In this document: positions 1 to 64,000 of the stretch, piece after piece
How positions within the stretch are numbered: the first letter of the stretch is position 1
Layout: each line of letters opens with the position of its first letter
Assembly (NCBI RefSeq): GCF_036323495.1
Contig: NZ_AP028947.1
Location: 1,798,001 to 1,862,000 of the forward strand
Source: Limnobacter thiooxidans
GTDB taxonomy: Bacteria; Pseudomonadota; Gammaproteobacteria; Burkholderiales; Burkholderiaceae_B
Length of the DNA: 64,000 nucleotides
Reading direction: 5' to 3'
The notes under the pieces: generated by a model
The model's input: only the letters and a program-made list of their open reading frames with translations
Databases searched by the model: none
What the model was told of the DNA's origin: nothing
Made by a program: the position numbers and the translations under genes

Positions 1-1134
1 GAGGTTTTCCTCGGTGGTGTCAGCGGCCAGTCCTTTGAACAACGGTGCAAGGCTTGAATCAAAAGCGGCCATGCAATTCTGGATTGAAATTTCGTCGTAC
101 TGAATGCCCAGGCGTTTGACCATGTCGCGGGAATCGTCCAGCGAAATATCAGCCGTATAAGGCGAAGGCATCATGACGGCGCGCACCTTGTCAGCACCCA
201 GCGCGTCCACGGCAATCGCCAGTGTCAATGCAGAATCGACACCGCCTGACAAACCGATAATGGCACCAGGAAACCTGTTTTTGGTCACGTAATCGTGCAC
301 ACCCATTTTCAGGGCTTCATACACCTGTGCAGTCAACTCAAGTTCAGGTGTACACGGCTGATGGGCTTGCAATACGGTGGGTTCACCAGGGCTGGTCAGG
401 GCCTCCAGTACAGCAAGGTTCTCCTTGAATTGGGGCAAACGCAGGGCTACGCGCTGTTTTGCATCCATGGCAAAAGAAGCGCCATCGAATACGAGTTCGT
501 CTTGACCGCCAAGCATGTTTGCATACACGATCGCCATGCCGGTTTCCTGCACACGCTGAGCCACCACAGAATGTCGAATACTTTGCTTGCCCATGTGATA
601 AGGCGATGCATTCGGAACCAGCAGCACCTCGGCCCCAGCCGCGGCGGCGGCTTCTGGCGCATAACGGTTCCAGGTGTCTTCACAAATATTGATGCCAAAT
701 CGTATGCCGTCTACCTCAAACACCAAGGGGCGATTGTCAGGCGTGAAATAACGTTGCTCGTCGAACACTTCCCGATTGGGCAAATCGTGCTTGTAGTAGG
801 TGCCGATTACTTCACCTCGGTGAAGAACGGATGCAGCGTTGAACAACTCACCTTCGCGGCTGACTGGCAAGCCCACGACGACGTACAGGTCAAGTGCTGC
901 CAGATCCATGCGCAATTGATTAAAGGCAGTGTCAGTTTGCCGCTGAAATGAGGGACGCAGTAACAGGTCTTCTGGTGGATAACCCGTGATTGAAAGCTCG
1001 GGGGTCAGCAAAATCCGCACGCCTTGCGCGGCAGCTTGGTGCGCATAGTCGAGAATTTTTGCGCAATTGCCTTTTAAATCACCCACAGTCAGGTTCAACT
1101 GCGCAATGGCCAATCGGACTCGGGATAAACTCAC
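1..1134 (-). CDS. nadE: Glutamine-dependent NAD+ synthetase, C-terminus beyond the window
   Basis: Makes NAD+ from nicotinic acid adenine dinucleotide, ATP and glutamine, in the cytoplasm. The N-terminal part reads as a nitrilase-type glutaminase domain (RLAIAQLNLTVGDLKGN, then LLTPELSITGYPPEDLLLRP). Near the window start the frame reaches the PP-loop of the synthetase domain, IIGLSGGVDSALTLAIAVDAL, the ATP pyrophosphatase signature. The frame stays open to base 1, so only the last part is missing. A GTG at 1134 is chosen as start because conserved glutaminase sequence begins directly after it; the ATG just upstream is in another frame and soon stops. It is divergent from the COG3146 gene with about 30 bases between them. 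Identification is firm; the start is less certain. Confidence 0.93.
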   Translation of the reverse strand, partial: MSLSRVRLAIAQLNLTVGDLKGNCAKILDYAHQAAAQGVRILLTPELSITGYPPEDLLLRPSFQRQTDTAFNQLRMDLAALDLYVVVGLPVSREGELFNAASVLHRGEVIGTYYKHDLPNREVFDEQRYFTPDNRPLVFEVDGIRFGINICEDTWNRYAPEAAAAAGAEVLLVPNASPYHMGKQSIRHSVVAQRVQETGMAIVYANMLGGQDELVFDGASFAMDAKQRVALRLPQFKENLAVLEALTSPGEPTVLQAHQPCTPELELTAQVYEALKMGVHDYVTKNRFPGAIIGLSGGVDSALTLAIAVDALGADKVRAVMMPSPYTADISLDDSRDMVKRLGIQYDEISIQNCMAAFDSSLAPLFKGLAADTTEENL

Positions 1135-1163
1135 GGGGTACCTGCATAGTAGTTGTAGCCTTT

Positions 1164-2411
1164 ATGAATTATCGCATGCAGATTTGCCAATCCATTGGCG
1201 AGATCGCACAAGCTGAATGGAATTCACTGGTGCTGAAAAGCAATGCCGGTGTGCTTCACCCGGCCCTTCGGCATGAATACCTGCTGGCTTTGGAGAGCTG
1301 TGGCTGCGCCACTGCTGAAACCGGCTGGGGACCATTGCATTTGGCCATTCATGGCGATGCTGGTGAACTGCTGGCAGCAATGCCGCTTTACCTCAAATCA
1401 CATTCCTATGGCGAATATGTGTTCGACTGGGCCTGGGCACAAGCCTACGAGCGCAATGGGCAACCCTATTACCCCAAACTGCTGTGTGCCATTCCATTCA
1501 CGCCCGTGTTGGCACCCAAAGTGTTGTTTGCCAACCTCGAGGCCGCGCAAGCACTGGCCGCGGGCCTTGCCCAACTGACCAGGCAAGCAGCTGAAAATAC
1601 CGAGCTGCTGGGTACACGTGTGTCTACATTGCATGCCCTGTTTTTGACAGCGAAAGACCAGGAACTTTTGCTTGGGAAGGCCACCAGCCTCAATTGCAGC
1701 GAAAGGCATGTGGTCCAGTTTCACTGGCACAACCAAAGCCCGCAAACAGGCAAACCATTTCACGACTTCGATGAATTCCTTGAAAGCCTGAACCAGAAAA
1801 AACGAAAGAACATTCGGGCGGAGCGCAGAAAGGCCCGGGTAGAAGGTTTGCAGATTGAGCGCATTCAAGGCCATGAGGCCACAGCCGAGCAACTGGAGTT
1901 TTTCTACCAGTGCTATTCACGCACTTACCTGGAACATTTTTCCAACCCCTACCTGAACCTGGAGTTTTTCAAGCAACTGTGTACAACCATGGGCGAACAG
2001 GTCTTGCTGGTTCAAGCCAGTTTGAACGATGTGCCTGTGGCCAGTTCATTTTTCCTGTTCAGCGAAGAACGACTCTATGGGCGCTACTGGGGAAGCCTGG
2101 AAAATCTGCCATGCCTGCACTTTGAACTGTGCTATTACCAGGCCATTGAATTTGCAATCGACAAGGGTATTGAATGGTTTGAGGGAGGTGCGCAGGGAGA
2201 ACACAAAATGGCCCGAGGCTTGAACCCCAAAACAATGATCAGCGCGCACTATGTGCACGATGATGGATTCAAACTGCCGATCGAGAATTTTCTGCGCCGA
2301 GAAAAGGCACATTTGCTGGCGTATGCCACTGAGTTAAGCGAACATGTGGCATTCAGGCAGGGGCCAGAATCCGATCTGGCCACCGCCTTTGGTGTGGATC
2401 AGCCTTTGTAG
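1164..2411 (+). CDS. COG3146/DUF482 acyltransferase-like protein (GNAT fold)
   Basis: About 415 residues matching the COG3146 (DUF482) family, loosely called peptidogalycan biosynthesis proteins and related to FemAB/GNAT acyltransferases. Family hallmarks include the N-terminal LHPALRHEYLLALESCG, the central basic stretch KKRKNIRAERRKA, and the C-terminal CHFELCYYQAIEFAIDKG then FEGGAQGEHKMARGL. No membrane segment or signal peptide is seen. Start taken at ATG 1164; ATG 1176 is in frame and possible, and the frame is open further upstream but non-conserved there. Its last 13 bases overlap the convergent ppa gene. The biochemical substrate of this family is not established. Confidence 0.85.
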   Translation: MNYRMQICQSIGEIAQAEWNSLVLKSNAGVLHPALRHEYLLALESCGCATAETGWGPLHLAIHGDAGELLAAMPLYLKSHSYGEYVFDWAWAQAYERNGQPYYPKLLCAIPFTPVLAPKVLFANLEAAQALAAGLAQLTRQAAENTELLGTRVSTLHALFLTAKDQELLLGKATSLNCSERHVVQFHWHNQSPQTGKPFHDFDEFLESLNQKKRKNIRAERRKARVEGLQIERIQGHEATAEQLEFFYQCYSRTYLEHFSNPYLNLEFFKQLCTTMGEQVLLVQASLNDVPVASSFFLFSEERLYGRYWGSLENLPCLHFELCYYQAIEFAIDKGIEWFEGGAQGEHKMARGLNPKTMISAHYVHDDGFKLPIENFLRREKAHLLAYATELSEHVAFRQGPESDLATAFGVDQPL

Positions 2412-2926
2412 TTGGCTACGCCATCACGAATTTCTTTTTCGACGTCGGCCATGTCACCCCAGCCTTCGATCTTGACCCATTTGCCTTTTTCCAGATCTTT
2501 GTAGTGTTCAAAGAAGTGCTGAATGCGGGCCAGGAATTCCTGTGGTACGTCTGAAATGCTTTGATAGTGCTTGTACTGCGGCAGCAACTTTTCAACGGGC
2601 ACACCCAGCAACTTGGCATCACCGCCAGACTCATCAGTCATTTTAAGCATGCCAATGGGACGCACGCGAACCACGCAACCAGGTTGCAGTGGGTAAGGTG
2701 TCATTACCAACACATCCACGGGGTCGCCATCGGCGGCCAGGGTTTGTGGAATGTAGCCGTAGTTACAAGGATACTGCATGGACGTACCGACGAAGCGATC
2801 CACAAACAAGGCACCACTTTCCTTGTCGATTTCATACTTGACGGGGTCGGAATTCGCTGCAATCTCAATGATCACGTTGATGTCGTTGGGAAGGTCCTTA
2901 CCGGGGGAAATGCTGTCGTAGCCCAT
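2399..2926 (-). CDS. ppa: Inorganic pyrophosphatase
   Basis: Cytoplasmic family I soluble pyrophosphatase that hydrolyses PPi to two phosphates and so pulls biosynthetic reactions forward. The 175-residue length is typical. The active-site signature DGDPVDVLV (D66, D68, D71) that binds the metal ions is intact, as are YPCNYGYIP before it and KHYQSISDVPQEFLARIQHF later. It lies 52 bases beyond the end of hemY on the same strand and may be read through from the haem operon or have its own promoter. It overlaps the convergent COG3146 gene at its 3' end. Confidence 0.97.
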   Translation of the reverse strand: MGYDSISPGKDLPNDINVIIEIAANSDPVKYEIDKESGALFVDRFVGTSMQYPCNYGYIPQTLAADGDPVDVLVMTPYPLQPGCVVRVRPIGMLKMTDESGGDAKLLGVPVEKLLPQYKHYQSISDVPQEFLARIQHFFEHYKDLEKGKWVKIEGWGDMADVEKEIRDGVANYKG

Positions 2927-2978
2927 GCTGATCAGTCCTAGAGTTTAAAAATTTGGTCGTATTGTATCGAATAATGCT

Positions 2979-4169
2979 TTAAGCAAGCTGACGGTCGTTC
3001 TGAAGATGATGGTTCAGTTTTTCACGCCAAACCTTGGCCCGTTCGCCCTGGTTGGCTGCTTCATACAGCCGCTCCAGTTTGCCCGCCACATGGGCCGAAG
3101 GCTGGCTGGCGTACACGGTTTCAAATCGGGAAATGGCTTTGCCCCACAACTGCTCACGCTCGCAAACATCGGCAGCCAGTTCAAGCAGACGCAGATCTGT
3201 TGGCTGTTGGGCCAGCAGACGTTCGACATGAGGCAAAGATTCCCTCGGCTCCAGCACAGCCACTGCGTGATAGACAGGCAAAAGTTCTCTGTTGAATTGT
3301 TGGGTCAAGCCAGTCTCAAGCATGTTTCGTGCAGCAGTAATCAAGCCACATCGAGTCAAGCCTGCAGCCAATACGCGCAGCACTCCTGTCAATTCAAGCT
3401 CGGCTGCTTTTGAGTTCGACAGCACTTGTTGCATTTGGCCAGGATCTTGACCGGCAGCATCACACAAGCCTGAGTAAATCCGAATGAGGGCTTCATTCTT
3501 TTCGCTTTGTGTGAGTGCCGAGGCGGATACACAGGCCCGATACTGGATTAAAGCCTCTTGCCAACGCGCCAAGCCAATCAGTGCCAACATGCGAAGGCGT
3601 TGAACTTGGGGCAGGCGTGCAGCCAAAGGATCCATGGCTTCCAGCATGGCCAACGCACCGGTAAAGTCTTGCTTGAACAGGGCTACCTTGGCCCGCAACA
3701 CCACCAATGCATGGGAATGTTCACCCACGTTGGCCTTCTCCTGATTGAGAATGTCTTCTGCCACGTCAAACCGGTCGGCCTGAATGGCAGACATGGCGCG
3801 GATCAAATAGCTCAAATCCGTTTCAATGCCTGTTTTGCTGGCTTGATTCAAAGCCTTCTGTGCACCTTGCTCATCGCCGGTGATCAGTGCAATCAAACCT
3901 TGGGTATTTGCTTTCAGCAAGGCGTTCTGCTTGCGGTTCATCCAGTATTCCTTGAACTTGCCCGGCAGCTGGCTGGACGCTCGCCAAGTGCGCAAAGTGA
4001 TGTGCAGCACGAAAAACAGCAGCAGTATTGCGACCACAGCAAAGTTCAGAGACATGTCGATGCGGTATTGACCAAAGAATACGAGCACCTTCGAGGCGTT
4101 GCCCTGTGCCATCAAGGTCACGGCCACTGCCACCACGACCACCAGCAACAAGCCAATCAACTGCTTCAT
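2979..4169 (-). CDS. hemY: HemY, haem biosynthesis-associated membrane TPR protein
   Basis: 396 residues. Two N-terminal hydrophobic segments (about 1-22 and 40-60) anchor a helical tetratricopeptide-like domain, the layout of proteobacterial HemY. This is not the Gram-positive oxidase that shares the name. Its exact function in haem synthesis is unsettled. The ATG overlaps the stop of the upstream hemDX gene by four bases, so the two are translationally coupled. Third gene of a hemC-hemDX-hemY operon. Confidence 0.92.
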   Translation of the reverse strand: MKQLIGLLLVVVVAVAVTLMAQGNASKVLVFFGQYRIDMSLNFAVVAILLLFFVLHITLRTWRASSQLPGKFKEYWMNRKQNALLKANTQGLIALITGDEQGAQKALNQASKTGIETDLSYLIRAMSAIQADRFDVAEDILNQEKANVGEHSHALVVLRAKVALFKQDFTGALAMLEAMDPLAARLPQVQRLRMLALIGLARWQEALIQYRACVSASALTQSEKNEALIRIYSGLCDAAGQDPGQMQQVLSNSKAAELELTGVLRVLAAGLTRCGLITAARNMLETGLTQQFNRELLPVYHAVAVLEPRESLPHVERLLAQQPTDLRLLELAADVCEREQLWGKAISRFETVYASQPSAHVAGKLERLYEAANQGERAKVWREKLNHHLQNDRQLA

Positions 4170-6127
4170 TGACGTTCCCCCTGCTGACCAGCCACCGCAA
4201 GGCGCAAGGCAGCGGTTGTGGCCTGCAATTCAGGCAGCACAAGGTCCAGTTGTACCTCACTGATCTCATTGATCACGGACTGCGCGCGCTGAACCTGCAA
4301 GGCTTGTGTGTCGAAATAGGTGTTGATCAAGGCAGCGGAGCGCTCCAGATCAGATTTCAACAAGGTCGCCTGCCTTGATAGCAAGGAAATTCTGGCGTTA
4401 AGCAGCGACAAGCGCAGGGTGTTGCGCAAGTCGGTTTCCTGACGGCTCGACAGCAGCAAAACCTCAGGACTGTTGACTTTGGTCACTTCTACCAGTGACT
4501 TGATGTCGTACCAAACAGCCTTCGCCACCTGTTTGACAACGGTCCAACCCTGTTCAAAACTAAAGCTGCTATTGGTTTCGGAAGGTGCGCTGCCGTTGGC
4601 CGAAGACTCCGTTTGAGCCGCAGCAGGGTTCGTTGCCGGCTCTTCAGTCAACTCGGCTAGGGTTTGGTCTGTTGTGGCCTGCACGCTTGAAAGCATGGGC
4701 AGACTTTCTACCGAGTTCACCACTGAATCCAGGGAGATGGCCAACTTCAACAAATCGTCCGTGGGCAAGGCGTTGATTTCAGACAAGTCCTTTTCCAGTG
4801 CTGTGCGCAAATTCAACAGAGACGGCTTTTCTGTCCCCTCCAGCAACTCGATGGCCTGAGACAAGGCAATCGAAGCACCTTTTACATTACCCAACAAATA
4901 CAACTGACGTTTGGCGATCGAAATGAGTTGTTCAACTTCGCTCAAGGACACTTCGGTACGACTGGCCAGCAGGCTGTTATAGACCTCTTCAAGGCTGGCC
5001 CTTTGGCTGGCCTCCTCTTTCTGTGCCAGTTCAAGGAGATCAAACCGGGTTTTCAGGTCTTTGGTCAAATCGCTCGACTTGCCGAAGTCTTCTTTCACCA
5101 GGTCCAGCGTCGTGGATTCCTTCTGGATCCTTTCACCAAAAGCCATGCGGGTTTTCTCGATCTGATTCTTTCCTGCAAAAGCAATCAGGAGGATCAACAC
5201 AAAACTGAGCACTGAAATGAAAAAAGCGGCCTTGCCCAACCACTGACTGGCAGGCTGAGCGGTTGCTGTTGAAGGTGAAACTGGGGGCAGTGTTGCCGTA
5301 ATCGGTTTGTTGTTGTCCATGCTCTTCTTGTTGGATTTAAGCCATGAATTGACTGATTGTATCCCTGTTGCAATCTGCACAACATGGGCATATCCCAATT
5401 CCCTGCATTTGGCGGCGATGCGGGGGTGGGTGGTCAGGACGGTGGACTGCTCTCGAAGAATAGTCAATCTGGGGTCCGACTTCAATGCCAACTGCTGATC
5501 CAGAACCTCAATGGTTTCGCTGCTGGTGACCCAAAGTGCGGCACTTGCACCCAGTTCAAACAAGCAATTGCTTTGAAGATCGGACTGCTCGATAACACGT
5601 CGGTCATAGCACTCGAGCACCTTCACTGCGTGCCCCATGTTCTCAAGCTTCACTGGAAACTCTACGCGACCGCGGGGCCCTTTGCAGACCAATACATCAC
5701 AAGTTCCTGCCTCGAATTGCTTGGCAAGCAAACGGGCCAGGCCATCGGAGTCTTCAGACTCATCAGGGCCGTCACCAGTGGGTGCAATCACCTGACTCTG
5801 GGGAACACCCAGATCCAAAGCAAGTTTCGCGCTTTGCTTGCCCATGACCCCGCAAAAAACATTCGAAGGCCAGCCACCCAAGTGGGTGAGGACAATTTCC
5901 AGCACCGAAGGGCTGACAAACACCACCAAGCGATTGGGCTGAGGAGCTTCCTGTTTCAGCCAGTGTCCAATTTCCGACATGGCAGAAAAATCAGGTATCA
6001 GCTCAAAAACCGGGAAATACAGAATATTTGAGTGCCCGGCCTGATCAAGCGCACTTTTAAGCTCAACACGTTGAGTCAGGTATTGTTCAGGCAATCTGGG
6101 TTTGCAAACGACCAAGGTGTAGGTCAT
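4166..6127 (-). CDS. hemD: Fused uroporphyrinogen-III synthase / HemX membrane protein
   Basis: 653 residues in two parts. Residues 1 to about 260 form a HemD domain, which closes and inverts ring D of hydroxymethylbilane to give uroporphyrinogen III; HemD is poorly conserved, but position between hemC and hemY supports it. From about 270 a HemX part begins: a Pro/Thr/Ala linker, one transmembrane helix (about 300-322, AAFFISVLSFVLILLIAFAG), then a long Glu/Lys/Leu-rich coiled coil. Such fusions are common in Burkholderiales. In-frame Met270 (codon at 5318-5320) follows the purine-rich AAGAAGAGC, so a separate HemX product from an internal start is possible. Eight bases separate it from hemC. 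Confidence 0.9.
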   Translation of the reverse strand: MTYTLVVCKPRLPEQYLTQRVELKSALDQAGHSNILYFPVFELIPDFSAMSEIGHWLKQEAPQPNRLVVFVSPSVLEIVLTHLGGWPSNVFCGVMGKQSAKLALDLGVPQSQVIAPTGDGPDESEDSDGLARLLAKQFEAGTCDVLVCKGPRGRVEFPVKLENMGHAVKVLECYDRRVIEQSDLQSNCLFELGASAALWVTSSETIEVLDQQLALKSDPRLTILREQSTVLTTHPRIAAKCRELGYAHVVQIATGIQSVNSWLKSNKKSMDNNKPITATLPPVSPSTATAQPASQWLGKAAFFISVLSFVLILLIAFAGKNQIEKTRMAFGERIQKESTTLDLVKEDFGKSSDLTKDLKTRFDLLELAQKEEASQRASLEEVYNSLLASRTEVSLSEVEQLISIAKRQLYLLGNVKGASIALSQAIELLEGTEKPSLLNLRTALEKDLSEINALPTDDLLKLAISLDSVVNSVESLPMLSSVQATTDQTLAELTEEPATNPAAAQTESSANGSAPSETNSSFSFEQGWTVVKQVAKAVWYDIKSLVEVTKVNSPEVLLLSSRQETDLRNTLRLSLLNARISLLSRQATLLKSDLERSAALINTYFDTQALQVQRAQSVINEISEVQLDLVLPELQATTAALRLAVAGQQGERQ

Positions 6128-6135
6128 GTGAAGTG

Positions 6136-7071
6136 TTATCCCTTGAATTCTTGAACTGCAAGATTGATCAGTGCCTGGGCTCCAGCTCCCAAAAGATCGT
6201 CAATGACCTGGCTGGAAACTTGTTCCCAGGCTTCCAGACTTCCACTGGCACGCTTCTCGATGACAGATTTTCCATCCGGGCTGGCCACGAGTGCTCGCAA
6301 GGCAAATGAGTGGGTATTTTCGCCAAGGGTGGCGTATCCGGCGATGGGCACTTGGCAACTCCCGCCCAATGCTTTGGACACAGCCCTTTCAGCACTAACC
6401 AATGCAGTACACACAGGGTCCACCAGTTGGCGTGCAATATCAGCCAACGCATGGTCGCCTGCGCGAATTTCGAGCCCCAAGGCACCCTGCCCCACGGCGG
6501 GCAACATGTCTTCGGAAGAGATGACACCACGAATTCGGGATTGCATGCCAAGGCGCTTTAAGCCCGCAGCAGCGAGCACAATGGCTTGATATTGCCCTGA
6601 ATCCAGCTTGCCCAAGCGGGTATCGAGGTTGCCCCGCAAGGGTTCCACTTTCAGGTGGGGAAACCGGGCAAGCACCTGGGCTTGCCTTCTCAGGCTAGAA
6701 CTGCCCACCACTGCACCAGCAGGCAGTTCGGCCAGGCTGGCATAGTCGTTCGAGACGAAAGCGTCGTGTGGGTCTTCCCGGGTCATGAACCCCACCAGCT
6801 GGAACTCGGGATCAAGATCCATTGGAATGTCTTTGCCTGAATGCACGGCCAAATCGGCTCGTCCTTCGAGCAAGGCGTGTTCAAGTTCCTTGATGAACAG
6901 CCCTTTGCCACCGATCTTGGCCAGGGATCGGTCAAGGATCTGGTCGCCCTTGGTGGTCATACCCACGATTTCTACTTCGCTCACTTCGGGCAAAGCCAGC
7001 AGACGGTCGCGTACATGCTCAGCCTGCCACATGGCCAGGCGACTTTCCCTTGATGCAATTCTAATTTTCAT
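6136..7071 (-). CDS. hemC: Hydroxymethylbilane synthase (porphobilinogen deaminase)
   Basis: Condenses four porphobilinogens into hydroxymethylbilane in tetrapyrrole synthesis. 311 residues, the family's usual length. Visible landmarks: N-terminal [24 protein letters not shown], the catalytic region AVHSGKDIP with Asp81, SSSLRRQAQ, and [11 protein letters not shown] with Cys239, which carries the dipyrromethane cofactor. The residue between HS and KD is Gly where many homologues have Met or Leu. First gene of the leftward haem operon; the promoter should lie in the 148-base gap to the divergent argH gene. Confidence 0.97.
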
Positions 7072-7179
7072 TCAGTGTAACGACTGACAGGTCGCGTTTC
7101 GGTTGAGAAATTTCAGCCAAATCCCCACGGCAAGGCCGCGAGAAGGCATTCATGCCGAAAGTCTAGCACGCCAAACCCT

Positions 7180-7185
7180 TATAAT
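7180..7185 (+). promoter_or_regulatory. Putative -10 box for argH
   Basis: A perfect TATAAT about 35 bases before the argH start codon in the hemC/argH gap. No convincing -35 box is seen 16-18 bases upstream, so the assignment rests on the -10 match and its position. Confidence 0.4.
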
Positions 7186-7219
7186 TGGCCCCTGTTCCAA
7201 AGTGCATAAAGGATTCCCC

Positions 7220-8640
<1,421 letters not shown>

Positions 8641-8644
<4 letters not shown>

Positions 8645-9159
8645 ACTTGAACGCCTTGCTTGCCATTGCCAAATGCATTGACTGGCTGAGCATCAAGGTC
8701 GGCCGAACTGTGGGTTGGTTGATCTTGCTGACCACATTGGTTTCTGCTTACAACGCACTGGCACGCAAGGCTTTTGATTACAGCAGCAATGGCCTGCTTG
8801 AAATACAGTGGTATTTCTTCGCGGCCGTGTTTCTACTGGGTGCTGCCTATACGCTGCAGCAAGATGCACATATTCGAATCGACATTGTTTCAAACCGTTT
8901 CTCGGAGCGCACCCGCGCATGGATTGATATCGCAGGGCATGTGCTGTTCACCTTGCCGCTGATCGGCTTTGTGGTGGTATCAGGCTGGGATTTCGCTCAT
9001 GAATCCTTTTTGGTGAATGAGCACTCTCCCGACCCCGGCGGCTTGATTCGCTGGCCGGCCAAAGCATTGATCGTGATTGGATTTATGCTTCTTGGGCTTC
9101 AGGTCTGCTCCGAAATTATCAAGAAAGTGGCCATCTTGAACAGGCATGCCAAACCATGA
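8641..9159 (+). CDS. TRAP transporter small permease (DctQ type)
   Basis: 172 residues with four predicted membrane helices (about 20-40, 57-77, 99-120, 140-160), the DctQ layout. In TRAP systems this subunit pairs with the large permease to move an anion, usually an organic acid, across the inner membrane using a sodium or proton gradient. The motif [21 protein letters not shown], with DAHIRIDI after it, is typical of the family. It overlaps argH upstream and the large permease gene downstream, each by four bases. Confidence 0.93.
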
Positions 9160-10604
9160 ATGCAATTCCTGTCGAGCTCCTGCCTCCATTGATGTTTGTT
9201 GTGTTGCTGGTATTCATGGTCAGCGGCTTTCCGGTAGCCTTTGCATTGGCTGCAAATGGCTTGCTGTTCGGTTACGTGGCAATAGAACAGGGCTTGATGA
9301 GCCCAGCTTTGCTGCAGGCGCTTCCTGACCGGGTATTCGGCATCATGAGCAACGACACCCTGCTCGCCATTCCCTTTTTTACTTTCATGGGGCTGGTGCT
9401 GGAACGCAGCGGCATGGCGGAAGACCTGCTGGAAACAATTGGCCAACTGTTTGGCAAGGTTCGGGGCGGCTTGGCTTACGCGGTGGTACTGGTTGGCGCC
9501 CTTCTTGCTGCCACAACGGGGGTAGTTGCCGCCTCTGTCATTTCCATGGGCTTGATCTCATTGCCCATCATGCTGAAATACGGTTACAGCCAATCGGTGT
9601 CCACCGGAGTTATTGCAGCCTCAGGCACATTGGCCCAAATCATTCCGCCTTCCCTGGTACTGATTGTGATGGCCGACCAACTTGGCGTGTCGGTAGGCGC
9701 CATGTATCAGGGGGCACTGCTCCCTTCCTTGATGCTGGTTGGGTTGTTCATGCTGTATGTGTTTGCAATCACACGATTGAACAAAAACGCCCTGCCCGCT
9801 TTGCCGACCGAAGCCTTGCACTACGGAGGAAGTGGTCAGGGTATGCAAATTGCCAAAGCCGTAGTTTTCGTCCTGCTGCCACCCTTGGCCCTGATTTTTC
9901 TGGTACTGGGCACAATATTTCTGGGTATTGCCACCCCGACCGAAGGCGGTGCCATGGGCGCTGTGGGAGCCTTGCTGATCGCAGCCTCTAAAAAACGCCT
10001 GAATCTTGAATTGCTTAAACAGTCGCTGGATTCAACCACCAAGCTGTCGTGCTTTGTATTGTTCATCCTGATTGGATCAACGGTGTTTGGTTTGACATTT
10101 CGTGCAGTAGAGGGCGATTTGTGGGTAGAACACCTGATGGCCGATTTACCCGGTGGCGAGCTCGGGTTCCTGATCGCAGTTCAAATCCTGATTTTTGTAC
10201 TTGGATTTTTTCTGGATTTTTTTGAAATCGCGTTTATCGTGATTCCCTTGCTGGTCCCGGTTGCGGACAAGCTCGGCATCGATCTGGTCTGGTTTGGTGT
10301 CATGATCGCCATGAACATGCAAACCTCGTTTTTAACACCACCATTTGGCTTTTCACTGTTCTATCTGAAATCTGTGACGCCCAAATTTGTAAAGACGGTG
10401 GAAATTTACAAAGGCTCGATGCCCTTTATTGCCCTGCAGCTGTTCATGGTTGTGGTCATTTTCATGTTTCCTAACGTAGTCAGCAGGGACAAAAAAGTGG
10501 AATATCAGGACACACCGCTGCAGCTTGAACTGCCTGTTGAAAATTATGGAGGAGACAGCAGCCAAGGTGAACTGCAGCCTTTTGTTCCCAGCTTCAATCA
10601 GTAA
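9156..10604 (+). CDS. TRAP transporter large permease (DctM type)
   Basis: 482 residues, strongly hydrophobic, about 12 helices, matching the DctM/IT-superfamily channel subunit. Family motifs include PFFTFMGLVLERSGMAEDLL, the Gly-rich TGVVAASVISMGLISLP and the repeat-half motif TPTEGGAMGAVGALL. The C-terminal ~50 residues after the last helix form a polar tail. Translationally coupled to the small permease. No binding-protein gene follows; a DctP-type gene lies 2 kb away on the other strand (12657-13733) beyond a two-component system, and probably completes the system. Confidence 0.95.
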   Translation: MNAIPVELLPPLMFVVLLVFMVSGFPVAFALAANGLLFGYVAIEQGLMSPALLQALPDRVFGIMSNDTLLAIPFFTFMGLVLERSGMAEDLLETIGQLFGKVRGGLAYAVVLVGALLAATTGVVAASVISMGLISLPIMLKYGYSQSVSTGVIAASGTLAQIIPPSLVLIVMADQLGVSVGAMYQGALLPSLMLVGLFMLYVFAITRLNKNALPALPTEALHYGGSGQGMQIAKAVVFVLLPPLALIFLVLGTIFLGIATPTEGGAMGAVGALLIAASKKRLNLELLKQSLDSTTKLSCFVLFILIGSTVFGLTFRAVEGDLWVEHLMADLPGGELGFLIAVQILIFVLGFFLDFFEIAFIVIPLLVPVADKLGIDLVWFGVMIAMNMQTSFLTPPFGFSLFYLKSVTPKFVKTVEIYKGSMPFIALQLFMVVVIFMFPNVVSRDKKVEYQDTPLQLELPVENYGGDSSQGELQPFVPSFNQ

Positions 10605-10614
10605 ACAGGTAGAT

Positions 10615-11763
10615 TTAACCTGCCTTCTGGTTCACCAAAGTTGTAGTGCCGCCTACCTTGGTCGGAATGCGATCCGCCAGTTCCAGCACAAACACCGTAC
10701 CGCCTTCCTTGACATTGCACATGGACAGGTTCCAGTCCATCTCCTGACACAGCCGTTTGACCACGTACAGGCCGATTCCGGTTTTGGGTAAATCGCTGCC
10801 AAAGGTAGAGGATCGGTCCGCTCCGGTTTGCAATACGTCATCTTGTATGCCGGGGCCTGAATCTTTCACCGTGAAGCGGTGAACACCACCGTGACGCCTG
10901 TATGAGAAAAATACGCCACCCTCGTGGGTGTGTTCAACAGCATTGAAAACCAGATTTCCCATCACGCGTTTTAACCGGCGTGCATCTGTGTGTATCAGGC
11001 ATTCCTCGACGTCGACTTTGAAGGTCAAGCCCTTGGTCTCTGCCAACTGCCCCATCCAGCCTTCCAGCGACTTGCAAAGTTCAGTGCTCGACACATACTC
11101 AATCCGCTTCTCGCGTTGCTCACCCAATTCAAGGCGGGTTGCTTCCAGCATGTTTTCTGCCAAGTCATGCAACCAACGCTGGCAACTGGTCATCTGGCGA
11201 ATAACCTGGCTGGATTGCGGATTTTGCAGATGCATATCCAGTGAAGGATGGCCCACCAGCAGCCCAAGTGCATGCAAAGGCTGCCGCATGTCGTGCTGAA
11301 CACCCGCCAGCCAACGCAGACGGTCTTTCCATTCGCTAAGCACTGCGTGTTTGGCCTTGCGCCAGCGTGACTGCTGAATGCGCCGTTTCTGAATTCGCTG
11401 CTTTGCGATGCTGTACCGGTGCTGGCGTTCAAGTAACACAGCCAGCAAAGTGAAAGGGGTCACCCAACACAGCACGGAAAAGCTGATGGCCGCCCAGGAA
11501 AGCGACAAAATCCAGCCACCGAAAGATGAAACAAACAGGAGGAACCACAGCTTCTCGGTGGGAGGAACACGAAAGGCACGCCGGCAACACACCTTGGCAT
11601 TCAACACACACGCACTGACAAAGGCAATGTAAGCCAATTGGGCCTGCGCACCGGCTTCCAGACCCACAATTTGAAAAGACAAGGGGAGAAGGCACAGCGA
11701 CGCCAACAGGCAGGCGTCGTAATGCTGCTGAATCCAGGCGCTTAGCCGGTTGAAGTGTTTCAT
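10615..11763 (-). CDS. Membrane sensor histidine kinase
   Basis: 382 residues. Roughly four N-terminal membrane helices (about 15-110) with little periplasmic sequence, then a coiled linker and a kinase core: H-box QHDMRQPLHAL with phospho-accepting His157, N-box GNLVFNAVEHT (Asn274), G1 box VKDSGPGI (301-306) and G2 box TGIGLYVVKRL (328-338). The HDxRQPLHAL form of the H-box occurs in a subgroup of proteobacterial kinases. It starts 10 bases after the stop of its response regulator, so the two form an operon. Its position between TRAP permease and binding-protein genes suggests control of that transporter. No periplasmic sensor domain is apparent. Confidence 0.92.
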   Translation of the reverse strand: MKHFNRLSAWIQQHYDACLLASLCLLPLSFQIVGLEAGAQAQLAYIAFVSACVLNAKVCCRRAFRVPPTEKLWFLLFVSSFGGWILSLSWAAISFSVLCWVTPFTLLAVLLERQHRYSIAKQRIQKRRIQQSRWRKAKHAVLSEWKDRLRWLAGVQHDMRQPLHALGLLVGHPSLDMHLQNPQSSQVIRQMTSCQRWLHDLAENMLEATRLELGEQREKRIEYVSSTELCKSLEGWMGQLAETKGLTFKVDVEECLIHTDARRLKRVMGNLVFNAVEHTHEGGVFFSYRRHGGVHRFTVKDSGPGIQDDVLQTGADRSSTFGSDLPKTGIGLYVVKRLCQEMDWNLSMCNVKEGGTVFVLELADRIPTKVGGTTTLVNQKAG

Positions 11764-11773
11764 GCGGATGTAT

Positions 11774-12442
11774 TTAATCGGAATACACCTCGTCTGTTTT
11801 TTGCTCTTGCCAGGCCCGGTACAACATGGCTGCCTCCAAGCGATTACGGGCGTTCAAACGCGCCAGAATACTGCGCACATGGGTTTTCACAGTCTCTGGG
11901 GACAGCCCCAGGTTTTGAGCAATTTCATGGTTCGATTCGCCTTTGGCAATTCGATACAACACCGACACTTGCCGCTCGGTGATGCGGGCCATGCGCTGAC
12001 CAATTGTGAAGCCATTGGAATGTTGGCTTTTCTGGCTGATCTGGTCGGTCCAGTTGTTGCGACGCAGGCGCAAAACCATGCTGTCCAACACACTGAGAAC
12101 GCGGTCTTGGGTGATCCCTTTGGACACAAACTCGGTTTCGGGATAGTCGTCGGCCATGTCGCCCAGAATTTCCTCATTGCCGGAAATAACGAGTGTTCGG
12201 CTGTAGTCGAAGGTTTCCAAAGCGGTTTCAAGCACCTTTTCAGGAGCCATATCGGGCAGGCCCAGATCGAGTAAAACAAGATCTGGCTGTTCAAACCGAC
12301 TGTGTTCCAAGGCGGGGCCGATTCGACTGAACAGCTTGACCTCCAGATCGGTGTAGCGTGAATTCATGATGTCGCGAAGAGCCATTGCAATGATTGGATG
12401 ATCATCAATGATAAAAACGCGTAGCTGATTAGGAGTTGACAT
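11774..12442 (-). CDS. NarL/LuxR-family response regulator
   Basis: 222 residues. A receiver domain occupies 1 to ~125, with acidic pair Asp13-Asp14, phospho-acceptor Asp59 (LVLLDLGLPDM) and conserved Lys108. A LuxR-type helix-turn-helix follows at about 155-210 (ITERQVSVLYRIAKGESNHE, then GLSPETVKTHVRSILARL). First gene of a two-gene operon with the histidine kinase. Probably regulates the adjacent TRAP genes, by context only. Confidence 0.94.
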   Translation of the reverse strand: MSTPNQLRVFIIDDHPIIAMALRDIMNSRYTDLEVKLFSRIGPALEHSRFEQPDLVLLDLGLPDMAPEKVLETALETFDYSRTLVISGNEEILGDMADDYPETEFVSKGITQDRVLSVLDSMVLRLRRNNWTDQISQKSQHSNGFTIGQRMARITERQVSVLYRIAKGESNHEIAQNLGLSPETVKTHVRSILARLNARNRLEAAMLYRAWQEQKTDEVYSD

Positions 12443-12595
12443 AGAGTTGTCCCATACAAGTCAAGTGCCAGAAACTGTCGCCGTAGTGTGTGTAGCGTCC
12501 ACGGTTTTCATTACGACAGCCAAAAGAAATGCGTACAACCCCGATAGGGGCGACACTGCGTTAGGTGACTTGTGGCGGGCTTTTGGTTCCATTAA

Positions 12596-12622
12596 ACGAA
12601 AAAAGCGGCCCTCAAGCCGCTC
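12596..12622 (-). terminator. Rho-independent terminator of the TRAP binding-protein gene
   Basis: Read on the minus strand, the stem AGCGGC (12616-12621) and GCCGCT (12604-12609) is followed directly by TTTTTTCG. It sits about 35 bases after the stop of the minus-strand binding-protein gene and before the response-regulator gene, separating the two transcripts. Confidence 0.8.
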
Positions 12623-12656
12623 TTTATATCTGACCCGTCAGGAGTAGGTCAAAAAC

Positions 12657-13733
12657 TTACTTCGATCTGGGTATGTAGGATGCCATTGAATTCTCTGCAA
12701 CCCGAAACCAGTTGTTTTGGTCGTTGCGGAAACGATTCCATGAAGTGAATATTTTCTTGAACCTGGCGTTGTTTTTTGACTCGTCCGCGTACAGTTTTTC
12801 GGCTTCCTTGTAGGCAGCATCCAGAATATCGCGTGGATAAATTCGCAGTTGCGCGCCAGACTGTATCAATCGGTTCAAGGCAGCCGGATTTTTTGCATCG
12901 TATTCAGCGGTCATGGTGACATTGACTTCAGCTGCAGCCACTTCCAGTGCCGCCTGGTAGCTTTTCGGCAGTTTGTTCCAGGCGTCCAGATTGATGTAAA
13001 AACTCAGGGTAGGCCCTGGCTCCCAAAAGCCAGGATAATAATAAAACTTGGCAACTTTCTGAAAACCGAGTTTTTCATCGTCGTAAGGCCCAACCCATTC
13101 CGCAGCATCAATGGTGCCTTTTTCCAGCGCGGGGTAGATGTCACCGCCTGCGATGGTTTGTGGCACGGCACCCAAAGCCGCCATGATCTTGCCGCCAAAC
13201 CCTGGAATTCGAACTTTCAGGCCTTTGAGGTCGTTCAAATTTTTAACTTCTTTTCGCCACCAACCGCCCATTTGTGTTCCCGTATTGCCACCAGGAAAGT
13301 TGATGACGTTGTATTCCTTCAAAAAATCGCGTGTCATTTGCAAACCACCACCATGGTACAACCAGGCATTCTGCTGACGCGCTGTCAAACCAAAAGGCAA
13401 ACCCGCCTCGAACGCAAAAGTGGCGTCTTTTCCGACGTAGTAATAGCCGGCCGTGTGGCCACATTCGACAGTGCCGCGCTGAACAGCGTCCAGCACCTGC
13501 AAGCCGGGCACAATTTCACCGGCAGCGAAGGGACGTATTTCAAATTTTCCGCCAGTCAATTCCGACACACGCTTGGCCAGTTGCGGTGCGGCCCCCCACA
13601 AGGCATCCAGGCTTTTCGGAAAACTTGAAGTGAGGCGCCAGCGCACGCTGGGGCCGTCTGCTGCAAGTGCGGGGGCAGCAGCTGTTGCCGCAGCAGCAAT
13701 GCCCGCGTTTTTCAGGAAGGAACGGCGTTCCAT
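12657..13733 (-). CDS. TRAP transporter substrate-binding protein (DctP type), Tat-exported
   Basis: 358 residues. The N-terminus MERRSFLKNAGIAAAATAAA has the RRSFLK twin-arginine export signature, with cleavage near residue 25. The mature part matches TRAP binding proteins of the TakP-like branch (2-oxo or hydroxy acid binders), e.g. GTIDAAEWVGPYDDEKLGF and KFYYYPGFWEPGPTLSFYIN, but the ligand is not proven. Start is ATG 13733 with AAGGAG upstream; the frame opens 11 codons earlier without support. It begins 19 bases after the pmbA stop and may be read from that promoter. It probably serves the DctQM permease at 8641-10604. Confidence 0.93.
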   Translation of the reverse strand: MERRSFLKNAGIAAAATAAAPALAADGPSVRWRLTSSFPKSLDALWGAAPQLAKRVSELTGGKFEIRPFAAGEIVPGLQVLDAVQRGTVECGHTAGYYYVGKDATFAFEAGLPFGLTARQQNAWLYHGGGLQMTRDFLKEYNVINFPGGNTGTQMGGWWRKEVKNLNDLKGLKVRIPGFGGKIMAALGAVPQTIAGGDIYPALEKGTIDAAEWVGPYDDEKLGFQKVAKFYYYPGFWEPGPTLSFYINLDAWNKLPKSYQAALEVAAAEVNVTMTAEYDAKNPAALNRLIQSGAQLRIYPRDILDAAYKEAEKLYADESKNNARFKKIFTSWNRFRNDQNNWFRVAENSMASYIPRSK

Positions 13734-13752
13734 CGATATCTCCTTGGTATTG

Positions 13753-15105
13753 TCAGGTTCCGGCAACGGTCATGGATTCAACCAGAATACTGCCCACATG
13801 CTTGCTACCGCGCCAGTAAGCGTCGTCGCCTACAGCCACGATGTTGGCCAACATGTCTTTCAAATTGCCAGCAATCGTGATCTCTTCCACGGGGTGAACA
13901 ATGATGCCGTTTTCCACCCAATAGCCGAATGCACCGCGAGAATAATCGCCGGTCACGCCATTGACGCCCTGCCCCATCATCTCGGTGACCAGCAAACCCG
14001 TACCCATGGTTTTGAGCAAGCCATCCAGGCCGCCACTGACGGTTTTGCTTGAACTCAAAATCAGGTTATGGGTGCCACCGGCATTGCCCGTGGTTTCCAT
14101 GCCCAGTTTGCGGGCCGAATAGCTTGATAAAAAGTAGCCGTTGCACACGCCCTTTTTAACCACGGTGCGGGCTTTCACTTTCACACCCTCTTCATCAAAA
14201 GGTGAGCTGCCGTGCGCGCCTTCGATGAACGGATCTTCCTTGATGGTGATGTGCGGTGCCCACACCTGTTTGCCCAAAGAGTCCAGCAGAAAGCTGGTTT
14301 TGCGATACAACGAAGAACCCGACACGGCACCCACGTAATGGCTGACCAGGCTGGCGGCAATCGGCGCTTCAAAAATAACCGGGCAATTGCGGGTGGAAAT
14401 TGGTTTGGAACCCAGGCGGGCCAGTGCACGCTCGGCAGCATAGGCCCCAATTTTTGCAGGCTTGGCGAGGTCTTTGGCCTTGCGCTCGGAGGAATACCAG
14501 TAGTCACGCTGCATGGGGCTGTCTTTCGACTTTTTGGCCTGTGCAATAGGTGACACGGACAGGGAATGACGGGAATACGGGTAGCCACCCTTGAAACCCT
14601 TGCTGTTGGCCGCAAAGAAATGTCCTGATTCTGTGGACACATTGGCGCCATCGGAATTTCGAATCTGTTTGCTGACATCAAATGCAGCCTGCTCCATCAC
14701 CAGGGCCTTTTCGACCGCCTTGGCGGTGCTCAGATTCCAGGGGTGATACAGGTCCAGGTCTCGGTGTCGCTTGGCGATGTTGGCCTCTTCAGGCAAGCCA
14801 GCGAACTTGTCTGCCGCTGTGTACTTGGCGATGTCAAGCGCGGCACGAATTGCTAAATCAATGGCCTCGATTGAAAAATCAGAGGACGAGGCATTGCCTC
14901 TTTTTTTTCCCTTGAATACGCTGACACCAAAGCTTTTGTCGCGGGTGTGTTCAATGGTTTCGATTTCACCCATGCGCACACTGACCGACTGGCCAACCGC
15001 CTCGCTGATGTCCACCGCACAATCGGTGGCACCCAGCGACTTGGCTTTTTTCAGTGCGTATTCGGTTAATTCCTGAAATGTCTCGGATTTAAAGCTAAAG
15101 CCCAT
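13753..15105 (-). CDS. pmbA: Metalloprotease-like PmbA (TldE)
   Basis: 450 residues of the TldD/PmbA family, the partner of TldD in maturing microcins and in degrading unfolded small proteins such as CcdA. Family features include TDCAVDISEAVGQSVSVRMGE near the N-terminus, then TRNCPVIFEAPIAASLVSHYVG and the Gly-rich C-terminal GNAGGTHNLIL, and MMGQGVNGVTGDYSRGAFGYW. PmbA itself usually lacks the zinc motif HExxxH found in TldD, and none is seen here. Start is ATG 15105; the frame stays open upstream into the divergent yjgA gene. tldD is not in the window. Confidence 0.94.
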   Translation of the reverse strand: MGFSFKSETFQELTEYALKKAKSLGATDCAVDISEAVGQSVSVRMGEIETIEHTRDKSFGVSVFKGKKRGNASSSDFSIEAIDLAIRAALDIAKYTAADKFAGLPEEANIAKRHRDLDLYHPWNLSTAKAVEKALVMEQAAFDVSKQIRNSDGANVSTESGHFFAANSKGFKGGYPYSRHSLSVSPIAQAKKSKDSPMQRDYWYSSERKAKDLAKPAKIGAYAAERALARLGSKPISTRNCPVIFEAPIAASLVSHYVGAVSGSSLYRKTSFLLDSLGKQVWAPHITIKEDPFIEGAHGSSPFDEEGVKVKARTVVKKGVCNGYFLSSYSARKLGMETTGNAGGTHNLILSSSKTVSGGLDGLLKTMGTGLLVTEMMGQGVNGVTGDYSRGAFGYWVENGIIVHPVEEITIAGNLKDMLANIVAVGDDAYWRGSKHVGSILVESMTVAGT

Positions 15106-15150
15106 ATTGCCCTGCGAAAAATGCTGCCAAAAATGGCTAATATACAGCCC

Positions 15151-15687
15151 ATGGAACCAGAAAACGAAAATCAGGGCGAGTTTGGAGAATATGATCGCCC
15201 CAGCAAGTCTGCCGTCAAGCGCGACATGCTGGCTCTGCAGGATTTGGGTAAAACCCTGTGCGAAATGCCCTATGACAAAGTCAAGCGGGCACCGATCGGC
15301 GAACGCCTGCTGATCGAAATCGCAGAATTCCACAAATGCAAGTCATTTGGTGCCAAAAAGCGCCAGATGCAGTTCATCGGCAAGCTGATGCGTGATGAAG
15401 AGCACGAGGAAGTACAAGCCTGGGTAAACGGCGAAACCGTGGAGCAAAAGCTCAAGGTGCTTCACCTGCATGCAGCTGAACAATGGCGCGACCGTCTGAT
15501 TGAAGAACCTGGCCTTCTTGCCACCTTCATCGAAAGTTATCCGGCGGCGGCCCGTGAAAACTTGAATCCGATCATTCGTCAAGCCGTTCAGGAACGGGCT
15601 GCAAAAAAAGCGCCTCGAAACTTCCGGCAATTGTTCCAGATCATTTACCGCCTCATTGAAGAAAAGGCCGAGGCAGACGAAACATGA
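15151..15687 (+). CDS. yjgA: Ribosome-associated protein YjgA/DarP (DUF615)
   Basis: 178 residues, DUF615 family, a small charged protein that in E. coli associates with late 50S assembly intermediates. Conserved segments: PSKSAVKRDMLALQDLG, GERLLIEIAEFHK and AKKRQMQFIGKLMR. ATG 15151 is taken as start because conserved sequence follows it; in-frame ATGs at 15121 and 15133 are possible. Divergent from pmbA, and its stop overlaps the start of mog (ATGA). Confidence 0.93.
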   Translation: MEPENENQGEFGEYDRPSKSAVKRDMLALQDLGKTLCEMPYDKVKRAPIGERLLIEIAEFHKCKSFGAKKRQMQFIGKLMRDEEHEEVQAWVNGETVEQKLKVLHLHAAEQWRDRLIEEPGLLATFIESYPAAARENLNPIIRQAVQERAAKKAPRNFRQLFQIIYRLIEEKAEADET

Positions 15688-16286
15688 GTTTCGATGCCGT
15701 GAAAATCGGACTGGTGTCGGTCAGCGACCGTGCTTCTGCCGGTGTGTATCAAGACCAGGGTATCCCTAGTCTGAAAACCTGGTTGCAAGCTGCTCTGCTG
15801 AACCCGATTGAATTTGTCGAAATCCTGATCCCCGACGAACAGGCAGACATTGAAAACGCCTTGAAGAAACTGGCCGACGAACACCACTGCAATTTGATTT
15901 GCACCACGGGTGGCACAGGCCCTGCAAAACGCGATGTAACACCTGAAGCAACCCTTGCTGTTGCTAACAAGGAAATGCCGGGATTTGGTGAACAGATGCG
16001 CCAGATCAGCCTGCACTTTGTGCCCACAGCCATTTTATCGCGCCAGGTGGCGGTAATTCGGGGTGAAAGCCTGATCATTAATTTGCCAGGCCAGCCCAAG
16101 GCAATTGCCGAAACACTGGAAGGCTTGAAGGACAAGGAAGGCAACAGTCTGGTGAAAGGCATTTTTGCCGCTGTGCCCTACTGCATCGACCTGATTGGCG
16201 GACCGTATCTGGAAACCAATCCTGAAGTAATCAACGCGTTTCGGCCCAAATCAGCCATTCGCAAACCTGCACAAGGAAATGCGTAA
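15684..16286 (+). CDS. mog: Molybdopterin adenylyltransferase
   Basis: Adenylylates molybdopterin before molybdenum insertion. 200 residues, MoaB/Mog fold with the substrate-binding motif TTGGTGP (74-80), followed by RDVTPEAT and the later motif NLPGQPKAI. N-terminus VKIGLVSVSDRASAGVYQDQG is typical of Mog. Middle gene of yjgA-mog-esterase; overlaps both neighbours. No other molybdenum cofactor gene is seen nearby except the CinA-like domain protein at 42390, which shares the fold only. Confidence 0.95.
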   Translation: MSFDAVKIGLVSVSDRASAGVYQDQGIPSLKTWLQAALLNPIEFVEILIPDEQADIENALKKLADEHHCNLICTTGGTGPAKRDVTPEATLAVANKEMPGFGEQMRQISLHFVPTAILSRQVAVIRGESLIINLPGQPKAIAETLEGLKDKEGNSLVKGIFAAVPYCIDLIGGPYLETNPEVINAFRPKSAIRKPAQGNA

Positions 16287-16963
16287 TGAGCACCAAGCCG
16301 AACACGGATATTGAATGCGTTGTCGTGGAAACCGGCCCCAACCCAAGTGGCTGCGTGATCTGGCTACACGGCCTGGGTGCGGATGGTTATGACTTTGTGC
16401 CGATTGTGAAAGAACTGGAACAATTGGGCTTGCCCAGCACCCGGTTTGTTTTTCCGCATGCGCCGAAAATTCCGGTGAGTATCAATGGCGGCTATGTGAT
16501 GCGCGCCTGGTATGACATTCGCAACGTGGACCTGCAGCGTCAGGAAGATGAAGCTGGCGTGCGCCAGAGTCAGGCCACACTGGAAAGTTTGATCGAAGAC
16601 CAGATCGCAATGGGCTTTAAACCGGGTCAAATTGTATTGGCGGGCTTTTCCCAAGGTGGCGCCATTGTTTACCAAACGGGTGTGCGCACTGCGCACAAAT
16701 TGGCGGGCTTGATTGCCCTGTCCACTTACCTGCCCTGTGAAAGCAGCCTGAATACTGAAATGAATACGGTTAACATAGACACGCCAGTACTAGCCGCGCA
16801 TGGCGAGCAAGACAACATTGTGTTGATGGAACGCGGCGAAAAGGCAGTCGAATTGTTGCGAGAAAAAGGATTTGCTGTGCAGTGGCACACCTACCCCATG
16901 GCACATTCCGTGTGCGGTGAGGAAGTCGTTGAAATTGCAGAGTTTCTGAAGAAAGTGCTGTGA
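16286..16963 (+). CDS. Carboxylesterase/phospholipase-type alpha/beta hydrolase
   Basis: 225 residues of the EstB-like carboxylesterase family. Nucleophile elbow GFSQGG with Ser122; Asp176 (GEQDNIV) and His207 (MAHSVC) complete the triad. The oxyanion-hole region is WLHGLGADG (26-34). Hydrolyses short-chain esters or lysophospholipids in related enzymes; the natural substrate is unknown. No signal peptide, so cytoplasmic. Its ATG overlaps the mog stop by one base. Confidence 0.92.
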   Translation: MSTKPNTDIECVVVETGPNPSGCVIWLHGLGADGYDFVPIVKELEQLGLPSTRFVFPHAPKIPVSINGGYVMRAWYDIRNVDLQRQEDEAGVRQSQATLESLIEDQIAMGFKPGQIVLAGFSQGGAIVYQTGVRTAHKLAGLIALSTYLPCESSLNTEMNTVNIDTPVLAAHGEQDNIVLMERGEKAVELLREKGFAVQWHTYPMAHSVCGEEVVEIAEFLKKVL

Positions 16964-17048
16964 GCAACTGAGCCACAAACCCTGTTGAACAAATCAAAAG
17001 CGGGGTTAAATACCATAAATATACTGTATAAAAAAACAGCTTTTGGTT

Positions 17049-17054
17049 TATAAT
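17049..17054 (+). promoter_or_regulatory. Putative -10 box for the DUF3717 gene
   Basis: A perfect TATAAT 31 bases before the DUF3717 ATG, in an AT-rich gap of 122 bases. The -35 region is weak. A small inverted repeat, CTGT/ACAG around an A-tract, lies just upstream. Confidence 0.4.
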
Positions 17055-17085
17055 CAACCCAAGCGATTTTTATGCAGGTCCAAAC

Positions 17086-17343
17086 ATGTCAGCTCAGCTA
17101 AACCAATATGTGTCTATTGCAGACCTTGAGCGCGCCATCAATTACTGGCGCCAGCAAATCCCTTCTGCACGCGACACGATGACCTTGTGTCCGCAAGCGG
17201 CCAGTTTGGCAGAAGTGTATGCACACATGATCTTGTTTCAGATGAACCAGATCCCTCGGTCTGAGTTTTCAGGCAAAGCCAAAAAGGCCCTGCAAGATGC
17301 GGAGTCTGCTTTCACACCCCAGCAACAGCACAAAGCCGCTTGA
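17086..17343 (+). CDS. DUF3717 domain protein
   Basis: 85 residues matching DUF3717, a short family found mainly in Burkholderiales: ISIADLE-like start, then INYWRQQIPS, LCPQAASLAEVYAHMI. No known function, no signal peptide. It has its own probable promoter (TATAAT at 17049) and is convergent with the PcfJ-like gene. Confidence 0.85.
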   Translation: MSAQLNQYVSIADLERAINYWRQQIPSARDTMTLCPQAASLAEVYAHMILFQMNQIPRSEFSGKAKKALQDAESAFTPQQQHKAA

Positions 17344-17359
17344 ACTCATTGATTAAAAT

Positions 17360-18691
17360 TCAGTGAATTCGGCTCAACAGCAGGTGCGCTGCACTCCACA
17401 ATTGACTTGAAACGGGCGCATTGCAAGGGCCTTTCAATTGGCTAATTTGCCAGCCATTCAGGCCAAGGCGCTGAAACTCCAAGGTACCCCGCTGCGGTGC
17501 ATGTCCCTTGATCTGCAGGTGGAAAATGCACACATCGCCAGCCATGCATCGATCAATGTAAGACGGCACGCAGTGGTGCATTTTTTTCGCCTCTGACAAC
17601 AAGGCATTCAAGGAATTCAATTCAATAAAATCGACGTTGTTTCCCAGGCTGCCCATTCCGAGTACCTCGGGCCAAAACACATTGGGTCGACCCATGTCCA
17701 GGTCGTGCTCAACCAAATGCCAATGCGCCTGTCTTGCCATCAAGGTGTCGTAAGTCCAGTGCCTTGAAATCACCACTGGCCGCTTGGTTGAGCTGGCGGC
17801 ACTGCCAAGCAACCAGTCAGCTATCAAGGGAAACTCCTGCTGGGCAAGTTCATGCTGATGTTCGGCCTTGCCCATGGATTCACGCCGTTGCAAAGCCAAT
17901 CGCACCGCACGCAAAATATTCAACGCTGCATCGTTGCCCAGGTTTTCATGATTTCGTCGAAGCCAGGTTCCCAAGCCGCCAAAACCCAGCAATGCAGCCG
18001 TTTGCTTGTCCACCCAGGAAATCGGCATGTCGCGACCCAGTGCCGCATGAAAATTAACCCAACTCAGGTGACTCAATTGCGACCAGTTGACTCGCGCCAC
18101 ATACCCTGCGCGCTGGCGAGCCAACCAGCGCCAGGTTTGTTGGCTCAGGCCTTGGGCCAGCATGCGATTTTTGACCACGCGCCAATTGGGCAGGTTGCTC
18201 CACATGCCGGGATCTTGCGCCAACAAAGGCGCCAGGGCTGGGTTTTCACACAACCGCTTGCTTAACACGCTTTTAAACGCAGCCACGCGACTTAAGTCGA
18301 ACAGACTTGTGTTGCGAGGAATAATGCGCAAAGCTATCTTGAACACGTCGATGCCAAAACGTTTTTTGATCGCAGCGGTCCAGGCGCGCTGAATGTCTTG
18401 CAAACTGGTTGCTTCAAGCACCAAATCTAGCCGTGTATCGGCCAGAGAATCCGGGATGCAGATGCTGGGCGGTGGCTGCCACACAGAGCGCATCAATTCT
18501 GATTTCAAATTCCACGCTGCTTCATCACTGAGCAGCACGGCACAACTTTCCTGCAGCTTCACGCGTCGACGCAAACCCCATTCAAAAAAGAGACCTGTCC
18601 GTGTACTGACGAACCGCGCCGGCAAAAATGCAGACCGAACTCGCGGTATGCTGGGTGTTGTATTCAATTCAAAGTCAGACAAAAAACGCAT
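17360..18691 (-). CDS. PcfJ-like domain protein
   Basis: 443 residues. The C-terminal third carries the PcfJ-like signature: MHHCVPSY at about residue 370, followed by CIFHLQI, then TLEFQRLGLNGWQISQLKGPCN. PcfJ was named from an enterococcal conjugative plasmid but also occurs on bacterial chromosomes; its activity is unknown. The rest is basic and Trp/Arg-rich with no recognised fold. The ATG at 18691 overlaps the ATG of the divergent crotonase (shared CATG, 18689-18692). No strong ribosome site is seen, and no nearby plasmid or conjugation gene explains it. Confidence 0.75.
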   Translation of the reverse strand: MRFLSDFELNTTPSIPRVRSAFLPARFVSTRTGLFFEWGLRRRVKLQESCAVLLSDEAAWNLKSELMRSVWQPPPSICIPDSLADTRLDLVLEATSLQDIQRAWTAAIKKRFGIDVFKIALRIIPRNTSLFDLSRVAAFKSVLSKRLCENPALAPLLAQDPGMWSNLPNWRVVKNRMLAQGLSQQTWRWLARQRAGYVARVNWSQLSHLSWVNFHAALGRDMPISWVDKQTAALLGFGGLGTWLRRNHENLGNDAALNILRAVRLALQRRESMGKAEHQHELAQQEFPLIADWLLGSAASSTKRPVVISRHWTYDTLMARQAHWHLVEHDLDMGRPNVFWPEVLGMGSLGNNVDFIELNSLNALLSEAKKMHHCVPSYIDRCMAGDVCIFHLQIKGHAPQRGTLEFQRLGLNGWQISQLKGPCNAPVSSQLWSAAHLLLSRIH

Positions 18692-19490
18692 GATGGACAA
18701 AAAAGCAGAAGAACCCGTCAACATCGAGATCTTACAGCAAGGCGAGATCTGGACCATTTCGATTAATCGTCCTGAGGTGCGCAATTGCGTGGATCGTTAC
18801 ACCGCGGATCAACTCGAACGGGCATTTCAGGCCTTTGAGACCGACGCCGCTGCCCGAGTGGCGATTTTGACTGGGGAAGGTGGAAACTTCTGTGCCGGTG
18901 CTGACCTGAAGGCTGTTGCATCCGGAGACCCGAGCAGGGTCAACCGCATGGAACGCCACGGCGCAGGTCCCATGGGCATTAGTCGGATGGAATTGAGCAA
19001 ACCGGTTATTGCTGCGGTGTCGGGCTATTGTGTCGCCGGTGGCCTTGAGCTTGCCGCTTGGTGCGACATGCGCGTGGCAGATGATACAGCCGTTTTTGGC
19101 GTGTTTTGCAGACGCTTTGGCGTACCACTGATAGACGGCGGTACGGTGCGCTTACCCAGATTGATTGGGCAAAGCCGGGCGCTGGACATGATCTTGACCG
19201 GCCGCCCTATTGCTGCCGAAGAGGCTTTTTCCTGGGGATTGGCCAATCGGCGTGAAACCACTCGAAGCGCGCTTGAAGGAGCAATCGAACTGGCGGTATT
19301 GCTCAGCAAACACCCACAAACCTGCATGCGAAATGATCGGCAAAGCGTGCTGACGCAGTGGGGATTTGGTGAGCGTGAGGCTCTTGAAGAAGAGTTTGAG
19401 TTCGGCCTGAACACCCTGACCTCGGGTGAAACAGTCGAAGGCGCCACTGCATTCAAGGATGGGCTGGGTCGCCACGGAGAAACGGTTTAG
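18690..19490 (+). CDS. Crotonase/enoyl-CoA hydratase superfamily protein, atypical active site
   Basis: 266 residues of crotonase fold. Oxyanion-hole segments are present (FCAGADLK, 67-73; AGGLELAAWCDMRVAD, 116-131). Aligning GVFCRRFGVPLIDGGTVRLP (137-156) to classical hydratases places Cys140 at the first catalytic Glu and Asp166 (ALDMILTG) at the second, so it is unlikely to be a standard hydratase; many proteobacteria carry this CRRxGVPLxDGGT variant. Start ATG 18690 or 18693. The open frame upstream of the ATG lies antisense to the PcfJ-like gene. The stop overlaps the convergent secreted-protein gene by four bases. Confidence 0.88.
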   Translation: MMDKKAEEPVNIEILQQGEIWTISINRPEVRNCVDRYTADQLERAFQAFETDAAARVAILTGEGGNFCAGADLKAVASGDPSRVNRMERHGAGPMGISRMELSKPVIAAVSGYCVAGGLELAAWCDMRVADDTAVFGVFCRRFGVPLIDGGTVRLPRLIGQSRALDMILTGRPIAAEEAFSWGLANRRETTRSALEGAIELAVLLSKHPQTCMRNDRQSVLTQWGFGEREALEEEFEFGLNTLTSGETVEGATAFKDGLGRHGETV

Positions 19491-20041
19491 TCGAGGCTCA
19501 CAATAACGCCAAATTGCGCAGTATTTGCATTGCGCCGAATGTCTGAAGACCTTGAATTGTTCACTGATTCCACACCCACGAACCAGTTGGCATGGCCACC
19601 ATCACCCGTCAACAAGTACAACCCTTGGCTACTTGCATCAAACCCCTCCCGGGACAAGCGTCCCGGTGAGTAAACAAGGCTCAGATTGTCTTTCAGCGCA
19701 ATTTGCAAGCCGCCGTACAGTGCCTTGACTGGCGAGTTGCTTTTTGCGGATGGTGTGGACTCCCGGTTCTCACGGTCCTTAATTTCTGCATGGGCTGGTG
19801 GATCCAGATCCACAGTCACCCCGCGAAACAATTCAAGGTTGGCAAGCACTGATCGGGTTGCTTGTACCTTGCCCAGCTTTTTATCTGCATCAATGGCCTT
19901 GTTCAAAACCAATTGAACAGAAGACTTCAACATTAGTTTGTCAGGCTGACTTTCAGCCATGGCAAAGGCCGGAACAAACCAGTTTCCCCAGAGTACGCCT
20001 GCTGCAAAAAATGCACTGCCTTTTTTCAAGCTAAACAACAT
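19487..20041 (-). CDS. Secreted protein of unknown function
   Basis: 184 residues. The N-terminus MLFSLKKGSAFFAAGVLW with AFAMAES is a Sec signal peptide, cleaved near residue 31. The mature part ends in short alternating polar/hydrophobic strands (GGLQIALKDNLSLVYS, GLYLLTG, ANWFVGVESV, AQFGVIVSLD), which suggests a small beta structure, possibly outer-membrane associated. Start chosen at ATG 20041 because AAGGGG precedes it and the signal peptide begins there. No family recognised. Divergent from the FadL-like porin gene. Confidence 0.7.
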   Translation of the reverse strand: MLFSLKKGSAFFAAGVLWGNWFVPAFAMAESQPDKLMLKSSVQLVLNKAIDADKKLGKVQATRSVLANLELFRGVTVDLDPPAHAEIKDRENRESTPSAKSNSPVKALYGGLQIALKDNLSLVYSPGRLSREGFDASSQGLYLLTGDGGHANWFVGVESVNNSRSSDIRRNANTAQFGVIVSLD

Positions 20042-20243
20042 GTTGACCCCTTGTACTGACAGCAAATTACTTACAGCCATTGACGGTGTTTTTAACATTC
20101 TCCGCAATCGCATGAATGGACTAGCCGCAACGCGTGGAATTTCAGGTTTCTCCTTGAGAGTCAAGCTTGGCAAGCACTTTAGAGTGCCTCACCTAGTTCG
20201 ACACTTGAAAGTAACATTTTTGAACTTTGGTGATAGACTGAAA

Positions 20244-20260
20244 TGACTACAAAAAAGTCA
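20244..20260. promoter_or_regulatory. Inverted repeat upstream of the FadL-like gene
   Basis: TGACT and AGTCA separated by seven bases, about 60 bases before the FadL-like start codon and 200 before the divergent secreted-protein gene. Shape and place fit a regulator operator, but no regulator is identified. Confidence 0.3.
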
Positions 20261-20319
20261 CTACTTCTAGCTAATCAAGCCGAGCCAGTGACCAGCCACG
20301 TTTTTCGGAGACAAAAACC

Positions 20320-21798
20320 ATGCATTCTTCCGTCCGGAAGACGACTTCCCAATTTCTATTGAAAAGAATTTCTACCACCGTGATTTTGAGTGCGGTGTCT
20401 TCCATGGCCTACGCTGGTGGTACAGCTTTTGATGCCAACAGTATCAGTGCAATGGGTAACGCCTCTGCCGGTCAGGCAGCAGAAGCCGGCGATGCCTCAG
20501 TGCTGTTCGCCAACCCCGCTGCATTGACCCGATTCAAGCGCGCAGAGTTGACCCAAGGCGCTGCAATCATCACGATTGGCACAGATTACACCTCGACACA
20601 AAACAACGATGGTGCCAGTTCGGGTGCACCGCAAGGTCAGAACGGGCAAGTATTCAGCCGGAAAGACGGCTTTGATTCAGCAGCCTTGGCCCCCAATCTG
20701 TTCATTGCCATTCCAGTCAATGAAAGGCTCGTGATGGGTTTTGGCGCTGCAGCCTCTCACGGATTGGTGCTTCACTACGACGAAAACTTCCCTGGACGCA
20801 ATCAGGGTCGAGATTTCGATTTGAAGGTAATCCGTCTCAATTTGGGTTTTGGTTACAAAGTGACGCCCACTTTGTCATTGGGTATGAACGGTTCCTATGA
20901 ACGTTATTTTCAATCACTCAAGCTAAAACTGAATTACCGCAAAGCGGTTGCGGACATCGTGGAACGCGATTGTACAACCCTGTGCTTATTGACCCCAGAC
21001 TTGGCGAATGCGATTTTGCAAACGCCAGAAGGTGAAGCCAATGGTGGGTTGCGCATGTTCGGCTGGGCATTCAATACACAGGTAGGTGGTCTGTGGGAAC
21101 CCACCGCAAATACCCGGATTGGTGTTTCATACCGACCAAAAACCAGGTTCACCGGGAACAGGGGCAAATTTGTTTTGAATGACCCTCAACTGGCTGGGTT
21201 TCAGGACAGCCTGCGATCAAACGCTGGCCTCGCCGCGCTTCAAGGGATTGATACCATCCAGGCTGCGGACGATCTTGCATCAGAACAAGTCATCAAGCAG
21301 GAAATTACCCTTCCCGATGAACTGCGTGTCAGCTTGTTTCACCATGCCACGCCAAAGCTGGATCTGATGGCCACCTACACCCGCCAGGATTTCTCGGTAA
21401 CCAAACTGAACTTTGAGCGTGAAAGAAACGGCCGTACGCTGGAAAACATTCCCCAGAACTTCGTGGCCACCGAATCGTACCGAGTTGGCTTGAACTACAA
21501 GCTGTACAAACGACTTACCTTGCGGGCTGGCTACGCAGTGGAAAACAGCGCCGTTGACGATGCAACACGGGTCACATTTTTGCCGGACAGTGATCGCCAG
21601 TACTTTTCATTCGGCGGGCAGTTTGACCTGAGTCGAGACACCAGTATCCACTTCGCTTATCAAAAACTGGACACTGACCCTGCACCTGTTGGGGCCAACA
21701 AGGGAATACGGCCCGAAGAGGTACGCGGCGGTGATTTTCAAGGCAACGTGCAACTCGACACTCATTTTTTTGGAGTCGGGTTTACCGAACGGTTCTAA
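20320..21798 (+). CDS. FadL-type outer-membrane transport protein (OmpP1/TodX family)
   Basis: 492 residues with a signal peptide (about 1-32, ending MAYAGG). The N-terminal hatch region reads AFDANSISAMGNASAGQAAEAGDASVLFANPA in short pieces typical of FadL (SAMGNASAG; LFANPAALTR). The rest alternates as beta-strands and ends in GVGFTERF with terminal Phe, the Bam recognition pattern. FadL proteins admit long-chain fatty acids or other hydrophobic compounds. GGAGAC-type ribosome site at about 20303. It is convergent with the RND operon. Confidence 0.92.
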   Translation: MHSSVRKTTSQFLLKRISTTVILSAVSSMAYAGGTAFDANSISAMGNASAGQAAEAGDASVLFANPAALTRFKRAELTQGAAIITIGTDYTSTQNNDGASSGAPQGQNGQVFSRKDGFDSAALAPNLFIAIPVNERLVMGFGAAASHGLVLHYDENFPGRNQGRDFDLKVIRLNLGFGYKVTPTLSLGMNGSYERYFQSLKLKLNYRKAVADIVERDCTTLCLLTPDLANAILQTPEGEANGGLRMFGWAFNTQVGGLWEPTANTRIGVSYRPKTRFTGNRGKFVLNDPQLAGFQDSLRSNAGLAALQGIDTIQAADDLASEQVIKQEITLPDELRVSLFHHATPKLDLMATYTRQDFSVTKLNFERERNGRTLENIPQNFVATESYRVGLNYKLYKRLTLRAGYAVENSAVDDATRVTFLPDSDRQYFSFGGQFDLSRDTSIHFAYQKLDTDPAPVGANKGIRPEEVRGGDFQGNVQLDTHFFGVGFTERF

Positions 21799-21811
21799 AT
21801 TTCCAGGTGCA

Positions 21812-23251
21812 TCAAGCCTGCACCCCCAAGGCGCGGAACAAACTGGCAACCAGCGTTGCGTAGCTGGTTTGTTCGGTGGCCAAAGCCTGCTCAGCGTTGG
21901 CGTACACCCTCTGGGCATCCACTACATCCAGGAAGCTGACCAGCCCAAGTTGATACAAAGCATCTGCTTGCTCAAAACTGCGTTTGCTTGATACCACGGC
22001 TTTGTTCAAGGCGGTTTGCCGCGCAACAGACGCCTGAATAGCCGACAAAGCATTTTCCACATCCAACGTCACTGTGCGCAGCACCTGTTCATAATCAGCC
22101 AGTGCTATTTCGGCACGAGCTTTTGCTGCATCCAGACGGGCATCGCGGGCACCGCCGTCGTAGATCACCTGATCAAGCACAGCCGAAAGCGATGCAATCA
22201 GAATGCCGGTGGCGGGGTTCGAGTTCAGTACCGAACTTCCGACCTGAATGTTTGCCATCAGGTCCAGACTCGGATAAAAATCGGCCTGTGCCACACCCAC
22301 CTCCGCAGCGGCCTGCGCGAAGCGCGCTTGAGCCAATTGCACATCGGGACGAGCCTGCAATACTTGCAAAGGCAAACGTGGTGGAATACCGAGGCTGTAG
22401 CGTGGTAAGTCGCCCACCGGAGTCAACAAGGAATCATAAGCGCCCGGAAACTGACCTGCCAAGGTAGCCAGTTGATGCATGGAACGGCGCAAGGCCTGCT
22501 CCAATGGCGCAACACTGGCACGCAAGGTTTCAACTGATGTTTCGGCTCGCCTCACATCCAGTTCAGGTGACAATCCACTTTCAAAACGTGCCTGCACAAT
22601 GGCCAGCGTTTTTTCCTGCAAGGCAACAGAATCACGCAGCATGGCCAGTTGCTTCTGGTTGCCGCGCAAACGCAGGTATTCTTGCGCTACGTCCGTGCTG
22701 GTCGAAATAATTTGTGCGCGCAAGCCAGCCTGAACAGCCATCAGATTAGCCGCAGCAGCGCGAACTTCCTGATCCACCTTGCCCGCCAAATCAACCGGTA
22801 AAGCGAAGCCCAATCCAATCACAGCGTTGCGTTCATTGCGACTGTTACTGCCTGTAGAATTTGACGTGTTCGATGCAGAGTTACTGCGGTCGGTCCTTTG
22901 ACCCGTGAGTTGCCCATCCAGCTCGACCAACAGGGAGTTTCCGGTGTCGCTGAGCGCCAAAAGCGCCTTGGCTTCCCTCACGCTGGCAGCAGCTGCCGCG
23001 ATCTGGAAATTGGTTTCAAGGCTGGTCTGTATCAATTGGTCGAGAATTGGGTCATTAAAACCCTCCCACCAACGCACGCTGGCAACACCCGCTTCACTGA
23101 CCCCGCTCAGGTTTTGCAAAATATCCTGTGCAACGAAGGCCTCGGGAGTTGGCATGGATTGAACAGGTACCTCGTTCACTGGAGCTGTGGCACAAGCTGT
23201 AAAAAGCAGCATGGAACAAATGACAGCAGCAACAGGTGTGAATCTGTTCAT
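21812..23251 (-). CDS. RND efflux outer-membrane lipoprotein, NodT/OprM family
   Basis: 479 residues. Signal peptide ending in lipobox LLFTAC, so the mature protein begins at a lipidated Cys19. Two outer-membrane-efflux repeats follow, with VRWWEGFNDPILDQLI and PPRLPLQVLQARPDVQLAQARFAQAAAEVGVAQADFYPSL as hallmarks (latter spread over residues ~310-350). Forms the TolC-like duct of the pump encoded just upstream. ATG overlaps the RND permease stop (ATGA). Confidence 0.94.
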   Translation of the reverse strand: MNRFTPVAAVICSMLLFTACATAPVNEVPVQSMPTPEAFVAQDILQNLSGVSEAGVASVRWWEGFNDPILDQLIQTSLETNFQIAAAAASVREAKALLALSDTGNSLLVELDGQLTGQRTDRSNSASNTSNSTGSNSRNERNAVIGLGFALPVDLAGKVDQEVRAAAANLMAVQAGLRAQIISTSTDVAQEYLRLRGNQKQLAMLRDSVALQEKTLAIVQARFESGLSPELDVRRAETSVETLRASVAPLEQALRRSMHQLATLAGQFPGAYDSLLTPVGDLPRYSLGIPPRLPLQVLQARPDVQLAQARFAQAAAEVGVAQADFYPSLDLMANIQVGSSVLNSNPATGILIASLSAVLDQVIYDGGARDARLDAAKARAEIALADYEQVLRTVTLDVENALSAIQASVARQTALNKAVVSSKRSFEQADALYQLGLVSFLDVVDAQRVYANAEQALATEQTSYATLVASLFRALGVQA

Positions 23252-26200
23252 GACTCCTCCCTGCGTTTATTCAAACTGGCCTCGTAGGCATTGATTTCAG
23301 CATCCAGTTCCTCTGAAGCATGTGCCCTGGGCTTCATGAATGGCGCAACAAAGGTGTAGCCCATTGGCGCCAGGTAAAGCGTGAACAAGGTCGACAACCC
23401 CAAACCTCCCAACACCACCCAGGCTATAGCTTCTCGTGCCTCAGCCCCGGGGCCGGAAGTCAACACAAGCGGCAAAACACCCAGCAGCGTTGACATCACG
23501 GTCATTGCAATCGGGCGCAAACGCAGACGTGCACCTTCGCGCACGGCCGATTCGATGCTGTGGCCTTCATCACGCAACTGGTCCATCAACTCGACCAGCA
23601 AAATTGCATTTTTGGTCATCAAGCCGATTAATAAAACCAAGCCAATCTGGCTGAACAGGTTCAAGGACTGATTGGTGGCCAACAAGGCGAACACCGCTGC
23701 AGCAAGTCCGAAAGGTACCGTGAACATCACCACCAAAGCACTTCCTACACTCTCAAACTGAGCAGCCAACACGAGGAAAACCACCGCCAATGCCACGGCA
23801 AAGGTGATGAACATTTCATTCGAAGTTTCCTCGAGGGTAGCCGCTTCACCCAGAAAAATCAGGGTTGAAGTCGCGGGCAGCACATTTTCAGCCACTGCGC
23901 GAATTTCCTGCATGGTGCGCCCCAAGTCTGTGCCAGGCGGAATACCAATGTTCATTTCAACAGCGCGCCTTTGCGCATGTCTGTCCAACTCAGCGGCAAC
24001 ACCACGTTCCTGTACCGTGATCATGGAGGCCAGTGGCACCAGCTGCCCTGTCTCGCTGCTGACATAAACGTTCAACAAATCAAAGGGTGACGTCAGGCTT
24101 CCACCACTTGCCCCCAGCATGACGGGTACCGCCTGATCACCGACACTCAGATCGAGCAGGCGGTATTCATCCGCCATGATTTGCAAGGTCTGGGTGATTC
24201 GACTGACAGGCACCTGAAGGTCACTTGCTTTTTCCCGGTCAATTTCAAAACCCAATTCAGGTTGTGAGGTGTCATATTGCACACGCACGTCTTGAACTGC
24301 CTGAATTCTTTCCGTCAACGCATCGGCCAGCGAATCCGCATTGTTGGCAAGCACGTCGTAATCATCGCCCAACAGTGCAATTTGCAGCCCTCCGCCGCCA
24401 CCGCGGATATTGAGGCTGCTCTCATTCTGAAACCGCACCTGGGCACCAGGAATGCTGGACAATTCCTTGCTCAGCTTTGCCGCAAGTTCCTGCTGGGTCG
24501 TGTCGCGCTGACTCCAGTCCGCAAGATTGGCTTGAATGGCCACACGGTTTTTGTCGTATCGCCCTACGATCGTGAACATGTCTGTAATCAGCCCCTTTTC
24601 CTGGTAAGGCCGAATGATGTTTTCTGCGATCTGGCCCTGGCGGCCACTGTATTCAAGGGAAGCTCCGTCTGGCCCGGTGAAGTCGACCACCAGACGTCCG
24701 CGATCTTCAGGTGGTACCAGTTCCTGGCTCAACAAGGTAAATGTCCAGCCACCCGCAACTGCAATACCTACGAAAACCAACAGGAAAATCACCCGGTGTT
24801 TTAAAAACCTGTCCAGGGTCTGAAAATAGAAATTGGAAACACGGCTGCCGAAGCTTTCCATCACGCCCATGAAACGCGCTGAACGACCGGTAAGGGGAAT
24901 GTCGTCACGTAGTAGCCGAACTGCCAGCATGGGGCACAAACTCAGTGCCACGAAGGTGCTGATAATCACCGACATGGAAAGCACCATTCCAAATTCACGG
25001 AACAGTCTGCCAGTTTCCCCAGGTAAAAAGGCAATGGGTAAAAACACAGCCACCAGAGAAGCCGTGGTCGCAATGACTGCAAAAAACACCTGCTGAGTGC
25101 CCATGACCGATGCCACGGTGATTGACTCACCCAGTTTTTTGCGTCGCTGAATATTTTCTAGCACCACGATGGCGTCATCAACGATCAGCCCCGTGGCCAG
25201 CACAAGTGCCAGCAAGGTGAGCATGTTCACTGAAAACCCTGCCATCCAGATTGCAGCCAGGGTGCCAATTAGTGAAATCGGCATGGTGACTGCGGGGATC
25301 AACACCGCCCGCCACTGCCCCAAAAACAGGGCAATCACAACCAGCACCACCAGTACCGCGATGACTAGCGATGTCAGAACTTCCTGCAATGCGCCCTTGA
25401 TGAACACAGAGTCGTCGGAGATCAGGATCACCTGCAAATCTTTGGACTGGGCATTGATTTCAGCCATGCGCTTTTTGATGTCGCTGGCAATCGCGATTGT
25501 ATTGCCACCCGCCTGCCGCAACACACCCATCCCCACGACTGCGCGGCCATTGAGCAGTGAATAGGATTCAGCCGACATGGGGCCGTAGTACACCTGGGCC
25601 ACATCGCCCACCCGAACACCATTTTTGATCAGGATGGCGTTGACTGCTTCGGTGTCAATCGTGGAGGCGTTCGCCCGGACCAGAAGTTCCTGCTTTCCGG
25701 ACAAATAACTGCCAGCCGGCACATCCAGATTCATGGTTTGCAAACTGGCCAATACATCGGTTGCCGCCATGCCGTACCTGGCCAGTTTGGCGGGGTCCAG
25801 AAGTACCCGCAACACTCGGGGCTGGCTTCCATTCAAAGGCACGTCAGCCACACCATTTACAGACACGAAAGCGGGCACTAGGTCCCGCTCAACCCGTTCC
25901 GCCAGGTCTTGCATGGCAAGGGTATTGCTAACCACTGCCAGTTGCACCACAGGCCGCGCATCGTCATCGGCCTTGATCACCAACAATTGATCCAGATTGG
26001 CAGGCAGTTGACCCGTGATTCGGCTGACAGCCTCACGCACGTCGTTGGCGGCCACGTTCACATCAATATCAGGGGAAAATTCCATGCGGACGCGCATGTT
26101 GTTTTCTTCACTGGAACTTTGTATGCGCAGCACCCCTGACACCCTGGCTACTGCGCCTTCCACCTTGGAGGTTACTTCCGCATCCATGGTGGTTGGTGAT

Positions 26201-26376
26201 GCACCCTGGTAGACAGCGCGCACCACGACAACAGGTCGATCAATGTCCGGAAGCTCTCGCACCTCGACCCCAAACATGCTCACGACACCAGCCAACATGA
26301 TCAACAGGTTCAGCACCACGATCAGCACCGGGCGCTTGAGACCCAGCGCGGTCAAACCCTCGGTGGCGCGGCTCAT
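23248..26376 (-). CDS. RND efflux permease, AcrB/MexB-like (HAE1 family)
   Basis: 1042 residues with 12 predicted helices and two large periplasmic loops, the full length for the family. The transmembrane proton relay looks intact: paired aspartates in GLIVDDAIVVLENIQRR and the TM10 lysine in GLMTKNAILLVE. It exports drugs, bile-like or lipophilic compounds; the substrate range is not predictable. Middle gene of a three-gene operon (periplasmic adaptor, permease, outer-membrane duct), coupled by four-base overlaps on both sides. Confidence 0.95.
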   Translation of the reverse strand: MSRATEGLTALGLKRPVLIVVLNLLIMLAGVVSMFGVEVRELPDIDRPVVVVRAVYQGASPTTMDAEVTSKVEGAVARVSGVLRIQSSSEENNMRVRMEFSPDIDVNVAANDVREAVSRITGQLPANLDQLLVIKADDDARPVVQLAVVSNTLAMQDLAERVERDLVPAFVSVNGVADVPLNGSQPRVLRVLLDPAKLARYGMAATDVLASLQTMNLDVPAGSYLSGKQELLVRANASTIDTEAVNAILIKNGVRVGDVAQVYYGPMSAESYSLLNGRAVVGMGVLRQAGGNTIAIASDIKKRMAEINAQSKDLQVILISDDSVFIKGALQEVLTSLVIAVLVVLVVIALFLGQWRAVLIPAVTMPISLIGTLAAIWMAGFSVNMLTLLALVLATGLIVDDAIVVLENIQRRKKLGESITVASVMGTQQVFFAVIATTASLVAVFLPIAFLPGETGRLFREFGMVLSMSVIISTFVALSLCPMLAVRLLRDDIPLTGRSARFMGVMESFGSRVSNFYFQTLDRFLKHRVIFLLVFVGIAVAGGWTFTLLSQELVPPEDRGRLVVDFTGPDGASLEYSGRQGQIAENIIRPYQEKGLITDMFTIVGRYDKNRVAIQANLADWSQRDTTQQELAAKLSKELSSIPGAQVRFQNESSLNIRGGGGGLQIALLGDDYDVLANNADSLADALTERIQAVQDVRVQYDTSQPELGFEIDREKASDLQVPVSRITQTLQIMADEYRLLDLSVGDQAVPVMLGASGGSLTSPFDLLNVYVSSETGQLVPLASMITVQERGVAAELDRHAQRRAVEMNIGIPPGTDLGRTMQEIRAVAENVLPATSTLIFLGEAATLEETSNEMFITFAVALAVVFLVLAAQFESVGSALVVMFTVPFGLAAAVFALLATNQSLNLFSQIGLVLLIGLMTKNAILLVELMDQLRDEGHSIESAVREGARLRLRPIAMTVMSTLLGVLPLVLTSGPGAEAREAIAWVVLGGLGLSTLFTLYLAPMGYTFVAPFMKPRAHASEELDAEINAYEASLNKRREES

Positions 26377-27452
26377 TGCAAGGGATCCTTGACCAATTCC
26401 ACGGCGGTGCCTTCAGCCAGTCGAAGGCCCCCCTCCACCACCACGGTTTCGCCTTCCCGAACATTGCCCACCACAAACACCCTACCCTGGCGGCGATCGG
26501 CTACCTGCACATTTTCGCGGTCTGCCTTGCCATCTCGAACAAGCCATACATAAGACCCTTCCCGATCCCACTGCAGGGCTATTTCAGGAACAGCCGGAAG
26601 CAGTTGGCCTTTTACCGCCATTTGTACAGAAAAAGACATGCCGGGGCGCAACAGATCATCAGGATTCGCAATATTTGCCCGCACTCGCAAGGTACGCTTT
26701 TCAGCATTCAAACGACTATCCAGCGCAACCACTTCCGCATTGAACGAGCGTCCGGGCACAGCCGGGGTGCTCGCCTTGACCTCAATCTGTTTCATGTTTG
26801 TCGGGCTGAGTTGCCCGACAACGGCTTCAGGCACATCAAAGTCCACGTACATGATTTCACGTGAATCAACGCCGGTGATCAATACGCCAGGCGCAATGCG
26901 CTGGCCAGGATCAATGTCAGTGATTCCAACCACGCCGTCGAAAGGAGCTCGAACTTGATGATTTGAAATAGCCAGCTTCGCCTGTTCAACTGCAACCTTG
27001 GCCGCATCCAGGTCAGCTTGTGCGGAGTCGACCTGGGTTTGCGGCACGGCTCCCTTGTCTACCGCCTGCCGGTAGCGATCCAGCAGACTTTGCGTGTTCG
27101 CCAACTGTACCTGGGCAAGACGCAGGGCGAGTTGTTCTTCCCGATCATCCTGCTGAACCAGCAAATCGCCACGCTTGACCTTTTGCTGGGGTTTGAAGAA
27201 GACCTTGGTGACCTTTTCATCAACCACAGCGTACATCTCAGCAGACTTGTCTGCCCACCCGGTTGCAACAGCACCAAAATTACTTGCGGTGGACTCAAGC
27301 TTCACCGGCTCAACCAGAACTTTGGGCGCACTGCCCTTGTTGCTCTGCGGAGGCTGTTGCTCAGCCTCTCCTACCATCGCGGTTTGCGACACGGCATAGG
27401 CCGCGCCCAGCAGAAGGATAAATACAAGAAGGTAAGCAATACGTTTAAACAA
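26373..27452 (-). CDS. RND efflux periplasmic adaptor (membrane fusion protein)
   Basis: About 359 residues, AcrA/MexA-like. An N-terminal membrane anchor (FKRIAYLLVFILLLGAAYAV) is followed by a lipoyl-type hairpin (KVTKVFFKPQQKVKRGDLLVQ and VRAPFDGVVGITDIDPGQRI) around a coiled coil, then the beta-barrel region. No ATG fits; a TTG at 27452 is preferred because FKRIAYLL directly after it is the usual start of such proteins and GGGG lies upstream. TTG 27470 is also possible. First gene of the pump operon. Confidence 0.9.
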   Translation of the reverse strand: MFKRIAYLLVFILLLGAAYAVSQTAMVGEAEQQPPQSNKGSAPKVLVEPVKLESTASNFGAVATGWADKSAEMYAVVDEKVTKVFFKPQQKVKRGDLLVQQDDREEQLALRLAQVQLANTQSLLDRYRQAVDKGAVPQTQVDSAQADLDAAKVAVEQAKLAISNHQVRAPFDGVVGITDIDPGQRIAPGVLITGVDSREIMYVDFDVPEAVVGQLSPTNMKQIEVKASTPAVPGRSFNAEVVALDSRLNAEKRTLRVRANIANPDDLLRPGMSFSVQMAVKGQLLPAVPEIALQWDREGSYVWLVRDGKADRENVQVADRRQGRVFVVGNVREGETVVVEGGLRLAEGTAVELVKDPLQ

Positions 27453-27561
27453 GCCAGGACCCCACAGCAAAATTCACGTGGAAGGTTACCACGCGTGACA
27501 GTACCTGCTTGCAGACCCGCGCGCGGGCATTAAGTTCGGAAATTAAATGGGACTAAAGGTG

Positions 27562-27765
27562 TTAATCGTCGCCATCGTCATCACTGACAGCATCGATGCC
27601 TGCCTCGACAACTGCGCCAGTGACCTTGATTCCCGTGGAAACCACTGCACCGGTGATTGAAATTGCAGCGCCTGCAGTTGCGCTGGCCACAGCACAGCCT
27701 TCAATCAAAGGCAGTGCCAGGAGGGCAACTGAAAATGCGATGAGTTTGTGGGGCGTCGGGCTCAT
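27562..27765 (-). CDS. Small lipoprotein
   Basis: 67 residues. Signal peptide with lipobox PLIEGC gives a lipidated Cys24, and the ~44-residue mature part is Val/Ala/Gly-rich with an acidic end (DAVSDDDGDD). Resembles the tiny AVVGAAVS-type lipoproteins of many Gammaproteobacteria and Betaproteobacteria, of unknown function. It lies alone between the pump operon and the adhesin-like gene. Confidence 0.7.
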   Translation of the reverse strand: MSPTPHKLIAFSVALLALPLIEGCAVASATAGAAISITGAVVSTGIKVTGAVVEAGIDAVSDDDGDD

Positions 27766-27939
27766 GGGTACGCACAGAAAAAATGCAATGGGCCAATATT
27801 GGCAGGGTTATGCTACACGTAACCAGATCAAGTGCAAGCAAGACAGCAATAAAAAAACGCTTTAGCCTTGTGGGCTCTCAAAACGATTGGTTTTGATGGG
27901 TCAGGTTTTTTTAAACACAAGAGCATCTGCTAGCAGCAA

Positions 27940-27966
27940 AAAGGGCTCACTTAGAGTGAGCCCTTT
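27940..27966 (-). terminator. Terminator after the 898-residue repeat protein
   Basis: GGGCTCAC (27943-27950) pairs perfectly with GTGAGCCC (27956-27963) around a five-base loop; flanking AAA/TTT extends the stem. On the minus strand it is followed by a T-run (CCCTTTTTGC). It lies just after the stop at 27979. Confidence 0.85.
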
Positions 27967-27978
27967 GAATTAAACGCC

Positions 27979-30675
27979 TTAAATCAAGGAATCGAGTCCC
28001 AGCGAATCGGAGTCAAACAAATCGCTGTCCGCATCGCGACGTCCAATTGAACGGCCACGGCCACGACTGCCACCCAATAAGTCACCGACCAGTGAAGAAA
28101 CATCGGAGGGGTCGTTTTGTGCGAACTCGCTGACCTGTCTGCCAATTCCACGACAACCATTAGAGACAGTTTTAACCACGGTGCTCACGCCTTCTGTCAC
28201 TGGCGCAAGTGGTTGCAGGGCGCTGTCACTCGTCAAGTCGGTGAGTCCGTCTGCAACTTTATCCAGAGTGGTTGGCAAGCCGCTCTCAACTCCTGAAGAC
28301 TGACCAACGATGGGTGCAAGAAGACCGCTTGTCAGCGGACTCAATGGAGAAGAATCCAAGGCGAGAGTTGTTCCCAGTGCGCCTACTCCGGCAGCCACCC
28401 CGGATGTACTTCCCTCTTGCGAACCCAGTAAATCAGCTACTGGGTCAATCAGACCTTCCAAGGGTGTACCCGTCGTTCCTTCATCCAAGCCAGTTGCAAG
28501 TGAGTTGATGCCTCCAACCAGGCCAGTGTCTTCGCTGGCCTTCGTATCGGTGGTTCCTAATATGTTGGTTAGTAACGTAGCCAGTCCTGTGGGGTCTTGT
28601 TCAGCTACACCCCCCAGTGCGTCTCCCGCTTGAACCAGACCAGAGGCCAAGGCATCGGTAATGCCTGCAACGGGGGCCAGTGGAGTTTGAATCAAGCCTG
28701 TGCCTACATCGTCCAACAAGCCGGCTACGCCGTTTGTTGTTTGTCCTTCAGGCTGTGGAGTTGGTTCAGATTTGACTACGTCCCCGCCCAAAACTTCAGC
28801 CAACAGGCCAAGTGTGCCTGTTGGGTCAACCGAGGCATTTTCCGCAAGTGCGTCTCCGCCCATTTCAATGCCATCAGAAAGTGTTGCCAACAAGGCACCT
28901 ACACCGTCGGTGAGTGGACTCAGGGGCTCCAGGGCGCTTTGATTGCTTAGTTCTTCAAGCCCCGATGAAACACCGTCCAACGTACCTGGCAGGCCATTGA
29001 ATGAGCCGTCGTGAGTTCCGACCACAGGACCGAGCAACTCGGCTGTCAAGGGAGCCAGGGGGCTGACATCTTCGCTGAGTACACCACCAAGCTCTGAGAG
29101 CCCAAGCGCGACCCCACTTGTTTGTCCTTCGTCACTGCCCAGAGTTCTAGCCAACGGGTCAACCAGCACGTCAAGAGGTGTGCCCGCTGTACCCTTGTCC
29201 AAACCTGTGGCGAGTGCGTTTACCGCACCAACCAGCCCTGAGTCTGTCGAACTGCTTGTGTCATTTGTACCTACGACATTTCCAAGCAATGAGGTAATTC
29301 CTGTTGGGTCCTGCTCAGAAACGCCTGCAACTGCATCTCCCACCGTCAGAAGTACTCCAGCAACCGGGTTAGTCAGTGCGGTCAAAGGTTCAAGTGGCGT
29401 TTGAGCCAAGGCAGAATCCACATCACCAACTAAGCCTGCAAGGCCAGTTGTTGATTCATCCACTTGTGACCCTTCAGGTGTTGCACCAGCTTCCACGGGT
29501 GCCCCGAACACTTCCGCCAACAAATCGACAACACCTGTCGGGTCAGCATCTTTGTTTTCGTCCAAAGCTTGGCCTACCTGCGACAGGCCATCTGCCAAGG
29601 TATTCACCACTTCCGATACACCTGATGTGACAGGCGAGAGTGGTGCCAATGCGCTGTCGCTTGAAGTCAAAGACTCCAGACCGTCAGTAACCTGATTCAA
29701 GGTTGAAGGAAGCCCTTGATTTGCTGAACCAGAACCACCCACGATTGGACCCAACAAGCCAGAGGTCAATGGGTTGAGCGCACTTTCGTCATTGGTCAAT
29801 ACGGAACCTAGCCCGGCCAGAGCAGAGGCCACACCTGTTGTCTTCCCGGAGTCTGAGCCTACAAGATTGGCCAAAGGTTCGACCAATGGCGCCAACGGAG
29901 TATCTTTGGTTCCGGCATCTAAAGCCGCAGCGAGTCCATTTACGCCACCCACTAAACCACTGTCAGAAGAGCCGCTGCCTGGTTGAGCAACACCAACCAC
30001 CTCGGACACCAAATCAACGATTCCAGTGGGGTCTTGTTCTGCTACGCCATCCAGTGCTGAGCCAACGTCTGTCAACGCTTGGGCGACTGGCTCCAATACT
30101 TGAGTCAATGGGGCTGCAGGCGTTTGTGCTACACCCTCACTGACACTGTCTACAGTTCCAGCCAAACCGTTGGCTTGGTCCGCTTGAGAGGGAGGAACCG
30201 AACCCATATTGGATGGAGTGTCTGAACTTCCCGTGGAATCGTCGTTATCTGAGAGAAGCAACAGGCCACCGGCTGCAGCAGCGGCTGCCAATGGCCCGCT
30301 GCCCGCAGCGAGAAGACCGCCACCAACCAATCCGAAAACTCCGCAACCTTGCTGTTGAGCCAGCACGCCAGAGGCAAGCTCGTCTTCCTCGTTGTCCAGA
30401 AGAACACCTTGCTCGCAGGTGGGTACGACCTCAGCCTGTTCGATGCCTGTGGCCTCGTCGACCTTGCGTTGAATTTTAGCGCTGGCACCCGGTTGAAGCG
30501 TCAGGGTTGAAGGAGTTTGCCCCTGTACGAACGAGCCAATTTCAACAACCGCATCTTGACTGGCTTGGTTCAGAATTTCATCACCAAAGAGCACAGGCTC
30601 TCCAGGTCCAAGTAAAACCTTTTCCTCTCCACGGGATACAGCAAGTTCTCCTGCTTTGATTACAATTTGCGCCAT
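27979..30675 (-). CDS. Adhesin-like repeat protein A (three ~240-residue repeats)
   Basis: 898 residues, acidic, without Sec signal. Residues 1-~85 form a beta-rich module (KAGELAVSRGEEKVLLGPG, VLFGDEIL, AVVEIGSF) resembling the N-terminal retention/prefix module of LapA/BapA-type type I secreted surface proteins. A Gly/Ala hydrophobic stretch (113-141, FGLVGGGLLAAGSGPLAAAA) and the acidic linker SDNDDS follow. Three tandem repeats start at about 170, 411 and 649, each with AEQDPTGI-like, TPLxxLxxPLAxxxGS and SALxPLxPxTxGV pieces. The end is Arg-rich, then acidic (DSDLFDSDSLGLDSLI). GAGGAA precedes ATG 30675. Paralogous in plan to 59762-61555. Function and export route are inferred. Confidence 0.8.
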   Translation of the reverse strand: MAQIVIKAGELAVSRGEEKVLLGPGEPVLFGDEILNQASQDAVVEIGSFVQGQTPSTLTLQPGASAKIQRKVDEATGIEQAEVVPTCEQGVLLDNEEDELASGVLAQQQGCGVFGLVGGGLLAAGSGPLAAAAAAGGLLLLSDNDDSTGSSDTPSNMGSVPPSQADQANGLAGTVDSVSEGVAQTPAAPLTQVLEPVAQALTDVGSALDGVAEQDPTGIVDLVSEVVGVAQPGSGSSDSGLVGGVNGLAAALDAGTKDTPLAPLVEPLANLVGSDSGKTTGVASALAGLGSVLTNDESALNPLTSGLLGPIVGGSGSANQGLPSTLNQVTDGLESLTSSDSALAPLSPVTSGVSEVVNTLADGLSQVGQALDENKDADPTGVVDLLAEVFGAPVEAGATPEGSQVDESTTGLAGLVGDVDSALAQTPLEPLTALTNPVAGVLLTVGDAVAGVSEQDPTGITSLLGNVVGTNDTSSSTDSGLVGAVNALATGLDKGTAGTPLDVLVDPLARTLGSDEGQTSGVALGLSELGGVLSEDVSPLAPLTAELLGPVVGTHDGSFNGLPGTLDGVSSGLEELSNQSALEPLSPLTDGVGALLATLSDGIEMGGDALAENASVDPTGTLGLLAEVLGGDVVKSEPTPQPEGQTTNGVAGLLDDVGTGLIQTPLAPVAGITDALASGLVQAGDALGGVAEQDPTGLATLLTNILGTTDTKASEDTGLVGGINSLATGLDEGTTGTPLEGLIDPVADLLGSQEGSTSGVAAGVGALGTTLALDSSPLSPLTSGLLAPIVGQSSGVESGLPTTLDKVADGLTDLTSDSALQPLAPVTEGVSTVVKTVSNGCRGIGRQVSEFAQNDPSDVSSLVGDLLGGSRGRGRSIGRRDADSDLFDSDSLGLDSLI
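28066..30168 (-). repeat. Three tandem ~720-base coding repeats in protein A
   Basis: Copies at about 30168-29446, 29445-28732 and 28731-28066, encoding residues 170-410, 411-648 and 649-870. They are diverged at DNA and protein level but keep the order of landmarks GLAGxV, DPTG, DSGLVG, TPL..PLA..GS, LxPLT..LL.PIVG, GLP.TL and SAL.PL.P.T.GV. Confidence 0.8.
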
Positions 30676-30956
30676 GATTCCTCGGTAAATTAGCTAGTGT
30701 TGTCGGTATTACTTGTAATTGCTTGCGACAGATTCAAAAAGAATGAAGAGGATTTACTCCAAATTAGCTGGAGACCTCGACCCTGCGGGTTCAGTTGAGG
30801 GGATAGATTGATTGAAGTTGCTAGAGGGTTTAAACCAACATCCAGGTCTTTAACAATAGGTTGCAATTTTTGTTGGATTGAAACCAATCGGGGGGTGTTA
30901 GACCATGAAATCACTGCCTAGTCACTACCCTGTTGAAACAACGTGATTCAAAAACC
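30676..30956. other. AT-rich leader region of protein A
   Basis: About 280 bases with no credible gene. It must hold the promoter of the repeat-protein gene; TTGAAT and AT-rich candidates exist at about 30690-30745 on the minus strand, but spacing is poor and no site can be assigned. Confidence 0.4.
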
Positions 30957-31211
30957 TTACTCCGAAGAGAGTATTGGCAGTCCCAAAGTATGAACTACAG
31001 TATCTCTGTCGTTCGGACCTTCAGACTCTATCGCACAACATAAACGGTTATCTCTAACCCATTTTAGCTGCTCATCAGTTCGACATTTGCAGACATTTTG
31101 GTTGCAATGCGAGCAAAACCTAATATCAGAAAATGGAGTTTTCTGTAGTGACCGCCACTGAACAGGGCATTTAAACTCAAACTCACAATCGACCACCTTG
31201 TATGAAGCCAT
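30957..31211 (-). CDS. Small Cys-rich, probably zinc-binding protein
   Basis: 84 residues with eight cysteines: Cys9, Cys15, the knuckle FCSHCNQNVCKC (residues 32-43), and RLCCAI near 58. The pattern W..L..T....RxCSxCNxxVxxCxxxxxL......xCxAI is one I have seen in uncharacterised proteins of diverse bacteria and suggests a zinc ribbon. An AGGA lies upstream of ATG 31211. Lies between protein A and the NYN gene, same strand. Confidence 0.65.
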   Translation of the reverse strand: MASYKVVDCEFEFKCPVQWRSLQKTPFSDIRFCSHCNQNVCKCRTDEQLKWVRDNRLCCAIESEGPNDRDTVVHTLGLPILSSE

Positions 31212-31255
31212 GAAACATATCCTTAAGCGTAAGTATCAAATCACCCGGGCATGGG

Positions 31256-32062
31256 CTATTTTTTGCGCTTCAAATAAAGCTGCTTGTTTTGTTGTCCGGA
31301 AGGTACGCGTTCTTCAGTCAGAAAAAGGTCGACTCGCGATTTCACCAGCTCAGACAACTTTTTAAAACCGTAAGCGCGTGAATCGAAATCTGGCTTGATT
31401 TTTGTCAGATAACTTCCGAATGTTCCCAAATGCGACCATCCAGACTCATCGCTGGACTGCTCAAGTGCGCTTACGAGAAATTGAGTAGGAAGCAGCGATT
31501 TTGAGACGATATTTGGCGTAGAGGGACTCAGCTCAGTTTCTGCCTGGTTGGTTTTATTAATGGCAAGAGGTTCTACGTTCTCACTCTGGTTGCTACGCAG
31601 AACTTCAGTCAGTATGAATCTATGACACGCGCTGCGAAATGCATCAGGGGTTTTGTTCTCACCAAACCCTAGAACTGTTAACCCCTCTTCACGTAAGCGC
31701 ATGGCAAGGCCGGTGAAATCGCTATCACTGGTCACCAAGCAAAAACCGTCGAATTTACGGGTGTATAGCAAATCCATGGCGTCAATGATGAGTGAACTGT
31801 CAGTTGCGTTCTTGCCAATCGTGTACGCAAATTGTTGAACCGGCTTGATAGCGTTCTTCTGAAGTACCCTCTTCCAACTTGCACTGGCTGACGAGGTGAA
31901 ATCCCCGTAAATACGCTTTACCGTAGCTTCACCAAATCTGGCTATCTCCGCGAGGATGGGCTCTATCACCGCTGCCTGCGCATTGTCTGCATCAATCAGT
32001 ACAGCAAGACGTGAAGCGGGCTCTTCAGATTCAATTTTTGCGATAAGGCGAGGAGATACCAT
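31256..32062 (-). CDS. NYN (PIN-like) domain protein with C-terminal LOTUS/OST-HTH domain
   Basis: 268 residues. The NYN part (about 18-155) shows LAVLIDADNAQAAV with the first acidic pair, KRIYGDFTS, SSLIIDAMDLLY and LVTSDSDFTGLAMRLREEG, i.e. the Asp set of a PIN-like nuclease as in LabA/DUF88 proteins. After a polar linker, residues ~195-268 fit a LOTUS/OST-HTH domain (LVSALEQS, WSHLGTFGSYLTK, FKKLSELVKS), an RNA- or G-quadruplex-binding fold. Probably an RNase or RNA-binding regulator. ATG 32062 chosen; a TTG at 32089 extends it by nine residues. Confidence 0.85.
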   Translation of the reverse strand: MVSPRLIAKIESEEPASRLAVLIDADNAQAAVIEPILAEIARFGEATVKRIYGDFTSSASASWKRVLQKNAIKPVQQFAYTIGKNATDSSLIIDAMDLLYTRKFDGFCLVTSDSDFTGLAMRLREEGLTVLGFGENKTPDAFRSACHRFILTEVLRSNQSENVEPLAINKTNQAETELSPSTPNIVSKSLLPTQFLVSALEQSSDESGWSHLGTFGSYLTKIKPDFDSRAYGFKKLSELVKSRVDLFLTEERVPSGQQNKQLYLKRKK

Positions 32063-32825
32063 GAGAGACCGTTCGAATATATGGTCCAAAAAGATACCGC
32101 TTGTGCCCCAACTAATGTGAGTAAAAAAACGGATGTAAACAGTCTCTTTTCGTCATTTGGAAATCAAGAAAATAAATAAGCTAAGCAAAAAATCTGCGAG
32201 ACTTTGGCTTGCAAATAAATGGAAAAATGAGAACAGTAGTCAGGTAGGTACCTCGGGACGCATACTGGACTTTCAGGCCATGAAAAACATCATCGATCTT
32301 TCCTCCTTTATGCCTGCGTCTAAGGCCTGATACTCTTTTTTTGACTGTTAACTTGCCGGCGAAACTTACGCCTGGCCCACGCGCAGACTTAAGCTCTGTT
32401 TAAACAAACACCCAAAGTTGAAGGTCGTATCGACGGAGCTGCTTATAGTGTATGAACGTTCCGGTACACCAAGTGCGCTAGAGACCTCGGCCAAACTCAG
32501 ACAAACTGCGTCTCGGTTCGTACATCAGGTGGCGTAGGGGTTGAGCGAGCGAAGATCTTTGCTGGCGCCTGATGCTTAAGCGGAAAAGGACAGGCATTCA
32601 TTGCAAGCGCGCAAAGTTCACTTTTCGACTTCAAAACTTACGGGGAGGGTGTGCTCGGAAATGCCACGGTCAAGAATATCTTGAACCTCGGAAGAACTAT
32701 TGAGGGAATCTGTGTGAATTGCCTACTTCCTGCATTGCAAAGTAGCCTGACCGCGCTTGTCATCCCCTCAATCTTGTAACACTGTTACCTCGATTTTGGT
32801 AACAAATACAAATCGAAGGGGCAAA
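32063..32825. other. Gene-poor AT-rich tract
   Basis: About 760 bases with no gene I can support. It contains a 16-codon ATG frame (32280-32330) without a ribosome site, and a start-less open frame at about 32573-32778 with no recognisable family. It lies on the 3' side of tRNA-Glu, where islands often integrate. No copy of the tRNA 3' end, no integrase and no inverted terminal repeat was seen by eye. Confidence 0.5.
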
Positions 32826-32866
32826 TAAAAAGGCAGCGATTCCAACTTCTTGAAATCACTGCCTTT
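32826..32866 (-). terminator. Terminator after the tRNA operon
   Basis: On the minus strand AGGCAGTGATTTC pairs with GGAATCGCTGCCT (one mismatch plus one G-U) around an eight-base loop and ends in TTTTT. It lies just downstream of tRNA-Glu. Confidence 0.85.
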
Positions 32867-32875
32867 TGCCGTAAC

Positions 32876-32951
32876 TGGCATCCCCAACCGGATTCGAACC
32901 GGTGTTACCGCCGTGAAAGGGCGGTGTCCTAGGCCTCTAGACGATGGGGAC
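32876..32951 (-). tRNA. tRNA-Glu (anticodon TTC)
   Basis: 76 bases with encoded CCA. Acceptor GTCCCCA pairs with TGGGGAT (G-U at the first pair), anticodon arm CCGCC-CTTTCAC-GGCGG gives TTC, T-arm contains GGTTCGAATCC. Second gene of a two-tRNA transcript. Confidence 0.97.
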
Positions 32952-32967
32952 CTAAAACTGTGTGCTT

Positions 32968-33043
<76 letters not shown>

Positions 33044-33058
33044 GAAGCGAAGACCAAT

Positions 33059-33087
33059 ATTATTTACTATTTTGATTAACTTGTCAA
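33059..33087 (-). promoter_or_regulatory. Sigma-70 promoter of the tRNA-Ala/Glu operon
   Basis: On the minus strand a perfect -35 TTGACA (33082-33087), 17-base AT-rich spacer, and -10 AATAAT (33059-33064, five of six matches). Expected start about 8 bases before the tRNA-Ala 5' end. Confidence 0.8.
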
Positions 33088-33234
33088 CACGTTGTTGATT
33101 AAATTTAAACAAAACTTTTAAAACTTATCGCCTTCTGCCTGCATTGCCTCAGCAATTTGAGCAGGTCGAATTATACACATATTTGTCGGTTACACTGCAA
33201 GTGATTTTTACAAAAAAACAGAAGCACATCACAA

Positions 33235-33798
33235 ATGAAATATTGCAGCACATGTAGCACCCCCCTCGAGCTTCGCATACCCGAAGGTGACAACCGACCA
33301 AGAAGTTGCTGCCCGGGATGTGGCGTAATTCACTATGTGAATCCGAAAATTGTCGTTGGCTCCATACCCACCTTCGAAGGCAAGGTGCTGCTTTGCAAGC
33401 GCGCCATTGAGCCACGTTATGGATTCTGGACCCTGCCTGCCGGCTTCATGGAACTGAATGAAACCACCCACGAAGGTGCGCAACGCGAGACCTGGGAAGA
33501 AGCAGGCGCCAAAATCAAACTGGGTCCGTTGTTTACCATGTTCGACGTGATTCGCGCCGAGCAGGTTCACATTTACTTTCGTGCAGAAATGTCCTCAGCA
33601 GAATTTTGTGCGGGCGAAGAAAGTCTGGATGTAAAGTTGTTCTCGGAGGAAGAAATTCCTTGGGACGAGTTGGCTTTTAAAACCGTTTCAAAAACACTCA
33701 GCCTGTTTTTCGCGGACAGAAAAGCCGGGCAATACACTTTGCACACGGGCGATGTGTACGACCACACCGACTGGGCCGCATCGCAGTTCAAGGTCTGA
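33235..33798 (+). CDS. Nudix hydrolase with N-terminal zinc ribbon
   Basis: 187 residues. Zinc-ribbon cysteines C4-x2-C7 and C26-x2-C29 precede a Nudix domain with a complete Nudix box, Gly70-x5-Glu76-x7-Arg84-Glu85-x2-Glu88-Glu89-x-Gly91 (read as GFMELNETTHEGAQRETWEE then AG). Similar ribbon-Nudix proteins act on NADH, FAD or ADP-ribose; the substrate here is not determinable. First gene of a likely operon with aat (8 bases apart), bpt and pyrD. Confidence 0.93.
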   Translation: MKYCSTCSTPLELRIPEGDNRPRSCCPGCGVIHYVNPKIVVGSIPTFEGKVLLCKRAIEPRYGFWTLPAGFMELNETTHEGAQRETWEEAGAKIKLGPLFTMFDVIRAEQVHIYFRAEMSSAEFCAGEESLDVKLFSEEEIPWDELAFKTVSKTLSLFFADRKAGQYTLHTGDVYDHTDWAASQFKV

Positions 33799-33806
33799 AC
33801 CGGACG

Positions 33807-34535
33807 ATGAGTAGAACCACTATTCCCTGGATCGACTCTCCATCCGATTTCCCTCCCACTGACGAGGCATTGCAATACCCGCCCGGCCTTCTTGCAGCCA
33901 GCCACCAGATCAATGCTGACTGGCTGCAGGCCAGTTATGCCAAGGGCATTTTTCCCTGGTATTCCAACAATGAACCCGTTCTTTGGTGGAGTACAAACCC
34001 CCGTGCTGTGTTGTTCACTGCAGAATTCAAACTGCACAGGTCCTTGGCCAAAGCAGTCAAAAAAATCGCCCTTGACCCGGAACGCGCAATTCGACTCAAC
34101 ACGGCATTCGAGCGGGTCATGCGCGCTTGTGCCGCGCCACGGCCCGGACAGGATGGCACCTGGATCACGGAAGAAATCATTGCAGCTTATGTGGAACTGC
34201 ACCACCGCGGATTTGCACACTCAGTTGAGCATTGGCATGGCAATGCACTGATAGGCGGCCTGTACTGTGTAGCCATGGGAAAAATGGTGTACGGTGAAAG
34301 CATGTTTTCCACACAGACCGATGCCTCTAAAGTGGCGTTTGCCCATTTTGTGTATTGGCTAAAATCGCAGAATGTGCACATAATTGATTGCCAGCAGGCG
34401 ACCGGGCATTTAATGTCCATGGGAGCCCGCACGGTGAGTCGAAAGGTGTTTGAAACTGAAATGGCGAATTCCATTGTGCAGCCCACCTTGAATTGGGAAC
34501 CACGCGAACTGACATGGACGTATGACCAGACCTAA
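33807..34535 (+). CDS. aat: Leucyl/phenylalanyl-tRNA-protein transferase
   Basis: Adds Leu or Phe from aminoacyl-tRNA to proteins with N-terminal Lys or Arg, marking them for ClpS/ClpAP (N-degron pathway). 242 residues. Family motifs: [19 protein letters not shown] near the N-terminus, [35 protein letters not shown] and [12 protein letters not shown], then [15 protein letters not shown]. Overlaps bpt by 14 bases. Confidence 0.97.
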
Positions 34536-35259
34536 GGAACTGCCCTTTTCCACGTTGCAGTTTTATTCAACTGCGCCCTACCCTTGCAGCTACCTGGACA
34601 ACCGTCTGGCTCGCTCGCAAGTGGCCACGCCAAGCCACCTTATCAATGCCGATGTGTACAGCGAATTGGTGCGAATGGGGTTTCGTCGCAGCGGGCTGTT
34701 TACCTACAAACCGCATTGCGACGGTTGTAATTCGTGCAAGCCGCTGCGGCTGAAGATTAGCCAGTTTCAAACCAATCGCAGCCAACGGCGAACTGCCAAA
34801 GCGTTTTCTAATTTGAAACCCAGTGTGCAACGCCTGCACTTCAACCTGGAGCATTATTCGCTATACCTGAAGTACCAGTCAGCCCGGCACCATGGCGGCG
34901 GTATGGACGAAGACAGCCGCGAACAATACTCCCAGTTTTTATTGCAAACCCGCGTGAACTCCCGGCTGGTCGAATTTCGCAACCCGGAAGGCAAACTGGT
35001 GATGGTGTCCATCATCGACATTCTCACCGATGGCTTGTCTTCGGTGTACACCTTCTTCGATCCCGAGGAACGTAGTGGCCTGGGTGTGTATGGCGTGCTC
35101 TGGCAAATTGAACAGTGCCGCGACCTTGAACTTCCTTACTTGTACCTGGGGTACTGGATACGGGAAAGCGAAAAAATGGCTTACAAGGCCAAGTTTTCAG
35201 CCGCTGAAGTGTTGCAGGACAATGTGTGGCAAACGTTGCCTGAGCCTCGACACGAATAA
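34522..35259 (+). CDS. bpt: Aspartate/glutamate leucyltransferase (Bpt)
   Basis: Transfers Leu to proteins with N-terminal Asp or Glu, the second branch of the bacterial leucine N-degron pathway. 245 residues, homologous to eukaryotic arginyltransferase ATE1. Motifs: [39 protein letters not shown] with its clustered Cys, [17 protein letters not shown] and [20 protein letters not shown], then [19 protein letters not shown]. Start overlaps the end of aat. Confidence 0.97.
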
Positions 35260-35328
35260 GCGCAAGCAATACCCGTTACAATTCGGGCTGTTCCTCTCTC
35301 TTGCTGGCCTTGTTGGCCCTGTTTGACC

Positions 35329-36384
35329 ATGCTGCTGCCCTACTCCCTGATTCGCCCCGCCCTGTTTGCCCTTGACCCGGAAAAGGCGCACCACGTCACC
35401 TTCAGCAATCTGCAAATGCTGCGCAAGGTTGGTTTGCTGAAAGCCTTATCACCCAGCGCGGTTTCCGATCCGGTGAAGGTCATGGGCATAGAGTTTCCCA
35501 ACCGGGTGGGCTTGGCAGCGGGCCTTGACAAGGACGCAGCTTACATCAGCGAACTTGGGCTGATGGGATTTGGTTTTCTGGAAGTAGGCACTGTAACGCC
35601 CAAGCCTCAGCCGGGTAATCCCAAGCCACGGCTGTTTCGCTTGCCACAAGCGGATGCATTGATTAACCGCATGGGCTTTAACAACGAGGGGGTGGACACC
35701 CTGATTCGCAACGTGAAAGCCAGCAACTACCCCGGCGTTCTGGGTATCAATATCGGGAAAAATGCAGCCACACCAGTGGAACAGGCTGCAGACGATTACC
35801 TGAAAGCCCTTGAAGCCGTGTACCCCTATGCAACCTACATCACGGTGAACATCTCTTCGCCCAACACCAAGAACCTTCGCGACCTGCAGGGTGGCGACAG
35901 CCTGGATATCCTGCTGGGTTCTCTGAAAGAAAAGCAGAAAGCCTTGGCAGATGAACATGGCCTCTACAAACCCATGGCACTAAAAATTGCACCCGACCTG
36001 GATGACGCACAGATCGATGCCATTGCTCAGCGCCTGACCCACTTTGGATTTGACGGTGTCATTGCCACCAACACCACCATCGACAAAAGCAGTGTTTCAG
36101 GCCTTGCACACGGCGATGAGCAGGGAGGATTGAGCGGCGCACCAGTGCTCGAAAAATCCACGCATGTGATCAAGCGTCTTTATTCGGAATTGGGCGATGA
36201 CGTTCCAATCATCGGCGTGGGCGGCATTTCAAGTGGTGAACACGCCGTTGAAAAAATCCGTGCTGGTGCAAAGCTGGTTCAAATTTACACAGGGCTGATT
36301 TACAAAGGCCCGGCCTTGGTCACTGAATGTGCGGCCACTATTCGCTTGAATTGCAAAAGAAAAGCCCATGCGAACCGCACTTGA
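35329..36384 (+). CDS. pyrD: Dihydroorotate dehydrogenase (quinone), class 2
   Basis: Oxidises dihydroorotate to orotate in pyrimidine synthesis, passing electrons to quinone at the membrane. 351 residues. Motifs: [63 protein letters not shown] (catalytic Ser loop), ATNTTIDKS and [22 protein letters not shown] 35329 chosen; a TTG two codons earlier is less likely. Last gene of the Nudix-aat-bpt-pyrD group, 69 bases after bpt. Confidence 0.97.
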
Positions 36385-36452
36385 TTGAAGGTCTATGACC
36401 CACGTGCCAGGCCTGTCTTGAGCCGGGACGTGGGAACTCGAAATTCAAACCC

Positions 36453-37862
36453 CTACTTTTTATTGCGCTTTTGATAAAGGCTTGAAAAAGTTTCTCCTGT
36501 AGGCACAGGGAAATCGCGCTGATCGGTCCAGCCTTTGGCCATGGGCAGGCTGTGTATTACCCCCTTGCGCTTTCCCCACCAGGCCATCGCCTTGATGCCT
36601 GCGCGGGAAAGAATGCGGTATAGCGCAGGCCTTTGGGCCACAAAAGCCCAGACCTTGAAAGCTGCCTTTTCCTGCCAAGGGCGCAGGCCGCGTGAAAACT
36701 GCTGTTCACGCAGTTTGCGCAACAAATCAGGTAATGGAATTTTAACTGGGCACACCACGTGACATTCACCACACAAGGTGGCGGCCTGCGGCAGGTCCAG
36801 CGCTTTCTCAATTCCGGTGTAACTGGGCGTAAGCACAGACCCCATTGGGCCCGGATAAACCCAACCGTAGGCATGGCCACCAATTTTTTGGTAAACCGGA
36901 CAGTGATTCATGCAGGCGCCGCACTTGATGCAGCGAAGCATTTCCTCAAACTCCCCGCCCAACAAGCCTGTGCGCCCCCCGTCCAGAATCACGAAATACA
37001 TGTGTTCAGGTCCATCCAGGTCACCTACACGCTTCGGGCCTGTCAACAAGGACACGTAGTTCGAGATGCTTTGTCCGGTGGCTGAACGGGGCAACAGGCG
37101 CATCAGCGTTGCAAAATCCTCAAGTGTGGGCACCACCTTTTCAACACCTGTGATGGCCACGTGCACACGCGGATTGATGGTGCACATGCCCTCGTTGCCT
37201 TCGTTGGTGACCAGCGCAACGGAGCCTGTGTCGGCAATAATGAAATTGCCACCCGTCACGCCCATGTCAGCTGCCAGAAACTGGGGGCGCAAAATTTCAC
37301 GCGCTTCGCGTGTCATTTCCGCAATATCGGTTTTCCGGGGCAGGTGGTGATGCTTTTCAAACAGATCTGCAACCTGCTCCTTGTCCTTGTGAACCACTGG
37401 CGCAATGATATGACTGGGCCGCTCGTTGTCATTGATCTGCAAAATGTATTCGCCCAGATCCGTTTCACGAACTTTCACGCCATCGGCTTCAAGTGCCTTG
37501 TTCAGAGCCATTTCTTCAGTGACCATGGATTTGGACTTGATCACTGTTTTTACAGCGTGCTTGCGAGCGATTTTCACCACCAGTTGCGCAGCTTCCTGAG
37601 GTGTTCGGGCGAACAAAACACGGGCACCAGTTTCTGTGGCCTTTTGTTCAAACAACTCCAGCCACACATCCAGGCTTTGAATGCTTCGGTTACGAATATC
37701 CACAGCGGCTGAACGGGTTCCCTCGAAATCATCCAACTCGAGAATGCTGGTTGCCCGCGCATTCACAAACTTGCTGGACAGGCGTTTGAGGTTTTCCTGC
37801 AAACGCGGATCGTTCAGCTTCTCGCTGGCCTTGCGTTCGAAAAACATGCTTTGTACTTGCAT
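36453..37862 (-). CDS. lutB: LutB-type iron-sulfur protein (lactate utilisation)
   Basis: 469 residues. Ferredoxin-type cluster motifs CIKCGACMNHCPVY (about 308-321) and CGECHVVCPVKI (about 361-372) lie toward the C-terminus; the N-terminal half is the LUD domain (VKTVIKSKSMVTEEMALNKA, GVTGGNFIIADTGSVALVTNEGN as its landmarks). With LutA and LutC it oxidises L-lactate to pyruvate. It is followed by no lutC here; the next gene is convergent pyrD. The preceding lutA ends 18 bases upstream. Confidence 0.93.
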   Translation of the reverse strand: MQVQSMFFERKASEKLNDPRLQENLKRLSSKFVNARATSILELDDFEGTRSAAVDIRNRSIQSLDVWLELFEQKATETGARVLFARTPQEAAQLVVKIARKHAVKTVIKSKSMVTEEMALNKALEADGVKVRETDLGEYILQINDNERPSHIIAPVVHKDKEQVADLFEKHHHLPRKTDIAEMTREAREILRPQFLAADMGVTGGNFIIADTGSVALVTNEGNEGMCTINPRVHVAITGVEKVVPTLEDFATLMRLLPRSATGQSISNYVSLLTGPKRVGDLDGPEHMYFVILDGGRTGLLGGEFEEMLRCIKCGACMNHCPVYQKIGGHAYGWVYPGPMGSVLTPSYTGIEKALDLPQAATLCGECHVVCPVKIPLPDLLRKLREQQFSRGLRPWQEKAAFKVWAFVAQRPALYRILSRAGIKAMAWWGKRKGVIHSLPMAKGWTDQRDFPVPTGETFSSLYQKRNKK

Positions 37863-37880
37863 GGTGTTTACTGCCTTTAA

Positions 37881-38621
37881 TTAAATTTGGCCGGGCTTGC
37901 GGCCAGTCAACAACTCAGCGACATGAAGAACCTGGGTATTGTCGCCCATGCGGCGCAAGCGGCCTTCAATATTCATCATGCACCCCAGGTCGCCCAGCAC
38001 CACGGCTTGTGCGCCTGTGGCCTGTATTTGCTCACACTTGTCGGTACAAATTGCGCTGGAAACTTCGCCGTACTTCAAGGCGAATGTGCCACCAAACCCG
38101 CAGCACTGACGGCTGTCCTTCATTTCCAGGATCTCAACGCCACCCATCCTCTGGATCAGATCACGGGGCTGCTTTTGAATCCCCAACTCACGCAGACCAC
38201 TGCAGGAATCGTGGTAGGTCACTTGGCTCAACTCGGAAACACCCAGTTTCGCTTGGTCGATACCCAGCACATTCACCAGAAAATCAGTCAGCTCATAGGT
38301 GCGTTCAGCCAGTCGTGCGGCACGCATCTTCAAATCAGGGTCATTATTGAATACCGCCGTGTAATGTGTTTTCACCATGCCTGCACAAGACCCGGAGGGT
38401 GCCACCACGTAATCAAACTGTTCAAACTCGGATAGCCACTTCTGTGCGAGCTTGTGCGCGCTGGGCATGTCACCAGAATTCCAGGCTGGCTGCCCGCAAC
38501 AGGTTTGAGCTTGAGGAACGATGACATCACAACCAGCCGACTCCAGCAAATCAAGTGCCGCAAACCCGATGGATGGCCTCATGGACTCCACCAGACAAGT
38601 TACAAACAAACCAACACGCAA
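37881..38621 (-). CDS. lutA: LutA-type (Fe-S)-binding oxidoreductase subunit
   Basis: 246 residues with two Cys-rich CCG domains: CGQPAWNSGD (about 45-55) and QCCGFGGTFA (about 172-181), plus CSGLRELGI, the features of LutA/GlpC-type heterodisulfide-reductase-like subunits. Start set at TTG 38621, preceded by GGGGAA and directly followed by RVGLFVTCLVESMRPSIGFA, the usual family N-terminus. The frame opens 25 codons earlier at an ATG, but those residues are not family-like. First gene of lutA-lutB, divergent from an IclR regulator. Confidence 0.92.
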   Translation of the reverse strand: MRVGLFVTCLVESMRPSIGFAALDLLESAGCDVIVPQAQTCCGQPAWNSGDMPSAHKLAQKWLSEFEQFDYVVAPSGSCAGMVKTHYTAVFNNDPDLKMRAARLAERTYELTDFLVNVLGIDQAKLGVSELSQVTYHDSCSGLRELGIQKQPRDLIQRMGGVEILEMKDSRQCCGFGGTFALKYGEVSSAICTDKCEQIQATGAQAVVLGDLGCMMNIEGRLRRMGDNTQVLHVAELLTGRKPGQI

Positions 38622-38759
38622 GGCATTTCCCCAAAGTGCATGAAAACCTCTCAAGTGTATGCAGCACGCCCTTTTCCAGCCAGTAGTGATAACCATAACG
38701 AGTGACGTGTTTCACAATATGGTTTAAACTTCTCACTGCATGAAAAGGAACTACCCCAT
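38622..38759. promoter_or_regulatory. Divergent lutA/iclR control region
   Basis: 138 bases that must hold both promoters. The stretch at about 38709-38729, GTTTCACAATATGG and TTTAAAC, has partial dyad symmetry, and TTTCA/TGAAA pairs flank 38710-38746, but no IclR operator can be assigned with confidence. Confidence 0.35.
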
Positions 38760-39560
38760 ATGAGTGAAGAGTCAGTTGGCCGCACCAGTATTCAGGTGAT
38801 TGAACGAATGATGCAATTGCTGGACGCCTTGGCTGAACACCAAGACCCCGTTGCATTGAAGGACCTGGCACGTGACACCAAGCTGCACCCATCCACTGCG
38901 CACAGAATTTTGAATGATCTGGTGGCCTGCCGACTTGTCGATCGCACAGACCCCGGCTTATACCGTTTGGGCATGCGTTTACTTGAACTGGGCAACCTGG
39001 TGAAAGCGCGCTTGAACGTGCGGGATGCAGCGCTGGAATTGATGCGAAAACTGCATCGACTCACCGGGCAAACCGTCAATTTGTCAGTTCGGCAAGGCGA
39101 TGAAATTGTGTATGTGGACCGCGCTTACAGTGAACGGTCTGGCATGCAGGTGGTTCGCGCCATTGGTGGCCGTGCGCCACTGCATTTGACATCCACCGGC
39201 AAGTTGTTTTTGGCAGCTGAAAGCCACGACACCCTGAAGCTCTATGCGGACAGAACCACCTTGCGTGGCACCACGCTGAACAGCCTGACAACGCTGGAAA
39301 AACTGGAAAAAGAATTGGTTTTGGTGAGGACTGAAGGCTTTGCCCGCGACAACGAAGAATTGGAAATGGGTGTTCGCTGCATGGCAGCGGGCATTTACGA
39401 CGACTCATCGAAGCTGATCGCCGGTTTGTCAATTTCAGCACCGGCGGACCGCATTCAAGAAGACTGGTTGCAGGAGCTGATTCACACAGCCCAGCGCATT
39501 AGCGCCTCATTGGGCTGGCAGGGGCGGGTTATTCCACCCAGCGGGCGTTTCAGAATATAA
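38760..39560 (+). CDS. IclR-family transcriptional regulator
   Basis: 266 residues. N-terminal winged helix-turn-helix (about 10-70; MQLLDALAEHQDPVALKDLA, TAHRILNDLVACRLVDR) and C-terminal effector-binding IclR domain (GRAPLHLTSTGKLFLA, GFARDNEELEMGVRCMAAGI). AAGGA precedes the ATG. Divergent from lutA with 138 bases between the two starts, so lutAB is its likely target and lactate or a related acid the likely effector; both are inferred from position. Confidence 0.93.
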   Translation: MSEESVGRTSIQVIERMMQLLDALAEHQDPVALKDLARDTKLHPSTAHRILNDLVACRLVDRTDPGLYRLGMRLLELGNLVKARLNVRDAALELMRKLHRLTGQTVNLSVRQGDEIVYVDRAYSERSGMQVVRAIGGRAPLHLTSTGKLFLAAESHDTLKLYADRTTLRGTTLNSLTTLEKLEKELVLVRTEGFARDNEELEMGVRCMAAGIYDDSSKLIAGLSISAPADRIQEDWLQELIHTAQRISASLGWQGRVIPPSGRFRI

Positions 39561-39568
39561 GGGCTGTG

Positions 39569-40477
39569 TTATTTCACAGCCGCATAGTTGGCTATCGGGG
39601 TAGTCGGGGCAGTCGGGGTTTGTGAATTGACTGCCATTACATATTCCCTGATTCGCTCTGCATCGGCAAAACGGGCTTGCGAGCCCAATGCATCCAGCAA
39701 CACGATGACCAAGTTTCGATCGCCCACACGCGCTTTCATCACCAGGCAACGCCCTGCTTCATTGATAAACCCGGTTTTTTGAACCTGAATATCCCATTCC
39801 TTGTTCTTGATCAGCCGATTGGTATTGCGAAAGTTAAGCTGGCCCTTGCCCGATTGAACTGAAAACTGAGGATCAGTTGAAAACTGGCGAATCAAAGGAA
39901 AACCTTGTGCGTGCAATACCATTCGAGCCAGGTCGTTCGCGCTGGATTTATTTTCCACAGACAAACCAGTTGTTTCCGCAAAATTCGTGTTGATCATGCG
40001 CAGGCTGGCGGCACGTCGATTCATTTGAGCCACACAAGCGGCAAGGCCACCGGGGTAGCTTCGGCCCAAGGCGGAGGCTGCACGGTTTTCAGAGGCCATC
40101 AAGGCCAGATGAATCAATTCACGGCGGGTGAATTCGCTGCCAGGCCGCAGGCGTGAGCTTGTGTTCTTGTAATAATCAATGTCGGCATTGGTGATGGTGA
40201 TCACTTCGTTCAGGTCCAGATCGGCCTCGAGGGTGACCACAACCGTCATGAGTTTCGTGATGGAGGCAATCGGCAAAACCGCCGATGGGTTTTTGGCATA
40301 CAACACTTCGAGGGAATCTGCATCAGCCACGAGTGCCACCGAACTGTTCAACGACAAGGGGTCGTGTGCACTTTTCAGGCTTGCGCGTTCCACCCCATTG
40401 GGGCCCGCGTTAGCCAGCGAACAAAACACCATGGAACAAACTAAAAAACCTTTGATTGCGGATGCTTTGAGAGTCAT
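39569..40477 (-). CDS. pbpG: D-alanyl-D-alanine endopeptidase (PBP7 type)
   Basis: 302 residues. Signal peptide 1-~24 (ending SLANAG). All three penicillin-binding motifs are present: Ser72-Ile-Thr-Lys75, Ser129-Glu-Asn131 and Lys234-Thr-Gly236. Length and lack of a C-terminal amphipathic anchor favour the PBP7/8 endopeptidase group over DacA carboxypeptidases. Cleaves peptidoglycan cross-links in the periplasm. The C-terminus has a short Pro/Thr tail (SQTPTAPTTPIANYAAVK). Confidence 0.92.
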   Translation of the reverse strand: MTLKASAIKGFLVCSMVFCSLANAGPNGVERASLKSAHDPLSLNSSVALVADADSLEVLYAKNPSAVLPIASITKLMTVVVTLEADLDLNEVITITNADIDYYKNTSSRLRPGSEFTRRELIHLALMASENRAASALGRSYPGGLAACVAQMNRRAASLRMINTNFAETTGLSVENKSSANDLARMVLHAQGFPLIRQFSTDPQFSVQSGKGQLNFRNTNRLIKNKEWDIQVQKTGFINEAGRCLVMKARVGDRNLVIVLLDALGSQARFADAERIREYVMAVNSQTPTAPTTPIANYAAVK

Positions 40478-40527
40478 GGTGTTTATGTATTTTTATAGTC
40501 GCTAACAATGAGTGAATTCTACGCAGA

Positions 40528-40554
40528 ATGGAACAGGCCGCCAAGGTGTTCCAT
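40528..40554. repeat. Inverted repeat between pbpG and the HDAC-like gene
   Basis: ATGGAACA (40528-40535) and TGTTCCAT (40547-40554) are perfect complements around 11 bases. No T-run follows on either strand, so it may be an operator for pbpG or a weak hairpin after the HDAC-like gene. Confidence 0.4.
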
Positions 40555-40580
40555 CCAATAATAACAAGGTTTTATGCCGT

Positions 40581-41546
40581 CTAATTCGAGCTATTTCTTG
40601 AATATACCTGCCTGACGTAGTGTTCGCCATATTCTGCAAGTCTTTTCACCACGCCCAACTGCAAATCTGTGAGGTGTTCAAGGTCGGGGAAGTACCCTCC
40701 AGCCATGACAGCGGCCACCGGCAATCTTTGTTTTGCAGCCCAGTCCAGCACAATCTGGTCACGCAGTTTAATACCCTCATCACTCAGCGCCAACTTGCCC
40801 AAACGATCAGCATGATGCACATCAAGCCCCGCTACGTACAACACCAGATCCGCCTTAAAGCAATTTTCAATCTGGTTTAGAGCGGCTTGTAACTGAGTCA
40901 TGTAGAACTCGTCCCCAGTTCCATCAGGCAGTGCGATATCCAGATCACTGACAGCCTTGGTGAAAGGGTAATTCTTCTCGCCATGCATGGAAAAAGTAAA
41001 CACACTGGAATCGTTTTCCAATATTTCAGCTGTGCCGTCTCCCTGGTGCACATCCAGATCAATCACCAGCACATTCGGAATCTGGCGCTTCGCGTGCTTC
41101 ACAACGTTTGCAATGTAATCTGTTTGATACACCCTTGCAGCGACAGCGAGGTCGTTGAACACGCAAAAGCCACCACCCTTGGCATGCTTGGCGTGGTGAG
41201 TTCCACCTGCCAGATTTACCGCTGCGCCATGCTGCAACGCACTCCGCGAAGCAGAAACAGTGGCCCCAACCGAACGAAGAGAACGTTCCACCATTTGAGT
41301 GGACCAGGGAAAGCCGATTTCCCTTTGTTCATCGGCGGAAACGTTCCCTTGTTCTATTCTGGCTACGTAAGCTGGGCAATGGGCCAAGGCCAGTTGCCCG
41401 GCAGTAGCTGCCAAAGGAACCGAAAGCGTTCCAGAACAATTACTTGCCATCACCTTATCGCGAAGAATCCGATACTTTTGCATAGGAAAGCGGTGGCCTG
41501 GTGGCAATGGCAGTACAAACTCATCGGTATAAAAAACTTCAATCAT
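40581..41546 (-). CDS. Histone deacetylase-like amidohydrolase
   Basis: 321 residues of the arginase/deacetylase fold. The His pair is His117-His118 (GGTHHAKH); zinc ligands are Asp165 and His167 (VIDLDVHQGDGT) and Asp247 (HHADRLGKL). The C-terminal GGYFPD supplies the conserved GGY. Bacterial members act on acetylated polyamines, acetoin-pathway proteins or unknown amides; the substrate is not predictable. Divergent from a phasin gene, 174 bases between starts. Confidence 0.92.
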   Translation of the reverse strand: MIEVFYTDEFVLPLPPGHRFPMQKYRILRDKVMASNCSGTLSVPLAATAGQLALAHCPAYVARIEQGNVSADEQREIGFPWSTQMVERSLRSVGATVSASRSALQHGAAVNLAGGTHHAKHAKGGGFCVFNDLAVAARVYQTDYIANVVKHAKRQIPNVLVIDLDVHQGDGTAEILENDSSVFTFSMHGEKNYPFTKAVSDLDIALPDGTGDEFYMTQLQAALNQIENCFKADLVLYVAGLDVHHADRLGKLALSDEGIKLRDQIVLDWAAKQRLPVAAVMAGGYFPDLEHLTDLQLGVVKRLAEYGEHYVRQVYSRNSSN

Positions 41547-41585
41547 GGTTAATACAACAGAACGAACACAATTTATTGCATTGCA

Positions 41586-41600
41586 ACATTTTTGTTGACA
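41586..41600. promoter_or_regulatory. Inverted repeat overlapping the phasin -35 box
   Basis: CAACA-TTTT-TGTTGA: a short dyad (CAAC/GTTG) that covers the -35 box of the phasin promoter and is flanked by TGC repeats (ATTGCATTGCAAC). Its position suits a repressor such as PhaR, which controls phasin genes in related bacteria; the link is inferred. Confidence 0.4.
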
Positions 41601-41622
41601 GCAGAATTTAATTTGGTAGAAT
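41595..41622 (+). promoter_or_regulatory. Sigma-70 promoter of the phasin gene
   Basis: Perfect -35 TTGACA (41595-41600), 16-base spacer, -10 TAGAAT (41617-41622, five of six). About 100 bases of untranslated leader precede the ATG. Confidence 0.75.
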
Positions 41623-41720
41623 TCAATTTGTGCACCGCATCAAACGGTGACAGAGATGTGATGGGATCCAAACGAAACCACGCCATAATAACCTAGCGGT
41701 AAAACCTGACGGAGCAAAAA

Positions 41721-42278
41721 ATGATGATGACCCCCGAGCAAATTCTTGACGTTCAAAAATCCAACCTTGAAAAAATCCTGGGTCTGAGCCAGAAATCATT
41801 CAGCAACGTCGAAAAGGTTGTTGAGTTGCACCTCAATGCCGTTAAATCATACATGGAAGACAGCGTTGAAGCTGTAAAAGCACTGTCATCCGCCAAAGAC
41901 ATTCAAGACTTCATGGCCGTGTCTTCTTCAGTGGCCCAGCCATTGTCCGAGAAAGCCGTGTCCTACAGCAAGGACATGTATGCGTTGTCTTCAGGCATGG
42001 TTTCTGAAGCAGCGAAACTGGTTGAAGAGCAAGTGTCTGAAAGCAACAAGAAATTCGTTGAACTCTTTGAGTCAGCCAGCAAAAATGCGCCAGCAGGTTC
42101 TGAAGGTGCCGTTGCACTGATGAAGTCTGCTTTGACCGCAGCGAATACCGCTTACGACAGCGTAAGCAAGGCCACAAAACAAGCTGTTGAAATGGCAGAA
42201 GCCAACATGGATGCCGCCACAAGCGCAACCATCAAGGCCGCCAACACAGCCTCTTCAAAGGCCCGCAAAGCCGCTTAA
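41721..42278 (+). CDS. Phasin family protein
   Basis: 185 residues, all helical and Ala/Ser/Lys-rich: MTPEQILDVQKSNLEKILGL, then EKVVELHLNAVKSYMEDSVE, ending in an Ala/Lys tail. This is the phasin_2 family, which coats polyhydroxyalkanoate granules and controls their size. Three consecutive ATG codons (41721, 41724, 41727) follow GGAG at 41711; any may start. A strong promoter upstream and a strong terminator downstream mark an abundant monocistronic transcript. No PHA synthase gene is in the window. Confidence 0.93.
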   Translation: MMMTPEQILDVQKSNLEKILGLSQKSFSNVEKVVELHLNAVKSYMEDSVEAVKALSSAKDIQDFMAVSSSVAQPLSEKAVSYSKDMYALSSGMVSEAAKLVEEQVSESNKKFVELFESASKNAPAGSEGAVALMKSALTAANTAYDSVSKATKQAVEMAEANMDAATSATIKAANTASSKARKAA

Positions 42279-42331
42279 ATCAAGCGCTTGCATGTAAAGG
42301 TGTCTCCTCGTTCCTCCTGGAACGAATTCTC

Positions 42332-42366
42332 AAAGCCTGCCCTCTTTTGTGGCAGGCTTTTTTTTT
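42332..42366 (+). terminator. Terminator of the phasin gene
   Basis: Perfect ten-base stem AAAGCCTGCC / GGCAGGCTTT (42332-42341, 42351-42360) with a nine-base loop, running into nine T residues. Confidence 0.95.
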
Positions 42367-42389
42367 ATCTGAAATTGACGTTCAGTAAT

Positions 42390-43172
42390 TCAAACGATCA
42401 ACTCGAATTTGCACTGCATGCTTTCCAGAATTTTAAGTAGTTCAATAAAAGCCTGTGACACGATGTCCTTTTTATCAACACCGCCCCGGGCTTTCACACC
42501 CAACTCGATGTGCCGGGCCAGTTTGTTGTCGCCCACGCTGGGAAGGCTGTACAACTTGCAATCAGGAAAACTGGATTCAAGCTGCTCCATGACCGGAGTA
42601 ATGCGGGCCTCTGGCGTATTGAAGAGCAACAATGCTTTTTTGTATTCCAGTTCCTGATGGTGAAATTCAGGATAAATCGTGTCCAGCACCCATTCAATCA
42701 TGGGCCAGGCCATGACGGGGAAACCAGGCACAAAATGATGACGACCCACTGAAAACCCTGCGATGCGGTTGTAAGGGTTGGGGATCAAACTTGCGTCAGC
42801 GGGAAAATCTGCCATTCGTAGCCTGAACTCGTCCAGGGGCTGACCGCTCTCCTCGCAGCGCTGGCGAATCAGTTCCACAGCCCCAGGGTGACGAACAATC
42901 GGGCGCCCCAAAGCCTGGGCCGCGGCTTGGCGTGTGTGGTCATCAGGCGTACCGCCAATGCCACCACAACTGAACACGATGTGGTCACTTGCAAAAGATC
43001 GCTTCAAGGTTTCAGTCAGAAACTCCCGATCATCGCCCACCATTTGCACCCAGGACAAATGAAGCCCCCGAGCTGAGAGCCGCTCAATTGTGGCGGGAAT
43101 GTGCTTGTCCTGCCGCAAACCCGACAAAATTTCATCGCCAACCACGATTAAGCCAATTTTAGGTACTGCCAT
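42390..43172 (-). CDS. CinA N-terminal-like (molybdopterin-binding fold) protein
   Basis: 260 residues of the MoCF/CinA-N domain: PKIGLIVVGDEILSGLRQDKH at the start, FSCGGIGGTPDDHTRQAAAQ as the substrate-loop motif, and GRHHFVPGFPVMAWPMIEW later. No C-terminal nicotinamide-nucleotide amidase domain follows, so it is the short, stand-alone form. CinA N-domains act as ADP-ribose or CoA-derivative pyrophosphatases in some bacteria; the function here is unknown. 21 bases downstream of the EI24 gene on the same strand. Confidence 0.88.
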   Translation of the reverse strand: MAVPKIGLIVVGDEILSGLRQDKHIPATIERLSARGLHLSWVQMVGDDREFLTETLKRSFASDHIVFSCGGIGGTPDDHTRQAAAQALGRPIVRHPGAVELIRQRCEESGQPLDEFRLRMADFPADASLIPNPYNRIAGFSVGRHHFVPGFPVMAWPMIEWVLDTIYPEFHHQELEYKKALLLFNTPEARITPVMEQLESSFPDCKLYSLPSVGDNKLARHIELGVKARGGVDKKDIVSQAFIELLKILESMQCKFELIV

Positions 43173-43193
43173 TTTTCTGCTCTGCTGTTGAAT

Positions 43194-43958
43194 TTAGAAG
43201 GACTGGATCACGGGTGCATCAATTTTTTTGCTTTGCCTGACCTGGACAAGTGTGCCCATGTAATGGCGAGTGAAAGCGAGGGCTGACATCACGGGCATGA
43301 TCAACAAGATTGGTGGGATAAAACTCAGGAAAGCGCACACAAGCCCGATAAGCCATGCGGAGGTGCTATCTCGTTTTTTGACTTCGACCATTTCCAGCTT
43401 CGTGGCGTGGCCTGACAGCGAATCAAAGCGCATCACAGTCATGAGGAGGTACGCCGTCAGCAAAACAGGCAATACAAAGGCCATTCCAGGTATCAACCAC
43501 AAGGGCAAGGTAACTATCCATGCAATCAGGAAAACGATCACCGCTTTGAGGGTGACCCAAAGGCTCATGACAAACCCGGAATCACCCTTTTTTTCGATAC
43601 CACGAAATTCTTTGTCGGTCAGGTAGTTGACTACCGGTGGGGTGACATACAGCCCAGCCAGCAGCACGGCGGATGTGGCCACGATTGGCCACAAAAGGCC
43701 AAACACGGCAAGCGGCACCAAAATAACTTTGAGCCAGCCAAGAAAGGCCGCATCGGTGGCAACCGCTTCAGCTGAAAAGTCCAGACCAATGAATGACAAG
43801 GCCCACATGGCCACATTGACCAGAGGGTCGACCGACAACCAGATCACCACGAGCCAGAACACAGAAGCAATGGCCACGGAGACCAGGGTCAACATCAACA
43901 TTTTAGGTCGAAAGGAATCGATAAAAGCATTGAATAAAATCGACATTGCACTGTTCAT
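43194..43958 (-). CDS. EI24/CysZ-like membrane protein
   Basis: 254 residues with about five to six hydrophobic segments (20-40, 72-105, 133-175, 205-235). Matches the EI24 domain family (ex-CysZ/etoposide-induced 2.4): MSILFNAFIDSFRPKML, then PVLLTAYLLMTVMRFDSL. E. coli CysZ is a sulfate channel, but most EI24 proteins have unproven function. Lies between hrpA and the CinA-like gene, all on one strand. Confidence 0.85.
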   Translation of the reverse strand: MNSAMSILFNAFIDSFRPKMLMLTLVSVAIASVFWLVVIWLSVDPLVNVAMWALSFIGLDFSAEAVATDAAFLGWLKVILVPLAVFGLLWPIVATSAVLLAGLYVTPPVVNYLTDKEFRGIEKKGDSGFVMSLWVTLKAVIVFLIAWIVTLPLWLIPGMAFVLPVLLTAYLLMTVMRFDSLSGHATKLEMVEVKKRDSTSAWLIGLVCAFLSFIPPILLIMPVMSALAFTRHYMGTLVQVRQSKKIDAPVIQSF

Positions 43959-43980
43959 ACAGCTTCCTGTAGTTGAAGGC

Positions 43981-46900
43981 CTATTGGTGACGGCGAGCCA
44001 TGGTTTCCCAAGCTTTTTGCAAACGTTTCACAGACACTGGCATGGGTGTTCGAAGCTCTTGGGCAAACAAGGAAACCCGCAGTTCCTGCAACTGCCAGGC
44101 AAACTGGTTCAGGCTTTCATCTTCCTGTCCCTTCAGCTGCGAACTGGCACGGATCCAGTGTAATTGAAGATCCGTGACATCTTTCATCAATTGCTTGTCT
44201 CGGTCAATCGAGTTGCGAACACGTTCAAGACGAATTTGAGCGGCTTTCAAATAGCGGGGGTAATGGGCCAATTGTTCCCAGGGTTTTTTCAGCAGAAAAC
44301 CTTTGGGCAACAGCCAGTTGAGCTGGTTTTGGATGTCTGCCACACAATCGGGGAATGACTTGGCCGAGGCCTGCAGCTTTTTGCTGAGAGCGCTGTGCTC
44401 ATTCAGGATAACCAACAGGATTTTGCCAATTTCCTGTGCAATCAAGTTCATTCGTGCCCTGGCCTCTTGTGTCTTGGCTGTGAACTCCTGCTGCGTAGTG
44501 GGCAACCCAGTTGCCAGAGCGCTGCGCATCAGCGTCAACTTGATCCATTGCAATTGCAGCTCTTCGGAAGACCCCAAGGGCATGTACAACATGGCCACTT
44601 TCTGAAAATCAATCAAATTTTTGGTGAGGTATTTCAGCGGTTCTTTCAATGCAATGTTGAACAGGCGAAGCACACCATCCAGATGCACTTTGCGGGCGAT
44701 TTCCTCCTCATCGTACACTTCGATGATGCAATGCTCGCCCATGTCTTTGAGGGCTGGGTAACCAAAAAATGTTTGCCCCCCGCGCTTGATTTCAAGCATG
44801 TCGGGCAGGTTGCCAAAATTCCAGTCTGTAATCGGTTGATCGGTGAAGCCATTGTTCTCAGCTGCTCTTGACGCAGCGCCTGGGGCGGTGTTACTTGCCG
44901 CGTTGCTTGGCGTCTTGCTGCTCACTTTGCCAGCCGCCGCACCGACAGAACTGGATTGAGTACCCACCTGGGCCCGCACCTGCTCCACCACCGCTGAGCT
45001 TTTAAAACTTTCCTGGGCTTTTCTGCCCCACTCTGCCTTGAGTGCAGACAGACTGCGCTGCATGTCCAATTGCCGGCCGTGCTCGTCCAGCAACTTGAAA
45101 TTCATGAAGTGATGCGGGGGCAGTGTCTCAATGCGGAAATCGCTGAGCAGTGGGCGGGCCGGTGTCTCGCTGGCTACGAAGTCACGCAGGCGCTCAAGCA
45201 AAGGCTTTTCGTACAGCTTGGGGTCGAAATGCGCCTCGGCAAACTTTTCTGCAAACTGGGGTACAGGCACGCAGTGGCGGCGAATTTTCTGCGGCAAACT
45301 TTTAAGCAACAGAAGTGCTTTTTCTTTCAGCATGCCCGGCACCAACCACTCGGTGCGCCCCACATTCACCTGGTTCAATAGCATCAACGGGATGGTCAAT
45401 GTGACACCGTCTCGCGGGCTGCCTGGCTCGAAGTGATAACTCAGGTCGAAGGCCAGCCCACCCATTTCCAGTTTTTTGGGATAAAACTCGGTGGTAATGT
45501 CGCCGGCCTTTTTGCTCAGCAAATCTTCCTTGCTCAGGTACAGTGCAGCCAGCATGTCTTTGCTGGCCTGATTGGCCCACACTTCCAGAGTCTGCTGGTT
45601 GTAAACACCCGCAGGCAATTTTTCGTCGTAAAACTGGGCGATCAGGCCTTCATCCACCAGGATATCTTGTCGGCGTGCCTTGTGTTCCAGCTTTTCAAGG
45701 TCTTCAACAAGCTTGCGGTTGTGGACATAGAAAGGCACATTGGTTTTCACCTGCCCCGGCACCAGGCCTTCGTGAATCATTAGCCTGCGGGCCTCGGCCT
45801 GGTTGAAGCGGGCCAGGCTGACACGGCGTTGCGAATAAATTGGCAAGCCGTAGATGGTGCCGGTTTCCATGGCCACTGCCTGGCCAGAACCCTTTTCCCA
45901 GTGCGGGTTGTTGTGGTTGCGTTTCACCAGGTGGCTGCCCACTTTCTCAATCCAGTCGGGCTGAATTTTGGCTACATTGCGCGCGTACAGCCGCGTTGTT
46001 TCAACCAGTTCAGCCGCCATGATCCACTTGCCGCCCTTCTTGAACAGGTTGGACCCAGGATGAATGGAAAACTTGATGCTTCGCGCACCCAGATAAACCG
46101 GATCGGTTTCGTGTTTCAACCCGATGTTGCCCAACAGGCCAGACATCAGGGCCAGATGGATTTGATCGTAATTGGCCGGAGCGTCATTCAGGTGCCACTT
46201 TTGCTCTTTCACCATGGAGGTGAGTTGCTGGTGAACCTCCCCCCACTCGCGAAGGCGGTTGGCTGACAGGAATTTGCGTTGCAGCGTGTTCTTGATTTCG
46301 CGGTTTGTCTGGCTTTTGCCTTTCAAATCGGTATAAAAGCTCCACAGTTTCAGGAAAGACATGAAATCGGATTCTGTGTCTTCAAATTGCTGCTGGGCGT
46401 TGTCTGCGGCTTCCTGTGCATCGATCGGGCGATCGCGCGGGTCCTGAATGGAAAGCGCAGCGGCAAGCACCAGCATCTCGCTCAAACAGGCGCGCTGGCT
46501 GGCTTCGAACAGCATGCGGGCTATTCGGGGGTCAAGCGGCAACTTTGACAAGGCTCGACCAATCTTGGTGAGCCTGCCCGCATCATCCAGCGCATTCAAT
46601 TCGCTCAACAGTTGATAGCCATCGGCAATGGCTCGCCCCATGGGGCGCTGCAAAAACGGAAAGTCCTCCACCTCAGTCAGGTGAAGACTTTTCATCCGCA
46701 AAATCACAGAAGCCAAGGAGGAACGCAGAATTTCCGGATCGGTGTAATCGGTGCGGCCCGCAAAATCAGCTTCCGCATACAGGCGAATGCACACACCATT
46801 GGCAACCCGCCCGCAACGCCCGGCTCGCTGGTTGGCGGACGCCTTGGAAATGCGCTCAACCTGAAGCATTTCCACCTTGTTGCGGTAGCTGTAGCGTTTG

Positions 46901-47898
46901 ACACGGGCCACACCGGAATCGATCACGTATCGGATACCGGGCACGGTCAGCGATGTTTCCGCCACGTTGGTGGACAACACAATCCGCCTTCGCCCGCTGG
47001 GTTTGAAAATGCGTTCCTGTTCCTGGGCGGTCAGCCTTGCAAACAGAGGCAGCACTTCCAGTTGCTGGCGCATGTTCTTGGTCAGGAAGTGGGCCATGTC
47101 GCGAATTTCACGCTCACCGGGCAGGAACATCAAAATGTCGCCCTGCCCTTCGCGGCACAACTCTTCGACGGCATCCAGTGTGGCGGCCTGAAAGGCATCT
47201 TCATCCACTTCATCCGCCAGATTGACTGGTGCGTTTTTACGTCGGCTGGTGTCGAAATCGTTGGGGTCTTTGTAACGCACTTCCACGGGGTACAAACGTC
47301 CGGACACTTCAATCACAGGCGCTGGCTGGCCTTTTGCGTTTTCAAAGTGCTTTGAGAACCGTTCAGCGTCAATGGTCGCCGAGGTCACAATCAGTTTCAA
47401 ATCAGGCCGCTTGCTGAGTACATCCTTCAAGTAGCCCAACAGGAAATCAATATTCAAGCTACGCTCGTGCGCTTCATCGATAATGATGGTGTCGTATTTC
47501 TTGAACAGCGGGTCGGTCTGGCTTTCAGCCAGCAAAATACCATCGGTGACGAGCTTGACCGCTGTGTTTGCATTGGATGCATCCTGAAACCGGATCTTGA
47601 AACCCACCCATTGACCAATCTCGGAATTCAGTTCCTGCGCAATGCGCTTGGCCGTGGCCGTGGCCGCCAACCGGCGCGGTTGCGTGTGAACAATGCTTTG
47701 TCCCTTCAAGCCACGCCCCAATTCCAGGCACATTTTGGGTAGCTGCGTGGTTTTGCCCGAGCCTGTTTCGCCGCACACAATAACCACCTGATTTTGGGCA
47801 ATCAGTTGCTTGATTTCCTCACGGCGCTGGGAGACCGGCAACTCTTCGGGATATCGAATTTCGGGTGGGAGCTGAAGAATTTGTTCTTTTGACAACAC
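43981..47898 (-). CDS. hrpA: ATP-dependent RNA helicase HrpA
   Basis: 1305 residues, the expected length. Walker A GETGSGKTTQLPK at about 41-53, DEAH box (IIIDEAHERSLN) near 139, SAT motif (VTSATIDAERF), then QRAGRCGR motif VI near 357. HA2, OB-fold and the long DUF3418 C-terminal region follow; a linker at about 1000-1015 is Ala/Ser/Thr-rich. HrpA works in fimbrial mRNA processing and rescue of stalled ribosomes in E. coli. Divergent from argA. Confidence 0.97.
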   Translation of the reverse strand: MLSKEQILQLPPEIRYPEELPVSQRREEIKQLIAQNQVVIVCGETGSGKTTQLPKMCLELGRGLKGQSIVHTQPRRLAATATAKRIAQELNSEIGQWVGFKIRFQDASNANTAVKLVTDGILLAESQTDPLFKKYDTIIIDEAHERSLNIDFLLGYLKDVLSKRPDLKLIVTSATIDAERFSKHFENAKGQPAPVIEVSGRLYPVEVRYKDPNDFDTSRRKNAPVNLADEVDEDAFQAATLDAVEELCREGQGDILMFLPGEREIRDMAHFLTKNMRQQLEVLPLFARLTAQEQERIFKPSGRRRIVLSTNVAETSLTVPGIRYVIDSGVARVKRYSYRNKVEMLQVERISKASANQRAGRCGRVANGVCIRLYAEADFAGRTDYTDPEILRSSLASVILRMKSLHLTEVEDFPFLQRPMGRAIADGYQLLSELNALDDAGRLTKIGRALSKLPLDPRIARMLFEASQRACLSEMLVLAAALSIQDPRDRPIDAQEAADNAQQQFEDTESDFMSFLKLWSFYTDLKGKSQTNREIKNTLQRKFLSANRLREWGEVHQQLTSMVKEQKWHLNDAPANYDQIHLALMSGLLGNIGLKHETDPVYLGARSIKFSIHPGSNLFKKGGKWIMAAELVETTRLYARNVAKIQPDWIEKVGSHLVKRNHNNPHWEKGSGQAVAMETGTIYGLPIYSQRRVSLARFNQAEARRLMIHEGLVPGQVKTNVPFYVHNRKLVEDLEKLEHKARRQDILVDEGLIAQFYDEKLPAGVYNQQTLEVWANQASKDMLAALYLSKEDLLSKKAGDITTEFYPKKLEMGGLAFDLSYHFEPGSPRDGVTLTIPLMLLNQVNVGRTEWLVPGMLKEKALLLLKSLPQKIRRHCVPVPQFAEKFAEAHFDPKLYEKPLLERLRDFVASETPARPLLSDFRIETLPPHHFMNFKLLDEHGRQLDMQRSLSALKAEWGRKAQESFKSSAVVEQVRAQVGTQSSSVGAAAGKVSSKTPSNAASNTAPGAASRAAENNGFTDQPITDWNFGNLPDMLEIKRGGQTFFGYPALKDMGEHCIIEVYDEEEIARKVHLDGVLRLFNIALKEPLKYLTKNLIDFQKVAMLYMPLGSSEELQLQWIKLTLMRSALATGLPTTQQEFTAKTQEARARMNLIAQEIGKILLVILNEHSALSKKLQASAKSFPDCVADIQNQLNWLLPKGFLLKKPWEQLAHYPRYLKAAQIRLERVRNSIDRDKQLMKDVTDLQLHWIRASSQLKGQEDESLNQFAWQLQELRVSLFAQELRTPMPVSVKRLQKAWETMARRHQ

Positions 47899-47955
47899 AA
47901 ATAACCAATATGGGGTTCAAAATCCGATCAAATCGGGGAAAAACAGCGAGAACAC

Positions 47956-47983
47956 TGGACGGGACGCGATCGGAAATTATAAT
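47956..47983 (+). promoter_or_regulatory. Putative promoter of argA
   Basis: -10 TATAAT (47978-47983, perfect) with -35 TGGACG (47956-47961, four of six) at a 16-base spacing, in the hrpA/argA divergent gap. Confidence 0.5.
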
Positions 47984-48049
47984 CAATCGGACGAGCGGCT
48001 GCGGCTGCCCCACAGTGTATTCCCTTTTTTCAGGACAGCCCCCAAGCCA

Positions 48050-49390
48050 ATGAGCAACGCCCCCAGCAACGACGACCTTTCCATGAACAGCCAGACCTTT
48101 GTTCAATGGCTGCGAACTGTTGCGCCCTACATTCACGCATTTCGCGGAAAAACCTTTGTGGTGGCCGTGGATGGCGAATTGGCCCACCAGGGTTACCTGA
48201 ATTCATTGGCCCAGGATTTGTCACTTTTGCATGCCATGGGCATGCGAATCGTGATGGTTTGCGGGTCACGCCCCCAGGTTGAAGAGCAGCTGGCATTGCG
48301 AAGCATTCAACCCGCGTTTCACAAGGGTTGGCGAATTACCGACAAAGGCGCACTGGAGTGTGCGAAAGAAGCCGCAGGTGAATTGCGCTTGGACATTGAA
48401 GCGGCATTTTCACAAGGCTTGCCCAATACGCCCATGGCACATTCGTCCATGCGTGTCATTTCCGGAAACTTCATTACAGCGCGCCCCATGGGCATCTTGG
48501 ATGGAGTGGATTTGCAGCACACGGGGTTGGTTCGAAAAATAGATGTGCCTGCAATTCAGATGAGCTTGAACAGCAGCGCCATCGTGTTGCTGTCCACAAT
48601 TGGATTTTCGCCCACCGGCGAAGCATTCAACCTGAGCATGGAAGATGTAGCGACCAGCACGGCGCGGGCCATCAAGGCGGACAAGCTGATTTTCGTCAGC
48701 CAGATTGAAGGCATATTTGACAAGAATGGCAAGCTGCTGGAAGAACTGGAGCTGGACCGCGCACGCGAAATCATGCTGCAACACGACCTGCCCGAGCTGA
48801 CCAAAGATTACCTGGAGTGCTGCATTCTTGCCGTTCAAGGCGGTGTGGGGCGAGCCCACATTGTGCCGCTGAACCTGGATGGTGGCGTGATGCTGGAGCT
48901 GTTCTCGCACGATGGCGTGGGCACCATGGTATCGGAAGAAAACCTTGAAAGCCTGCGACACGCCACGCTGGATGATTCTGGCGGTATCAAGACCCTGATT
49001 GAGCCGCTTGAAATGGCGGGCATTCTGGTTCGCCGCGGACGCGACCGCATTGAACGTGACATTGACCATTTCACCGTGCTTGAACACGACGGCATCTTGT
49101 GGGGCTGTGCGGCCATGTACCCTTACCACGCCGAAGGTTTGGCAGAACTCGCCTGCCTGGTGGTACACCCCTCCTGGCAAGGTACCGGTGATGGCGAACG
49201 CCTGCTGAAAAAAATTGAACACGATGCGCGCAAGCAAGGTTTGAAACAGCTGTTTGTATTGACCACACAGACTTCCCACTTCTTTTTGAAGCGCGGCTTC
49301 GTGGTGGGCGATGTGGACAAGCTACCCATTGAACGCAAACGCCTCTACGACTGGAACAGAAAATCCCAGGTGATGATTAAAACCCTGTGA
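48050..49390 (+). CDS. argA: Amino-acid N-acetyltransferase (N-acetylglutamate synthase)
   Basis: First step of arginine synthesis, acetylating glutamate with acetyl-CoA. 446 residues: an amino-acid kinase-like domain to about 290 (FVVAVDGELAHQG, VMVCGSRPQVEEQL, LSTIGFSPTGEAFNLS) that binds arginine for feedback, then a GNAT domain (ELACLVVHPSWQGTGDGERL as acetyl-CoA motif A). Start ATG 48050, with AGGA at ~48031; ATG 48083 is an alternative. The arginine pathway's last gene, argH, lies 40 kb away. Confidence 0.95.
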   Translation: MSNAPSNDDLSMNSQTFVQWLRTVAPYIHAFRGKTFVVAVDGELAHQGYLNSLAQDLSLLHAMGMRIVMVCGSRPQVEEQLALRSIQPAFHKGWRITDKGALECAKEAAGELRLDIEAAFSQGLPNTPMAHSSMRVISGNFITARPMGILDGVDLQHTGLVRKIDVPAIQMSLNSSAIVLLSTIGFSPTGEAFNLSMEDVATSTARAIKADKLIFVSQIEGIFDKNGKLLEELELDRAREIMLQHDLPELTKDYLECCILAVQGGVGRAHIVPLNLDGGVMLELFSHDGVGTMVSEENLESLRHATLDDSGGIKTLIEPLEMAGILVRRGRDRIERDIDHFTVLEHDGILWGCAAMYPYHAEGLAELACLVVHPSWQGTGDGERLLKKIEHDARKQGLKQLFVLTTQTSHFFLKRGFVVGDVDKLPIERKRLYDWNRKSQVMIKTL

Positions 49391-49424
49391 ATTCACCCTG
49401 CCTTGACTCCCGGAGTGATGCCAC

Positions 49425-50627
49425 ATGAGCACCTTCAAGCACCACGATTCTGCCCATGGCCTGAGCACTGAGATTGTTCATTCAAAACCGGTCAGCGCAA
49501 GCGGATTTTCAGCCTTGCCCGTGCCGGTATATCGTGGCTCCAGCACTTTTTTCGAAAGCACTAAGGCACAACGTGCTGCAGTGGACCCCCTAGGGCTGGA
49601 TTACAGCTACGGCCTGCATGGCAACCCCACCCAATTCACACTGGCCAAAAGGTTGGCTGAAATCGAAGGCACCGTGCATGCACTGGTGTGTCCTTCCGGG
49701 CTGACTGGCATTGTGTTGGTTGCACAGGCTTGCCTTAAAACTGGCGACCACTGGTTGATCCCAGAAAATGTGTATGGCCCGGTTCAAGCGCTGGCGCGAA
49801 ATCTGTTGGCAGATTGCGGTATCGAGTTTTCTGAATACGACCCCTGCAATGCAGATACTGTGCAATCGGCCATCCGATCGAATACCAAATTGATCTGGAC
49901 AGAAGCGCCCGGTTCACTCACCTTCGAAGTGCCTGATTTGAAATCAATTCTGGCTACAGCCAAGGCACAAGGCATTCGAACAGGCATCGACAACACGTGG
50001 TCCGCAGGTATTGCCTACAAACCCTTTGAACACGGTTTTGATTTCAGCGTGCAGGCGTTGACCAAGTACCAGTGTGGCCACGCGGATGTGCTGATGGGCG
50101 CAGTATTGAGCAACAACACCGCAGCCTTTGCAGACGTTGAAAGAAAGAACCGGATTTTGGGATTGGGTGTTTCACCCACCGACTGCAGCCTGGTGTTGAG
50201 AGGCTTGCTTACGCTGCCATTGCGCTATGCCAAACAAGCTGAAAGTGGCTTGCAGGTAGCAAAGGCATTGAGCCGAAATACAGCAATTGCAAAGGTGCTG
50301 CACCCTGAGTTTGAAGAATGCCCCGGCCATGCGTTTTACAAGCGTGATTTCAACGGTTTTGCGAGTATTTTTTCAGTGGTGTTGAAACCTGAATTCACCG
50401 ACGCACAAGCCTGCAAAATTGTCGACAACCTGAAGCTTTTCAAGATTGCTTATTCATGGGGCGGCCCGGAAAGCCTGGCTTTGGTTGTCAATGTTCCTGA
50501 AAGCCGCAAGCGGCATTTGGCAGGAAGCGATGGCGTGTGCGGGCAGATACTTCGACTGGCGATTGGGCTGGAAGAACCGGCAGACTTGATCGCGGACTTG
50601 ATGCAGGCGATTGAGGCTGCAGTTTAA
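49425..50627 (+). CDS. metC: Cystathionine beta-lyase
   Basis: PLP enzyme that splits cystathionine into homocysteine, pyruvate and ammonia for methionine synthesis. 400 residues of the Cys/Met metabolism family. Landmarks: PVYRGSSTFFES, DYSYGLHGNPTQFTLAKRLA, VCPSGLTGIVLV, and TKYQCGHADVLMG with the PLP Lys near residue 214. WGGPESLALV near the C-terminus favours cystathionine beta-lyase over gamma-synthase. CGGAG precedes the ATG; 34 bases after argA. Confidence 0.93.
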   Translation: MSTFKHHDSAHGLSTEIVHSKPVSASGFSALPVPVYRGSSTFFESTKAQRAAVDPLGLDYSYGLHGNPTQFTLAKRLAEIEGTVHALVCPSGLTGIVLVAQACLKTGDHWLIPENVYGPVQALARNLLADCGIEFSEYDPCNADTVQSAIRSNTKLIWTEAPGSLTFEVPDLKSILATAKAQGIRTGIDNTWSAGIAYKPFEHGFDFSVQALTKYQCGHADVLMGAVLSNNTAAFADVERKNRILGLGVSPTDCSLVLRGLLTLPLRYAKQAESGLQVAKALSRNTAIAKVLHPEFEECPGHAFYKRDFNGFASIFSVVLKPEFTDAQACKIVDNLKLFKIAYSWGGPESLALVVNVPESRKRHLAGSDGVCGQILRLAIGLEEPADLIADLMQAIEAAV

Positions 50628-50655
50628 GCTACACGCGCCGGTTTCTTTGTCTGCT

Positions 50656-50710
50656 TGCAAGGCGCTGACCCTTCAGGCTGCAAGACGCTGACCTTTCAGG
50701 CTGCAAGGTG
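50656..50710. repeat. 23-base tandem repeat, 2.4 copies
   Basis: Units begin with TGCAAG at 50656, 50679 and 50702. The first two read TGCAAGRCGCTGACCYTTCA followed by GGC and differ at two bases; the third is partial. Confidence 0.8.
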
Positions 50711-50807
50711 CATGTCGTAATACGCCTATCCATTGATTCGTTTACGCAGGCGCATACCCTCTTCCGCCGAAAGCCTGTATTTCCCTTTTTTGAATGTCAC
50801 ACTTACT

Positions 50808-50859
50808 CACCGTGGTTCGGCAAAACACATGGCCGAACACGGTGTCGGCTTGCAGCCGA
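50808..50859. repeat. Paired hairpins, REP-like
   Basis: CACCGTGGTTCGGC (50808-50821) pairs, with one unpaired base, with GCCGAACACGGTG (50832-50844). Immediately after, TCGGCT (50845-50850) and AGCCGA (50854-50859) form a perfect second hairpin. The two-hairpin arrangement resembles a REP/BIME unit. Confidence 0.6.
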
Positions 50860-50961
50860 ACGTTGCGTGTGAATTCAAAACGGGCAGGCTTTCTTGAATG
50901 GCGGTGCGAGGGCCACGCTGCCTTCGCAAACTCGAAGAACAGCGCCTGTGACACGCTGAAA

Positions 50962-51006
50962 GCGACCTGCGACCTGCGACCTGCGACCTGCGACCTGCGA
51001 CCTGCG
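50962..51006. repeat. Heptanucleotide tandem repeat (GCGACCT)6
   Basis: Six perfect copies of GCGACCT from 50962 to 51003 plus a partial seventh. No spacer, so not CRISPR. Likely prone to slippage. Confidence 0.95.
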
Positions 51007-51246
51007 GCGTTCAGTGAATCACCAGCCCTTTCACCAGCGCAAGTTCGCAGCCTGAGCGAGGTGTTCGTTTGCTGCATCATCTTGCCGATTCAGGGCAAGG
51101 CTTCCCGGCTGATTAGCAGCGCGGGGCGATTCCGAGAGGAATCGATGCGAGCACGCTTTAGCGTGTCGCATACCCCAAGCCAGAATCAACGAGACGGGAA
51201 ATCGGCCTTGTCCAAGGCGAGATGAGCAGCAATGAACACCTCAAAG

Positions 51247-51275
51247 GCTGCTCAACAAAAGCGTTGTTGAGCAGC
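51247..51275 (-). terminator. 12-base-pair hairpin, possible decarboxylase terminator
   Basis: GCTGCTCAACAA (51247-51258) pairs perfectly with TTGTTGAGCAGC (51264-51275) around a five-base loop. It lies 56 bases after the decarboxylase stop. On the minus strand only CTTTG follows, so termination may be weak or Rho-assisted. Confidence 0.5.
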
Positions 51276-51330
51276 ATCGAACACCGACTCAAAGGCCGGC
51301 GCAACGCACGCCGAACATGGCTTGCGATGC

Positions 51331-53586
51331 TTATACCTTCACGCAATCCACGAAGTAGCTAACGTTGCCATTCTCGTCTTCGATCTCGACCAAACCATGA
51401 ATGTCGGTTTCGAAACCTGGGAATTGCTTGTTGAAATCCCGAGCAAACTTCAAATAGTCCATGATGGTGCTGTTGAATATTTCACCCGGAATCAACAAAG
51501 GAATACCTGGTGGATAAGGTGTCAACAACGCAGACGTAATGCGGCCTTCCAGGTCGTCAATTGCGACACGCTCGATTTCACGGTGAGCCACTTTGGCGTA
51601 GGCATCTGCCGGCACCATGGCGGGTTGCATGTCGCTCAAATACATTTCAGTGGTCAAGCGTGCCACATCACTCTTGCGGTACATGTCGTGAATGGTGTTG
51701 CACAGGTCGCGCAAGCCCACGCGTTCATAGCGGGGATGGGCCTGACAAAACTCGGGAATCACGCGCCACAAGGGTTGGTTCTTGTCGTAATCATCCTTGA
51801 ACTGCTGCAGTGCAGTCACCAGCGTGTTCCAGCGGCCTTTGGTAATGCCAATGGTGAACATGATGAAGAAGGAATACAGACCTGTTTTCTCCACGATCAC
51901 ACCATGCTCGGCAAGGTACTTGGTCACGATCGAAGCTGGAATGCCCGCATCGGAAAACTGACCGTTCACATCCAGCCCCGGGTTCACAATGGTGGCCTTG
52001 ATGGGGTCGAGCATGTTGAAGCCGTTGGCCATTTTGCCAAAGCCGTGCCAGGTGTCAGTGGTGTGAATGAGCCAGTCATCGCGCGGGCTCATTCCCTCTT
52101 CGCTCAACACGTCAGGGCCCCACACCTTGAACCACCAGTCGTCACCGAACTCTTCATCCACCTTGCGCATGGCGCGGCGGAAATCCAGTGCTTCAATGAT
52201 GCTTTCTTCAACCAAAGCGGTGCCACCGGGTGGCTCCATCATGGCTGCAGCCACGTCACAGCTGGCAATAATGGCGTATTGCGGGCTGGTCGAGGTGTGC
52301 ATCAAATAGGCTTCGTTGAAAATATGGCGGTCCAGCTTACGGTTCTCGGATTCCTGCACAAGAATTTGCGAGGCCTGCGACAAGCCAGCCAGCATCTTGT
52401 GAGTGGACTGCGTGGCAAACACCAAGGAATCCTTGGTGCGCGGGCGGTCTTTTCCAATCGCATGCATGTCTTTGTACATGGGGTGGAAGCTGGCGTGTGG
52501 CAGCCAGGCTTCGTCAAAGTGCAAAGTGTCAATTTCAGAACCTAGCACTTCCTTGATCATTTCCACGTTGTACAGCACACCGTCATAGGTGCTTTGCGTA
52601 ATCGTCAAAATACGGGGCTTCTTGTTCTTGGCCTTGCTGGCAAACGGGTGGTTTGCAATTTTACGGGCAATGCTTTCTGGCTGAAACTCTTCAAGCGGAA
52701 TGGGACCAATAATGCCCAAATGGTTGCGAGTTGGGGTCAGAAAAACCGGAATGGCGCCTGTCATTGTGATGGAATGCAAAATCGATTTGTGGCAGTTGCG
52801 GTCAACCACCACAATGTCGCCTGGCGCCACGTTGGCGTGCCACACCATCTTGTTGGAAGTGGACGTGCCATTGGTCACGAAGAAGCAATGGTCAGCATTG
52901 AAAATGCGGGCAGCATTGCGTTCAGAGGCAGCCACAGGCCCTGTGTGGTCAAGCAACTGGCCTAGTTCATCTACCGCGTTGCAAACGTCAGCGCGCAACA
53001 TGTTCTCGCCAAAAAACTGGTGAAACATCTGGCCCACAGGGCTTTTCAAAAACGCTACGCCGCCGGAATGGCCAGGGCAGTGCCAAGAGTAGGAACCATC
53101 TTGCGCGTAATGTACAAGCGCGCGGAAAAACGGGGGCGCCAGTGAGTCCAGGTAGCTTTTGGCTTCACGAATGATGTGACGGGCCACGAATTCCGGTGTG
53201 TCCTCGAACATGTGAATAAAGCCATGCAACTCTTTCAGAATGGCATTGGGAATGTGTCGCGATGTGCGGGTTTCACCGTACAAATAAATTGGAATGTCTG
53301 CGTTCTTGAAGCGGATTTCCTGAACGAAATTATTCAGGTTTTGCAGTGCGTCTTCAATTTCCTTTTTGCTACCCAAGCCGAATTCTTCATCGTCAATCGA
53401 CAATATGAAAGCGCTTGCGCGGCTTTGCTGTTGGGCAAACTGGGAAAGATCGTGATAACTCGTCACTCCCAGTACTTCAACGCCCTCTTTTTCGATTGCG
53501 TCAGCCAAGGCGCGAATGCCGAGACCAGATGCATTCTCGGAGCGGAAATCTTCGTCAATGATGACAATGGGAAAACGAAATTTCAT
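51331..53586 (-). CDS. Orn/Lys/Arg decarboxylase (PLP fold III, wing domain)
   Basis: 751 residues, matching inducible AdiA/LdcC-type decarboxylases. N-terminal wing (flavodoxin-like) domain to about 130, then the PLP domain: HCPGHSGGVAFLKSPVG, NGTSTSNKMVWHANV, DEAWLPHASFHP, and STHKML with the PLP Lys near residue 395. C-terminal domain from about 580. Converts a basic amino acid to its amine plus CO2, used in polyamine synthesis or acid resistance. Lysine, arginine and ornithine forms cannot be told apart by eye. No adjacent antiporter gene. Confidence 0.93.
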   Translation of the reverse strand: MKFRFPIVIIDEDFRSENASGLGIRALADAIEKEGVEVLGVTSYHDLSQFAQQQSRASAFILSIDDEEFGLGSKKEIEDALQNLNNFVQEIRFKNADIPIYLYGETRTSRHIPNAILKELHGFIHMFEDTPEFVARHIIREAKSYLDSLAPPFFRALVHYAQDGSYSWHCPGHSGGVAFLKSPVGQMFHQFFGENMLRADVCNAVDELGQLLDHTGPVAASERNAARIFNADHCFFVTNGTSTSNKMVWHANVAPGDIVVVDRNCHKSILHSITMTGAIPVFLTPTRNHLGIIGPIPLEEFQPESIARKIANHPFASKAKNKKPRILTITQSTYDGVLYNVEMIKEVLGSEIDTLHFDEAWLPHASFHPMYKDMHAIGKDRPRTKDSLVFATQSTHKMLAGLSQASQILVQESENRKLDRHIFNEAYLMHTSTSPQYAIIASCDVAAAMMEPPGGTALVEESIIEALDFRRAMRKVDEEFGDDWWFKVWGPDVLSEEGMSPRDDWLIHTTDTWHGFGKMANGFNMLDPIKATIVNPGLDVNGQFSDAGIPASIVTKYLAEHGVIVEKTGLYSFFIMFTIGITKGRWNTLVTALQQFKDDYDKNQPLWRVIPEFCQAHPRYERVGLRDLCNTIHDMYRKSDVARLTTEMYLSDMQPAMVPADAYAKVAHREIERVAIDDLEGRITSALLTPYPPGIPLLIPGEIFNSTIMDYLKFARDFNKQFPGFETDIHGLVEIEDENGNVSYFVDCVKV

Positions 53587-53728
53587 TGATCTTCCTGTGA
53601 TCGGGGTTTAAAACGGGCTGGCATCAAACACGCCAAAGCCACAACAAGCCTGCATTATCCACTACGTGGTGCCCTGCACCAAGTCCTATTGTCGCTCAAT
53701 TATCCCTCGATGTAGTGACTTCACGGAA

Positions 53729-54922
53729 ATGTCACATTCAACGGGTTCAATGGCCCCCTTTAGAGCCATTCGAAGAACCATGCGAATCAGTCTTAATGCG
53801 CAAACCCATCACGCTTCCTTCACAAAAGAATCATTCCAGGCAATCAAGCATTTCACAAGGCGAGTGGACACGTATCTGGACAGAAACGAAGCAGGATTTG
53901 AACGCATGGCACGGGTTCGCAAAACAATGCAGGCCTCACCCGGGAACTGCCATTACATCGATCGAAAGCTGACCACGCCGGAACAATACAAAAGTCCGCT
54001 TATGCGGGGTTTGGTTCATGTTTGCGATTGTATGGAAGAGATTGCCGAGAGCTGCGCTGACATTTCTGGACTTGCAGAACGGCTGGTCAGGTACATGATT
54101 TCGTCGGGTGACAAGAACGACCTGGCCTTGGTCCTGGCTTCTGCGGTGGGGCGAATAGTTGCCGGGCAGATGAACCTGGTTGGCATGGCAGTGCACAAAG
54201 TTGCCGGCGCTTCGCTCTACGCCCTCTCAAGCTTGCTCAGTCTCGCTACCTGGGGGCTTGCCAAAACCAGGCTTGGGGCGCTGCGCAGTCAAGCTGAAAT
54301 GGCTGAGTTAAAAGCAGAAAAATCCCGACCTATTCGATTGTATGAGCCCGTTGCAAACACCTTGTTGAAGGGAAAGGAAACGGTCCTGGGTCATCTATTG
54401 AGGAAACTGGAGCAACGGTCGGGTTCGGTCATGGTGTCGGCTATTCGGCAATGGGCGAGACATCTGCATCGTGGCCACTCCCTGGTCTGCTCAAATGATC
54501 CACAGAGAAGGAAAGGCCACTGCAGCTACATGTGGAAAAATCTTCACCAGTACGGTCCGGTTACGCGTGCGTTGATGCATTTCGCGTATTTCACCTTTCA
54601 ATTCATCAACAAGGTACTGGTGTCTTATGACAAACACCTCGGAACAGCCATTGGCGAACGCCTGCTGGCGAAAAAAACCGGGAGTATTCTTGGGTGCAGG
54701 CTGGGCTTGACTGCCGGTGTGGGGCTTGCCGCGGGCTTGTCGATCCCGCTGTCACCCCTGCTGGTGGGCATTTCAACTGTGGCTGCGGCGGTGTGTGGGG
54801 TGGCCTTGGTCGCATTGTTGTTGGCCAAGTCCAATGTTCACCTGTTTCAGGACTGGAAAGGCAACATCACCGCCATTCAAGGCGATCAGGTTTTTGGCAA
54901 AGTCACACCCACCTGGCCTTGA
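53729..54922 (+). CDS. Membrane-associated protein of unknown function
   Basis: About 397 residues, no family recognised. Helical and basic in the first half ([40 protein letters not shown]). A hydrophobic segment lies in the middle ([18 protein letters not shown]) and a long one near the C-terminus ([20 protein letters not shown] through VALVALLLA), which could form a helical hairpin. Start is uncertain: ATG 53729, 53750 or 53780. Its last 37 bases overlap the convergent dcd gene. Codon use looks like its neighbours. Confidence 0.6.
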
Positions 54923-55452
54923 TATTTGCCACCCCGGTCACGATAAGACGTTTCGCAAACTTCATCGCTTTCGAAGAACAGGACCTGGGCACAACCTTCA
55001 CCCGCATAAATCTTAGCAGGCAGTGGCGTGGTATTGGAAAACTCGAGGGTTACATAACCCTCCCATTCGGGCTCAAATGGAGTAACGTTCACGATGATTC
55101 CGCAACGTGCGTAGGTGCTTTTCCCCAAACAAATGGTCAACACGTTACGGGGGATGCGGAAGTATTCGACCGTGCGAGCCAAAGCAAATGAATTGGGCGG
55201 AATAATGCAGACATCACCCTTGAAATCCACAAAACTTTTTTCATCGAAATTCTTGGGATCAACAATGGTGCTGTTGATGTTGGTAAAAATCTTGAATTCG
55301 TTGGCACAGCGAATATCGTACCCGTAGCTCGAGGTTCCATAGGACACAATTCGTGTGTCGCCCGAAAAGCGAACCTGTTCGGGTTCGAATGGCTCGATCA
55401 TGCCCGTGCTTTCGGCCATTCGACGAATCCATTTGTCAGATTTAATGCTCAT
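54886..55452 (-). CDS. dcd: dCTP deaminase
   Basis: Deaminates dCTP to dUTP, feeding dTMP synthesis. 188 residues, the usual length. Motifs: [47 protein letters not shown] (substrate site) and [11 protein letters not shown] with the catalytic Glu region. The RWG-rich end [19 protein letters not shown] is typical. Overlaps the convergent unknown gene; 55 bases after the next upstream gene. Confidence 0.97.
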
Positions 55453-55507
55453 GTTGGGTTTTTTTCGTGGAAGTTCAATATTCCCGAATGTTACATGAGC
55501 AAGGGCA

Positions 55508-56029
55508 TCACTGATTCATCTCTTCAAGAATCTGGCTTAATTCCTGCATCACCGAGTTGGCCAGGGCATCAAAGAAAACACGGATCAACTCGGCCAACTG
55601 GGCGGCCGTCACCCCGGTCAAGGGAAGTTGCATCAAAAATTCAAGATTCTCCGTGTCCATGTTGATTCCCACCTGATATTGAAAATCAAGCACGTGGATC
55701 ATCGTGAACGCTTCAGCCAAAAAATGAAGGCAAATTTCAGCTGAATTAGGCTCGTTCATGTTGTACAGGGGGAAGGCCATGACCACCCAACGGGTTTGGG
55801 CGGACTCCCCAGGACGAAAAGACAGTTCAAACTGCTCTTTTTTACCCATAACGACGTTTTCACCGTCAAACCACTGCATTTTTGCAAGCTGGATGGCATC
55901 GTGAAGCAGGATTGATTCTGCGGGGGTAAAACCGTTTACGAGAATTTTAGGCTTGGTGGAAGTTGTAGCCGCAGAAGCAGCAGGCGCACCCTTTGGCTTC
56001 GATTCGAACTGACCTGGACGGAAATTCAT
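55508..56029 (-). CDS. Protein of unknown function
   Basis: 173 residues, no family recognised. A flexible Ala/Thr/Lys-rich N-terminus ([20 protein letters not shown]) is followed by a compact mixed alpha/beta region ([35 protein letters not shown]) and an acidic helical C-terminus ([13 protein letters not shown]). Start is ATG 56029, which follows GAGGCAC; an in-frame start ten codons earlier is less likely. No membrane segment or signal peptide. Same strand as dcd and the peptidase-like gene. Confidence 0.65.
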
Positions 56030-56104
56030 ATTGGAGTGCCTCGTTTGGGTTGCAACCACAATTGAGTAGACGTGGTTTCAACAAAGGTTCCAAAGTTATT
56101 CCGT

Positions 56105-57106
56105 TCAGGCTGGAAGGTGATGTTGGCTCACAGCCTCCGAGAGTGCCGTCAACATCGCACCCGACTGTGCCAGGTGACCTGTGCCTTGAAGTTCAATCAA
56201 GGAGGTCCTAAGGATACTTTCAGAGAGCATGCGTGCCCCACCGGGCGGACAAACCCTGTCAGCCAGACCTTGCACAATACTGAGCTTCCACGGAGCTTGC
56301 GCACATTCAGCCACCAGTTTGTCCCAATCCGCAGCCCCCAGAAAGCAATCGTGCTTCAGGAAATGGGCTTGAAGCCGATACTTTCTGACCAATCCAAGCT
56401 CTTGGGTGTCCGAGAGAAAGCCCGACTTCGAATTCTGCAGAGGTTCACCGGTCAGCAAAGCTGTTTCAAGACGACTCCAGGCTATAGACAGTTCGACCAG
56501 ATGTTCTGGCGTGGCGACGTCAAAACATTCACACACAGTTGATGTTCGGGCACCTGGCCCGAAATGGTCCGCAAAATAGACAGGGGCAACATTTTCAAGC
56601 GCTTCGAAAAAGGCATCGACCCTGGAACGCAGGGGAACAAACGGCGCCCGCAAAACGACACTGACGACCCTTTCCGGGCGATAAGCAGCCAAGGCCAGGG
56701 CCAGCGTTGCCCCCCAGGATCCACCCAGTATGTGAAACTGTTTGATTTCCAGGGTGTCTGCGACATCCAGTGCATCATCAATGTAACGCTGCAAGTCAAT
56801 CACGCTTAAATCGAGGTCTTCGCTCAACCCGCTGTTGCGTTGATCAAAGCCGAACCAAGGCAAGCCAGCATAACGCAGTGGTGCCACATGGGACGCACTC
56901 AAACTGCCACCAGGGCCACCATGAAGCACCAGCCACGGAGAAGGTCTTAAAGGTTGGCTGAGTGCCTTGGCATTGCCCTGCTCTGCCCAGACAGCCACAT
57001 TCCCACCCAAATCAAGCAACGCCTGAGGGCGTGACCAAGCCCCAGCCAACCCCGATTTCGGGGATGGCGAGGCCAACTTTGAAAAGGACAGGTTCTCTTT
57101 AGGCAA
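56105..57106 (-). CDS. pip: Proline iminopeptidase-like alpha/beta hydrolase
   Basis: About 333 residues, family S33. Oxyanion motif HGGPGG, nucleophile elbow GGSWGATLAL, DQRNSGLSE between them, and the C-terminal GTGHLAQ with the catalytic His. Classical Pip releases N-terminal Pro from peptides; this copy is diverged, so another ester or amide substrate is possible. No early ATG exists: TTG 57106 (with GGGGG about eight bases upstream) is preferred, and TTG 57160 would put the start inside the end of mrp. Tight spacing implies co-transcription with mrp. Confidence 0.82.
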   Translation of the reverse strand: MPKENLSFSKLASPSPKSGLAGAWSRPQALLDLGGNVAVWAEQGNAKALSQPLRPSPWLVLHGGPGGSLSASHVAPLRYAGLPWFGFDQRNSGLSEDLDLSVIDLQRYIDDALDVADTLEIKQFHILGGSWGATLALALAAYRPERVVSVVLRAPFVPLRSRVDAFFEALENVAPVYFADHFGPGARTSTVCECFDVATPEHLVELSIAWSRLETALLTGEPLQNSKSGFLSDTQELGLVRKYRLQAHFLKHDCFLGAADWDKLVAECAQAPWKLSIVQGLADRVCPPGGARMLSESILRTSLIELQGTGHLAQSGAMLTALSEAVSQHHLPA

Positions 57107-57140
57107 TAGATGCCCCCAAGGCGCTGCGCAAAACGCAAAC

Positions 57141-58232
57141 TCAGGTGTTTTGTACCACAATCGATGGAAACTTCAAGGACATGTCCTTGGACTGCTCTGC
57201 AATTCGAATGGCCACTTTTCTGGCAATTTCCTTGTAGGTTTTGGCCAAGTCACCATCAGGATCAGCGACCACAGTGGGTTTACCGGAGTCAGCCTGTACT
57301 CGGATTCGCATGTCCAGCGGCAAACCACCCAGGTAGTTGATGTTGTAGTCCTTGGCCATTTTCTGGCCACCACCATCACCAAAAATATGTTCCTGATGAC
57401 CACAGTTGGTGCAAACGTGGATGGCCATGTTTTCAACCAACCCCAAAATCGGAACACCCACCTTCTCGAACATTTTCAGGCCCTTGCGAGCATCCAGCAA
57501 GGCGATATCCTGGGGGGTGGTCACAATGACAGCACCTGTTACTGGCACTTTCTGCGACAGCGTCAATTGAATGTCACCCGTGCCAGGTGGCATATCAACA
57601 ATTAGATAATCCAGATCTTTCCAGTTGGTCTGCTTCAACAGTTGTTCAAGCGCGCTGGTGACCATGGGACCACGCCACACCATGGGCGTGTCTTCATCAA
57701 TCAGAAAACCAATTGACATGGCCTGAACACCATGGCCTTCCATCGGATCGATAACCTGCCCGTCATCAGACTGTGGGCGACCAGTAATACCCAGCATGGT
57801 GGGCTGTGACGGGCCATAAATGTCTGCGTCCAGCATTCCAACGCGTGCGCCTTCCGCCACTAAAGCCAAAGCCAGGTTGACCGCAGTGGTGCTTTTGCCC
57901 ACACCGCCCTTGCCGGAAGCCACCGCAATAATGTTCTTCACATTGGGCATGGGCTTCAAGCCACGCTGCACAGCATGCGTCTGAATTTTGATGGTAGCGT
58001 TGACACTGACGTTTTCAACGCCAGGCACCTGAGCACGTACGGCCGCAATGGCCGCTTTACGCAGACCATCAAGCTGGCTTTTTCCGGGGTAACTCAGCTC
58101 AAGTTCAAAACTTACATCACCACCGTCTACCTGAATGTTCTTGATCAACTTCGCGCTGATGAAGTCTTTGTTCAAATTGGGGTCAATCACACCGCGCAAA
58201 GCGTCGCGTACGGTATCGATAGTCACTGACAT
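57141..58232 (-). CDS. mrp: Mrp/ApbC-type iron-sulfur cluster carrier ATPase
   Basis: 363 residues. N-terminal MIP18 (DUF59) domain (1-~90), then a P-loop domain with GKGGVGKSTTAVNLALAL at about 106 and GMLDADIYGPSQP, DMPPGTGDIQLTL. CTNCG near residue 273 gives the CxxC that holds the 4Fe-4S cluster to be handed on to apoproteins. ATG 58232 follows GAGGAGA. Divergent from rubredoxin. Confidence 0.95.
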   Translation of the reverse strand: MSVTIDTVRDALRGVIDPNLNKDFISAKLIKNIQVDGGDVSFELELSYPGKSQLDGLRKAAIAAVRAQVPGVENVSVNATIKIQTHAVQRGLKPMPNVKNIIAVASGKGGVGKSTTAVNLALALVAEGARVGMLDADIYGPSQPTMLGITGRPQSDDGQVIDPMEGHGVQAMSIGFLIDEDTPMVWRGPMVTSALEQLLKQTNWKDLDYLIVDMPPGTGDIQLTLSQKVPVTGAVIVTTPQDIALLDARKGLKMFEKVGVPILGLVENMAIHVCTNCGHQEHIFGDGGGQKMAKDYNINYLGGLPLDMRIRVQADSGKPTVVADPDGDLAKTYKEIARKVAIRIAEQSKDMSLKFPSIVVQNT

Positions 58233-58486
58233 ACACACTCTCCTCAAATCTTGTCTGATGCTGTATTTTTCGGTATAGGCGCGAGTTTAGCCTGTTTTTT
58301 GATACGTGGCTTGCGGCTGCAGAAAAGCAAGCCCTTCCCATGCCTGTCGTTTACCCTAAAGCCTTCGAGCAGCCTTGCATGGTCAGACTACAAATGTTTA
58401 CAACGACCCGAGAGTCACTCCAACTTTTTAAGGGCACAACTTGATAGCATTGCACGACAAAAATCAAACACTTTGGAGATTTACCA

Positions 58487-58651
58487 ATGAAGACGTATGT
58501 GTGTATCGTGTGTGGGTTGGTGTATGACGAGGCCGCTGGAATGCCTTCTGAAGGTATTCCGGCTGGAACCCTGTGGGCTGACGTACCCGCCGACTGGCTG
58601 TGTCCGGATTGTGGCGTGGCCAAAAGCGACTTTGAAATGGTTGAAGTTTAA
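58487..58651 (+). CDS. Rubredoxin
   Basis: 54 residues. [18 protein letters not shown] with CxxC at Cys6/Cys9 and [19 protein letters not shown] with CxxC at Cys39/Cys42 bind a single iron. A one-electron carrier, e.g. for alkane hydroxylase or reductive stress defence. GGAG at 58475-58478 is placed correctly before the ATG. The gene stands alone between divergent mrp and convergent DUF2804. Confidence 0.96.
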
Positions 58652-58673
58652 GATCTGGGCTTTTCCGGCATTG

Positions 58674-59684
58674 TCACCACTTGGCGTAGTGGTCTTCGCA
58701 CCATCCCGCCAAGCCATTAACTGAATACGCAAGTCCCTTGGCTGGTAGTTTCACAGTACCGGTGAATTTGCCAAAGCACTGGTTGAATCGACTAGCCATT
58801 ACAATCATGTTGCGGTGGTCATCGACACTGCCCTCGGGCGCGAACTGCACATCAACAGCGCCACACTGTGAATAAACCTGCCAGGGTTTCAGAATATCGT
58901 CCCGATCATATTCAAACAGTACCAGTGGCAAGTCGTGAATGGCACCGTCCACCCAGAGAACGTTCTCGTGGGCACTGGTTTCGTTCACTCCACGGGCCAC
59001 ATTCAGCGAAATCAAAGGCTGATCAGGCGCTGTCCGGCCACTCGCGCACGCCCAGTTCCAGAAGGTTTCCCGTCGCAGAAAGCCGGCTGTCCAGTCGTGG
59101 TAGCAGCCGTCTTTTTCTGGCTGAATCGTGTATTTATTTCCATTAAGAAATATTTCCCCTGACACGCTGCCACCACTGCTTTTCTGGGCATAGGCAAAAC
59201 CGGTGTTTGCAATCGGCGTATTCAAGGCCAGGGTTTCGGAGCGATCGCAATCAATCCGAACATGTCCGTAAAAATTCTTGCCAAACTGAAATTGAAGTTC
59301 GCGGGACTGGGCATCTCGTGTTGATGACACGCTGTGATTTTTCTTGAAAGGATGAACCCAGGTTGTACGACCCAAGGGCTTGTAATCGCTTTGAAACCCA
59401 AGATCAAAGGGCATGTCAAACTGCACACGGTGCAATCCCGAAGTGCTGTGCAGGTAAGCAAAGGTTGAATTCAGCGAACCCAGGCGCACCATGCCGCAAC
59501 CGAAAGTGAAATTTTCACCCAGTGCACCGTAAAAATCGAAGTGCTTGAAGAGGAAACTTTTGGTCCATGCCTTACGAGGTTTGCCCATGGCATTGCGTGC
59601 ATCGTACTGTTCCCAGTTGATGCGATCAGGCAGGCTGCTTAGCCGACCCCAGGCAGGAAGGCCAGAAATATCGATCAGATTCAT
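58674..59684 (-). CDS. DUF2804 family protein
   Basis: 336 residues matching DUF2804: WTKSFLFKHFDFYGAL, DGCYHDWTAGFLRRETFWNWACAS and SLNVARGVNETSAHENVLW are recognisable. All-beta, with no signal or membrane segment. Function unknown, though the family resembles lipocalin-like hydroxyneurosporene-synthase folds in some annotations. Downstream of the protein B terminator on the same strand. Confidence 0.83.
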   Translation of the reverse strand: MNLIDISGLPAWGRLSSLPDRINWEQYDARNAMGKPRKAWTKSFLFKHFDFYGALGENFTFGCGMVRLGSLNSTFAYLHSTSGLHRVQFDMPFDLGFQSDYKPLGRTTWVHPFKKNHSVSSTRDAQSRELQFQFGKNFYGHVRIDCDRSETLALNTPIANTGFAYAQKSSGGSVSGEIFLNGNKYTIQPEKDGCYHDWTAGFLRRETFWNWACASGRTAPDQPLISLNVARGVNETSAHENVLWVDGAIHDLPLVLFEYDRDDILKPWQVYSQCGAVDVQFAPEGSVDDHRNMIVMASRFNQCFGKFTGTVKLPAKGLAYSVNGLAGWCEDHYAKW

Positions 59685-59690
59685 AAATGA

Positions 59691-59717
59691 AATCGGGCAA
59701 GTTTGACTTGCCCGATT
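59691..59717 (-). terminator. Hairpin after protein B
   Basis: Perfect 11-base stem AATCGGGCAAG / CTTGCCCGATT (59691-59701, 59707-59717) with a five-base loop, 45 bases after the protein B stop. Minus-strand downstream is TTCATTTATG, a weak T-run. Confidence 0.7.
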
Positions 59718-59761
59718 CGGTCATGATTAATCAACCGCACGCAGGGCGGAACAATTGCTTC

Positions 59762-61555
59762 TTAGAACGGCAACCCACCACCCAAGGCATCGGTCAGCAG
59801 GGCTGGATCAGCCATGCTTGTGATTGAAGCCAAAGGCGTATTTGCAGCCAGATCCATCAAAGGTTCAAGCGCCGCATCCAATGGTGTTCCTGTCGGGCCA
59901 CCAGCACCACCACCTGCGCCGCCTGCTGCATCAGCCAATGGGCCAAGTACCGCATCCAACGGTGTTCCTGTTGGGCCACCCGCACCACCACCACCTGCTC
60001 CACCAGCAGCGTCAGCCAATGGGCCAAGCACCGCATCCAGCGGTGTTCCTGTTGGACCACCAGCACCACCACCTGCGCCGCCTGCTGCATCAGCCAATGG
60101 GCCAAGTACCGCATCCAACGGTGTTCCTGTTGGGCCACCCGCACCACCACCACCTGCTCCACCAGCAGCGTCAGCCAATGGGCCAAGCACCGCATCCAGC
60201 GGTGTTCCTGTTGGACCACCAGCACCACCACCTGCGCCGCCTGCTGCATCAGCCAATGGGCCAAGTACCGCATCCAGCGGTGTTCCTGTTGGGCCACCCG
60301 CACCACCACCACCTGCTCCACCAGCAGCGTCAGCCAATGGGCCAAGCACCGCATCCAGCGGTGTTCCTGTTGGACCACCAGCACCACCACCTGCGCCGCC
60401 TGCTGCATCAGCCAATGGGCCAAGCACTGCATCCAGCGGGGTCCCTGTTGGGCCGTCTGTTCCGCCACCGGCGCCGCCTGCTGCATCAGCCAATGGGCCA
60501 AGTACCGCATCCAACGGTGTTCCTGTTGGGCCACCAGCACCACCACCTGCGCCGCCTGCTGCATCAGCCAATGGGCCGAGTACCGCATCCAATGGTGTTC
60601 CTGTCGGGCCACCAGCACCACCACCTGCGCCGCCTGCTGCATCAGCCAATGGGCCAAGTACCGCATCCAACGGTGTTCCTGTTGGGCCACCAGCACCACC
60701 ACCTGCGCCGCCTGCTGCATCAGCCAATGGGCCGAGTACCGCATCCAATGGTGTTCCTGTCGGGCCACCAGCACCACCACCTGCGCCGCCTACTGCATCA
60801 GCCAATGGGCCAAGTACCGCATCCAGCGGTGTTCCTGTTGGGCCGTCTGTTCCACCACCTGCGCCGCCTGCCGCTCCACCAATCATACCCAGCGCATCAG
60901 CCAAAGGTTCTGAAATGACGGCCAGTGGCGTGCCAGCCAAAGCGCCCAAGACTGGATCAAGCACTGCATCAAGGGGAGTACCAGTTGTCCCACCCATGTC
61001 GGTGCCACCACCACCTGTATCTGTTCCACCGTCGTTGCCACCGACGGTACCGCCGCCAGCAGAACTGGTTGGGCCTGAGCCCTCGTCATCACTGGAGGCC
61101 AGCAAGCCCAATCCAACAGCGCCTGCGCCTATAGCCGCTGCAGTCCCGCCCATGGATCCTCCCGCCAATAAGCCAGCCCCACCGAACAGTCCAAACATGC
61201 CACCTTGTTCTCCGGCCAGCCCAACACCCTGCAGTTCAACCAGGTTGGCAAAATCCGGGTCCAGATTCGATAGAGTCACGCCATCGTCAGAAAGTGCCTC
61301 AAATACAAATGCTGTTTGTCCATTCTTGGTTGTGGTGTCAGCGATCACGCTTCCTGTGGGTGCAACCAACAGGTTGCCAATTGGTTCTCCGTAGCTGTTG
61401 GACAGCACAATTGACGCGCGTCCAGAGTCACTGGCCGTGATCACGTCCCCAGCCAATATGGAATCTCCGCGTGCCAGCGACCGGGTCTCACCGTCGCGCA
61501 TTAGGCTTACTGGACCTTCTAAATCATTGACTGAACCAATTACTTGACTGGACAT
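59762..61555 (-). CDS. Adhesin-like repeat protein B (Gly-rich, 12-unit array)
   Basis: 597 residues, no Sec signal. Residues 1-~90 form a beta-rich module close to LapA/BapA-type retention modules (VIGSVNDLEGPVSLMRDGET, LARGDSILAGDVITASDSG). A Gly/Ala hydrophobic stretch follows at 117-153 (MFGLFGGAGLL, then GAGAVGLGLLAS), then an acidic, Gly/Thr-rich linker. From 242 to 556 run 12 units of TPLDAVLGPLADAAGGAGGG with AGGPTG (26 or 27 residues), then a degenerate end (TPLDAALEPLMDL, TPLASI). A clear GGAGG precedes ATG 61555. This frame is preferred to long antisense frames because only it has a non-repetitive N-domain and ribosome site. Same plan as protein A. Confidence 0.82.
   Translation of the reverse strand: MSSQVIGSVNDLEGPVSLMRDGETRSLARGDSILAGDVITASDSGRASIVLSNSYGEPIGNLLVAPTGSVIADTTTKNGQTAFVFEALSDDGVTLSNLDPDFANLVELQGVGLAGEQGGMFGLFGGAGLLAGGSMGGTAAAIGAGAVGLGLLASSDDEGSGPTSSAGGGTVGGNDGGTDTGGGGTDMGGTTGTPLDAVLDPVLGALAGTPLAVISEPLADALGMIGGAAGGAGGGTDGPTGTPLDAVLGPLADAVGGAGGGAGGPTGTPLDAVLGPLADAAGGAGGGAGGPTGTPLDAVLGPLADAAGGAGGGAGGPTGTPLDAVLGPLADAAGGAGGGAGGPTGTPLDAVLGPLADAAGGAGGGTDGPTGTPLDAVLGPLADAAGGAGGGAGGPTGTPLDAVLGPLADAAGGAGGGGAGGPTGTPLDAVLGPLADAAGGAGGGAGGPTGTPLDAVLGPLADAAGGAGGGGAGGPTGTPLDAVLGPLADAAGGAGGGAGGPTGTPLDAVLGPLADAAGGAGGGGAGGPTGTPLDAVLGPLADAAGGAGGGAGGPTGTPLDAALEPLMDLAANTPLASITSMADPALLTDALGGGLPF
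59888..60832 (-). repeat. 78/81-base coding tandem array
   Basis: Twelve units, nine of 78 and three of 81 bases. Higher-order copies are visible: the 81- and 78-base units alternate at the 3' end of the gene as 159-base dimers (59.88-60.36 kb), while a 156-base dimer recurs at the 5' end (matching stretches at about 60575 and 60731). Confidence 0.9.
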
Positions 61556-61639
61556 GTTGCCTCCAAAAACTGTTTTTTTATAATCAAAGGGATGTGAGTA
61601 ATACTCTAAGCGGCACCGGCTGGATTCAAAAATCCAGAT

Positions 61640-62902
61640 TTAAAGGAGAACCAACAGCACGGCTCCCAAAAATGTGCCCCAAACGCCACCTATCAAAGGC
61701 ATCATCCATTCGTAGCGCGAAAAGACAGGGCGAAGGGCCTTCTCAAACTCCAGTGCGGGCAAAGCCGACAAACGCTCAACAATCACCTCTTCAATTCTCA
61801 AGGCATCGTTGAGATAAACGCGAGCGGCCATTAAATGCGATTCCAGTTTCATTGCAAAAATTGAAGCGGCATCTCGTTTGATGGCAACCCACTGCTCGGC
61901 ACCAAGAATGGCAACCAGCAGAGGTTTGATTCCACTGGACTCCATGTCCATGACCCGCTGAACATGGTAATCAATCAAGGAGGACAGATTTTTAGAATTT
62001 GGCCCACGGCACAACGCCAACACGATATTTTCAGTGGTCAACACATCGCGTGCCGCTGTTTGCGCGAACAATTTGGAGATGTGGCGCTGATCCCTGAAAA
62101 AGAAGCCCGTGAATTTTCCAAGTCGAACAGTGCCATGATCGGGATGAAAAAAAAGACTTTCAAGCGCGAGTTCATTGGCTAACCCACCAGCGATTGCGCC
62201 CAGTACCAGCAACCAGTACCATTGCAGTCCGAACAGAGAAGCCACCACCAGCAACAGGCCAACCACGAGGCCTGCTAACAATGAAAACCTGATCAGGTAA
62301 GCCATCGGATCTTTGCCCGCACTCTTAAACAGGTCAACCACCAGAAAGGGCTTGCTGGTTATTACTTCCAACACCAAGGTTTTGAGGCTTAAGTAATATG
62401 CGGGTTTCTTCTGAAGGTCGAGGATAATTTGGCGCGACACTTCTGGAACAATGGCCCTTATCTTGAAAATAATCGAATTCTGAAGAAAACTCGGCAGGCT
62501 TTCCCACAAGGTAGGCTTGTGTTTGAGCATGACTTCACGACAGGCGAAATCCGCTGTTTCCTGCATGGGTGGTGTCAAACGATCTGACAGGCCCTGAGCA
62601 GGAATGCGTTTGATCATCTCGTCCAACGGCAACAACTTGTGGGTCATCAGACGAACTGCAATTTCAGCCATCACTGCTTTTTGATGCGGCACCAACCCTT
62701 GCCAGCCCAGGCCTTCAAGTCCCAACTGGTGCAGGCCGAGTTTTCGAAACAAGGGAATGCGCCAGCCTTTGAACTCCTTGGGATTGAACATCAACCACAA
62801 TGCGGCAGCCTGGAAAAACCACGCCAGGAGCACACCAGACAGGCCCATTAGAATGAAAACAGCCCAGAGCGGTAAACCCAGATGAATAAAGGAAAAATCC
62901 AA
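61640..62902 (-). CDS. DUF445 family membrane protein
   Basis: 420 residues. An N-terminal helix (about 10-38) and a central hydrophobic pair (about 208-250), plus a C-terminal helix (397-420), enclose a long helical domain. DUF445 motifs: LVPHQKAVMAEIAVRLMTHKLLPLDE, LWESLPSFLQ, ANELALESLFF. Function unknown. Paralogous to, and divergent from, the DUF445 gene at 63089. Confidence 0.85.
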   Translation of the reverse strand: MDFSFIHLGLPLWAVFILMGLSGVLLAWFFQAAALWLMFNPKEFKGWRIPLFRKLGLHQLGLEGLGWQGLVPHQKAVMAEIAVRLMTHKLLPLDEMIKRIPAQGLSDRLTPPMQETADFACREVMLKHKPTLWESLPSFLQNSIIFKIRAIVPEVSRQIILDLQKKPAYYLSLKTLVLEVITSKPFLVVDLFKSAGKDPMAYLIRFSLLAGLVVGLLLVVASLFGLQWYWLLVLGAIAGGLANELALESLFFHPDHGTVRLGKFTGFFFRDQRHISKLFAQTAARDVLTTENIVLALCRGPNSKNLSSLIDYHVQRVMDMESSGIKPLLVAILGAEQWVAIKRDAASIFAMKLESHLMAARVYLNDALRIEEVIVERLSALPALEFEKALRPVFSRYEWMMPLIGGVWGTFLGAVLLVLL

Positions 62903-63088
62903 AACGCTGTTCCTGAAGTAATTATTAAAATATTTGATCTAATTTACGGCCCTGTAAGGGACATGATTGATCGTTATACTGGCAAAGGAGACAACACAGA
63001 TTAGAATTGGCCATCGAAAAAATATATTCGTGGCTATACATCTACACACTTTACCAACAAAAATTAAAATTCCAAGGGGACACCTTTA

Positions 63089-64000
63089 ATGGATTGGGCA
63101 ACTATTTACGCTGATGTCCAGCAAAACTACCTTTTCTACCTCTCGATCCCGGTTGTGGCGGCTTTTTTGGGCTACATCACCAAAATTGCAGCGGTGAAAA
63201 TGATGTTTTACCCCATGAAGTTTGTGGGCATTCGACCCTTTTTCGGCTGGCAAGGTATTGTGCCGCGCAATGCGCTGCGCATGGCATCCATTGCAGTCGA
63301 TACCATCACCACAAAATTGGTTTCAGTCAACGAGGTGGTTTCAAAGCTTGACTCTGAGCGCCTGGGCAAAGAGCTTGAAGGTCCGGCAATGGAAGTCATT
63401 GAGACCATCATTCGTGAAGTGATGTCCAAGCACCAACCCAGACTTTGGGAAAGCCTTCCCAACTTTGCACAAAAGAAACTGATCGATCGGGTGAAGAAAG
63501 ACGTGCCTGGCGTGATTGCCAGCGTCATGGAAGACATCAAGGGAAACATTGATGAAATTCTGGATCTTAAAGCACTGGTCATTCGCATTTTGATGAAAGA
63601 CAAGCATCTGCTGAACCGGATTTTTCAGGAAGTGGGTCGCGAAGAATTCAAGTTCTTTGGTGTATCCGGTCTGTATTTCGGTTTCATGATCGGTGTGGTA
63701 CAGATGGTGTTGTGGGTGTTGCTCAAAGAACCATGGATCTTGCCGGTGTTCGGTTTCCTGGTTGGCTTCATTTCCGACTGGATTGCTCTGAATATTCTGT
63801 TCGAGCCCAAAAAGCCTATTCCGTTTGGTTCGTACACCATTCAGGGACTGTTTTTGAAGCGTCAACAGAAAGTGGCAGCGGACTACGCCAAGATTATTGC
63901 CCGTGACATTCTGACCCCTCAAACCATCATTGGTGAAATGGTGGCAGGTCCCCTGTCCGAACGTGTACAGAAAATGGTGGATGAGCGTGTGCGGGAAATG
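63089..64000 (+). CDS. DUF445 family membrane protein, cut by the window end
   Basis: 304 residues present, frame open to base 64000. N-terminal helix (IPVVAAFLGYITKIAAVKMMF) with YPMKFVG, GWQGIVPRNALRMASIAVDT, LWESLPNFAQKKL and a hydrophobic pair around 193-230 with SDWIALNILFEPKKP. Same plan as the divergent neighbour at 61640-62902. AAGGGGA at 63074-63080 precedes the ATG. Confidence 0.92.
   Translation, partial: MDWATIYADVQQNYLFYLSIPVVAAFLGYITKIAAVKMMFYPMKFVGIRPFFGWQGIVPRNALRMASIAVDTITTKLVSVNEVVSKLDSERLGKELEGPAMEVIETIIREVMSKHQPRLWESLPNFAQKKLIDRVKKDVPGVIASVMEDIKGNIDEILDLKALVIRILMKDKHLLNRIFQEVGREEFKFFGVSGLYFGFMIGVVQMVLWVLLKEPWILPVFGFLVGFISDWIALNILFEPKKPIPFGSYTIQGLFLKRQQKVAADYAKIIARDILTPQTIIGEMVAGPLSERVQKMVDERVREM

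Follow-up and report, generated by a model that had tools for sequence, protein, structure and literature searches.

Two proteins, A and B, encoded in a 64,000-nucleotide stretch of Limnobacter DNA – referred to here as the window, G000:C1:1798001-1862000 of a single-contig genome of 3.54 Mb – belong, as judged from their sequences, to a Limnobacter family with about ten paralogues per genome. We consider it probable that the members are modular anchored surface proteins, exported by a type I system, that display their repeats and are not subject to Lap-type release. The anchoring principle is already known, and retention or BapA-prefix names are attached to some single homologues; public names include 'Retention module-containing protein' (P0104), 'BapA prefix-like domain-containing protein' (P0135) and 'beta strand repeat-containing protein' (P0008). 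In the open literature, we found no title or abstract opening describing a Limnobacter N-module family. In three of 13 Ostreococcus cultures, Limnobacter has been reported as the bacterium of highest abundance (PMC4224133).

Organization of proteins A and B

Both open reading frames are complete and lie on the minus strand where the original prediction had placed them (Table 1), and the plus-strand readings at A and B contain many stops. The proposed layout – a beta-rich N-module, a Gly/Ala hydrophobic stretch, a linker and repeats – is present in both proteins. The N-module pattern, given as GE..L..G+.+L.GD.I, is found in both in the form GE/GP...G[ED]....GD.I, the first position of B being GP and not GE, and the FGLVGGGLL (A) and FGLFGGAGLL (B) segments and the linker, acidic or Gly-rich, are as described. 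Four positions of the GLxGxGLL stretch (G122, L123, G128 and L130, in B numbering) are invariant, and the Gly/Ala stretch has pLDDT values under 50 in the models of both A and B. The B-type tail (..ITSMxDP.... ending LPV or LPF) is alike in most of the B homologues inspected. An RND pump operon is located downstream of A, an adjacency that is likewise seen in L003 and is not seen in L002 or L004, and it was given no weight.

Table 1. Features of proteins A and B, with coordinates in the window
Feature	Residues	Coordinates	Strand	Remarks
Protein A	898 aa	27979..30675	-	N-module, Gly/Ala stretch, linker, three ~238-aa helical repeats, C-terminal tail
A N-module, beta (anchoring/retention-like)	1-105	30361..30675	-	
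A GLxGxGLL and Gly/Ala hydrophobic stretch	115-142	30250..30333	-	motif conserved
A repeats, three of ~238 aa, predicted helical	170-868	28072..30168	-	borderline Collagen_mid (PF15984) match
A acidic C-terminal tail	869-898 and stop	27979..28071	-	candidate secretion signal
Protein B	597 aa	59762..61555	-	N-module, Gly/Ala stretch, Gly-rich acidic linker, 26/27-aa repeat array, tail ending GLPF
B N-module, beta	1-110	61226..61555	-	
B FGLFGGAGLL and Gly/Ala hydrophobic stretch	121-152	61100..61195	-	
B repeat array, DNA level		59872..60871	-	78-bp unit, 12.7 copies, higher-order period 159-bp
B C-terminal tail	573-597 and stop	59762..59839	-	

A family of paralogues

The description of A and B as two paralogues is right as to their relationship and understates the size of the family. 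A profile built from ten N-modules and run against the genome finds nine copies at E 3.2e-9 or better – A, B, and the proteins starting at C1:411409, 412382, 2464010, 2465482, 2469561, 1967083 and 3354707 – and a tenth, weaker match in a 243-aa protein at C1:216677, which follows the common plan except that its hydrophobic stretch is degenerate. Common to all nine clear members are a beta domain, a GLxGxGLL-like motif and Gly/Ala stretch, a linker, and Leu/Pro/Gly-rich repeats. Some further assignments were considered and set aside: MSCRAMM and TolA matches in two paralogues are due to the composition of acidic dipeptide arrays, an Mce match in one paralogue also reflects composition, and the 211-aa protein next to the tenth paralogue, tentatively taken for a C39-like peptidase, has no Pfam match and only unconvincing PDB sequence rows. 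A TadG-like gene lies within the 2.46-Mb paralogue cluster.

Compared as single sequences, the beta parts of the A and B N-modules score 43, barely above the maximum of 42 in 200 shuffles, so that profiles and paralogues are needed to see the relation. As profiles, the same parts score 46.5, with a maximum of 15.8 in 20 column shuffles. The protein at 411409 scores 96 with A (shuffled maximum 55) and 80 with B (shuffled maximum 44), and B scores 97 with 1967083 (shuffled maximum 41; 200 shuffles in each case). Paralogue 412382 carries both repeat kinds: its residues 310-500 are 44.5% identical to the A repeats (E 1e-31), and in a search started from B its residues 602-889 align with the B repeats at 43% identity (E 1e-32). 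The BLAST link to B is one-directional – with 412382 as query, A is found at E 1e-32 and B is absent even at E 10 – and in local alignment 412382 scores 405 with A (maximum 115 in 200 composition shuffles) and 553 with B (maximum 246 in 200 composition shuffles), with an exact 15-residue match to the latter. The N-module profiles, 411409 and the dual-repeat 412382 together place A and B in one family, as had been proposed. That they are instead unrelated low-complexity proteins, alike by composition, is scarcely credible; eight residue types do account for 82% of A and 91% of B, and the direct similarity of the two is marginal both between single N-modules and between repeats (see below), yet the column-shuffled profiles, the link via 411409, and the scores of 412382 against same-composition shuffles all contradict it.

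Two kinds of repeats with a proposed common core

The repeats had been described as very different in size, and self-alignment gives a lag of 238 residues in A and of 26 residues in B. Residues 259-274 of A read TPLAPLVEPLANLVGS. Scanning the repeat parts for the strict TPL pattern that had been assigned to both proteins gives three occurrences in A and 14 in B, and the pattern appears in 0/500 composition shuffles of each; composition bias alone, which the original prediction had named as the competing explanation of this core, never reproduces it. Profiles of the A repeat and the B unit score 28.1, reached by 0/100 column shuffles and marginally above their maximum of 26.5. The repeats of the 2464010/2469561 group match both the A repeats (59.3, null maximum 22.0 in 40 shuffles) and the B unit (30.8, null maximum 15.4), and thus form a bridge between the two repeat kinds. 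Taken with the helical prediction, these comparisons bear out, at modest strength, a helical core common to A and B. The repeats of the A model are helical with mostly low-confidence pLDDT values of 55-75, and because the whole-length model gave no useful repeat fold, we claim nothing of the fold beyond 'helical'.

A search for homologues of B, admitting lengths of about 0.55-1.75 times that of B, lists 12 matches, all of 329-348 aa as against 597 aa for B. Those inspected have far fewer repeat units, and the B array is consistent with a putative tandem expansion in this strain. Ten of the 12 A homologues have lengths of 893-910 aa, and named relatives of A are from Limnobacter humi, Limnobacter sp. 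MED105, and a Burkholderiales MAG.

Classic RTX and Big repeats had been predicted to be absent, and no such family is found in A or B (Pfam and NCBIfam, E up to 1). No NCBIfam family is above its cut-off in either protein, and Pfam yields sub-threshold matches in A only, of which Collagen_mid (PF15984) is the best. A scores 27.5 bits against this model (cut-off 31.1), and 32.8 with neighbours in frame; precomputed annotation assigns PF15984 to 2/12 A homologues, and the family is described as mainly from Burkholderiaceae and as proposed adhesins (PMC10224339). It is nonetheless distinctly unlikely that A and B are Collagen_mid adhesins like those of the Burkholderia cepacia complex in which only the N-terminus differs: the best-matching segment of A spans 60/198 profile positions, B and the seven other clear paralogues have no match, and several of the published Collagen_mid proteins are termed lipoproteins (PMC10224339), whereas the nine members lack a signal-like start.

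Relationship of the N-module to anchoring and retention domains

The predicted resemblance of the N-module to LapA-type retention modules is evident from profiles and fold – where it extends to the Marinomonas-type anchor – and falls short of the NCBIfam threshold. NF033682, the LapA-type retention module, has a curated cut-off of 50 bits and gives no match in A or B (NCBIfam, E up to 1); two of the seven other paralogues match at 22.0 and 18.5 bits, below the cut-off, and five do not match. When aligned by hhalign with 29 LapA modules, the beta parts of all of the family groups give a probability of 96.5 and a score of 58.8 (shuffled maximum 14.5 in 20). The B group scores 50.4 (shuffled maximum 17.8), and the A group alone is weaker, with a probability of 46.9 and a score of 29.4 (shuffled maximum 15.3). 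The likeness to BapA that had also been suggested was not found, NF033677 matching neither A nor B at E up to 1, nor any of the seven paralogues at E up to 10; it has no match in the genome at E 0.001 and four weak matches in 274 genomes class-wide.

Unrelated folds of the two N-domains would have spoken against a common origin, and PDB entry 5ix9 is the top row for the models of both A and B. The B match lies far above every other row and shows the same fold over most of the domain; 5ix9 is also top for B in Foldseek, where no match reaches E 0.001, and as a sequence match it is weak (E 0.0084). The Tako8 PDB sequence matches that ranked above it were rejected as repeated 7-bit matches. The title of 5ix9 is 'Cell surface anchoring domain' and its molecule is 'Antifreeze protein', and the domain belongs to the RTX adhesin of Marinomonas primoryensis.

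The Gly/Ala stretch could also be read as a transmembrane helix of an inner-membrane or cytoplasmic protein, with a cytoplasmic FecR-like beta domain and periplasmic or internal repeats. The stretch has a 19-residue mean hydropathy of 1.5-1.9, and the best match to NF033682 in the genome, C1:1318786, is an ordinary FecR protein. We regard this arrangement as quite improbable, however, because scanning 40 residues to either side of the stretch in the nine members turns up no more than one Lys/Arg per side (zero in A, where acidic residues are nearby) and hence no positive-inside signal, because the domain that stands out in the fold comparison of B is one for surface anchoring, and because the repeat architecture and the acidic, Cys-poor composition of the nine (pI at the program floor of 4.05, 0-3 Cys) suit export.

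The LapA-type cleavage site is defined as DP plus [T/A/P]AAG (PMC13090378). Reading of A, B and the paralogues revealed no DP-[TAP]AAG element before the channel segment, and the hydrophobic stretch of A, an Ala run followed by Gly, fits AAAG trivially. No LapG (PF06035) was found in the genome by a search that was positive in 1/14 control genomes (Caulobacter), and Lap-type release is therefore not expected; display would be lasting, or would be ended by another route.

Distribution of the family

The N-module profile has matches in 14/16 genus genomes, including 13/13 of those with a completeness of 90% or more and a contamination of 5% or less; each positive genome has 5-11 matches when the weak tenth type is counted. 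Order-wide, 30/300 genomes match, two of which are Limnobacter; the matches in the other 28/298 are weak (about 22-35 bits) and all but one fall within profile positions 1-93, the exception, in G093, spanning positions 5-152 at 28.6 bits. Searching proteins with the family profile yields 211 matches, and every genus-named one among the 120 listed is from Limnobacter; the candidates were restricted by length and shared words, such that a distant relative could be missed.

Proposed export and candidate type I loci

The suggestion of type I secretion is supported indirectly, by the lack of a signal, the acidic and Cys-poor composition, co-occurrence with a TolC, and a partial C-terminal match. 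The first 35 residues of the nine members contain no signal-like hydrophobic segment, the best 12-residue mean being 0.60-1.33. None of the ten family genes adjoins a type I secretion system (T1SS) in this genome, as determined from an ABC search and the reading frames read, and three type I loci, at 2.11 Mb, 1.65 Mb and 0.27 Mb, were read. The 2.11-Mb locus encodes an HlyD above its type I cut-off, ABC and TolC proteins that match type I families best and are under the cut-offs, an ECF sigma factor, a protein that is probably an anti-sigma factor although its match is below cut-off, and unnamed proteins of 502 aa and 275 aa; the ABC gene lies at C1:2114282-2116207. The order of the locus is kept in all five genus genomes read, the anti-sigma frame not being listed in L129, and the 14/16 genus genomes in which its TolC occurs are exactly those with the family. 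For the RTX-linked TolC of the 0.27-Mb locus, the only full match is in this genome, all others being at most 33% identical.

A GISS-like motif is present at the C-termini of the 502-aa and 275-aa locus proteins (10/10 across five genomes). Two of the nine family C-termini, with motif-matrix scores of 9.7 and 9.4, are above all 128 controls (maximum 4.1), the controls being C-termini of non-overlapping ORFs of at least 200 aa, not all of them real genes. The nine together rank above the controls (Mann-Whitney p 1e-4) and above their own internal windows (p 0.0015), p-values that are optimistic because the motif was seen by eye before testing; in one orthologue of the tenth paralogue, the protein body outscores its own tail. 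Comparison of six C-terminal groups with the tail of the 502-aa protein gives two that match, each with a score reached by 0/40 shuffles: the 2464010/2469561 group at 29.8 (shuffled maximum 15.8) and a mixed group at 24.0 (shuffled maximum 13.2). The 2465482 group is not distinguishable, its score being reached by 1-3 of 40 shuffles, and neither matrix nor profile comparison reveals a GISS-type motif in A, in B or in the 285-aa group.

The 1.65-Mb locus has ABC (732 aa, encoded at C1:1655757-1657955), HlyD and TolC components, with its TolC in 16/16 genus genomes, and A and B are without the C-terminal motif of the 2.11-Mb locus. Export of the same anchored family by the 1.65-Mb system, or by either system without preference, is even so rather unlikely, as the 1.65-Mb TolC also occurs in both genomes that lack the family and the locus has its own adjacent 510-aa protein. 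The co-occurrence of the family with the 2.11-Mb TolC depends on these two genomes, which lack both; they are 85% and 65% complete and may represent one lineage, and since both retain the 1.65-Mb TolC, incompleteness does not fully explain the absence.

A model for display and comparison with known systems

In the anchored surface protein reading that we favour, each member would comprise, in order, an N-terminal beta domain of the Marinomonas-anchor/LapA-retention type, a Gly/Ala stretch, an acidic or Gly-rich linker that is probably unstructured, and helical repeats, rich in Leu/Pro, that vary in size and number. Substrates of type I systems exit C-terminus first, and the unfolded protein would most likely leave the cytoplasm in this manner. 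The N-module would fold in the periplasm and stay behind, with the linker threading a TolC-like channel and the repeats outside, where they may act in adhesion or biofilm formation. The analysis itself documents the unity of the family, the homology and fold of its anchor domain, the lack of a signal-like start, the distribution in the genus, a LapG search without a match and the co-occurrence with one T1SS; secretion, the T1SS used, topology and a role in adhesion or biofilms are inferred. More tentatively, and with somewhat less than even expectation, a single conserved ECF-sigma-linked type I system – that of the 2.11-Mb locus – could export about ten small calcium-repeat-free proteins with the same outer-membrane anchor, without LapG release, and so build a surface coat whose diversity would arise from swapped or expanded Leu/Pro-rich helical repeats together with channel-threading acidic dipeptide (DA/SD) stalks.

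The N-module and the LapA module are both N-terminal and are homologous over the initial portion of the latter; genuine LapA modules commonly have an FVRLLRI-type tail, which was seen in none of the family sequences, and the Lap system has a LapG whereas none was found here. Collagen_mid proteins resemble the family in low complexity and differ in the N-terminus. The Marinomonas adhesin is reported to be a protein of 1.5 MDa (PMC8092209), whereas A and B have 898 aa and 597 aa, no RTX match, and repeats of another kind. The type I-secreted, TolC-retained adhesins known so far are mostly single giants and often LapG-controlled (PMC13090378, PMC12153261). If the proposed reading is true, a genus-wide set of some ten small helical-repeat relatives without LapG would make the anchor domain a reusable display module and prompt one to ask how many substrates a single channel can hold, and proteins for which 'hypothetical' is the usual label would acquire roles that can be tested.

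Genomic neighbourhoods of the family genes

Coordinates of the family genes and the loci near them are given in the table. Gene B stands between two genes, DUF445-like on one side and DUF2804-like on the other. Of the corresponding neighbours in the six genus loci L079-L083 and L087, the DUF445-like one occurs in all and the DUF2804-like one in five. In P0026, a protein of eukaryotic source, the DUF445-like neighbour is fused to a B-type N-module, most likely through bacterial contamination combined with a faulty gene model. The long antisense ORF lying over B probably arises only as a side effect of the codons used in the repeats.

The operon downstream of A encodes, by sequence reading, an adaptor, an RND pump and an outer membrane factor; its adjacency to A was seen in locus L003, and was not seen in L002 or L004. 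The cluster at 2.46 Mb also includes a TadG-like gene, the TadG match being sub-threshold, and encodes a 107-aa protein whose C-terminal part is common with family member 2465482 (E 8e-11). The gene for the tenth N-module protein is followed by one for a 211-aa protein. This protein is conserved, its SGPC and LEWxVV patterns being invariant, and a Pfam search gave no match to it. The position of the 211-aa gene is kept in comparison genomes G303, G003 and G300, although in the G303 piece the frame of the tenth paralogue itself was not recovered.

Coordinates of family genes and associated loci
Feature	Location	Strand	Remark
B with both flanking genes	window 58674-62902
Antisense ORF over B, 526 aa	window 59814-61394	plus
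RND efflux-type operon, downstream of A	window 21812-27470	minus	names from sequence reading
Cluster of three family genes	L029:8011-15382 (G000:C1:2464010-2471381)		all on same strand
Divergent tenth N-module protein, 243 aa	G000:C1:216329-217060 (L135:2830-3561)	minus
Paralogue with long (Asp-Ala)n array	L028:9383-12076	minus
Paralogue with long (Asp-Ala)n array	L029:9483-11717	minus
Type I locus flanked by two RTX-like proteins	L018 (G000:C1:262500-282400)
Type III secretion genes and family gene 3354707	L031 (G000:C1:3354707-3364900)

Secretion loci

The RTX-like proteins flanking one type I locus, identified by reading, are 2076 aa and at least 1987 aa long. None of the remaining 15 genomes of the genus has a close match to the TolC of this locus. 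Type III secretion genes, among which SctJ and SctC score above the cut-off, lie a few kb downstream of family gene 3354707; a type III system in algal cultures is attributed to Limnobacter in PMC4224133.

Acidic dipeptide arrays

Both (Asp-Ala)n arrays start directly after the hydrophobic stretch, and (Ser-Asp)n replaces (Asp-Ala)n in the related genus locus L071. These dipeptide arrays recall staphylococcal stalks; the profile matches reflect composition.
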